Virus record (IMG/VR): IMGVR_UViG_3300019776_000133
Span: 1 to 30,579 of that record
DNA length: 30,579 bases
Direction: 5' to 3' (one strand)
Source of the DNA: a virus
Position numbers and translations under genes: made by a program
The notes under the pieces: model-generated
Databases searched by the model: none
Told to the model about the DNA's origin: nothing
The model's input: the letters and a program-made list of their open reading frames with translations, nothing else
Shown here: piece by piece, positions 1 through 30,579 of the stretch
How the letters are laid out: the number at the start of each line of letters is the position of its first letter
Position numbering within the stretch: position 1 is the stretch's first letter

Positions 1-292
1 TAAACGCGCCTGTGCTGGGGGTGGTGTTACCTACCGCCGTGGAGTTCAAGCCACTGGTAGCCTGCAAAGTCGTGAACTTGCCGGTACTCGGAGTCGTTGC
101 CCCTACCGTTGCCCCATCAATCGTCCCCGCAGTGACGTTTGCAGTGGTTGGAACTGCTCCGGTGTGGAGTTGACGGATAAACGCACCGTGGGCACGCTGT
201 GTATCGTCTAGGGTGGATGGGCTGTCTGTGCCCTGGGGATAGTTGGAAGCTGCCGTGGTTGACAGATCCGTTATTGCGCTCGGCATGGGCAT
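1..292 (-). CDS. Tail-fibre-like protein, N-terminal part (runs off left edge)
   Basis: This open frame starts at ATG 292 and continues without a stop through base 1, giving 97 N-terminal residues. ATG 286 is an alternative start. A GGAG ribosome binding site lies about 8 bases upstream of ATG 292. The protein is rich in Thr, Ser, Gly and Ala and contains two copies of a degenerate T-T-P-S-T-G-(K/A)-F motif (…GATTPSTGKFTTLQ… and …NTTPSTGAF). Such repeats are common in phage tail-fibre and other receptor-binding structural proteins. It is the last late gene visible and follows the ejection-protein genes, which fits a tail fibre or spike. The fibre assignment rests on composition and position only; the C-terminal receptor-binding part lies outside the window. 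Confidence 0.6.
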   Translation of the reverse strand, partial: MPMPSAITDLSTTAASNYPQGTDSPSTLDDTQRAHGAFIRQLHTGAVPTTANVTAGTIDGATVGATTPSTGKFTTLQATSGLNSTAVGNTTPSTGAF

Positions 293-300
293 GGTCTTTT

Positions 301-324
301 CTCCAGCGTCATCTCGACGTTAAG
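301..324 (-). promoter_or_regulatory. Leader hairpin element, copy 1
   Basis: On the minus strand the element reads CTTAACGTC-GAGAT-GACGCTGGAG. The CGTC/GACG stem closes a GAGA(T) loop, and the GGAG at its 3' end is the ribosome binding site of the tail-fibre gene. It matches three other copies (8414-8437, 9943-9964 and 15352-15374) in layout, with compensating stem changes. Its role is unknown; a leader RNA structure or a protein-binding site are both possible. Confidence 0.6.
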
Positions 325-327
325 TGG

Positions 328-355
328 TTGAATTTTAAGTGAATGCGGCTATATT
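328..355 (+). promoter_or_regulatory. Candidate sigma-70 promoter for the plus-strand microprotein
   Basis: TTGAAT (328-333) and TATATT (350-355) are separated by 16 bases on the plus strand, close to the sigma-70 consensus. The predicted start would fall at about 361-362, right at the ATG of the small plus-strand gene. The match was made by eye; there is no expression evidence. Confidence 0.4.
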
Positions 356-361
356 CGGACG

Positions 362-451
362 ATGGGTATCACCGATTACATGCTTTGGAAGCTCGTTGTT
401 TTTGCAACGCTTGCTTTCTTATGGGGACTTATCTTTGCGAAGCGGAAATAA
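362..451 (+). CDS. Small single-pass membrane protein (29 aa), opposite to the late operon
   Basis: The frame encodes 29 residues: a short polar start (MGITDY), then one hydrophobic segment at about residues 8-25, then a basic end (AKRK) and TAA. Its tail overlaps the 3' end of the convergent minus-strand gene by 23 bases. A promoter-like TTGAAT-16-TATATT lies just upstream, so the message could be almost leaderless; the only upstream purine stretch is a weak CGGAC. An alternative start is ATG 380, which keeps the membrane segment. Short proteins of this hydrophobic-then-basic shape are frequent in phages, sometimes as holin-like or membrane-modifying peptides, but no function can be assigned from this sequence. 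The reality of the gene is inferred from the pairing of promoter and membrane segment. Confidence 0.4.
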   Translation: MGITDYMLWKLVVFATLAFLWGLIFAKRK

Positions 452-2099
452 CCGGCGCAGTGGATAGCAATGGGGAGAACTGCTCCATATCCAGCAAACC
501 CATAGGGGTGCGTTGCAGAACTTGATTAGCGCCAGCACCAGCCTTGCCAGCCAAAAGACCTGTACCGCGCCGTAAAGCACCCAATCCATACGCAGCCTCA
601 CCCATAAGTCTGGGAGATGCAAAAGGCAACGCAGCAAGTGTCAACGGGTTTGCCAGGCTTGCAAGCCCAGCACCAGTAGCCGCCAATCCTTGAAGTCCTC
701 GAGGGGTAAAAGATGAAGCGGCCTGCCCAGCCACAGCAGGGAGAATGTCAGCACCATTGCCCTCAAGCGTGTTCGCCAAATTCAGCCGGTTGCCGTAGTT
801 GGCGTTTACGTTGTTACGCATCAGGCTTTGCAGCTTGCGCATGGACGTATCCGCAGCAGCCTTATTGCCAAGAGAAAGTGCCTTTTCAATTTCGGTCAAA
901 GTGTCGCTTGCCTTGCTGTAATCGCGCATCACTTTGGCATACGTTGGGGCTTGCATGTCAATCTGCGCTTTTACAGCGTTGTAAGCGGTGTCTGCCGCCT
1001 TGCGTCCAGGGGTGCCAAACTGGGTAGCGTCCCGCACGTCGCCAATAGCTTTTTTGAGCGCGTCCAGCCCTTCAGGTGTGTGGTACTCAGCCGGGTTTAG
1101 GCTCTTCCATTGGTTCACAAGTCCTGCAACTTCGTCAACCGTTCCGGCTGCGTTTTTGTTGATAACTTGGCCTTTGAAACTGCCCATTGTTTTCAATGAA
1201 TCGACAGCCTTTTCAATCGGAGTGAAGTCGATCACAGATTTGTCATTGGCGATGTCAACCATGCCACTGCGGTACTGGTTTCCACGCTCGATACGCATCT
1301 TGGAAAGAGCTTCTTTTGCGCTGTCCAAAACATCAGTCATGGGGACATTCCCGCGCATGTTGTCCAGAAAGCTAGTGCCACCCTCTTTGCCTGCGCGGTA
1401 CGCCGTGCCGATTGTTTCGGCCCCGGCTCCGGTAGCCATGCCCAAAGTGTTTTTAGCCACAGAAGCTGCAGCGCGTCCTGTTAGTTTTCCAGCCTCGCCA
1501 GCAACTTTTACAATCCCAGGCAATGCGCCACCAATAAGCAGACCCGCACCAGCGTCCTCTGGATTAACCAAGCCAGTAGAGGCACCGCCAGACACCGCAC
1601 CACCTAGTGCGCGAATGCCCTGATCTTTCAAGAATGGGGATAGTCCGGTAGCAACTTTGGAGCCTGTTGAAAATCCACCAGTGGAAATTGCAGACAGAAG
1701 TGGGTCAACAGCAGCAGGAACAGACTTCCCCGCCATAGCTAGACCCATGCGGGTGCCGTTTGCAAGAGCGCCCCCCGCCCCAGCAGTGCCAAGCACTTCA
1801 CCAGTCAGCTTGCCAGCGCCATAGCCAAAAGAATCGGTTTCTGCGCCCATTGTCTGCAAGGCAGCATCCATGTCCGCACGGCGCTGGCGGTTTGATTCAA
1901 GCGACAAACCCTTTCCGTTAATAGCGTCCTTTGCCACATCCCAAGGGGCCAATATCGTTGCGCCAATCGAGCCAGCACCGCGCACCAGGCCAGCCAGCGT
2001 GTTGCCTGCACCTTGCTTCACATCTTCAGTGAAGGTGGTTTTTGGCGCATCAACAAATTCGTACCTGCTGGCTGGCTTATCAACAAACTCATATGCCAT
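429..2099 (-). CDS. Probable ejection (internal virion) protein
   Basis: The protein has 556 residues and is rich in Gly and Ala, with long glycine-zipper-like stretches (about 90-200 and near the C terminus around 475-530) alternating with charged helical regions. This composition is typical of podovirus internal proteins that are injected with DNA and form a channel across the cell envelope; P22 gp7, gp16 and gp20 play that role. I chose ATG 2099 because an AAGGGG ribosome binding site lies about 7 bases upstream. ATG 2129 would add 10 residues but lies inside the preceding gene. It is the last of four consecutive proteins of this kind. I do not recognise a specific named family, so the function is inferred from composition and position. 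Confidence 0.6.
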   Translation of the reverse strand: MAYEFVDKPASRYEFVDAPKTTFTEDVKQGAGNTLAGLVRGAGSIGATILAPWDVAKDAINGKGLSLESNRQRRADMDAALQTMGAETDSFGYGAGKLTGEVLGTAGAGGALANGTRMGLAMAGKSVPAAVDPLLSAISTGGFSTGSKVATGLSPFLKDQGIRALGGAVSGGASTGLVNPEDAGAGLLIGGALPGIVKVAGEAGKLTGRAAASVAKNTLGMATGAGAETIGTAYRAGKEGGTSFLDNMRGNVPMTDVLDSAKEALSKMRIERGNQYRSGMVDIANDKSVIDFTPIEKAVDSLKTMGSFKGQVINKNAAGTVDEVAGLVNQWKSLNPAEYHTPEGLDALKKAIGDVRDATQFGTPGRKAADTAYNAVKAQIDMQAPTYAKVMRDYSKASDTLTEIEKALSLGNKAAADTSMRKLQSLMRNNVNANYGNRLNLANTLEGNGADILPAVAGQAASSFTPRGLQGLAATGAGLASLANPLTLAALPFASPRLMGEAAYGLGALRRGTGLLAGKAGAGANQVLQRTPMGLLDMEQFSPLLSTAPVISASQR

Positions 2100-2109
2100 G
2101 TTAAGCCCC

Positions 2110-3507
2110 TTATTTCCAAACCAAACCATCAGAGGTAAGTGTCTTCCCAGTTACGGTGTCGCGTATGGTGCGGCCTTTATGCTGCGATGCAGGAGGCATG
2201 GCGTCCATTGCTGGCTTATCAGATGGCTGGTCTGCTGACTTCCCAGCTGACAGGTACTTGCGCTCTATGTTGTCCAGTGCCCTGCGGTTAGATTCAACGT
2301 CAAGGGTTGGGTCTGTAGCTGTTGCCATCCACATTTTCAACTCTGCGTTTGAGTCCATTTGCTTTGCCGACATGCCTGTGGCCTTCATCATCGCTGCAAG
2401 CAGGGCAGGTCGCGTCATCGCTATGTCGTTGCGCGCGGATTGATTGCTTGTGCCAAAGGTCTTGCCAAAAGCATTCCCTACGCCAGAGCTTGAAATTGAA
2501 GACAATGCGTTGCTCAATGCGCCATTTTTGGTGCTGGTTATGCCGCCGCCAGATTCAAGCCTATCGTAAGAGTCGCGCAAAACTGCAATGGCCGAGTCAA
2601 CATCAGAAGCGCCAGCGGCTTTAATTCCGGACGCAGCTTGCGCTTTCTGGTCTGTTGGGCCGCCGGGGATAACTTCCATTGAGCCATCAGCTTTCCATCG
2701 ATAGCCAGTCGGGGCCTTCCCAAACTGCTTGTTGAGTCCAGCTTGAACCGCACCGCCCTCGCCACCTCCGTTCATATCCCAACTCAAACGCTGCCGAGCG
2801 ATAGAAAGATTGCCAGCGGCATTCTTGTCTGCGAATGTCATCGTCTTTTGCAAAGATGTAATTGGCTTCAGTGTGTAAGGATCAAGTGCCGACACATTGC
2901 CGCCCAAATCTTGCATCAATGGCGCTTTGTACTGCTCAAACCCAGAGCCGACTTTATTACCGTAGTCATCAACTTGGTACTCGTACTCTTTCCCCTCAGT
3001 CCCCTTGCCCTTAACGACACGAGCAACCTTGTTTTGGCCGATGTTGCGCAATGCATCTAGCTCTGCCACTTCTTTTGCCGTATAGCCATTTGCAAGCGCT
3101 AGAGGAACATTGATCGATGCTTGACGAGAAGGCACCGCAGGCTGTGACGGTAGGCCAGTACGCATCTCAGGCGGCAACGTGGAATCAACATTCAAAGCAG
3201 GTGTGCCATTGCTTGCAGGCTGGAAAATATTAGCCAAAGCCGCTTGCTTGCGGTTAGCCAAATCAATTGCCATCTGCTCTTGCTGCGCCTTCAGCTTGCG
3301 CTGCTCAATCTCAGACTTTTGAGCATCCATCAGCGTCTGCATGTAGGCGTCTTTTTGCTTCTGCTGCTTCCATGCTTGCGCACTCTGCACACCCTCCATC
3401 AAACGTGTGCCAAACCCCGCACCGTCAGCACGTGGAGCAGCAGCAGCCAATAGACCTAAGCCTAGCTGCGCATCACCGTTGTCGAATAGATCAAGTAGAC
3501 CTGCCAT
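2110..3507 (-). CDS. Probable ejection/internal virion protein with N-terminal coiled coil
   Basis: The protein has 465 residues. Residues 1-30 are Ala/Leu/Gly-rich. Residues 42-90 form a Gln/Lys/Glu-rich helix (KQQKQKDAY…AQKSEIEQRKLKAQQEQ) that should be coiled coil. The middle is polar and repeat-free, and a helical segment around 340-420 precedes a short basic tail. The ribosome binding site AAGGAG sits over the stop codon of the upstream gene, showing operon coupling. Its place between the other Gly/Ala-rich proteins points to the injected-protein set of a podovirus. I cannot name a family. A structural (virion) role is well supported by context; the ejection role is inference. Confidence 0.6.
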   Translation of the reverse strand: MAGLLDLFDNGDAQLGLGLLAAAAPRADGAGFGTRLMEGVQSAQAWKQQKQKDAYMQTLMDAQKSEIEQRKLKAQQEQMAIDLANRKQAALANIFQPASNGTPALNVDSTLPPEMRTGLPSQPAVPSRQASINVPLALANGYTAKEVAELDALRNIGQNKVARVVKGKGTEGKEYEYQVDDYGNKVGSGFEQYKAPLMQDLGGNVSALDPYTLKPITSLQKTMTFADKNAAGNLSIARQRLSWDMNGGGEGGAVQAGLNKQFGKAPTGYRWKADGSMEVIPGGPTDQKAQAASGIKAAGASDVDSAIAVLRDSYDRLESGGGITSTKNGALSNALSSISSSGVGNAFGKTFGTSNQSARNDIAMTRPALLAAMMKATGMSAKQMDSNAELKMWMATATDPTLDVESNRRALDNIERKYLSAGKSADQPSDKPAMDAMPPASQHKGRTIRDTVTGKTLTSDGLVWK

Positions 3508-3519
3508 GATTCAGGCTCC

Positions 3520-4662
3520 TTAGAATGGTTTGGAAGTAGAACCAAGGCTAGACAACCCCAAGTTCAACGGAGTGACTGTCTGGCTTTGTGGAGTGCGTTG
3601 GTACGGCTTCCAGTTGTTCATTTGAGGAATCAGACCGTTCACGGAACTGCGGAACTGATTACCCAGATTCGCGCTGTTGTTGTATGCCTGTTGCTGGAAC
3701 TGCGAGAACGGGTTTGCAGCGTATTTGGCTTGCAAGTCCTGACCAAACCCTAGATTGGCTTTCATCCACGCTTGAGCGGGTGCCCAAGGGTCTTTATTGG
3801 CCGTTGTCGAGGTAGAAGAACTGCCAGAGCCAGCAGCGCCAGCAACTGCACCAATCAACGGCGCATAGGTCTTTGCCGCGTCCAAAACATCGCTTAGTGT
3901 CATAGCACCTCCTACACCTTGAGTGGCATTTAATCCGGCACCGGCAGAACTTGCGCCGTAGCCTGGGGAATTTGCGGCAGAGTCTGCCAATACAGAATTT
4001 GTCGCTGAAGAAGTGGCGGCAGGCGTAGTTGCGCCACTTGCTGCGGCAGCAGTTCCAGCCGCAGCACCAGAAGCAATCGGAGTCCACCCGCCAACCAGCC
4101 CACCAGTTACAGGAGTCGACGCAACGGCACCAGATGCAACCTCTCCACCGATCAAGCCGCCAGATGCGTCGATCACAGCAGGGGCAGCCGCACTACCAGT
4201 AGCACCACCCAATAGCCCCGCAGCGCCCAATGCTCCATATCCAGCAATGCCGCCGATGATCGCGGGAGCGTATGGGCGCAATGCTTCGCCAACCTCTCCA
4301 ACTGGAGTAGTTATGGCACTTCCGATGCTATTTACAGCGCCGCCAACCGCCCCCAAAATACCACCGAATCCAGAGTTGACTGCTGACGGGTCAAGCCACT
4401 TTCCATTGGAAGAGTCAGTGACAAAGCGGTTTTCAGGATCAAAAGTTGAATTCCCGCCCCAGTAATAACCGTCTGGATGAGGCGCAGCGTATGCCGCAGC
4501 CTCCGCTGCTTTGACTGCAGCGATCCTGTCTGCTTCGGACTGTGGCTTTCCAATGAGTTCTTGTCCGGCTGGAGGTGCAGGATAAGAACCGCTGGAGCCT
4601 CCGTACAGGTTCCCATCGCTGTCCATGAAAGCGCTGTATTTGGAGTTCCAATAAAGTGCCAT
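3520..4662 (-). CDS. Gly/Ala-rich virion protein, probable ejection protein
   Basis: The protein has 380 residues. Its N-terminal 90 residues contain aromatic, polar repeats (ALYWNSKYSAF, DGYYWGGN). A long low-complexity Gly/Ala/Ser/Thr stretch (about 95-285) follows, with predicted glycine-zipper membrane-active segments such as APAIIGGIAGYGALGAAG. The C terminus, from about 290, is polar and Asn/Gln-rich. It starts 2 bases after the stop of the Asn/Gln-rich gene upstream. The composition and neighbours suggest a protein injected with the DNA that inserts in the host envelope. No catalytic motif such as a lytic transglycosylase site was seen. Confidence 0.55.
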   Translation of the reverse strand: MALYWNSKYSAFMDSDGNLYGGSSGSYPAPPAGQELIGKPQSEADRIAAVKAAEAAAYAAPHPDGYYWGGNSTFDPENRFVTDSSNGKWLDPSAVNSGFGGILGAVGGAVNSIGSAITTPVGEVGEALRPYAPAIIGGIAGYGALGAAGLLGGATGSAAAPAVIDASGGLIGGEVASGAVASTPVTGGLVGGWTPIASGAAAGTAAAASGATTPAATSSATNSVLADSAANSPGYGASSAGAGLNATQGVGGAMTLSDVLDAAKTYAPLIGAVAGAAGSGSSSTSTTANKDPWAPAQAWMKANLGFGQDLQAKYAANPFSQFQQQAYNNSANLGNQFRSSVNGLIPQMNNWKPYQRTPQSQTVTPLNLGLSSLGSTSKPF

Positions 4663-4664
4663 GA

Positions 4665-5432
4665 TTAACCCTTCGCAATAGAAGAGCCAAGAGACCAGCC
4701 GCCCAAAGCTCCAAGCAACTGATTACCAGGCAATGCTTGGGTGCTAGTAGAAGTTCCACCAAAACCGCCGATAGAGTTCGCCATGTTGTTGAACTGGTTG
4801 AAGTAGTCCAAAGGCGCGTTCTGCACGTTCGTCCCGTCGGTAATGTCCTGCTGACCAAACGTATTTGCTTGGTTCATCAGTGCCATGTAGTTCTGCAACT
4901 GCTGTTGTTGCTGGTTGAACGAGGTGTTGTACTGACCAGCATCGAAGTTCTGACCTGTCCAATACTGGTTAGCGTCAAAGTTGCGATTCTGGAAGTCTTG
5001 GTTAAACGCTTGGTTCTGCGCGCCCAACCCATAGTTGGCCCATCCCATGTTTTGGTTGTAGGCGTTCTGATTGGACGCAAGACCTTGATTGAAGTCCTGC
5101 GCGTTCTGCTGCAAGCCAAACTGCTGGTTGCCCATCTGCTGGTTGTAGAGTTGGTTCTGAGCCTGCAAGCCAAATTGCTGTTGTCCAAGATAGGCGTTGT
5201 TCTGCATGTTCGCAGCGACATTGCCCATCGATTTCAACTGATTCTGATCGTCCTGCTGGCGCATTTGCTGCAGGCCAGAGTTACCAAATGAACCCGAGTT
5301 CACCATGGCATTCTCTTGCTGCGGGCGGTTGATCAGGTTGTAGTTGTTCGCCATGTCTTGCATGGTCGAATTAACTGCGCCCTGTGTATACGGGTTCATC
5401 CCGCCAAATCCGAGGTTGTAGGTGTCTGCCAT
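4665..5432 (-). CDS. Asn/Gln-rich virion protein with quasi-repeats
   Basis: The protein has 255 residues and is exceptionally rich in Gln and Asn. From about residue 60 to 200 it shows recurring units of roughly 11 residues built on N-Q-x-(F/Y/M)-N-Q and Q-F-G-L-Q, which would give a long amphipathic helix or extended filament. I chose ATG 5432 because AGGGAA lies 6 bases upstream and the preceding gene stops at 5434; the in-frame ATG 5504 lies deep in that gene and is unlikely. The C terminus (about 210-255) is Gly/Ser/Leu-rich. By position it belongs to the tail/ejection module. The exact role is unknown. Confidence 0.6.
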   Translation of the reverse strand: MADTYNLGFGGMNPYTQGAVNSTMQDMANNYNLINRPQQENAMVNSGSFGNSGLQQMRQQDDQNQLKSMGNVAANMQNNAYLGQQQFGLQAQNQLYNQQMGNQQFGLQQNAQDFNQGLASNQNAYNQNMGWANYGLGAQNQAFNQDFQNRNFDANQYWTGQNFDAGQYNTSFNQQQQQLQNYMALMNQANTFGQQDITDGTNVQNAPLDYFNQFNNMANSIGGFGGTSTSTQALPGNQLLGALGGWSLGSSIAKG

Positions 5433-5433
5433 A

Positions 5434-5724
5434 TCAATTCCCTGTGAGATAACGACACTGAAGCCATGTGCCAGGTGTGCCAGCGACAGTGCAGCGCCAG
5501 CCATGTACCAGATACTTACTACCAGCCGTGCCCGCTTCTGTTGGGTTGCTGTTTAGTAGAAAGTCGCCTTTATTCCAAGTGCCCGTAGTAGGGGCTGCAG
5601 TTGCTGCCGTGTAGAAAGCCACTAGACGGCCCTCAGACAGTGCATTGACCTGCTGGGCTACATCTCTGTACCAGCGGGCGGTTTCTGCGTCCACATTAAC
5701 GCGGGGCGTGACGTTGAGCTTCAT
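5434..5724 (-). CDS. Small tail-module protein of unknown function
   Basis: The protein has 96 residues. A short N-terminal helix (TARWYRDVAQQVNALSEG, about 16-33) precedes a beta-rich second half with several aromatic and Gly residues (TGTWNKGDF, KYLVHGWRC, GTWLQC). The start ATG overlaps the stop of the upstream gene as ATGA, so translation is coupled. The helix-then-beta layout is typical of small podovirus proteins near the tail hub that may trimerise or attach a fibre. No family is recognised and no enzymatic motif is seen. Confidence 0.65.
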   Translation of the reverse strand: MKLNVTPRVNVDAETARWYRDVAQQVNALSEGRLVAFYTAATAAPTTGTWNKGDFLLNSNPTEAGTAGSKYLVHGWRCTVAGTPGTWLQCRYLTGN

Positions 5725-7184
5725 GCCTCACCCTCTGGGGTGATCACAGCACCCATCGCCAACACGCGCACATCACCTGTGAAATTGAACGTGGCACGGT
5801 GGAAGCGTCCAGACTGGAGAACGTCAAATTTCCCGTCATTCATTGCCGCACCGGAGACAACCGAGACAAGCGCATCACCCTCCACCATCTTGGTGAAAGT
5901 CGAAACAGTCGCAGAAGCCGGTGAATAGCCGGGCGCATACCGGAGTCGGATGCGAGAAAGCAGACTTACTCGGTCATCGTCACCTGCATCCCCAGTGGTA
6001 AACGAGGAAGAGGATGAAACACCCGTCAGCAACTGGAGTTGATGCGAGGTGTTGATGGTGGACAAAGCCCGCCCACCAGCCAGCCAGAACTGTGAGTCAA
6101 ACGAGTACCCAGAAAGACCGTCAATGGTGGAACTGAGCGAACTCAGGCCATCAATCGTGACGCCTGACGAGATGTAGTTCAGCACCGACTCAATCGAGAG
6201 CGTTGCGCATCCCCATTGTTTTGTGAGCGTGTGATAAACAATGGCCTGATCTGGAGATGTTGAGCCGTTAGAGCAGTAGAAAGCCCACACCAGATTATTT
6301 TGCCGGTCAAAGACGCACTGGGTCTTGTACCGATACGAAGGGTTGGAGTTGTCGTAGAACCATTGGCGCATCTGCCCCACGCCGATAGGCTCAGGGCGAG
6401 AGCCATCAAACACCCAAATATTGTCTTGGCCGATGATGAAGTGGGCACCGCCAATATCGCACCAGGCATCCTGCCCAACACAACCAGCCTGCCCACCAGG
6501 GACTTGAATCCAATCCCATACAGCGGGAGCGCCGACAAATTGACCGACATAGATGGCTGTGTCTTTATAGGCCACCGCATATTCACCCAAACGGCCTCCA
6601 GCTACGATCTGGCCTTGAGTTGACACCAACTGTCCAGTAGTCGCCAAAGTCGTTACAGAAGGCGTCCAGCTTGTTTCGTCGTAGGACGCACAGCACCACC
6701 AGCGGTTCGGTGATGTTCCGTAAGTCCCATCCACCGTGTTCAAGGCCATGACAAATGCGCCCACTGTGAACACAATCTTGGCTTTGGGGGCTGTTGCAAT
6801 CGCTGCAAACGCACCGCCAGAAGAAGTAGATCGTTGGATGGTGTCTGCCAAGTTTGCCGCTACGGTGGAATTTCCGAACTGGGCGAATGACCACCGCGTA
6901 TCCACACCACCGGCATACACCGCACCGGACAGATCAGACCATGCACCGGCAATCAGTTCATACAGCTTTGTCTGAGTCCCAGCCAGAATGCGGCGTGTGT
7001 CATCCAAGCGGGTGACTACCGCAGCACCTTGGCACGCTGCAGCCAGTGCGGGAGTGGATGCGGGAGTGGATGCAGACGGTGCGCCTTTCATCCCGTTGAC
7101 GTAGGGGATCAGGTTTGTGCAGGACGTGATCACACCGGGAACCGTGGGGTCGGCGTCTGGAGTGAAACCTAGGAACTTGTCCAT
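5721..7184 (-). CDS. Tail hub/DNA-stabilisation-like protein (P22 gp10-like)
   Basis: The protein has 487 residues. It begins with a segment on initial contacts (FTPDADPTVPGVITSCTNL). The body contains repeating beta-propeller-like blades, each with aromatic or Gly-Asp turns, for example WSFAQFGNS, RWWCCASYDETSW, GQDNIWVFDGSRPEPIG and DRQNNLVWAFYC. This layout matches the podovirus tail-hub proteins known as packaged DNA stabilisation protein gp10 or gp10-like nozzle. It lies just after the adaptor gene and before the small tail and ejection genes, as in P22-like modules, with a TAATG overlap to the adaptor. The assignment rests on pattern and position, not on a computed alignment. Confidence 0.6.
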   Translation of the reverse strand: MDKFLGFTPDADPTVPGVITSCTNLIPYVNGMKGAPSASTPASTPALAAACQGAAVVTRLDDTRRILAGTQTKLYELIAGAWSDLSGAVYAGGVDTRWSFAQFGNSTVAANLADTIQRSTSSGGAFAAIATAPKAKIVFTVGAFVMALNTVDGTYGTSPNRWWCCASYDETSWTPSVTTLATTGQLVSTQGQIVAGGRLGEYAVAYKDTAIYVGQFVGAPAVWDWIQVPGGQAGCVGQDAWCDIGGAHFIIGQDNIWVFDGSRPEPIGVGQMRQWFYDNSNPSYRYKTQCVFDRQNNLVWAFYCSNGSTSPDQAIVYHTLTKQWGCATLSIESVLNYISSGVTIDGLSSLSSTIDGLSGYSFDSQFWLAGGRALSTINTSHQLQLLTGVSSSSSFTTGDAGDDDRVSLLSRIRLRYAPGYSPASATVSTFTKMVEGDALVSVVSGAAMNDGKFDVLQSGRFHRATFNFTGDVRVLAMGAVITPEGEA

Positions 7185-7789
7185 TACCGGGCTTTCACGC
7201 GCATGGTGCTACCGGAGTACCAGTCCACGCTGTTGATGTTCTGCACGGCCTCTTTGTAGAGCGCTTGGAACATGGGGACTTTTGCCTCGTCCAAGATATA
7301 AACCCGCGCAGCTACCAATGTTCCATACAGGTACGCATCAGGCCAAGCGGTCAGAAGCCAGTTGGTTGTATTGGAGTCCGACAAAGCGGGGATACGTTGC
7401 TTGTAGGTCAACTCCAACGAGTACGCCGCATCAGGGATGGGGCCGAGTTCGATATTCCCGCCAACAATCGCAAAGACCTGGGGTACACCCGTTAGATTGG
7501 TGTTGTAGTCCGCGCTCAGTTCGTCAGGGGAAACGTACTTTAGAACGGTGTTGTAGCTCGACAGTAGCTGCAAGCGGCGCATGTCCACCATGTCTGTGGG
7601 CAGTGCGACGGTGTTCGTCCCGGCCACTGTGGTCAGCGTGGTCTTGGTGTCCATGGAACGGGCCACGATGTCAGCCGACAGATTGCTTTCTGCCATGCGG
7701 ATGAAATCGGGAATCATGGCGGTCAGATCAGACCGATGCATGAAGTTTGCGACGGACGTTTTCAGATCAGAGTAGGTAGCGAGGCTCAT
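7184..7789 (-). CDS. Head-tail adaptor protein (SU10-adaptor-like)
   Basis: The protein has 201 residues from ATG 7789. The N terminus (SLATYSDLKTSVANFMHRSDL…IPDFIRMAESNL) is the familiar start of the phage adaptor family exemplified by podovirus SU10: a helix, then a segment on loading the portal ring. A beta region around the D-M-V-D-M-R-R motif and C-terminal helices follow. These proteins form a dodecameric ring under the portal and connect it to the tail hub. I chose 7789 because GGAAGGG lies about 6 bases upstream and the ATG overlaps the upstream stop as ATGA; ATG 7804 would add MGRAR. The family call is from memory of the motif and has good contextual support. Confidence 0.75.
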   Translation of the reverse strand: MSLATYSDLKTSVANFMHRSDLTAMIPDFIRMAESNLSADIVARSMDTKTTLTTVAGTNTVALPTDMVDMRRLQLLSSYNTVLKYVSPDELSADYNTNLTGVPQVFAIVGGNIELGPIPDAAYSLELTYKQRIPALSDSNTTNWLLTAWPDAYLYGTLVAARVYILDEAKVPMFQALYKEAVQNINSVDWYSGSTMRVKAR

Positions 7790-8094
7790 ACGCGCCCTTC
7801 CCATACTCTGAGCGCCCGATAGTCGGGATCGTTCAGGAACGCAATCTTGTGGACTTCATTCGCGGAGAACTCTCGAAACGTGATGCCCTTGTCGTTGCAG
7901 TATTTCTCCACAACAACAAAGGGGACAGAAGCGGCGAGGCGCATTTCACTGGAGCCGTGGAATCCCTCATTGCGAAGGGCTTTCACATGGTCAACGATGG
8001 CCGTGCAGTCTTGTGAAGTACCGGTAACCAATGCACCATCTTGCAATGCAATGATGGACTTCACTCCATTGCCGTGATCGATTACCGACTGCAT
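7786..8094 (-). CDS. Conserved phage protein of unknown function (102 aa)
   Basis: The protein has 102 residues and is mixed alpha/beta: an N-terminal beta hairpin (VIDHGNGVKSIIALQDGALVTG), then a helix around 28-45 (CTAIVDHVKALRNEGFHG), then a helix-rich C terminus (VVVEKYCNDKGITFREF). It starts with a TAATG overlap to the gene before and ends with an ATGA overlap to the adaptor. This position, between capsid accessory genes and the adaptor, is typical of short head-completion proteins. No specific family is recognised. Confidence 0.65.
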   Translation of the reverse strand: MQSVIDHGNGVKSIIALQDGALVTGTSQDCTAIVDHVKALRNEGFHGSSEMRLAASVPFVVVEKYCNDKGITFREFSANEVHKIAFLNDPDYRALRVWEGRV

Positions 8095-8408
8095 TAGCTG
8101 TTCTCCAGCGGAGAAACCTGCACAACACCAGCGGCAGATACTTGAATGGCAGCCACCTTGTCGTAGCCCTTGGGCACAGCAAGAATCACTGCATCACCTG
8201 GCTGCACTTGCATGTCAGTGGTGACAGCCGTTGCAGAGGTTTGACCAATGCGCACACAAGCGGGAGCCGTAGCTGCAACGCGGATGTAGTTCGGGATTCG
8301 GCCCGATGAATCGTTGGGGATTGTTGCGCTGGCAGAGGTGCCGGATGTGGCGAGCGATACGCCAGTGGATACGACAGTTACGAAACCGCCGCCGAAGATT
8401 TGAGCCAT
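8094..8408 (-). CDS. Small beta-rich head protein, possible decoration or fibre protein
   Basis: The protein has 104 residues, mostly beta strand, small residues and alternating Thr/Val/Ala (VSTGVSLATSGTSASATIP, IRVAATAPACVRIGQ). Its central section resembles a compact beta-sandwich with a short loop PGDAVILAVPKGYD. It starts behind copy 2 of the leader hairpin, with GGAG 6-9 bases ahead of the ATG. Placed two genes after the major capsid protein, it may be a capsid decoration or head-fibre protein. That role is inferred. Confidence 0.6.
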   Translation of the reverse strand: MAQIFGGGFVTVVSTGVSLATSGTSASATIPNDSSGRIPNYIRVAATAPACVRIGQTSATAVTTDMQVQPGDAVILAVPKGYDKVAAIQVSAAGVVQVSPLENS

Positions 8409-8413
8409 ATTGT

Positions 8414-8437
8414 CTCCAGCGCAATCACTGCGTTAAG
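8414..8437 (-). promoter_or_regulatory. Leader hairpin element, copy 2
   Basis: On the minus strand it reads CTTAACGCA-GTGAT-TGCGCTGGAG. The CGCA/TGCG stem closes a GTGA(T) loop, and the final GGAG is the ribosome binding site of the gene at 8094-8408. Relative to copy 1, two of the four stem pairs change in a compensating way. Confidence 0.6.
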
Positions 8438-8451
8438 AGTTGATAAATAGA

Positions 8452-8466
8452 GGGGTCTTTCACCCC
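8452..8466 (-). terminator. Weak intergenic hairpin
   Basis: GGGGT-GAAAG-ACCCC on the minus strand forms a 5-bp stem, followed by the T-containing stretch TCTATTTATC. A second small inverted repeat (TTGAG-CACCA-CTCAA) lies just before it. The T tract is poor, so this may attenuate rather than terminate, or may only be a leader structure. It sits between the gene at 8500-8943 and the next small head gene. Confidence 0.3.
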
Positions 8467-8499
8467 AAACCATTTATTGAGTGGTGCTCAAATTTTAAC

Positions 8500-8943
8500 T
8501 TAGGCGGGTGCCAAAGTCACGGTAAACGAACCCACGCCAGCAGCACCAGGAGCGCCACTGATCACGAATCCAATACGCGAACCTGCAGCCACATCCAATA
8601 CGCTTGCAGTAGCGGATAGAGTGAGCGTGACAGGCGTTGCGGCAGTTGCTTGCAAAGATGCAGTACCGGAGTGCAGAGCAGTACCAGAACCCAGCGCAGT
8701 GCCGGATGCAGCCTTGTAGAGCGTTGCTGTCACTGCATTGGTTGCAGTGGTATCAACCACGTGGCGAATGTCCTTCACGATCATGCGACGGGCCATAACG
8801 GGGCCGCTGACAGTCAGGAATGCGCCTGTGGTGTTGGTGATTGCAGACCAAGGCAGAGTGACAACGATGAAACCACCGTCATCAGCATCCGTGCCCTGCA
8901 AGCCTGCGGACATATCCGCGTTTTGCTTCAGATTTACAGCCAT
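8500..8943 (-). CDS. Capsid-associated beta-sandwich protein, possible decoration protein
   Basis: The protein has 147 residues. A polar N terminus (AVNLKQNADMSAGLQGTDADDGG) precedes a Thr/Ala/Val-rich beta domain with alternating strands (FIVVTLPW, AVTATLYKAASG, TPVTLTLSATASVLDVAAGSRIGFVISG, GSFTVTLAPA). It is the first gene after the major capsid protein. Its ribosome binding site is AAGGA, about 7 bases upstream. Phages with SU10-type capsids often encode a head-decoration or head-fibre protein here, but I do not recognise this one specifically. A structural role is likely; decoration is inference. Confidence 0.6.
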   Translation of the reverse strand: MAVNLKQNADMSAGLQGTDADDGGFIVVTLPWSAITNTTGAFLTVSGPVMARRMIVKDIRHVVDTTATNAVTATLYKAASGTALGSGTALHSGTASLQATAATPVTLTLSATASVLDVAAGSRIGFVISGAPGAAGVGSFTVTLAPA

Positions 8944-8969
8944 GATTTTTCCTTGTTAAGTAGATTTGA

Positions 8970-8993
8970 GGGGGCAGGCTTGTGGCCCACCCC
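8970..8993 (-). terminator. Stable hairpin after the major capsid gene
   Basis: On the minus strand GGGGTGGGC-CACAA-GCCTGCCCC gives a 9-bp stem that includes two G-T pairs. It lies about 16 bases after the capsid gene's stop codon and is followed by a weak T-poor tract (CTCAAATCTACTT). Hairpins like this after capsid genes often protect or partly terminate the message. Full termination is doubtful. Confidence 0.4.
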
Positions 8994-9009
8994 GTTACTC
9001 AATCAGGGT

Positions 9010-9930
9010 TTAGGAAAGATCGTAAATCGCACCCAATGCCTTGGGGGCGCGGGCTTCGAGGCAGTATTCCACCAGGATTTCGCGCTGCTCGGCATCACCA
9101 GTTTTTGCCAGTTCCACGGTCTGGAACGGACGCAGGTAGGCAACAGCCAACTTATCGGACTGCAGCACGAAGGCTTCGCGGGTAGCTTGGAAGCGATTGG
9201 GGATGGCTTGCAGCGTGCCGAAGTCGGACACGTAGAAGTCAACCGACGCATAGAGCTTGGCATCTTCAGACTTGTCCATGCGAGTGGCATTACCAGTAAA
9301 ACCGGAGAATGTCTGCTTCGCAGTAGGAGGCATCATCAGCGTGTCAGGCTCGCCACCGTTGGTGAAGATTTGCTGCAGCACGTCTTTCACTTGCGACTCA
9401 GTAAAGGCACGTTGAGTACCAGTGCTGTAGCCAGTGTTGCCGGTGTAAGAAGCCAAAGTGCCGCCGTTGCGGTTCACGTTGTCCACACACCAGCCACGCA
9501 GGCCGCGAGACTTGCGGGGAGCAGTTGCGGAAACGTCATTCTGGGTCAGGCCGAATTCCATATCGCGCTTGATTTCGGCAGAAGCCAAAGCCAGTTGATA
9601 TGCCAGTTCGTCCTTGCGGCCAGCAGGGTTCATGGCTTGTTGAGTGCCAGAAACTACAACCTTCTTTGCGGCGATCTGTGTGCGGTTGTTCAGGCGAACA
9701 GTCACGGTCACAGTCTTGGCGGTCAGGTCATCGCCTTCAGCCTGGGCATTGTCAGCAGCCGAGGCCAGTTCTTGCACTTGCCACTCGTGCAAAGTGTTGG
9801 TCGCCTTGGATTTGGCGGCCATGTTCAGCACGGGGGTTTGCGTGGGTGAAATTCTGTAGATTGTGTCCGTGAGGTCCTCGCGATTTCCGATTGCAGCGGT
9901 AGTGAGGAATGTATTGGTGGGTGCAGTCAT
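9010..9930 (-). CDS. Major capsid protein (SU10-like, DUF5309 family)
   Basis: The protein has 306 residues. The N-terminal signature (LTTAAIGNREDLTDTIYRISPTQTPVL) is the typical arm of the SU10/DUF5309 major head protein family, an HK97-fold capsid protein. The segment HEWQVQEL with a following beta strand (KTVTVTVRLNNRTQIAAKKVVVSGTQ), and the C-terminal half with FYVSDFGTLQAIPNRF and DKLAVAYLRPFQTVELAKTGDAEQREILVEYCLEA, fit this family. The order scaffold, capsid, accessory genes is conserved. The ribosome binding site AAGGAA lies 7-8 bases before the ATG, preceded by hairpin copy 3. It forms the icosahedral or elongated shell around the DNA. Confidence is high for the role and good for the family. 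Confidence 0.88.
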   Translation of the reverse strand: MTAPTNTFLTTAAIGNREDLTDTIYRISPTQTPVLNMAAKSKATNTLHEWQVQELASAADNAQAEGDDLTAKTVTVTVRLNNRTQIAAKKVVVSGTQQAMNPAGRKDELAYQLALASAEIKRDMEFGLTQNDVSATAPRKSRGLRGWCVDNVNRNGGTLASYTGNTGYSTGTQRAFTESQVKDVLQQIFTNGGEPDTLMMPPTAKQTFSGFTGNATRMDKSEDAKLYASVDFYVSDFGTLQAIPNRFQATREAFVLQSDKLAVAYLRPFQTVELAKTGDAEQREILVEYCLEARAPKALGAIYDLS

Positions 9931-9942
9931 GTCTGCTTCCTT

Positions 9943-9964
9943 TCAAGCGTCTCTCGACGTTAAG
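9943..9964 (-). promoter_or_regulatory. Leader hairpin element, copy 3 (major capsid gene)
   Basis: On the minus strand it reads CTTAACGTC-GAGA-GACGCTTGA. The CGTC/GACG stem closes a perfect GAGA (GNRA) tetraloop, about 25 bases ahead of the capsid ATG. Stem sequence agrees with copy 1 and the loop lacks the extra T. It may affect expression of the most abundant virion protein. Confidence 0.6.
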
Positions 9965-9966
9965 AA

Positions 9967-10923
9967 TTAAAGAAATTGCGCGAATACGGCGGCGGCGTCT
10001 TCAACCCGGCCTGTCTTACCCAAGCGCTGCATTGCTGCGCTGCGTCCGTCAGGTCGTGAGACTTCGCCCGTACCGCTTTTGATCACCCGCTGAGGTGCCG
10101 CAGAAACCTTCTTGGCTGCTGCATTGGCCTTGCTCATCATCGCGTCGTAAAGCATGGCTTTGCGTCCGAGAATGACTGCGCGGTGATCTGTGATGTTTCC
10201 TACAGCCTCTGGCTCAAAGCCCTGCTCTTGCAGGTACTTGGACAAAGCCTGCTTTTCGGCTGCTGCCTTTGCGGGGTCTTTCCAGTCGGGCAACTTGGCA
10301 AGGAGTTCTTGCTGCTGCGTGCGAACGAATGACTCCATCGCTTTGGTCTGTTCAGCCTGGGCCTGCTGTTGCAGATACTGCTGCTGCTGTAGGTTTTGCT
10401 GAAATGCGGCTTGTCTCTGTTGAAAGAGGTGCTGCTGTTTCAGGTATTCCACAGGATCAGAATCAAGCAACTGCTGCCAATCGATCTTTTGCTGCTCTTG
10501 CAGTGCGCCTTCCAGTTGTGCGGCCATCTTTTGCAAGTTGGCTTGGTACTGTGTGCGCTCTGCTTGAGCCTTTGCGATTTCAGCTTCTGCCGCCTTGCGG
10601 GTTTCAGCGACTTCCATCGTCTTCTTGGTGTAGTCGGACTGTCGTAGCCCGTTCTTGTAGTAGTCGGCCAATTCAGCCTTGGACAGCTTGACTTCCTTGC
10701 CATCGACTTCGATGGTGATAGCCTCACCCTCCTCTGCTGGAGCCTCTTCTACAGCGGGAGATTCTTCCTCTGCTTTCGCTTCGGTCAAATCCGCTATGAC
10801 TTCCTTTTCCAGGTCATCAGCGCTCTTTTCCACCACCTCTGGGGGGGCTAACAAAGCGCTGAAAGCCTGTGCTGCACCGTCTACGTTCAACGGGCCAGTG
10901 GATTCCTGTGCAGGAGTGTCCAT
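9967..10923 (-). CDS. Capsid scaffolding protein
   Basis: The protein has 318 residues. An acidic N-terminal third (EKSADDLEKEVIADLTEAKAEEE) is followed by a short folded motif that includes ADYYKNGLRQSDYTKKTMEV at about 88-107. A very long Gln-, Ala-, Lys- and Glu-rich coiled coil follows (about 110-235). The end is basic, as expected for a scaffold's capsid-binding tail. It lies immediately upstream of the major capsid gene, the standard place for a scaffold. The DYYKNGLRQSDYTKKTMEVAE-type motif is seen in many scaffold proteins of this kind. It should help assemble the procapsid and then leave. Confidence 0.78.
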   Translation of the reverse strand: MDTPAQESTGPLNVDGAAQAFSALLAPPEVVEKSADDLEKEVIADLTEAKAEEESPAVEEAPAEEGEAITIEVDGKEVKLSKAELADYYKNGLRQSDYTKKTMEVAETRKAAEAEIAKAQAERTQYQANLQKMAAQLEGALQEQQKIDWQQLLDSDPVEYLKQQHLFQQRQAAFQQNLQQQQYLQQQAQAEQTKAMESFVRTQQQELLAKLPDWKDPAKAAAEKQALSKYLQEQGFEPEAVGNITDHRAVILGRKAMLYDAMMSKANAAAKKVSAAPQRVIKSGTGEVSRPDGRSAAMQRLGKTGRVEDAAAVFAQFL

Positions 10924-11008
10924 ATTTACCTCGGTCTAAATCCCCACCTCATGGCACTAGGAGGGGTTGCGGCGCTTCTCAGCGGACGCGAATGGCTAAG
11001 TGCCTAGC

Positions 11009-11155
11009 CTAAATTTCAATGAATTCGCTTGTGTTCAATTGGCCTTTGATCTCACCAACAAACACGTTCAGATTGCCGTTGTCACGCAGGATCACTTCCT
11101 GCTCTGGCTTCGGGTGGTACACATGACGCAAGCCGGGATGCTTGCAGGCGCTCAC
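11009..11155 (-). CDS. Small protein with GTG start coupled to the upstream gene (48 aa)
   Basis: The frame encodes 48 residues (SACKHPGLRHVYHPKPEQE… ending in EFIEI). I place the start at GTG 11155 because it overlaps the TGA of the gene at 11152-11451 as GTGA, and GGAT lies about 7 bases before it. The same frame stays open up to an ATG at 11341, but that N-terminal extension lies entirely across the other gene in a different frame and reads as a shadow. The protein is basic in its first third with three His residues. No family is recognised. It is positioned between the SGNH gene and the scaffold. Confidence 0.5.
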   Translation of the reverse strand: MSACKHPGLRHVYHPKPEQEVILRDNGNLNVFVGEIKGQLNTSEFIEI

Positions 11156-11451
11156 TCGATCCAGGAATTGAACCCAGTCTTCAGCTTGTCGAACATCGAC
11201 TGCTGGTGGGCGATCTCCAACTGGGCCAACTTGCCCGTTTCCAGCGTTGTGGTCAGGTGCATCTGCACCTTCTTCAGCAGCATGAGGTATGTCCACAGGG
11301 ACTCTCTTCCGGTACTGTCTCTTGCGGGGCTGCTCTTCCATTGTTCGATTACCTCTTTTTCTATGGCCTCAAACGCTGCAATGAATGCCTCGTTTTCAAG
11401 CACTTCTTTGGCTCGGTTGCCGTTGTAGATTTGTTGTTCAGTGGTTGCCAT
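11152..11451 (-). CDS. Conserved small phage protein (99 aa), head module
   Basis: The protein has 99 residues and looks fully helical: NGNRAKEVLENEAFIAAFEAIE (about 10-31), then KEVIEQWKSSPARDS-TGRE, then LWTYLMLLKKVQMHLTTTLETG. The segment N-G-x-x-A-x-x-V-L-E-N-E-A-F with W-K-S-S-P-A-R-D is a pattern I associate with short proteins near portal/scaffold genes of podoviruses. Their role is not established to my knowledge. The ribosome binding site GGAGGAGG is strong but sits 17-18 bases upstream, on the 3' side of a GC-rich hairpin. Confidence 0.7.
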   Translation of the reverse strand: MATTEQQIYNGNRAKEVLENEAFIAAFEAIEKEVIEQWKSSPARDSTGRESLWTYLMLLKKVQMHLTTTLETGKLAQLEIAHQQSMFDKLKTGFNSWIE

Positions 11452-11476
11452 GTCGTTTCATGTTCCGTTTCCTCCT

Positions 11477-11519
11477 CCCCCACCTACAGACTCGTTAGCT
11501 GTATGCGGGGGGGTGGGGG
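11477..11519 (-). other. GC-rich intergenic hairpin at the SGNH gene boundary
   Basis: On the minus strand CCCCCACC pairs with GGTGGGGG (8 bp) and an inner TACAG/CTGTA stem adds 5 bp around a 9-base loop. The 3' arm runs into GGGGGAGGAGG, the Shine-Dalgarno region of the next gene. No T tract follows, so this is not a classical terminator. It may mask the ribosome binding site or mark the boundary of an inserted gene. Confidence 0.45.
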
Positions 11520-13064
11520 TTAGGCGGTAGCGGTTATCTTGCGAACTGACCAGCGGCCAATCTTCAATGTGGCACCACCAGCGCCGGAGCCAAACACGGA
11601 CACTTGCGACTGCACGTTAGTCAGAGCGCCAAGCGCCACCGTGTCAACAGTGAACGGATTGGTACGCAGGGTCATGGTCAAACTCGCAGGCATTGGCGCG
11701 GCCATGGAGAGGTCGTTTGTCGCATCAAGCTGCATGGTCGTGGCGGTGAAGCTGCTTGATGCTCCTGTTGCACTCAGGTTAAGGCGCACACAACGGGTTG
11801 CCGTGTAGGAACTGAGCGTTACTTCGCACTCAGCCACCAGCACATCGCCACTCGACACGTTCGCTTTCAAGTCGCCAGTGGTGACGCGCAAAGAATCGTT
11901 GTTCGCAGCAAAGGTGCAAACCTCTTGCAGGTCAAATCCAAAGCCGTCAGCACGCGCAACCAGCGTCTCCGTTGTGCTGCCAGCAGTGCCAGTCAAAGAG
12001 CGGGTGAAGCCAGTTCCGGGCGCAGCACCAGTTACAAAAAGCCCGTTGGTCAAGATGTTGGTGCTGGAAGCGGAATATGCCTTGTTGTCCGCATTGCTGG
12101 AAAGCAGTTGATGCGACTCGGGGATAAACAGATTCCACATCCGCGCAAGCTCCGCGCCCATAGGATACGCGCCAATGTTGCGAGGGTGCAGATTGTCGTA
12201 GAGATAATTCGTCAAGCCGCTTGCGGTAGTGCTGGCCGGGTCAACCACCACGGCGGCAAGATCAACCACGAACACGCCGCGTTTCGCATATTGAGTGGAT
12301 GCCTGCTGCCGAATCCAGTCGTTGACCTCCAGCATCTTCCCCTGCGCCGCTACGGAGTACGAGCTATAGGCTGAATTCACGGTTGGTGCGATGACCCACC
12401 AGACGGTCATGCCTGCGGCAATCGCAGAGTTGACAATCGTCAGCCATGCAGCCTTCACATCTGCCACAGCAGCACCAGCTTGGAAAAAGTCGTTTACGCC
12501 GCCTTGAACCAGCAGATGCCCAGCGCCGGATGCAATCGCTAAAGGCAATTGGGTTGCACTGATGTTTGTTCCAGCGCCAGCACCCGTAAGCATTGAGCCA
12601 CCAAGCGACTGGTCACTGACAACGGTCAGGCGGTCTTTGGAAAGTGCCAGCGCCCAAGTAATGTAGCCCTTGGGGTTGCGCTCCGAGATGGTTGCGCCAA
12701 CACTGCGCCACAACGCGCTCACCGAATCGCCAATGATTGCCAATGTGTTTGCGTTGCGAAGCTGCATCACCTGCCCGCTAGGCCCCACCAGCCCGGTGGG
12801 GGTGCCGTCGGAGGCGAGGGAATAAGTCGGTACAGGTCCAACCGTTGTGCTGGTCTGCGTATAAGTCCCAGTACCAGAGCAAGCAATGCTCACGCTCGTA
12901 GAGTTTTGCTTGTACGGGCCTAAAACTTGAACGCCACTCAGGAATGACGTGTAAACCGATCCGCTAGACGTTGTGATCGTTGCAACGCCCTTGCCAGAGA
13001 AAGTTACGGCGTCGTCGTAGTCAAAGGTAAGGCTGAGAACCTGACCGTCTGTAAATGTTGCCAT
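11520..13064 (-). CDS. SGNH/GDSL-type esterase, probable virion-associated deacetylase
   Basis: The protein has 514 residues in three parts. Residues 1-105 form a beta-rich N-terminal domain (GPYKQNSTSVSIACSGTG region). The SGNH hydrolase core spans about 107-320: block I GDS at 112-114 with nucleophile Ser114, block II near Gly155-156, block III G-V-N-D at 189-192, and block V D-N-L-H at 290-293 supplying the Asp/His pair. The C-terminal beta sandwich (about 335-514) looks like a carbohydrate-binding or oligomerisation domain. SGNH enzymes remove acyl groups from lipids or polysaccharides; phage versions often deacetylate host surface glycans. It starts with a TGATG overlap to the portal gene. 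Finding it between portal and scaffold rather than beside the tail fibre is unusual. Confidence 0.8.
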   Translation of the reverse strand: MATFTDGQVLSLTFDYDDAVTFSGKGVATITTSSGSVYTSFLSGVQVLGPYKQNSTSVSIACSGTGTYTQTSTTVGPVPTYSLASDGTPTGLVGPSGQVMQLRNANTLAIIGDSVSALWRSVGATISERNPKGYITWALALSKDRLTVVSDQSLGGSMLTGAGAGTNISATQLPLAIASGAGHLLVQGGVNDFFQAGAAVADVKAAWLTIVNSAIAAGMTVWWVIAPTVNSAYSSYSVAAQGKMLEVNDWIRQQASTQYAKRGVFVVDLAAVVVDPASTTASGLTNYLYDNLHPRNIGAYPMGAELARMWNLFIPESHQLLSSNADNKAYSASSTNILTNGLFVTGAAPGTGFTRSLTGTAGSTTETLVARADGFGFDLQEVCTFAANNDSLRVTTGDLKANVSSGDVLVAECEVTLSSYTATRCVRLNLSATGASSSFTATTMQLDATNDLSMAAPMPASLTMTLRTNPFTVDTVALGALTNVQSQVSVFGSGAGGATLKIGRWSVRKITATA

Positions 13065-15346
13065 CAGTATTCACCCGCCTCGTCTGAAAGTGCAGCATCT
13101 GCCGCATCGTCTTGCTGTTTGCTAACCGTTGCCTGCGCTGAAATCTGAGCCGTCATTAGTTGGACTTCTGCACGCATGCGCTCTATTGCCATCTCATGGG
13201 CACGCTGCAAATCGGCTTGGTGCGCTTCGGTCAAAGCCTGACGCTCTTTAGCCTGCTGCTCCATTTGCTTTGCAAGCGTGTCTTGCTGGGCTTGGAACTC
13301 TTGCTGTTGGCGTGCAAGCTCAATGTCACGCTGCATCTCACGCTGATGCTGTTTGTCTGCAATCTGAGCCTTCATCTGCTCAATCTGCATGGAAGTCTGT
13401 GCTTTGCCCTGCTCTATCTGCATCTGAGCCTGTGCCTTCATCTGCTCAGGATTGGGCTGCGGAGGCTTGGGCGGTGCTTTGGCTGGGTCAGTAAAAAACT
13501 TGTCGCCGTTCTTGAAGCCCAAGAGCTTGGACAGTTCAGCACTTGCCTGATAAATGTTCTCAGGATTCGCCACACCCAGCGGGAATGTCTGTGCCTGCTG
13601 CTGAATCAAGGCCATCAGGTGCTGCACCTTCTGATCCTTATTCCCCATGCCGATACCGACATTGATCGTTACATCAAACTGGTTGCGCCACTCACGCGGA
13701 TCAATGGCCTGCCATCCACCGGACAGCTTCACCATGGCTTCTTTGTCTTGATGCTGACAAACCAGCTTCAGAATCAGCTTGAACAGGTCTGTAAAGCCTT
13801 CAGCGAAGTTCCGCGCAATCATGTCGATTCGCATATCCGCTTTGTTGGTGACGATGTTCGCAGCTGTCGCAGTAGTCTGCAAACCAGAAGCATCGTTACC
13901 CATCGACTGGCGTGACCAACCCGTGCGGTTCTCCAAGTCCTGCTGCATGTACTCCATGAGCTGGTACGACTCACCGGAGTTGCCAAGACCTTGATCCAAC
14001 CGGCCCACTGCCCCTTGTTGCTTGATACGCACCACGCCACCAGGGCGAGATGTCAGCAAGTCATCAAGGTTGACCTGCCCTTCAACGGCAAAGTAGCGGC
14101 CATTGACGTTCAGGTACATGTTGTCCAACTGGCTGCGCAGAATGGACGTTTTGGTGCGCTGGCTTTCCATCGCCAGATCAGCAACAGACAGGCCAAAGAA
14201 CGTATGAGGCAAAGGAACCGGAGTGATAGACACGAAAGGCGTGTAATCCACCTCCTCGTTGTCCAGCAACTCGTTACCGGCCACTGTCACTTTTCGCAAC
14301 TCGACAATGCCATCACCATCAAAGTCACAGCGCAGGTAACCCTCAGTCACCCACACCGTCTTCTGCGCATCGTCCACCGTGATCTCGTTGGACAGATAGG
14401 CGTTTTCGTCGTTCCAGCTTAGGCGCTGGATGCGCTCCATGTTCAGACCTTGGGATTGATCATCACCAGAAAGGTTGTCGACATTCTTGTAACCCATCGA
14501 CTTCAACTCAGACAATGTGCGCTGCACACGATGGCCGCAGAAGCGTGCAGTTTGAATGTCTTTAGCGTTACGGCTGATCAGGAATTCTTCAGGCGGTACG
14601 TTGTCAATCTGAATCTTGCCCGCAGTCTTCACGCGCTTGCAAACAATGTCGTACAGCATCTTGGGCGGCTGGGCCTGAATCTGTGCAAGTTGCTGCTGCA
14701 TACCCATAACGGCCTGTTGTGCCTTGGGGTTTCCCTGTTGAGCCGCTGCCATAGCCTGCTCTAGCTGCATACCCATCTGCTGCATGGCCTGCTGACGCTG
14801 CTCTGCGTCTTCTTCGTCTGGATAGGTGTTCTGTTCGATCACCTCGATCTCTTCATCGTCCAGAATCTGCGCAAGCTCAACGTCACCAAGGCCCTTGTAC
14901 TCTTCCTTGGTTTCCTCGTGGCGCGTGTCCCACCACACCTTCACAATGCCGTTTTTCTGGAGAAGGGCATCCTTCATCCACGTATATGCAATGCGGTGCC
15001 CAGCGTTCTTTTTGAAGAACAGATAGTTCACGTACTCCGTGGCAGACCGGGCCTTCTGCTCATCCTCCGGGCCTTGCGCCTCAAACTCTGCGATCTCATC
15101 GCCACCCGTGAACGTCACCATCAACTGCGGCAGCATTGCTTCAATGGTGTCGCGCACATCAGTAGATACAACGGACGAACGCCCATCAATCTCCGGTGGA
15201 GTCAGATCACCCACAGGCAGGCCGAGGTAGTAATACATCGACTTTTGCCGTGCTGTGGCGAGTTTGGACGTGTTGAAGCCCAAGGACTGACGAAGCTCAC
15301 TCTGAACGAGTGCCTTCAGTTCATCGGCGGTTAGTCCTTTTGCCAT
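13064..15346 (-). CDS. Portal protein (P22-type family)
   Basis: The protein has 760 residues. The N-terminal region (ARQKSMYYYLGLPVGDLTPPEIDGRSSVV followed by TDVRDTIEAMLPQL) is the recognisable start of P22-like portal proteins. A conserved core contains the wing and stem (FDGDGIVELRKVTVAGNELL, MESQRTKTSILRSQLDNMYLN, GWSRQSMGNDASGLQTTATAANIV). From about residue 635 it carries a long Gln/Lys/Met-rich coiled coil that would form the barrel reaching into the capsid. It forms the dodecameric DNA gate. ATG 15346 follows hairpin copy 4 with a short CTGGAA ribosome binding site. Its size and neighbours (TerL upstream, scaffold downstream) fit. Confidence 0.9.
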   Translation of the reverse strand: MAKGLTADELKALVQSELRQSLGFNTSKLATARQKSMYYYLGLPVGDLTPPEIDGRSSVVSTDVRDTIEAMLPQLMVTFTGGDEIAEFEAQGPEDEQKARSATEYVNYLFFKKNAGHRIAYTWMKDALLQKNGIVKVWWDTRHEETKEEYKGLGDVELAQILDDEEIEVIEQNTYPDEEDAEQRQQAMQQMGMQLEQAMAAAQQGNPKAQQAVMGMQQQLAQIQAQPPKMLYDIVCKRVKTAGKIQIDNVPPEEFLISRNAKDIQTARFCGHRVQRTLSELKSMGYKNVDNLSGDDQSQGLNMERIQRLSWNDENAYLSNEITVDDAQKTVWVTEGYLRCDFDGDGIVELRKVTVAGNELLDNEEVDYTPFVSITPVPLPHTFFGLSVADLAMESQRTKTSILRSQLDNMYLNVNGRYFAVEGQVNLDDLLTSRPGGVVRIKQQGAVGRLDQGLGNSGESYQLMEYMQQDLENRTGWSRQSMGNDASGLQTTATAANIVTNKADMRIDMIARNFAEGFTDLFKLILKLVCQHQDKEAMVKLSGGWQAIDPREWRNQFDVTINVGIGMGNKDQKVQHLMALIQQQAQTFPLGVANPENIYQASAELSKLLGFKNGDKFFTDPAKAPPKPPQPNPEQMKAQAQMQIEQGKAQTSMQIEQMKAQIADKQHQREMQRDIELARQQQEFQAQQDTLAKQMEQQAKERQALTEAHQADLQRAHEMAIERMRAEVQLMTAQISAQATVSKQQDDAADAALSDEAGEY

Positions 15347-15351
15347 GTAAG

Positions 15352-15374
15352 TTCCAGCGCATCACTGCGTTAAG
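15352..15374 (-). promoter_or_regulatory. Leader hairpin element, copy 4 (portal gene)
   Basis: On the minus strand it reads CTTAACGCA-GTGA-TGCGCTGGAA. The CGCA/TGCG stem closes a perfect GTGA (GNRA) tetraloop, with the following GGAA acting as ribosome binding site. Stem sequence agrees with copy 2 and loop length with copy 3. Confidence 0.6.
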
Positions 15375-15380
15375 TTAATT

Positions 15381-15563
15381 TCAAGCCGCTCGTAAGTGCG
15401 GCGGTATCAGTTCGGGTATGCGTGACCGAATCCAAGCCCAATAGTGCCCATCTTGCTTGTATCCATGGCACGCATGAAGCGGCACACCGTATTCGTTGAA
15501 CCCCGGCTTACCAGCATTTGCTTGGTTCGCTTTGACCAGACGGATAGTTTCTTCGTATGTCAT
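15381..15563 (-). CDS. Small protein between TerL and portal (60 aa)
   Basis: The protein has 60 residues: an N-terminal helix (TYEETIRLVKANQAN), then an aromatic, His-containing stretch (ACHGYKQDGHYWAWIRSRIPELIPPH). It overlaps the stop of TerL as ATGA and is separated from the portal start by hairpin copy 4. Short proteins between terminase and portal are common in such phages. No domain is recognised and no metal-binding cluster is complete (single Cys, three His). Confidence 0.6.
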   Translation of the reverse strand: MTYEETIRLVKANQANAGKPGFNEYGVPLHACHGYKQDGHYWAWIRSRIPELIPPHLRAA

Positions 15564-16843
15564 GCGTGGTTAAGTTTGGGGTAGTTCAAACTACCGCCCC
15601 ACTCTTCGTTTGTCAGTTGGTCAGCAACCAAAGCCAGATAGCGGAATGCGTCCGCACCGTGGCTGAACTCGTCGTGCAACGGGCTGACAGCCTCGCCAGT
15701 CTTCTGACTGATGTTCCAGCGGTATCGCTTCAAACACTCCACCAGGCGCTCTGTACGGGCCTTGTTGAAGTACACGCGGGGAAATATCTCCCGTGCCCGG
15801 TCAATGCCGCTGTTCACGTGAACATTGGGCACTTGTTGAACTGTCCACCCCAGCCCACGCAAGATCGTTGCATCGTCCTTGCCCGTCTGGTGCCGGGTGT
15901 GAAATCCATCGTGCGGCAGCCAAATGTTGCCCCAGTTCATTGGCTGATCGTCCAAGCGAAGACTACGCAACTCTGCGTTGTAGTCAGCAAGAATGCGCTG
16001 ATTGCCCTCGATGTAATGAACCACCCGAATCTCGGATGCAACCTTTTGCACCAAGATCAAGGTCATGCTGTCAGCCATCCCCAAGTCAAAGATGACATGG
16101 GTTTTCAGCGAACAATCATGTGGCACCTCTCGGATGCGCCCTGCTGCCAGTGACGCAGACATGGCATCGAAGTAGATAGCACCCTCTACGGCGGGTTTGC
16201 ACTGCCCACCCCAGATGTGGTCGTAATCTTCCTTGCGCATCACCCTCTCAGCGTGCTGGCGTTCTGCCTCAAGTACGCTAGGGAAATACGGGTTATCGTT
16301 GTAGTTCATCTCCACACAGACGCAATCCGGTGGAGGCTTCACAACAAACCGCTGATGCGTTTCATCGCTCTCAAGCTGCGGGTTGTACGTTGCCCAAATC
16401 TCCGAACCTTCCTTGCGGATAGTCGGAATCAGAATGTCCCACGACTTCTTTGTAATCGACTGGGCTTCTTCACACCACACAACATCCACGCCCTCAAATG
16501 ACTTGAGGCTGTCTGCTGTCTGGTCTGACAAACCACTAAAGAAGAACTGAGAACCGTGCGGGCCGCGTATCTCCGTCTGCAATATCTCAAACACTGGCGA
16601 CAAACCCAACTCTGCAATCTGGTCGCTCAGAAGCTGATGCACCGACTGCTGAATGGACTTCTGCACTTCTCGCGTACATAGCACACGGGTTTGCTTGCCT
16701 AATGCGCGAAGGATCAACGCACGGGCGAATCCCCACGACTTACCAGAGCCACGGCCACCACGGGCCACCTTGTACCGCGCAGGCTTGAACAGGAACTGCA
16801 GCTTCTTGGGAAGCCTCGGGTTTACCTCAATCAAAGTGGACAT
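15560..16843 (-). CDS. terL: Terminase large subunit (PBSX/Terminase_3-like)
   Basis: The protein has 427 residues. The N-terminal ATPase has Walker A G-G-R-G-S-G-K-S at 29-36, Walker B VVWCEE at 121-126 (catalytic Glu) and a coupling motif TYNP at 152-155. The C-terminal nuclease shows acidic residues in order: D253 in FDLG, D312 in PHDG and the H-D-E-F…D cluster at 390-399. This is the motor that cuts the concatemer and pumps DNA into the procapsid through the portal. It overlaps the TerS stop by 17 bases and the next gene by ATGA. The lineage label is from motif style; the function is secure. Confidence 0.93.
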   Translation of the reverse strand: MSTLIEVNPRLPKKLQFLFKPARYKVARGGRGSGKSWGFARALILRALGKQTRVLCTREVQKSIQQSVHQLLSDQIAELGLSPVFEILQTEIRGPHGSQFFFSGLSDQTADSLKSFEGVDVVWCEEAQSITKKSWDILIPTIRKEGSEIWATYNPQLESDETHQRFVVKPPPDCVCVEMNYNDNPYFPSVLEAERQHAERVMRKEDYDHIWGGQCKPAVEGAIYFDAMSASLAAGRIREVPHDCSLKTHVIFDLGMADSMTLILVQKVASEIRVVHYIEGNQRILADYNAELRSLRLDDQPMNWGNIWLPHDGFHTRHQTGKDDATILRGLGWTVQQVPNVHVNSGIDRAREIFPRVYFNKARTERLVECLKRYRWNISQKTGEAVSPLHDEFSHGADAFRYLALVADQLTNEEWGGSLNYPKLNHA

Positions 16844-17192
16844 TTACAACCACCTTGAGATCAACTTCGTGCTTTGTCGGAGCCAGAAAGCCGTGCATGG
16901 CGTTCAGCTCTTTGACCGCGCTCACCTTTTCACCAGGCTTTGCACTAGATGCCACATCAGCCAGGACAGACACAGACTGCTCACGAGTCCATAGGGCTTT
17001 GTTTGCCAGCGCATCTTTAAGCTCCCCCACCCTCGCTGCAACCTCGCTGTTTTTCAGCAAGTTGTATGCGTTGTTCTGCACCGTCTCTGGCTTCATCCTC
17101 CCGGCGCTGTAAGCGGCACGGTAAGCGTCGGACTGGTTCATCCCATCAGCGATGGATTGGCAGAATTTCTCCTGTTTGGCGGTGAGGGTCAT
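16827..17192 (-). CDS. terS: Terminase small subunit (Terminase_2-like)
   Basis: The protein has 121 residues. The N-terminal motif TLTAKQEKFCQSIADGMNQSDAYRAAY is the helix-turn-helix DNA-binding segment seen in Terminase_2 proteins. Central helices (VQNNAYNLLKNSEVAARVGELKDAL) follow, with a C-terminal strand (EVDLKVVVNVHF) that likely contacts TerL. The ribosome binding site AAGGAA is adequate. The gene lies just past the terminator at 17224-17246 with little room for its own promoter, so it probably depends on read-through or antitermination from the early transcript. It recognises the packaging site on phage DNA. Confidence 0.85.
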   Translation of the reverse strand: MTLTAKQEKFCQSIADGMNQSDAYRAAYSAGRMKPETVQNNAYNLLKNSEVAARVGELKDALANKALWTREQSVSVLADVASSAKPGEKVSAVKELNAMHGFLAPTKHEVDLKVVVNVHFD

Positions 17193-17223
17193 GGCTCATG
17201 GGTTCCTTGCGGAGTGTCCAAAT

Positions 17224-17246
17224 AAAAAAGCCAGCACTAGGCTGGC
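17224..17246 (-). terminator. Rho-independent terminator upstream of the late operon
   Basis: On the minus strand GCCAGC-CTAGT-GCTGGC is followed directly by TTTTTT: a perfect 6-bp stem, 5-base loop and T tract. It would stop minus-strand transcription from the early region just before terS. It is the second of two terminators in this gap. Confidence 0.85.
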
Positions 17247-17352
17247 GAAGATCAGCCGGAAACTGATAAGGGGAGTAAGTTATTTACGGCTGGCGACTGA
17301 CTATTTGCGGTGGCTCACAGGCTTTACAGCTGATTACCTTTTATTGACACCG

Positions 17353-17532
17353 TTACTCAGGCTTGCGGCCCGTGGCTTCAATCACCATGCGTAAGTAGTC
17401 CACCACCCTCACCGGCGTCTTGGGAGGGGCAAGAGCATCCGGCGAGGGCTTCGTGGTGGAGTTAGGCCGATTTACCCATCGTCCAGGGGCCAACCCATAG
17501 AACAGAGCCTGCCAATGAAGAAAACAGGGGTT
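17353..17532 (-). other. Open frame without a clear start, possible degenerate or small gene
   Basis: Between the two terminators a 59-codon open frame ends at TAA 17353. Its predicted residues look protein-like (WQALFYGLAPGRWVNRPNS… and VRVVDYLRMVIEATGRKPE). The frame has no ATG or GTG early, only CTG and TTG (17493), and no good ribosome binding site. It could be a remnant, a rare-start gene or chance. The rest of this gap (17193-17688) holds the two terminators and no other gene I can support; a competing 76-codon frame at 17462-17692 runs through the terminator and reads as noise. Confidence 0.25.
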
Positions 17533-17623
17533 CTATGTGCGGATTGGGTTTGGGGAATGGTGCAGGGTTCAGTCCGTTTGCTTTAGCTGCAAAAAATGGA
17601 TGTGGACAGACCCCGCATAAACG

Positions 17624-17653
17624 AAAAAGCCCCCAGTCTTGCGAGAGGAGGCT
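17624..17653 (-). terminator. Rho-independent terminator after the early operon
   Basis: On the minus strand AGCCTCC pairs with GGGGGCT (7 bp with one T-G pair), with an inner TCT/AGA pairing around CGCA, and TTTTCG follows. It lies 36 bases beyond the stop of the gene at 17689-18066. Confidence 0.7.
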
Positions 17654-17688
17654 AATTTTGCAGACAGCTACGCCTACGAGCGGAATTT

Positions 17689-18066
17689 TCACATAATTCC
17701 GGCGGCTGTCAAGCGCTTGACCAAAATATTTCTAGCCTCTGCCACTACTTTCTGGCGCTCTGTTTGATCTGATGGAAGGCGCAGACTGTTCCACACTTGC
17801 TTGCCTGTGTGTAGGTTTCTGGCGTTGAGATAGATAGCTGTCCTATGCTCCGGCTTCATCTCGCCGATATGGAAATCCACGGCCTCCATCTGGGTGTTGT
17901 GCAGCGTCCCGTCTACTACGTCTGACTCACTATCCCATTGCCGTGAACTGACTTGGCCGGTGAACATGGGCGCAGTTCCGTGCGAACCAAGGATTGCAAA
18001 GGCTTTAGACCATTTATGCCACTCTGCCAACAGATCGTCCAGTATGAAACATGCGTCATTCATCAT
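17689..18066 (-). CDS. Conserved phage protein in the position of a late regulator (125 aa)
   Basis: The protein has 125 residues. The N-terminal helix (NDACFILDDLLAEWHKWSKAF) is followed by a Ser/Asp-rich centre (SSRQWDSESDVVDG) and a C-terminal helix (TERQKVVAEARNILVKRLTAAGIM). I recall close relatives in Burkholderiales prophages, always annotated as hypothetical. Start 18066 overlaps the upstream stop as ATGA, with GGAGG 7 bases ahead. It is the last early gene and is followed directly by two terminators, then terS. That is where lambdoid phages place Q-type antiterminators, so a late-gene activator role is possible but not shown by any motif. Confidence 0.7.
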   Translation of the reverse strand: MMNDACFILDDLLAEWHKWSKAFAILGSHGTAPMFTGQVSSRQWDSESDVVDGTLHNTQMEAVDFHIGEMKPEHRTAIYLNARNLHTGKQVWNSLRLPSDQTERQKVVAEARNILVKRLTAAGIM

Positions 18067-18299
18067 TGCTTTTCCTCCAATTTGTCTAGCTCTTCCATTT
18101 TTCGCATGACGTAAACGGCTGCATCAAGTAGCTCCTCCAGGTGGTGCTGGTGCCACTGGCGAAGCGTTAGAGGGTTCTTGCGTACCGTAGTTCCATATTT
18201 GCGAATCCCGGTTTCCTGCCGTTGGGCCAGCATCCGGCACAAGTCTCCCTCTGTCCCCTCTACCCTCAGAAACCCACCGTCTACGCTGATTGTTTGCAT
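18063..18299 (-). CDS. Small helical phage protein, MazG-like tail motif (78 aa)
   Basis: The protein has 78 residues from ATG 18299, chosen because AAGGAG lies 6 bases upstream; an in-frame ATG at 18362 lies well inside the NinG gene. The N-terminal part is beta-rich (SVDGGFLRVEGTEGD). The end is a strong helix with H-L-E-E-L-L-D-A-A-V-Y, reminiscent of the E-E-x-x-D metal-binding helix in all-alpha NTP pyrophosphohydrolases, though the domain here is too short to be a full enzyme. It overlaps NinG at one end and the next gene by ATGA at the other. Function unknown. Confidence 0.6.
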   Translation of the reverse strand: MQTISVDGGFLRVEGTEGDLCRMLAQRQETGIRKYGTTVRKNPLTLRQWHQHHLEELLDAAVYVMRKMEELDKLEEKQ

Positions 18300-18829
18300 T
18301 CCAACTCCTTTAGCTTTGCCTTGTACGTTGCCTTGATCTCTAAAAGTTCTTCGCGGGTCCATTTATGCGGCACACAATCTGATTCAAGGGCTTCGACACG
18401 TCCCAGGCCGATGCGGGCAATGAGTCCAATGCGGTAATCAACTGCCCTACCTGCACCGTATCGATTGCAGACCTTTCTTTGAGCATGGCAGTTGTCCTCG
18501 TTGAATCTGAGGTGACTGGCAGAACCAGTGCTGCGGTAGTGTCCAGCGTCAAAACCGCCACCAACCGAGGATTCGGCAAGAGGTTTTCCACAGCAGATGC
18601 ACGGCTGCGCTTGATCTCGTAGACGGATGAAAGCGTTAAAGGCAATTTGGGCGTCCTTGATTAAGTCGGGGATTCGTTTCAGTGCAGCCTTACGCGCTTT
18701 GGTGCGCTCGGCCTCTTCCTTCTTGGCTGTCTTTACCAACCGGCTGGCGCAGATGGGCGAACAGACGGATTGGAGTGGGCGAACTGGCACGAAGCAGGAG
18801 CCGCAGTGCTTGCAAGTCTTATCCTTCAT
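18281..18829 (-). CDS. ninG: Recombination protein NinG (Rap-like)
   Basis: The protein has 182 residues from ATG 18829; a longer frame starts at 18862 inside NinB. It has an N-terminal Cys cluster (C6, C9, C23, C27) and a long basic helix. The NinG core follows: CICCGKPL, then DAGHYRSTGSASHLRFNEDNCHAQRKVCN with the conserved His, Asn and Cys residues of this HNH-like fold. In lambda, NinG/Rap is a structure-specific endonuclease cutting branched recombination intermediates such as Holliday junctions and D-loops. It follows NinB directly, the order found in lambda's nin region. Confidence 0.88.
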   Translation of the reverse strand: MKDKTCKHCGSCFVPVRPLQSVCSPICASRLVKTAKKEEAERTKARKAALKRIPDLIKDAQIAFNAFIRLRDQAQPCICCGKPLAESSVGGGFDAGHYRSTGSASHLRFNEDNCHAQRKVCNRYGAGRAVDYRIGLIARIGLGRVEALESDCVPHKWTREELLEIKATYKAKLKELECKQSA

Positions 18830-19214
18830 GGAACATGACCCCCTTGTCAGCACCAAAAGCAATCGCCAGTTCCAGCAACTCGCTCATCTCTTCACGCGTC
18901 ATCTTGCTGGTGGACAACCCTAGAACGACAAACCCGCCTTCAATGCCAGGCACAGCTTTTTGCTTACGCAGGCTGGCGGTCAGCATGGTTTTCCAGTCTT
19001 CCGGCGTCAGCTTTTCGCCGTACCACTCCACCTGGTTGGCAATGTCTGACAGTGCTGCCCACATCTTCTTGTTCTGCTCGTTGCTGCGCTTTTCCTTGCG
19101 CACGGTGACTTGCAGGCGGTGTCCAGCGACTAGGTAAGGCTTGACTACTCCCCACAGGTCTGAGAGCGCCTTGTGGCCCTGCTGGGCGTTGTAGAGCGTG
19201 TAAGTGCTGCTCAT
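18819..19214 (-). CDS. ninB: Recombination protein NinB
   Basis: The protein has 131 residues. The family signature is plain: RSNEQNKKMWAALSDIANQVEWYGEKLTPEDWKTMLTASL, then GGFVVLGLSTSKMTREEMSELLELAIAFG. NinB (lambda Orf) binds single-stranded DNA and helps load the phage annealing protein over SSB, taking the place of host RecFOR. Length matches the usual 130-150 residues. Its ATG overlaps the upstream stop as ATGA and its end overlaps NinG. Confidence 0.9.
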   Translation of the reverse strand: MSSTYTLYNAQQGHKALSDLWGVVKPYLVAGHRLQVTVRKEKRSNEQNKKMWAALSDIANQVEWYGEKLTPEDWKTMLTASLRKQKAVPGIEGGFVVLGLSTSKMTREEMSELLELAIAFGADKGVMFHEG

Positions 19215-19513
19215 GCTTTCAGACTCCGCAAAAGCCAGTCGTCATAAGCTGCCAGTGGCGACGATCCATGCCCTACTTGCATTCCACCGGCACAAATCCA
19301 GCGCTCGTATTTCCATCCGCAGTCGTAAAAGTGGCCTTTGAGGTAAATGCGGGGCCTTGTCGCTTTAACTCCGCTGCAACTGCTTTCCCAATCCCTGCGT
19401 ACAAGTCGGTTTTCTCCAACTCCTTGCAGCGGTGACGGGCTTGATCGATTGCACCGGGAATCTGAGCCATTCGGACTAGGTGTTCCAGCATGGTTTGAAA
19501 GTGGTTCATGCAT
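19211..19513 (-). CDS. Overlapping frame whose 3' part looks coding (start unclear)
   Basis: This frame ends at 19211 with an ATGA overlap to ninB, as a real operon gene would. Its last 45 residues (IYLKGHFYDCGWKYERWICAGG… to DDWLLRSLKA) look genuine, with aromatic and Gly spacing like small phage proteins. Its first 50 codons (ATG 19513) read as a shadow of the gene at 19273-19509 in the other frame. No ATG, GTG or TTG lies between. Options are an ATT start at 19348 (AAGG upstream), a -1 ribosomal shift from the other gene, or a sequencing or natural frameshift. The extent given is the maximal ATG-to-stop frame. Confidence 0.4.
   Translation of the reverse strand: MHEPLSNHAGTPSPNGSDSRCNRSSPSPLQGVGENRLVRRDWESSCSGVKATRPRIYLKGHFYDCGWKYERWICAGGMQVGHGSSPLAAYDDWLLRSLKA
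19273..19509 (-). CDS. Small phage protein (78 aa), overlapping frame partner
   Basis: The protein has 78 residues. Its first 50 look real: helices MNHFQTMLEHLVRMAQ and AIDQARHRCKELEK, then DLYAGIGKAVAAELKRQ. The start ATG 19509 overlaps the upstream stop as ATGA. After residue 50 the sequence becomes Thr/Ala-rich and less protein-like, exactly where the competing frame starts to look coding. A lysine codon preceded by A (A-AAG) lies at the transition, a mildly shift-prone motif. Function unknown. Confidence 0.55.
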   Translation of the reverse strand: MNHFQTMLEHLVRMAQIPGAIDQARHRCKELEKTDLYAGIGKAVAAELKRQGPAFTSKATFTTADGNTSAGFVPVECK

Positions 19514-19721
19514 GCTTCACCCCACGCTCTTGCAACCGGTGCCGATGTGTGTCAGCCATTGCGCTCACAGCGTCATGCGTTCCAACCATTAGGATTGACC
19601 AGAGGTTTGGCTTGTTTTCCACAAAGCACATCTGCGCCCACGCCAGCGAATCAGACAATTCCTGAATGTGGAAGTTGTTGGAATGCTTTGACCACTCCAA
19701 GACCCAAAGTTCTTGCTTCAT
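19506..19721 (-). CDS. Conserved small phage protein (71 aa)
   Basis: The protein has 71 residues: an N-terminal beta hairpin (ELWVLEWSKHSNNFHIQEL), then a helix (SDSLAWAQMCFVENK), then a strand (NLWSILMVGTHDAVSAMADTHRHRLQER) with several His and Arg residues. I recall relatives of this style (…V-L-E-Y-S…F-H-I…I-G-T-H-D…) in Burkholderiales phages without known role. Both ends overlap neighbours by ATGA, so it is part of the helicase-to-ninB operon. Confidence 0.65.
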   Translation of the reverse strand: MKQELWVLEWSKHSNNFHIQELSDSLAWAQMCFVENKPNLWSILMVGTHDAVSAMADTHRHRLQERGVKHA

Positions 19722-21031
19722 TCAAATCCCCTTTTGCTGACGGTGTTAGTTGGTGGTTCGCCAGCCCATGCACCAAAGCGCGTTTGGTCAGCGACATAGA
19801 ACAGATGCACATCACCTGTGCGGCCTTGGCGGTTCTTGGCTATGCGAAAGACTGCGTAATCTTTCCAGCGATCACCCAACTCGGGGCTGGACATGATTGG
19901 CCTGTGGATAAATCCAACAACGTCAGCGTCCTGCTCAATGGAGCCAGAGTCGCGCAAGTCATGCAGTCCAGGCACTTGGTTGCCACGTTCAGCAGCACCA
20001 CGGTTCACCTGTGCGAGGCAGATCACCACAATGTCCAACTCTTTCGCCAGCGTCTTCAAGCCCTTGCTGATTTCCTCGATCTGGTACGCACGAGACTGCT
20101 TGGAGTCGGTTCCTGCCATCAATCCGATGTAGTCCACAACCAAAACATCCAGACCTTTAAGGCGTTTGAGCGCGCGGGCTTTTGCACGGACTTGGAGGAT
20201 GTTCAAACCGCCTTTGTCGGACACATAGAATTTGCGCGTTTTGGCGCGTTCTACGGCATCCACTACCCGGTTGTATTCCAGACCCTGTTTCGGACGCTTA
20301 ATCGTCGAAATAGACACGTTCCCGAGGATTGCTGTTTGACGGTCACGAACGTCAGCGTGCGGCATCTCCATCGAAAGGAATCCAACGTGCCAATCTTGGG
20401 CAATGTGAAGCCCAACGGTTAGGCCCATCGCAGTCTTGCCCATCGCAGGACGCGCACCAACAATCACCAGGCTGCCGCGCTGGAATCCACCGTCTAGCAG
20501 TTCGTCAAAGTCGATCAGCCCGGTTTTGATGCCTTGAATGTCTCCACGTTCACGCGCTTCGATAAGGTCCAGGTGCAGCATTGCCCCCGTGTGGGCATCA
20601 ATCCACTCGTCTGCTGCCTCTGCCGACTCCAGCTTTGCAAGCTCGGCCTGAGCCTTGTCAATGCGGTCATCAATGTCGCCATCAGAGAACGCCAATGCGC
20701 CGATGGTCTGAGACGCTTGGTAGAGCTTGCGTTCACGGGCTTTGCTGACGATCAGCTTCGCAAGGGAATGAACGCCCTGTTTTCCAGAAACGTAGGTTTC
20801 TGAGATGGCGTGCAGGTGATCCAGCGTTTCAACACCATTGATGCGCTCATGCATCACAACAATGTCAATGCCGTTCTCACGCTTCGCCAGTGCGTCCAGC
20901 ATGACCCGGTACATCAATGCATTGGACGGTTCAAGGAAGTGCTCAGGCTTGAGGTAGTCGGAAACCTGCTCAATGGCCGGTAGCCAGCCAAACCCGATAG
21001 ACAGGACTCCGTATTCAGCTTGGACGGTCAT
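19718..21031 (-). CDS. dnaB: Replicative DNA helicase, DnaB type
   Basis: The protein has 437 residues. The N-terminal primase-interaction domain spans about 1-105 (GWLPAIEQVSDYLKPEHFL). A linker is followed by the RecA-like C-terminal domain: Walker A G-A-R-P-A-M-G-K-T at 192-200, Walker B VLVVD at 296-300, and the DnaB-typical LRDSGSIEQDADVVGFIHR near 370. It unwinds the phage origin 5' to 3' as a hexamer. The ribosome binding site GGGAGG is strong, and the start overlaps the DUF1376 gene by ATGA, so initiator and helicase are made together. Walker A, Walker B and arginine-finger regions are intact. Confidence 0.93.
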   Translation of the reverse strand: MTVQAEYGVLSIGFGWLPAIEQVSDYLKPEHFLEPSNALMYRVMLDALAKRENGIDIVVMHERINGVETLDHLHAISETYVSGKQGVHSLAKLIVSKARERKLYQASQTIGALAFSDGDIDDRIDKAQAELAKLESAEAADEWIDAHTGAMLHLDLIEARERGDIQGIKTGLIDFDELLDGGFQRGSLVIVGARPAMGKTAMGLTVGLHIAQDWHVGFLSMEMPHADVRDRQTAILGNVSISTIKRPKQGLEYNRVVDAVERAKTRKFYVSDKGGLNILQVRAKARALKRLKGLDVLVVDYIGLMAGTDSKQSRAYQIEEISKGLKTLAKELDIVVICLAQVNRGAAERGNQVPGLHDLRDSGSIEQDADVVGFIHRPIMSSPELGDRWKDYAVFRIAKNRQGRTGDVHLFYVADQTRFGAWAGEPPTNTVSKRGFE

Positions 21032-21810
21032 GCAGCCTCCCGAGTCTTTTCAATGACTTGGGAAATACCCTTGTCGCTCAGGAGATAGTCAAAGTCACAA
21101 CGCCACGATGCATGTTGCTCAGAGCGTTTTGTGCGGCCCATCAGAAAGTCGTTTTCTCTGGTGCGCGTGAAGTACGCCTCTATCCAAGCAATGGCTTCCG
21201 ATGCGGTGGAAGCCCTCGGAGTGCCATCAGACCTTTTGCTTGTCAGAACAAACTTCCAAAACTTGCGGCAAGCCGACTCACGCTTTGCGTTCATCACCTT
21301 TGCTGACGGAAGCTCTGGGAGGATGCTGTTGTAAAGCGCCGTGATTTTGTCTATCGGGCAGGTCGGCAGCTTGGCTGTCGACATATCTATTACTTGGTTA
21401 GTGGTTAGTGGTTTATGGTTAGGGTTAGCTGTGGCATCCGTTTGGGGCACGACTGGCAACCCACTGGAAACCGACTGGGTTTTTTGAGCCTTCGGACGCC
21501 CACCTTTTTGACCATTCGCACGGTTTTTTTCACACTGAGCGTGATATGCGGCTATCTCTGCGTCAATGCGTCCATGCCTAAACCCAGCTTCTGACTCACA
21601 AAAAAAGTCTGAAAGTACATTTTTCAGAGCGTTCAAGTCCAATTCAGAACCAAGGCGCAAGCGCCTCGCAACCACTTGGGTTTCTTTTGGTATTGGTGTT
21701 TCTTCAAGGTAATACCAATCAATCAAGTCCCGGTAAATGCTGTGCTCAAGACGGGACAAGTGAATGGTGTCCTTGCGGTAGTCACCAATGTTGAACTGGT
21801 AGTAGTGCAT
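21028..21810 (-). CDS. DUF1376 replication-initiation protein
   Basis: The protein has 260 residues. The N-terminal 90 residues match the DUF1376 pattern: MHYYQFNIGDYRKDTIHLSRLEHSIYRDLIDWYYLEE, then P-I-P-K-E…A-R-R-L-R. A basic stretch (NRANGQKGGRPKAQK, about 113-127) and a low-complexity linker (NPNHKPLTTNQV) encoded by heptamer repeats follow. The C-terminal half (about 155-260) is helical and aromatic (KFWKFVLTSKRSDG, WIEAYFTRTREN). It fills the slot of lambda O or P1-type initiators, directly upstream of DnaB. It probably binds the origin inside its own gene and recruits the helicase; that part is inference. Confidence 0.8.
   Translation of the reverse strand: MHYYQFNIGDYRKDTIHLSRLEHSIYRDLIDWYYLEETPIPKETQVVARRLRLGSELDLNALKNVLSDFFCESEAGFRHGRIDAEIAAYHAQCEKNRANGQKGGRPKAQKTQSVSSGLPVVPQTDATANPNHKPLTTNQVIDMSTAKLPTCPIDKITALYNSILPELPSAKVMNAKRESACRKFWKFVLTSKRSDGTPRASTASEAIAWIEAYFTRTRENDFLMGRTKRSEQHASWRCDFDYLLSDKGISQVIEKTREAA
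21396..21430. repeat. Five heptamer direct repeats, candidate replication origin iterons
   Basis: On the plus strand the units are GGTTAGT, GGTTAGT, GGTTTAT, GGTTAGG and GTTAGCT, all in 7-base phase. They encode the linker residues HKPLTTN of the initiator in the other strand. Repeats inside the initiator gene are the layout of lambda ori within O. Function as origin is inference. Confidence 0.5.
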
Positions 21811-22007
21811 CAGTTCGCCCTTATGAAGTCGTTAAGAGCAGCGATGACATACAGAACCTGGTGCTTCGTAAGCTCTACTTGGTTTACCTCTGTTGCGGTC
21901 TTTTGAGAGATCAACACACGGCATCCCTCAATCTCAGCAACTTCGATCTCGTGTGAAGGCTGCATGTGCAGTAACGAAACTTTTGCCTTAAAATCAAATT
22001 CAGTCAT
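21810..22007 (-). CDS. Small protein upstream of the initiator (65 aa)
   Basis: The protein has 65 residues: a beta-rich N-terminal half (FDFKAKVSLLHMQ, IEVAEIEGCRVLISQ), then a helix (VNQVELTKHQVLYVIAALNDFIRAN). It resembles small regulatory or DNA-mimic folds but I recognise no family. It ends with a TGATG overlap to DUF1376. Its upstream ribosome binding site is weak. It is preceded by a 66-base gap with a bidirectional hairpin. Confidence 0.55.
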   Translation of the reverse strand: MTEFDFKAKVSLLHMQPSHEIEVAEIEGCRVLISQKTATEVNQVELTKHQVLYVIAALNDFIRAN

Positions 22008-22039
22008 CGGTTAAGGTATGTTTGATTGATGAATAGAAG

Positions 22040-22069
22040 GCCCATCCAGTTCGCGCTAGGTGGGCTTTT
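22040..22069 (+). terminator. Hairpin with T tract on the plus strand, possibly bidirectional
   Basis: GCCCA(T)CC pairs with GGTGGGC around an 11-base loop, with TTTT following on the plus strand. On the minus strand the hairpin is equally stable but the downstream tract is T-poor. It sits in the only notable gap of the minus-strand early operon and may attenuate early transcription. Confidence 0.4.
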
Positions 22070-22073
22070 CGCT

Positions 22074-22241
22074 TTATTGGTCTGCCTTGATGCGCTGATC
22101 AACAACTGGCAAACCTGCACGACGAAGCTGGCGTGGATGTGTGCCCAATGCCATCTTTCGGTGGTAGTAGTCCAACTGCGGATAGGAGCGCTTAGGCTCT
22201 GGCAAAAAGATGGACTTGGCTGGAATCTGAAAGGCGTTCAT
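22074..22241 (-). CDS. Small basic protein (55 aa)
   Basis: The protein has 55 residues: MNAFQIPAKSIFLPEPKRSY, then a basic helix (HRKMALGTHPRQLRRAGL) and a short polar tail. Its ATG overlaps the stop of the winged-helix-like gene as ATGA, which supports it as a real gene despite its small size. Nothing is recognised in it; a nucleic-acid or protein-binding role would fit the charge. Confidence 0.55.
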   Translation of the reverse strand: MNAFQIPAKSIFLPEPKRSYPQLDYYHRKMALGTHPRQLRRAGLPVVDQRIKADQ

Positions 22242-22435
22242 TGGTATGCCTTTGGTGCCTGGCCAAAGTAACGTTTCAAGCGGCCTTCCTGCTTCTTCAA
22301 GATCACCCAGCCTTGCTCTTTAAGGTCTGACAACCTTCTGTGAGGGGACACGCTTGGCAGCACTGCTGCAATGTCCACAGAAGTACATCCAGACTTGCGA
22401 AGCAGGAGCTTCTTCAACTTGTCGTGCTGATTCAT
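22238..22435 (-). CDS. Winged-helix-like DNA-binding protein (65 aa)
   Basis: The protein has 65 residues. Helix MNQHDKLKKLLLRKSG, then TSVDIAAVLPSVSPHRRLSDLKEQGWVI, and a basic wing (KKQEGRLKRYFG) have the spacing of a winged helix-turn-helix. Proteins of this type occur in early phage operons as small regulators. ATGA overlaps link it on both sides. The target is unknown. Confidence 0.65.
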   Translation of the reverse strand: MNQHDKLKKLLLRKSGCTSVDIAAVLPSVSPHRRLSDLKEQGWVILKKQEGRLKRYFGQAPKAYQ

Positions 22436-22695
22436 CGGGGAGCCTTTTCAGAATTGGAGAGGCCCGCAAATGCGCCAAGATGGGCATTGCGGTTAGTGCG
22501 GGTCACAAGTGCTTTACCTACGGCCTTGCGAGTGCGGCCCTGTGCAGCCAGCTTCCTGTCGTATGCGCGTACACGTTGTTCACGAATGCGCTGCTTCTTC
22601 TGCTGCTCTGGCGTGAGTGGGCGAGGCGCAATGTCGAATGCGTTGCCGGTGGAACGTGGCGTCCCGTCTGCCCATGTCTGTGCGGTAAGCAACAT
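22432..22695 (-). CDS. Basic early protein of unknown function (87 aa)
   Basis: The protein has 87 residues. Its Arg/Lys/Gln-rich helix (LTPEQQKKQRIREQRVRAYDRKLAAQGRTRKAVGKAL, about 27-63) dominates the sequence and would be a long charged helix. It starts with a TGATG overlap to the upstream RHH-like gene and ends with an ATGA overlap. A nucleic-acid-binding role is plausible from charge but not shown. Confidence 0.55.
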   Translation of the reverse strand: MLLTAQTWADGTPRSTGNAFDIAPRPLTPEQQKKQRIREQRVRAYDRKLAAQGRTRKAVGKALVTRTNRNAHLGAFAGLSNSEKAPR

Positions 22696-22901
22696 CAGGA
22701 GTTACCCCCGTCTGCACTATTCGCCCCGTGGACTTCTTGAGCGTCACCGCCGATAGTTCCATACATGGAACGGCGAACAATCACCCTCACCAACTCACCA
22801 GGCTTGCGGTCTTCGCGTACGGCTTGGCGGCAAATGTCGAGGTACTCGCGCTCGGTGAAGAAGGCTTTGATGGCCTCCGTGCGTTTGTTGTCATCAAGCA
22901 T
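22695..22901 (-). CDS. Ribbon-helix-helix-like small regulator (68 aa)
   Basis: The protein has 68 residues from ATG 22901, chosen because GGAG lies 6 bases upstream, inside the end of the HNH gene; ATG 22931 and 22913 are further upstream in frame. Helices EREYLDICRQAVREDRK and GELVRVIVRRSMYG have the spacing of an RHH or plasmid-mobilisation type DNA binder. The C terminus is short and acidic/polar. Placed right after the HNH gene, it may have belonged to the operon before that insertion. Target unknown. Confidence 0.6.
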   Translation of the reverse strand: MLDDNKRTEAIKAFFTEREYLDICRQAVREDRKPGELVRVIVRRSMYGTIGGDAQEVHGANSADGGNS

Positions 22902-23397
22902 GGGAAACTCCATGAATGCTGGTCTTGGCATTCACATAAGCGGCATGGGCTTCAATGTCTGTTTTGAACCAGCCAAGGTAGTGCTGCACTCCATGCGCTC
23001 TTATCCTTGCTTGAAAGCCGCTCCTATCTTTGACAACACCGAGCAAACCGGTGTGGCTTCTCGTACTACTTACAGTACGGTTGTGTGTGTTTTCCATCTG
23101 CGACACATCGCGCAAATTGGAAATCCTGTTATCCGATGGGTTTCCATTAATGTGGTCTATGACTCCAGACGGGTATATGCCGTAATGCAGGAGCCACGCC
23201 AACCTATGTGCGCGATAGCTTTTTCGACCAATCTGTACTTGCGCGTAACCATCCTTGCGCATAGTCACAGCAGATTTGCCATTCAACTTGGAGTTTCCTG
23301 CCCGCGCATGAACTATCTGTCCAGTGTCTGGGTTATATGCATAACGATTGCGAACTTCTTCAGCGCCAATCAATCCATCATTTTTTGGAATGCACAT
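22894..23397 (-). CDS. HNH homing endonuclease with AP2-like C-terminal domain
   Basis: The protein has 167 residues. An N-terminal beta region (YNPDTGQIVHARAGNS…GYAQVQIGRKSYRAHRLAWLL) leads into the HNH core, D81-H82…N90-R91…N94-L95-R96 in IDHINGNPSDNRISNLR. An AP2-like DNA-binding domain (TGLLGVVKDRSGFQARIRAHGVQHYLGWFKT…AHAAYVNA) ends the chain. These are free-standing endonucleases that cut homologous loci and spread. Its ATG directly follows the stop of the Cro-like gene, so it rides the early promoter. All HNH residues are present. Confidence 0.85.
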   Translation of the reverse strand: MCIPKNDGLIGAEEVRNRYAYNPDTGQIVHARAGNSKLNGKSAVTMRKDGYAQVQIGRKSYRAHRLAWLLHYGIYPSGVIDHINGNPSDNRISNLRDVSQMENTHNRTVSSTRSHTGLLGVVKDRSGFQARIRAHGVQHYLGWFKTDIEAHAAYVNAKTSIHGVSHA

Positions 23398-23589
23398 TTA
23401 GGCCACCGCTTTCTTGGGTGCCTTCTTGAGAACTTGAAGCAATGCGCGATAGCTTCTGGACATGACATCCATTACTTCGCCACGCTCAATCTTGCTGATC
23501 GTTGGCTGCGGGATGCCTGTGGCATCGGCAATCTGCGTCTGAGTCATTCCGCGACTCCGCAGGGCTTGAACAATGTCTTTAGCTTCCAT
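23398..23589 (-). CDS. Cro-like regulator (HTH-XRE)
   Basis: The protein has 63 residues: a single helix-turn-helix (TQTQIADATGIPQPTISKIERG at about 16-37) plus C-terminal basic residues (KKAPKKAVA). It is the first gene of the minus-strand early operon, diverging from the repressor across 64 bases that hold promoters and an inverted repeat. AAAGGGAT is the ribosome binding site. By position and size it matches a Cro protein that shuts down the repressor promoter. Confidence 0.85.
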   Translation of the reverse strand: MEAKDIVQALRSRGMTQTQIADATGIPQPTISKIERGEVMDVMSRSYRALLQVLKKAPKKAVA

Positions 23590-23602
23590 ATTTATCCCTT
23601 TG

Positions 23603-23621
23603 CGCCTATTTTACACAGGCG
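23603..23621. promoter_or_regulatory. Inverted repeat, candidate operator
   Basis: CGCCT-ATTTTACAC-AGGCG has 5-bp arms and a 9-base centre, overlapping the -10 box of the rightward-lambda-like early promoter. A Cro or CI dimer bound here would block that promoter. Confidence 0.5.
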
Positions 23622-23636
23622 TTTAGGAATATGCAA
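23608..23636 (-). promoter_or_regulatory. Early promoter for the cro operon (PR-like)
   Basis: On the minus strand TTGCAT (-35) and TAAAAT (-10) are spaced by exactly 17 bases. Transcription would start about 12 bases before the cro ribosome binding site. The candidate operator covers the -10. Confidence 0.7.
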
Positions 23637-23653
23637 GTCGGAATAATGCCCCC

Positions 23654-24052
23654 ATGGACACTTTCGCATCACGACTTCGCAACAGGCGCGATGAACTCAA
23701 GCTGAACCAGACTCAGCTTGCAGAGCGTTGCGGCCTTTCTCAGACGGACATTTCCAAGCTGGAGAAGGGGAAGATGCTCAAGACAACGGAAATCTTGAGC
23801 TTGGCTGCGGCCCTAGAGTGCAACCCTTATTGGTTGTTCTACGGTGACGGTGAAAAGTTGGCGCGGTTTGAGCCGCCAGCGCCAGGGGCAACGGATGAGA
23901 TCAAGCTACAGGTTGCGCAGCTCGCAAAGTTGCTTTCAGCGATTAACCCTGATGACAGGGAGAAGGCATACCTAGCTGCAGTGCAGATGTGGATAGGACT
24001 TCTTCCAGCGTCCGCGCTGAATCCAGCCCAACGCGGTGATGAGCCTGTGTAG
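23654..24052 (+). CDS. CI-like repressor (HTH-XRE), without peptidase domain
   Basis: The protein has 132 residues. An N-terminal XRE helix-turn-helix (LNQTQLAERCGLSQTDISKLEKGKM) with supporting helices fills about 1-75. A helical C-terminal segment (DEIKLQVAQLAKLLSAINPDDREKAYLAAVQMWIG) likely mediates dimerisation. There is no S24 peptidase (Ser-Lys dyad) domain, so RecA-driven self-cleavage is not expected. Divergent from the Cro-like gene, it is the probable lysogeny repressor. No Shine-Dalgarno is visible; an AATAAT box ends about 7 bases before the ATG, so the message may be nearly leaderless, as with lambda cI from PRM. Confidence 0.8.
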   Translation: MDTFASRLRNRRDELKLNQTQLAERCGLSQTDISKLEKGKMLKTTEILSLAAALECNPYWLFYGDGEKLARFEPPAPGATDEIKLQVAQLAKLLSAINPDDREKAYLAAVQMWIGLLPASALNPAQRGDEPV

Positions 24053-24176
24053 GCAGCAGAACGATACGGATGATCCCATTGCGAGACAGCTCAAGACTTT
24101 CCTCGATTGCTGCCATGTAATCTTCGCCACGCACCACAATGGATTGGATGATGCGGTGCTCTTTGTTTTTTTGCAT
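23943..24176 (-). CDS. Possible small gene antisense to the repressor end (77 aa)
   Basis: From ATG 24176, with AAGGGAAA 5-8 bases upstream, the frame gives a 77-residue protein. Its first half is convincing (KEHRIIQSIVVRGEDYMAAIEESLELSRNG, then IIRIVLLPTQ). The second half lies antisense to the repressor's last 110 bases and looks like shadow. A longer in-frame start at 24197 exists. The N-terminal half looks like a beta-alpha DNA- or protein-binding fold of unknown family. I give modest confidence because of the overlap. Confidence 0.35.
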   Translation of the reverse strand: MQKNKEHRIIQSIVVRGEDYMAAIEESLELSRNGIIRIVLLPTQAHHRVGLDSARTLEEVLSTSALQLGMPSPCHQG

Positions 24177-24239
24177 TTGCTTTCCCTTACGAGGCATGGA
24201 TTTTCATACAGTAATCCATGCAATTGCAAGGTACAAGTC

Positions 24240-24248
24240 TGTGGATAA
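24240..24248 (+). promoter_or_regulatory. DnaA-box-like site
   Basis: TGTGGATAA is the exact complement of the consensus DnaA box TTATCCACA. It lies between the repressor and the exported-protein gene. A second copy at 19903-19911 lies in the helicase coding sequence and may be chance. Confidence 0.3.
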
Positions 24249-24276
24249 CTGAGTATTTTTTTAAGGGAGAGGTGAT

Positions 24277-24882
24277 ATGAAAAAAACGCTATCAATTGTT
24301 GTCGTTTCGTTGTCTCTGCTGGCTTCGCAGGCGCTGGCGCAATCAGATCCGTTCAAGGAGTACATTGATTGGGAAAACGCTGCTGCTCGGGATGCTGAGA
24401 CTGGAAGGATGACTTTTGCAGGGTATTTCACTGCGGCTTTTGACAAGCTGGAAAAGTTGCCATACCACCCATACAAGGTAGTAAGAATGCAGCTTTTTTC
24501 AGAACTGATCCCAATAGCAAGAAAGCGGGACATGAAGCAGATCACGCCGGATCAGTATTCAGACGAAGCTAGAAAGATCTATGCCCGTTCCAGCGCTGAG
24601 TACGAGCGCCAGATGCAGGCGTTCAACAATCAACAGGCGCAGCAGCAAGCTCAACAGCAGATTCAAGAGCAGCAACTTCAGCAGCAACAAGCCATGATTG
24701 AATCGCAACAGAGAGCGCAGCAGGAGGCGCTTAAGGAGTCCCGCAGGCAGGCAGAAATTTCAACCGGCCTTCAATTACTACAAATGGCAAGACCTCAAGC
24801 ACCCGCTGCACCTCTTCGCCCATTTGGCACAAATTGCGTCACCAGGTACTCCAACGGTGCGGCTTTTACAAACTGCAATTGA
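24277..24882 (+). CDS. Exported Gln-rich coiled-coil protein
   Basis: The protein has 201 residues. A clear signal peptide covers residues 1-21 (KK, hydrophobic core, A-L-A cleavage before Q22). A helical domain (about 25-100, EYIDWENAAARDAETGRMTFAGYF…) is followed by a Gln-rich coiled coil (about 112-165) and a short C terminus with two Cys (NCVTRYSNGAAFTNC). The strong AGGGAGAGG ribosome binding site lies 4 bases ahead. It should act in the periplasm. It is in the block between the repressor and a terminator, where phages often carry genes expressed in lysogens (for example exclusion or envelope proteins). No family recognised. Confidence 0.65.
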   Translation: MKKTLSIVVVSLSLLASQALAQSDPFKEYIDWENAAARDAETGRMTFAGYFTAAFDKLEKLPYHPYKVVRMQLFSELIPIARKRDMKQITPDQYSDEARKIYARSSAEYERQMQAFNNQQAQQQAQQQIQEQQLQQQQAMIESQQRAQQEALKESRRQAEISTGLQLLQMARPQAPAAPLRPFGTNCVTRYSNGAAFTNCN

Positions 24883-24920
24883 CCCATCCCCTCATCGCCA
24901 TCTTCCAGCAGCGGGCAGAG

Positions 24921-25103
24921 ATGCTGGACATGCAGGGAAGCAAGGACACGATAGAGGACGCTATCGGTGACCTAGCGGCGTGGATAGAGTCTTGCGAAGA
25001 CAAGCTAACTGAGGACGATCTAGCCATCTTGGCAGGGATTGGTGGGATTCTCTACCGGGAAGGGTTGAACAAGAGGAGTACAGAAAGTGGAAGAAAGAAT
25101 TGA
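24921..25103 (+). CDS. Small acidic protein (60 aa)
   Basis: From ATG 24921 it encodes a 60-residue acidic helical protein (SKDTIEDAIGDLAAWIESCEDKLTEDDLAILAGIGGILYREGLNK). The frame continues upstream to a TTG at 24879, overlapping the previous stop as TTGA, which would add HPLIAIFQQRAE-type residues that also look protein-like. Either start is possible. It is co-transcribed between the exported protein and the next small gene. Function unknown. Confidence 0.6.
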   Translation: MLDMQGSKDTIEDAIGDLAAWIESCEDKLTEDDLAILAGIGGILYREGLNKRSTESGRKN

Positions 25104-25314
25104 GAAGCTAGAGCGAGACATTCATGCACTACGCCTTCAAAATGTGGCGTTTCAGGCCGCATTCATTGGGTTGACTAGATACGTTCCGCAGAATCGCCAG
25201 GCACTGGTGAAGCTAATAGAAGAAGCAGAGCACATCTCACCCTTTCAGCAAATTCCAGATCAGGACATTGCGGAGATTTTTGCAAACCTTCGCCTGCTCC
25301 TAGCTTCTGTATGA
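25087..25314 (+). CDS. Small helical protein, GTG start (75 aa)
   Basis: The protein has 75 residues from GTG 25087, with AGGAG 8 bases upstream. N-terminal EERIEKLERDIHALRLQNVAFQAAFIGLTRYV is a coiled-coil plus hydrophobic helix, and the C terminus is mixed (HISPFQQIPDQDIAEIFANLRLLLASV). Small coiled-coil-plus-amphipathic proteins of this size accompany phage control genes, but I assign no function. It is the last gene before the terminator at 25365-25388. Confidence 0.65.
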   Translation: MEERIEKLERDIHALRLQNVAFQAAFIGLTRYVPQNRQALVKLIEEAEHISPFQQIPDQDIAEIFANLRLLLASV

Positions 25315-25364
25315 AGGCAGCGTGAGCCGCCAAAGTCTCATCTAAATCCATCTGGTCCTCTCCA

Positions 25365-25388
25365 GCCGCCCATTGAGGCGGCTTTTTT
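25365..25388 (+). terminator. Rho-independent terminator
   Basis: GCCGCC-CATTGA-GGCGGC followed by TTTTTT: a perfect 6-bp stem with hexa-T tract on the plus strand. It isolates the repressor-side genes from the next plus-strand operon. Confidence 0.9.
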
Positions 25389-25410
25389 GTGCCCAAAAGC
25401 AGGCTAAGGG

Positions 25411-25434
25411 TTTATCCCTAAAAAATATTTTACA
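25411..25434. promoter_or_regulatory. Bipartite motif shared with the repressor/cro control region
   Basis: TTTATCCCT and TATTTTACA occur here with 6 bases between them. The same two 9-mers occur at 23591-23599 and 23607-23615 with 7 between. The element lies between the terminator and the second plus-strand promoter and may be a common regulator site. Confidence 0.4.
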
Positions 25435-25451
25435 TCTGTATGCTTTTACGC

Positions 25452-25479
25452 TTGCTTTATGTATTCTTTAAGGCATAAT
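25452..25479 (+). promoter_or_regulatory. Candidate promoter for the plus-strand early operon (PL-like)
   Basis: TTGCTT (25452-25457) and CATAAT (25474-25479) are spaced by 16 bases in a very AT-rich stretch, directly after a terminator and ahead of the long plus-strand gene array. The match is by eye. Confidence 0.5.
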
Positions 25480-25518
25480 AAAACCCATCGCAACACACAA
25501 AGCGGAAGGGGAATGAAG

Positions 25519-25728
25519 ATGAAAGCAACCAAGCAAACAACAGTCGGGGAAGGCCGCGCAATCGTGACCGTTACCGCTGACGTAGAGCGTGAAGACGGAA
25601 TGGTGTGGGTTGACATTCAAAGCGTGATGTTTAAGGGCGTTGACATTCTTGACGCGCTCACTGATTACCAGCGCAACGACTTGGAAGCCGAGTTCTCTGA
25701 AGACGCAGACATTGCGGAGGCAGCATGA
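25519..25728 (+). CDS. First gene of the plus-strand early operon (69 aa), unknown
   Basis: From ATG 25519 it encodes 69 residues; AAGGGG lies 7 bases upstream. ATG 25513, two codons earlier in frame, has too short a spacing to the same site. The protein is beta-rich in the first half (AIVTVTADVEREDGMVWVDIQSVMF) with an acidic helix at the end (YQRNDLEAEFSEDADIAEAA). It ends with an ATGA overlap to the membrane microprotein. Function unknown; first-operon genes often counter host functions. Confidence 0.65.
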   Translation: MKATKQTTVGEGRAIVTVTADVEREDGMVWVDIQSVMFKGVDILDALTDYQRNDLEAEFSEDADIAEAA

Positions 25729-25889
25729 ACCACACCACCCGCCGCCACCCTCGCACTCTTGTCGAAGCCTACGGGCCTTATTGCAGCCCCTACATCGAAG
25801 ACAACGAAGTGAAGTATTGGACGCCTACTCGCATCCTGTTTGGTGTCACTTACTTCATTGCTTTTGTAACTCTTTACATGGTGCTGTGA
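25725..25889 (+). CDS. Small membrane protein (54 aa)
   Basis: The protein has 54 residues. A basic N terminus (MNHTTRRHPR) and polar middle precede one C-terminal hydrophobic segment at about 37-54 (ILFGVTYFIAFVTLYMVL), so it should be anchored by its tail with the N terminus in the cytoplasm. It overlaps its neighbours as ATGA and TGATG. No family recognised; exclusion or envelope modulation are possibilities only. Confidence 0.6.
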   Translation: MNHTTRRHPRTLVEAYGPYCSPYIEDNEVKYWTPTRILFGVTYFIAFVTLYMVL

Positions 25890-26176
25890 TGACTAGCAAG
25901 AAACAGATCACGTTTGAAGAAATGCCGGATTCTGGGTTTATCAGGATTAACCAGCTTGTTCGTGATCCAAAAAACCCAACCGCAAATCCTCCACTCCCAT
26001 TCAGCGCACCAACTTTGTGGAGAAAGGTGAAAGCAAAAACGTTTCCGCAGCCCGTGTCACTTGGCACACGAATTACTGCATGGAGAGTTTCTGAAGTTCG
26101 CAAATGGCTGGAAGAAGTCTCTACCACCAAGTACACGCCAAGAGTCAATGTTTGGGAGGACATGAATGAAAACTAA
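25889..26176 (+). CDS. AlpA-family helix-turn-helix regulator or excisionase
   Basis: The protein has 95 residues from ATG 25889, which overlaps the upstream stop as TGATG; the in-frame ATG 25640 lies inside other genes. FIRINQLVRD…SAPTLWRKVKAKTFPQPVSLGTRITAWRVSEVRKWLEE is the AlpA pattern: a short strand, a winged helix with W-R, P-x-P-V-x-L-G and a W-R-x-x-E-V…W-L ending. AlpA-type proteins act as transcription activators or as excisionases for integrases. No integrase is in this window, so which role applies is open. Confidence 0.8.
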   Translation: MTSKKQITFEEMPDSGFIRINQLVRDPKNPTANPPLPFSAPTLWRKVKAKTFPQPVSLGTRITAWRVSEVRKWLEEVSTTKYTPRVNVWEDMNEN

Positions 26177-26318
26177 CACGGCCATTCGATCGTTTCTTCT
26201 TCAGAAAAAAACTAATTGCCACAAGCAGAAGTTGAGCAAGTTTTTGGAAGAAAACAAACCCATCAATAGAGAGCAAAGAAGGATGCTTGAAAAGGGACAA
26301 AGAAGGGGAAGGAAATGA
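26166..26318 (+). CDS. Small highly basic protein (50 aa)
   Basis: The protein has 50 residues with many Lys and Arg (SFLLQKKTNCHKQKLSKF, INREQRRMLEKGQRRGRK). It overlaps the end of the AlpA gene by 11 bases, with GGGAGG 6-8 bases ahead of its ATG, and ends overlapping the next gene. The strong ribosome binding site and overlaps support it as real. Nucleic-acid binding is likely from charge; function unknown. Confidence 0.6.
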   Translation: MKTNTAIRSFLLQKKTNCHKQKLSKFLEENKPINREQRRMLEKGQRRGRK

Positions 26319-26560
26319 ACATCCAAACCCAATTTATCAACCCACCAGTTCCTAAGCGTGACTTCGACTGGTGCGCAGTGGATGCCGAAAAGTTTGACGA
26401 CGAAGGTGGCCCCATCGGTTACGGACGCACTGAGCAAGAGGCCATCGCTGTCCTGATGGGAAAGCTTGGTGCTACTTGCGAAGCCGTAGCAGAGGAGCTT
26501 GTAGGACGTGGATTTACTGACAGCGAAGTAGCTGAAATTATGGAAGGGGAACTGGTATGA
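26315..26560 (+). CDS. Conserved small early protein (81 aa)
   Basis: The protein has 81 residues: MNIQTQFINPPVPKRDFDWCAVDAEKFDDEG, then an acidic helix (EQEAIAVLMGKLGATCEAVAEELVGRG) and a short C-terminal helix (DSEVAEIMEGEL). The D-F-D-W…V-D…G-Y-G-(R/K)-T-E-Q-E-A-I pattern is common in phage early genes of unknown role. It precedes the annealing-protein gene with an ATGA overlap, suggesting it belongs to the recombination set. Confidence 0.65.
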   Translation: MNIQTQFINPPVPKRDFDWCAVDAEKFDDEGGPIGYGRTEQEAIAVLMGKLGATCEAVAEELVGRGFTDSEVAEIMEGELV

Positions 26561-27180
26561 GCGATCTTTTGAAGATCAATGTGAATGAACACATTGAGAA
26601 GAAGAACAACCTCTCTTATCTGTCGTGGGCATGGGCATGGGCAGAAGTCCTCAAGATTGACCCGCAAGCCACTTGGGAGGCTGTGGAGTTCAATGGACTA
26701 CCTTGCACCTTCCTGCCTGATTCCAGCGCCTTGGTGAAGGTTCTGGTGACGATCAAGGGCCATAGCAAGACTTGTTGGCTCCCGGTTATGAACCATCGCA
26801 ATCAGGCCATCAAAAACCCTGATGCTTTCGCCATCAACACCGCAATCGTGCGCTGCCTGACTAAGTGCATTTCTATGCATGGCTTGGGTCTGTACATCTA
26901 TGCCGGTGAAGACTTGCCGGAAGAAGAGACAGCCAAGGTTCACAACCTGCGCCAGCCTGCTCTTGGTGGCATCGGTGATGACTTGAGCGCCGAAGACAAA
27001 GAGTTTCTGAAAGACCTCGCTGGCTGGGTGACCGACTCTGCCAAAGAGAACGATGCACAGACCATCAACACCAAGCTCGCCGAATACAACTTGGACGAAA
27101 CCCAGTCGCTCTACATGCAGTCGTTCCTTGATCCGAAGACCCGCAAGGCTCTTGGCATGACTTACCAAAAAGCCGCTTAA
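26557..27180 (+). CDS. Rad52-like single-strand annealing protein (DUF1071)
   Basis: The protein has 207 residues. SYLSWAWAWAEVLKIDPQATWE (about 20-41) is the DUF1071 hallmark. The Rad52-like core continues with a beta region (FLPDSSALVKVLVTIKGHSKTCWLPV) and AFAINTAIVRCLTKCISMHGLGLYIYAGEDLPE. The C-terminal 60 residues are helical. DUF1071 proteins anneal complementary single strands in phage recombination, partnering NinB/NinG-type helpers (found here in the other operon) and SSB. The neighbour downstream carries an SSB-like tail. Confidence 0.82.
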   Translation: MSDLLKINVNEHIEKKNNLSYLSWAWAWAEVLKIDPQATWEAVEFNGLPCTFLPDSSALVKVLVTIKGHSKTCWLPVMNHRNQAIKNPDAFAINTAIVRCLTKCISMHGLGLYIYAGEDLPEEETAKVHNLRQPALGGIGDDLSAEDKEFLKDLAGWVTDSAKENDAQTINTKLAEYNLDETQSLYMQSFLDPKTRKALGMTYQKAA

Positions 27181-27202
27181 CCAACCAACTTGAAAGACTG
27201 AA

Positions 27203-27544
27203 ATGGCATACGACACACCCTACCGCCCCAAAGACAACACCGGCAGCATTTTCAAAAACGATCGGAAAGAAAAAGAAACACAACCTGATGGCAAAGGTTC
27301 AGCAGTAATTGACGGTGTTGATTACTGGGTTAGTAGCTGGAATGCGACTGACAAGAACGGCAACCCTTACCGCAAGCTGGGATTCACCCGCAAGGAACAG
27401 GCTGCACCAGCACCTGCACCGCGCCAAGCACCGAAGCCCAGCCACGATGCGTTTAAAGCGCGTCAACTTGAAGGGCGCACAGCAGATCGTTCCATGCCGC
27501 ATAAGGATGCTTATGGAGAGCAAGACAGCGATGTTCCATTTTGA
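27203..27544 (+). CDS. Small protein with SSB-like C-terminal tip (113 aa)
   Basis: The protein has 113 residues. The N-terminal beta core (GSIFKNDRKEKETQPD, SAVIDGVDYWVSSWNATDKNGNPYRKLGFTRKE) is followed by a Pro/Ala-rich linker (about 67-85) and an acidic end D-S-D-V-P-F. That end is nearly the D-D-D-I-P-F tip by which SSB recruits DNA-repair partners. Placed right after the annealing protein, it may bind host SSB partners or act as an SSB relative. The beta core is a known small phage domain of unknown function; an OB-fold has not been shown. Confidence 0.6.
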   Translation: MAYDTPYRPKDNTGSIFKNDRKEKETQPDGKGSAVIDGVDYWVSSWNATDKNGNPYRKLGFTRKEQAAPAPAPRQAPKPSHDAFKARQLEGRTADRSMPHKDAYGEQDSDVPF

Positions 27545-27546
27545 TC

Positions 27547-27645
27547 ATGCGCAACTTCATTGATTTGTACCGCCTACTCCGGCGTAACAACTGGAGCATC
27601 AAGGCAGCAGCCAAACAAGCATGGAAGGTGTCTAGGAATGCGTAA
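27547..27645 (+). CDS. Microprotein (32 aa) between SSB-like and next gene
   Basis: The protein has 32 residues (NFIDLYRLLRRNNWSIKAAAKQAWKVSRNA), a basic amphipathic helix-turn-helix-like shape. ATG 27547 starts 2 bases after the previous stop. Its end overlaps the start of the next gene (ATG 27638) by 8 bases. Small proteins of this pattern (F-x-x-L-Y-R-L…W-S…A-x-K-x-A-W-x-V) are common in phages and have no known function. Confidence 0.55.
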   Translation: MRNFIDLYRLLRRNNWSIKAAAKQAWKVSRNA

Positions 27646-28129
27646 AAGGACAGTCCGCAAAGTATGGGCGCTGATCAACCCGATCACCCACGCCAAGTAC
27701 CAGGCTTCCCTTCTTACGCCTTCCGAGATCGACAAGCAAATGATCCCGGTACGCACTGCAATTGATCTATTGAGCCGGGGACATTGGGAGCGCGAAAACT
27801 GGAGTCCGATCTTTGAATGTCTCAACCGGATTGAGTCGATTACCAAGCTCATGCGTGTGAGCGACAACGGCTTGATTGATGACGCACAAAGAGCCTACAC
27901 GAGTGCATTGATTCGCCGCGAGGAAAAGGGCTCGCAGTCTTTCAAAGCCGAAGAGTTGGGGATCGTCAAGGAAGTGGCGAACACGTACGAAAGCCTGCTG
28001 GGTGAACTGACACACGCCCAGTTTCAAAGGGCTTGCCAACACACCAACGCAAACATTGATCGCGTCTTAAAACAAAGAAACGCCCGCGAGGTATGCGGGG
28101 TATTGATTGAAGAAAGGGATGGAGTATGA
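27638..28129 (+). CDS. Conserved Burkholderiales-phage protein (163 aa)
   Basis: The protein has 163 residues from ATG 27638, where GGAAGG lies 9 bases upstream; the upstream in-frame ATG 27560 falls inside the microprotein gene. The N-terminal RKVWALINPITHAKY and the helical remainder (PVRTAIDLLSRGHWERENWSPIFECLNRIES, KAEELGIVKEVANTYESLLGEL) recall a family (R-K-x-W-x-L-x-N-P-I-T-H-A) I know from Burkholderiales phages with no assigned role. It ends with an ATGA overlap. Confidence 0.7.
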   Translation: MRKRTVRKVWALINPITHAKYQASLLTPSEIDKQMIPVRTAIDLLSRGHWERENWSPIFECLNRIESITKLMRVSDNGLIDDAQRAYTSALIRREEKGSQSFKAEELGIVKEVANTYESLLGELTHAQFQRACQHTNANIDRVLKQRNAREVCGVLIEERDGV

Positions 28130-28338
28130 GCAAGATAAAAACCGGCTTTGAAAAGCTGACGCCGATGCAAAAGAAGTCGTGCGGATTGACTGGCTACCAA
28201 GGCCCGCGCATCCGTGAGCCAAATGAGGCAACAGGGCAGCTAATCAACAAGATGGCTGGCGTGTACTCGCAAGCTGATCGCACGTTCTACCGCAACGACG
28301 GTCACAAGCATCTGAAGAGCCTGGGGGTTCTATGCTGA
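28126..28338 (+). CDS. Small basic protein (70 aa)
   Basis: The protein has 70 residues: KIKTGFEKLTPMQKKSCGLTGYQGPRIREPNEA, then a helix (QLINKMAGVYSQADRTFYRNDGHKHLKSLG). It is basic and Lys/Arg-rich with no recognised domain. It overlaps the membrane gene that follows by 7 bases. Confidence 0.6.
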   Translation: MSKIKTGFEKLTPMQKKSCGLTGYQGPRIREPNEATGQLINKMAGVYSQADRTFYRNDGHKHLKSLGVLC

Positions 28339-28514
28339 ACAACTGCACCCAATCCTGCAACCAAGGCCGCTCTTGTACCTGCGAGCCAATGGAAGACCAA
28401 ACCGTGTCCATTTACGAAACGCTAGTTGACTTCATCCTTGCGGGAGTCATGGCGCTTGGTACTGTGACTTTCACCATGGTGATGATGTGGCTGGGATGGA
28501 GGGTTTTGGGATGA
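28332..28514 (+). CDS. Small membrane protein with Cys-rich N terminus (60 aa)
   Basis: The protein has 60 residues. The N-terminal MLNNCTQSCNQGRSCTCEP carries four Cys in the pattern C-x3-C-x5-C-x-C and could bind a metal. A hydrophobic segment (about 31-57, VDFILAGVMALGTVTFTMVMMWLGW) follows. It is the second single-pass membrane protein of this operon. The role is unknown. Confidence 0.6.
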   Translation: MLNNCTQSCNQGRSCTCEPMEDQTVSIYETLVDFILAGVMALGTVTFTMVMMWLGWRVLG

Positions 28515-28756
28515 CCACCCAACACCAAATCACCCTACCTGAGCCGGACATTACTGACCTGCACTACAAACGCTGCTACGTCGGAGACGTTTACTACGCC
28601 GACACCGTGCGCGCATTGCTTGCCGCCGCAGTTGCCAAAGAGCGTGAGAACCAAGACGCCTTGCTGCGTCAGGCGCTGGAGGCATTTGATGCAGTGGCTG
28701 GGAAAGGCCCCCTTTGCAATGCGGCAGTGAAAGCAATACAGGAGCACCTGAAATGA
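28511..28756 (+). CDS. Ead-like mosaic protein (81 aa)
   Basis: The protein has 81 residues from ATG 28511 (overlap ATGA with the membrane gene; GGAGGG upstream). The middle has ALLAAAVAKERENQDALLRQALEAFDAVAG, a helical module also found in lambda Ead/Ea22-like proteins that recur as mosaics in phages. The segment around residue 45 is identical at DNA level (22 bases) to the next gene's. Function unknown. Confidence 0.65.
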   Translation: MTTQHQITLPEPDITDLHYKRCYVGDVYYADTVRALLAAAVAKERENQDALLRQALEAFDAVAGKGPLCNAAVKAIQEHLK

Positions 28757-28920
28757 CTGGACTTAAAACATGCGACTGCGGTGAACCCACTTACAGCGAC
28801 AAATGTAGTCTATGTAGTGCTGATGACGCAGTTGCCAAAGAGCGTGAGCGTTGCCTGAACTGCTACTCACCTGACGACACCGTGACGGACTACCAAGACA
28901 AGATAAGGAGTGGGAAATGA
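28753..28920 (+). CDS. Small Cys-rich protein, Ead-like mosaic (55 aa)
   Basis: The protein has 55 residues. CDCGEPTYSDKCSLC (C-x-C…C-x2-C) resembles a zinc ribbon. The D-A-V-A-K-E-R-E-R-C segment is shared with the gene before. The end (DTVTDYQDKIRSGK) resembles ends of Ead-like proteins. It overlaps both neighbours as ATGA. Likely a zinc-binding adaptor; function unknown. Confidence 0.6.
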   Translation: MTGLKTCDCGEPTYSDKCSLCSADDAVAKERERCLNCYSPDDTVTDYQDKIRSGK

Positions 28921-29213
28921 AACGCATGACGATGGAGCAAAAGAAACTGCTCAACAACCGAATCTCTGACCTGTACGGCTGGCTAGTGCGTGATAAAGCG
29001 GCAGACAAGGTAATGCTGAAAGACACGCCAGAGGTAAAGAAGGCCCGTGCGCTTGTAGCTAAGTTTGACGCTGCGAACAAAGAACGCCGAAATGTTGTGG
29101 AGCAAAGGTACATCGAGGCTCACACGCTTGCCCGCGAAGCTACATGCTTCAAAGACCCGCAGGATGCATACGCCTACGTTATGGCATTGAAGCCCCTTGG
29201 AGATGCGAAATGA
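28917..29213 (+). CDS. Helical small protein (98 aa)
   Basis: The protein has 98 residues, mostly charged helices (MTMEQKKLLNNRISDLYGWLVRDKAADKVM, TPEVKKARALVAKFDAANKERRNVVEQRYIEAHTLA). No domain is recognised. The long central helix suggests a coiled coil. ATGA overlaps on both sides place it firmly in the operon. Confidence 0.6.
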   Translation: MKRMTMEQKKLLNNRISDLYGWLVRDKAADKVMLKDTPEVKKARALVAKFDAANKERRNVVEQRYIEAHTLAREATCFKDPQDAYAYVMALKPLGDAK

Positions 29214-29908
29214 CCGTAATGAACTTTGACTTGGAAGACGGACTGACACCCATCAGCATCACGATTGCCTACGCAGATGCAGAGCGATTCATGGCTTTCT
29301 TGGCTGAGTGCCAAGCTCTGAAAGATAAAGACCTCGAAGCCGAGAACGCCCAACTGCGCGAGCAAATCAAACAGCAGGCGGACTACCGCATGAAATGCAA
29401 TGAGCTTGAGCTTGTGTACGACCAACTCGCAGCAGCGCGGGGAGATGCGAAGCGGTTCAGCAACCGGATTGAGGCCCTGCGTGTTGAGCGTGACGCACTC
29501 CTCACCGAGAACACCCTACTTTGTGACCAGAACACAGCACTGGATGCCAAGTGTGCGGAGTTGGAGAAGCAACCAGTGGCTAAGGCCATGCAAACGGTGA
29601 TTGACGCAATGCGGTCAGACCCAGACTACGCATGGAGTTGGCACTGCAATATTGCAATGGCGTTTGTCGACGCTGGCGGCGACCACTACACCGGCAACCA
29701 AGGCGCAGCACGGTTCATGCGGATTCTCGCCAGCGTAGAGCCTGCACACGAGTTGCCGACTGTGCCAGAAGCCGAGCTACGGGGTAAGCGGGTGGCGCTC
29801 AGTGATGAGCAGATTGACCGCCTCGGGAAAGCAATAGGCAACGGAACGCTGCGCAACTTTGCACGGGCCATTGAAGCTGCGCATGGCATCACAGGAGAAG
29901 CACTATGA
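29210..29908 (+). CDS. Coiled-coil protein with conserved W-S-W-H-C-N domain (232 aa)
   Basis: The protein has 232 residues from ATG 29210 (overlap ATGA). Residues about 40-120 form a coiled coil (DKDLEAENAQLREQIKQQADYRMK… and RIEALRVERDALLTENTLLCDQNTAL). The conserved part follows: DPDYAWSWHCNIAMAFVDAGGDHYTGNQGAARFMRILASV at about 139-178, a pattern seen in many phage early proteins of unknown function. It ends with the F-A-R-A-I-E-A-A module, found again in the 37-residue gene downstream. Confidence 0.65.
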   Translation: MTVMNFDLEDGLTPISITIAYADAERFMAFLAECQALKDKDLEAENAQLREQIKQQADYRMKCNELELVYDQLAAARGDAKRFSNRIEALRVERDALLTENTLLCDQNTALDAKCAELEKQPVAKAMQTVIDAMRSDPDYAWSWHCNIAMAFVDAGGDHYTGNQGAARFMRILASVEPAHELPTVPEAELRGKRVALSDEQIDRLGKAIGNGTLRNFARAIEAAHGITGEAL

Positions 29909-30180
29909 GTTACTACCGCAAGAAGCCCGTTGTCATTGAAGCTATCCAGTGGGACGGTTCATGGGACAGCATGGACACCATTAACGCACGTTGGCCCGAA
30001 ATGCGTACCACCCATCTTTCAGCACATCCACCGTCACGCACTGTTCGTGAGTGGGGAATTGGAACGCTTGAGGGCTATCACAAAGTTAGCGTTGGTGGCT
30101 ACATCATCAAAGGCGTTAAGGGTGAGTTCTACCCATGCAAGCCCGACATTTTTGAACTTACATACGAGGTGGATGAATGA
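29905..30180 (+). CDS. Conserved phage protein, Y-R-K-K-P-V-V-I-E-A family (91 aa)
   Basis: The protein has 91 residues. SYYRKKPVVIEAIQWDGSWDSMDTINARWPEM at the N terminus is a frequent phage signature of a small beta protein. The end (GYIIKGVKGEFYPCKPDIFELTYEVD) is typical of the same family. Members are usually annotated as hypothetical. ATGA overlaps flank it. Confidence 0.75.
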   Translation: MSYYRKKPVVIEAIQWDGSWDSMDTINARWPEMRTTHLSAHPPSRTVREWGIGTLEGYHKVSVGGYIIKGVKGEFYPCKPDIFELTYEVDE

Positions 30181-30290
30181 CCCGCCCCGCCGAACATGCA
30201 CTTATCACGCAACTCTTAGATGCACTTGAGCATTCAGACAGGGATGAGCTTGCATTCGCCCGCGCCATCGAAGCTGCAGAAGTGCTATGA
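30177..30290 (+). CDS. Microprotein with F-A-R-A-I-E-A-A module (37 aa)
   Basis: The protein has 37 residues (ALITQLLDALEHSDRD, then ELAFARAIEAAEVL), a short amphipathic helix pair that repeats the module ending the protein at 29210-29908. It overlaps both neighbours as ATGA. Function unknown. Confidence 0.5.
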   Translation: MTRPAEHALITQLLDALEHSDRDELAFARAIEAAEVL

Positions 30291-30478
30291 ACCGCCTACT
30301 TTTCGCCGCAGTCATTTTGCTAGCGCTCCTTGCTGGCTGTGCGGACTCGGACCACCGTCTTGCAGATGAGAAGGTGTTGTGTGACCCGCACTCACATCAA
30401 GCTTATTACATCAAGCCGAACGTCGGTTCAACTTCTTTTGTGTTACGTAACCCAAACCTTGACGGAGTATGTAAATGA
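30287..30478 (+). CDS. Small lipoprotein (63 aa)
   Basis: The protein has 63 residues. NRLLFAAVILLALLAGC is a lipoprotein signal with lipobox L-A-G-C18. The mature part is 46 residues with two further Cys. A phage-encoded lipoprotein in an early operon could alter the host envelope, for example to block superinfection, as Cor-like proteins do; that role is inference. Confidence 0.65.
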   Translation: MNRLLFAAVILLALLAGCADSDHRLADEKVLCDPHSHQAYYIKPNVGSTSFVLRNPNLDGVCK

Positions 30479-30579
30479 CCCGCGAAGACATCATCCGCAT
30501 GGCGGCAGACTGTGAATTTCCGATGGCAATAAAGCACACCGACAAACTTGTCAGCTTCGCTGCACTGGTCGCAGCAGCA
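30475..30579 (+). CDS. Small phage protein, cut by the window edge
   Basis: It starts at ATG 30475 with an ATGA overlap to the lipoprotein gene. The visible 35 residues (TREDIIRMAADCEFPMAIKH…VSFAALVAAA) match a common phage small-protein start (T-R-E-x-I-I-R-M-A). Its end lies outside the window. Confidence 0.6.
   Translation, partial: MTREDIIRMAADCEFPMAIKHTDKLVSFAALVAAA

Follow-up and report, generated by a model that had tools for sequence, protein, structure and literature searches.

What does a small hairpin do when a virus repeats it in front of several of its late genes, and does it act as RNA? This question is raised by the window analyzed here, a 30,579-base IMG/VR virus record. Control of phage late genes is usually described at the level of transcription, and we looked at the hairpin, its relatives in other phages and its possible roles.

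Hairpin copies in the window

A sequence-only reading had proposed four copies of the hairpin on the minus strand, and all four lie exactly where it had placed them (cores in Table 1). Direct reading of the sequence also confirmed that each copy is preceded by CTTAA and has CTGGA or CTTGA after the stem, that the stem is CGTC/GACG in copies 1 and 3 and CGCA/TGCG in copies 2 and 4, and that an extra T follows the loop in two copies (1 and 2). An ORF ATG comes after each of the four. The motif was counted four times in the window and not once in 100 dinucleotide-preserving shuffles. The strong matches of a covariance model, R1, to the window were exactly these four copies (E = 1e-8 to 2.5e-7), which are themselves among the 131 seeds of the model. 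For copy 2, the model structure is also the minimum free energy fold. A partial fifth copy lies 48 nt upstream of the scaffold ATG with a second hairpin between, and the scaffold leaders of relatives have the same layout.

Table 1. Hairpin copies, the genes behind them and neighboring features of the window
Feature	Position	Strand	Match	Description
Copy 1	297..330	-	R1, 38.2 bits, E 1.1e-8	Core 324-301, CTTAA CGTC GAGAT GACG CTGGAG; NAA/CN loop, CGTC/GACG stem, GAGAT loop, GGAG; leader of tail-fibre-like ORF 2-292
Copy 2	8410..8443	-	R1, 38.1 bits, E 1.1e-8	Core 8437-8414, CTTAA CGCA GTGAT TGCG CTGGAG; full CUCU/GGAG lower helix, CGCA/TGCG stem, GTGAT loop; leader of 104-aa ORF 8094-8408
Copy 3	9938..9970	-	R1, 33.5 bits, E 2.5e-7	Core 9964-9943, CTTAA CGTC GAGA GACG CTTGAA; CGTC/GACG stem, GAGA loop, lower helix shifted by one (UUC with GAA); leader of major capsid ORF 9010-9930
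Copy 4	15348..15380	-	R1, 34.7 bits, E 1.1e-7	Core 15374-15352, CTTAA CGCA GTGA TGCG CTGGAA; CGCA/TGCG stem, GTGA loop; leader of portal ORF 13064-15346
Partial fifth copy	10971..10984	-	R1, 13.5 bits, E 0.17	CGCT GAGA AGCG CC, without AA
Gene behind copy 1	2..292	-		Tail-fibre-like N-terminus; open at window edge; no Pfam match
Gene behind copy 2	8094..8408	-		104 aa; no PHROG or Pfam match
Gene behind copy 3	9010..9930	-	phrog_1328, E 3e-100	Major head protein
Gene behind copy 4	13064..15346	-	phrog_1216, E 6.5e-161	Portal protein
Gene behind partial copy	9967..10923	-	phrog_3927, E 6.9e-55	Head scaffolding protein
GDSL lipase-like ORF	11520..13064	-	phrog_6102; PF13472	Directly behind portal gene; start/stop overlap
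Strong hairpin	8440..8500	-		GGGGUGAAAGACCCC inside AUAAAU/AUUUAU; between 147-aa ORF and copy 2
Scaffold leader	10925..11012	-		Element plus second hairpin

The minus-strand half of the window holds a LUZ24-type head module, consisting of terminase subunits, portal, scaffold, major head protein and virion proteins, together with the GDSL-lipase-like protein. Lambdoid genes are also present, encoding NinG, NinB, a DnaB-type helicase, a Sak-type annealing protein and an AlpA-like regulator. None of the GenBank phages matched the window at the DNA level, and many uncultured contigs encode homologues of its proteins, with the capsid protein up to 88% identical. PHROG matches support the names portal and major capsid that had been given to two of the genes behind the hairpin. 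The name small head protein was a guess, because the 104-amino-acid gene has neither a PHROG nor a Pfam match; similar genes stand behind the hairpin in relatives too. The tail fibre label of ORF 2-292 reflects an N-terminal resemblance to a longer protein behind the element in another contig, L299.

The genes behind the hairpin had also been described as those at unlinked intergenic gaps, which is true in part. The element precedes four of the seven late genes with a gap of >30 nt and is missing before all 11 that are closely packed (Fisher p = 0.011), but the late genes at 8500-8943 and 11152-11451 have such a gap and lack the element. Its occurrence at the wider gaps and absence from packed genes fit the head of an independent translation unit. 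The leader that holds the GGGGUGAAAGACCCC hairpin folds with z = -2.9, and this hairpin may be a terminator or attenuator.

Structure and covariation

The full element has a 2-bp lower helix, an NAA/CN internal loop, a 4-bp upper helix and a GNGA(Y) loop, and alignment of sites gave the consensus NAA-CGNN-GNGA-NNCG-CY-GGAG. The 4-bp stem and its loop had been recognized at the outset, whereas the short lower helix and the internal loop, which may resemble tetraloop receptors, had been missed.

Two scans of IMG/VR left pairs of the stem free to vary. The first, CTTAACGNNGNGAN{0,1}NNCGCYGGAG with the inner pairs unconstrained, found 94 stretches; in 257 Gb of bacterial and archaeal genomes it found 19. 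At the viral sites essentially every free pair is formed, the single exception preceding no gene, while in the bacterial matches they are mostly unformed. The second scan, CTTAACG-N8-CGCTGGAG, specified neither the loop nor the inner stem, eight positions in all, and gave 57 distinct sites, 49 of which have a GNGA loop and both free pairs, where about 0.1 would be expected by chance; a start codon lies at most 13 nt away in 48 of these. Mismatched stems, which would speak against a conserved RNA, did not occur among the GNGA sites: with the pairs left free, 49/49 pair, compared with a mean of 19.7 and a maximum of 30 after shuffling of the 3' halves. This indicates that the stem is maintained by pairing and not by sequence.

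The loop had been classed as GNRA. GTGA and GAGA are present as described, but the class is specifically GNGA and not GNRA in general: with the same flanks, GNAA loops gave six matches of two chance-like sequence types, none with an ATG close behind, against 94 for GNGA. On these counts we rejected a general GNRA stability hairpin. A natural loop variant, TTGG, with the same flanks and stem, was seen before a 749-amino-acid ORF in contig L385 (5604-5582, minus strand).

Alignment A2, with 131 sites, was assembled with a paired upper helix required and the lower helix left free, so that the 100% pairing of its upper helix is by construction and the free-pair scans are the unbiased test. RNAalifold predicted from A2, unprompted, a lower helix beyond the NAA/CN internal loop. 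The inner-column pair of this helix forms in 126/131 sites (C-G 105, U-A 9, G-C 8, U.G 4), and the pair adjoining the internal loop forms in 124/131 (U.G 72, C-G 45, G-C 5); two additional pairs are present in part of the sites only. In portal and scaffold leaders the lower helix is often flipped (GGGA...UCCC, GCGG...CCGC). The covariation of A2 was 0.458; with the partners shuffled it was 0.195, and sliding them gave 0.178 at most. Each of the eight modelled pairs has changed on both sides with compensation, extending the covariation first noticed in the four window copies. Together with U.G as the commonest outer pair, these changes point to RNA rather than a DNA palindrome, and the original preference for a conserved RNA hairpin over a DNA operator is supported by the free pairs, the U.G pairs and the orientation. 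The predicted fold is weak, at -4.5 to -7.4 kcal/mol.

Position at ribosome start sites

The contigs read contain 91 R1 matches, and in 82 of them no more than about 8 nt separate the end of the model from a start codon; the others are tandem copies, or scaffold and similar leaders in which more sequence intervenes, in many cases with a second hairpin. When the best anti-Shine-Dalgarno match was located at 139 sites, 117 had it on the 3' strand of the lower helix, mostly 5 to 6 nt before the start. Four portal leaders have it on the 5' strand, 23 to 27 nt before the AUG with the hairpin between, so that its use would require the hairpin to remain folded; these leaders suggest that initiation can take place with the hairpin folded. 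The lower helix does not include the Shine-Dalgarno sequence in two scaffold leaders. The element often fits entirely into the gap from a stop codon to the next start.

Scaffold leaders with a second hairpin were also seen in G015 (27188-27220), G025 (12257-12289), G029 (10106-10138) and G021 (26749-26781). The second stems differ yet are complementary (GAATGGG/CCCATTC, GAGCGGG/CCCGCTC, GAGCCGG/CCGGCTC, CCCC/GGGG), and they put the element 34 to 48 nt before the start; possibly, this hairpin is a separate covarying leader RNA. Tandem copies before one gene occur in L184 (973-909, minus strand), L265/L268 (an Undibacterium prophage), G022 and G026, and the upstream copy in L184 has retained GGAG with no start codon close behind.

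Carriers and target genes

R1 found one to six copies in 38 of 39 phage contigs, most of which had been found through the element. The carriers are described as freshwater phages, many only distantly related, and comprise LUZ24-type, P22-coat-type and siphovirus tail-tube-type lineages; unrelated capsid families have the element in common. The genes downstream encode LUZ24-type major head, portal and scaffold proteins, P22-type coat (PF11651), the phrog_6671 major-head type, siphovirus tail tube (PF18906), terminase and tail-fibre-like proteins. Most identified targets are thus virion genes. The clearest non-virion target is in a Burkholderiales genome (L266, 1525, minus strand), where a good copy precedes a 74-amino-acid protein, by eye an AlpA-type regulator; this copy counts against a role for virion genes only.

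It had been anticipated that related phages lacking the element at the same genes would weaken the case. Among relatives of the window capsid gene, 36 of 56 leaders have it, with 7 to 10 changes on the tree, and it is absent from the other 20, but some of the relatives concerned (L002 and L003) keep it elsewhere. Since presence goes clade by clade and some relatives keep a copy at another gene, the element has been gained and lost rather than being nonexistent. Whole groups of relatives are without any copy and other groups have two to five. Late translation as such can evidently proceed without it, as a clade of close relatives has no copy.

The element was found in 3 of 399 Burkholderiales genomes, which led us to reject a host regulon. 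The named hosts are Undibacterium rivi and a Polaromonas MAG, and the host range of the carriers is inferred from these few cases. A search of 13 named phages with R1, among them LUZ24, tf, BPP-1, Rhodoferax phage P26218 and Venkman, brought no convincing match, and BLAST searches of GenBank phages with 37-nt consensus queries gave only chance-like matches. In contig L218 (2249-2202, minus strand), a terminator-like small RNA with CUCC motifs lies between a tRNA gene and the element-bearing gene; it weakly matches the Betaproteobacteria toxic sRNA (RF02278, 25.7 bits; gathering threshold 50).

Possible roles

Strand, position, U.G pairs and the included Shine-Dalgarno sequence place the element in translation initiation, and most likely it controls this step for late genes. 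Its fold, position, gene class and spread over phage lineages are established by the data above, whereas an action on translation, a host-coded partner and a net positive effect are what we infer. We tentatively favor a cis-acting RNA that belongs to the region where translation of late virion genes begins, with a trans partner supplied by the host and a positive effect. Each copy in a polycistronic late message would fold into a small hairpin with the Shine-Dalgarno sequence on its lower helix, and the folded hairpin would be recognized in trans via its invariant unpaired bases, namely, the GNGA loop and the AA and C of the internal loop. The recognizer would most likely be the ribosome or a host RNA-binding protein, and recognition would give genes that lack coupling to an upstream neighbor an initiation of their own. 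The weak fold need not block ribosomes by itself, and the invariant unpaired bases imply a trans partner. We lean to a partner from the host because carriers have no protein in common and the element is spread over unrelated phages. The missing shared protein is weak support, since the contigs are incomplete and divergence could hide a small binder, and a diverged phage protein is nearly as likely a partner as one supplied by the host. The near absence of the element from host genes, odd for a signal that the host reads, also weakens the case for a host partner.

A translational operator is a realistic possibility. Here, an RNA-binding protein of a phage or prophage would clamp the lower helix and hide the Shine-Dalgarno sequence, or open it like Mu Com, and one protein would tune all late virion genes together. 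Such an operator would account for a weak hairpin that contains Shine-Dalgarno bases plus sequence-specific unpaired nucleotides, for several copies per genome with occasional tandems (L184; G022, G026), for the all-or-none spread by clade and for the GGAG of the first L184 tandem copy, kept though no start codon follows closely. However, the lower helix is well conserved over just 2 bp, and in the two scaffold leaders mentioned the Shine-Dalgarno sequence lies outside it. Gene content points the same way: among 50 partial contigs, 30 carriers and 20 non-carriers, no gene was common to all carriers and missing from the non-carriers, and no protein at all was common to all carriers. The best correlated protein cluster, present in 11 of the 30 carriers, is cupin-like by eye and no candidate for an RNA-binding protein. 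A search of the carriers for the Com zinc finger gave no match, nor did its control, so that this search was without a positive control.

Processing or stabilization of the message is a rather improbable role, in which the hairpin would guide cleavage or cap the 5' end after an endonuclease cut between late cistrons. The element does lie in short gaps right behind an upstream stop codon (e.g., 9969-9967 in the window), and a cut there would leave each gene a protected 5' end of its own, but its location is locked to the start codon, its upper stem has just 4 bp and the Shine-Dalgarno bases within the structure are needless for a pure stability element. A DNA-level element (an operator, a promoter or a REP-like site for a DNA-binding protein or transposase) would explain a short inverted repeat with multiple copies per genome, but we give it hardly any credence, as it is contradicted by stem bases that vary freely provided they pair, by an outer lower position that is most often U.G (72/131), by strict orientation, with 48 of 49 unbiased sites in the sense direction immediately before a start codon, and by the frequent location wholly between two genes' stop and start codons.

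For the cis-acting translation element with a host partner, a further and more doubtful step is that it is a signal shared by unrelated phages and read by the host ribosome or an RNA-binding protein as "late virion gene." If so, phage messages would enjoy a privileged initiation that host genes do not use, through a small RNA module that had moved between phages of one bacterial order or had arisen in them repeatedly. In any case, phage lineages whose capsid proteins are unrelated have a covarying RNA joined to the ribosome binding sites of their capsid, portal, scaffold and tail genes. As an RNA signal it is compact and open to testing; it is probably a new Rfam family, and it provides a marker by which late virion genes can be recognized in uncultured phages. 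The partner, once found, would reveal how a phage regulates virion assembly or else a feature of host translation that phages exploit.

Comparison with known systems

The boxB RNA of lambdoid phages is a small hairpin with a GNRA-like tetra- or pentaloop that acts in antitermination. The present hairpin is likewise small with a GNRA-like loop of either size, but its extra base follows the A (GNGAY), whereas that of boxB precedes it. A boxA/boxB antitermination site has a boxA-like sequence and a boxB hairpin in a leader distant from start codons, together with an N-type protein. The element does not fit this pattern, as multiple copies abut the start codons of several late genes and only NAA is invariant before the stem, with no full boxA in the leaders. 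Neither the window nor 13 element-bearing loci gave a relevant match in Rfam 15, even when the window and six of the loci were scanned at low thresholds, and no description of the element was found in the open-licence literature on conserved phage leader hairpins.

In the Mu Com-mom system, translation of a phage message is governed by an RNA structure together with a trans-acting factor; Com acts on one gene only and recognizes CC(N)2-3GAG (PMC6483171). Our hairpin differs from that site and precedes several genes. The T4 proteins RegA, gp32 and gp43 act on elements at translation initiation regions of phage messages, where our hairpin also sits (reviewed in PMC3014915). RegA acts on many genes through sites without clear structure, and the gp32 and gp43 sites, the latter containing a hairpin, are autoregulatory for single genes (PMC3014915). 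Unlike these operators, the hairpin has no dedicated protein known. By analogy, the T4 operators and Com-mom illustrate ways in which the element could work but do not identify it.

Among known elements, the closest is the start-associated sequence (SAS) of Cluster K mycobacteriophages, a short conserved repeat with many copies per phage in one orientation, which lies 3 to 7 bp before start codons, contains the Shine-Dalgarno core and is conserved beyond it (PMC3203893). SAS is almost absent from the host chromosome, and its function is not established (PMC3203893). The hairpin is like SAS in being multicopy, near start codons (82/91), in one orientation and with a Shine-Dalgarno core (117/139). 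SAS is, however, a fixed 13-bp sequence, GGGATAGGAGCCC, confined to the non-structural half of the genomes of one phage cluster, and the inverted repeats of its extended form, ESAS, were judged by the authors not to support RNA pairing (PMC3203893). The hairpin instead follows a degenerate consensus whose sequence varies while pairing is kept, its identified targets are mostly virion genes and several phage lineages have it.
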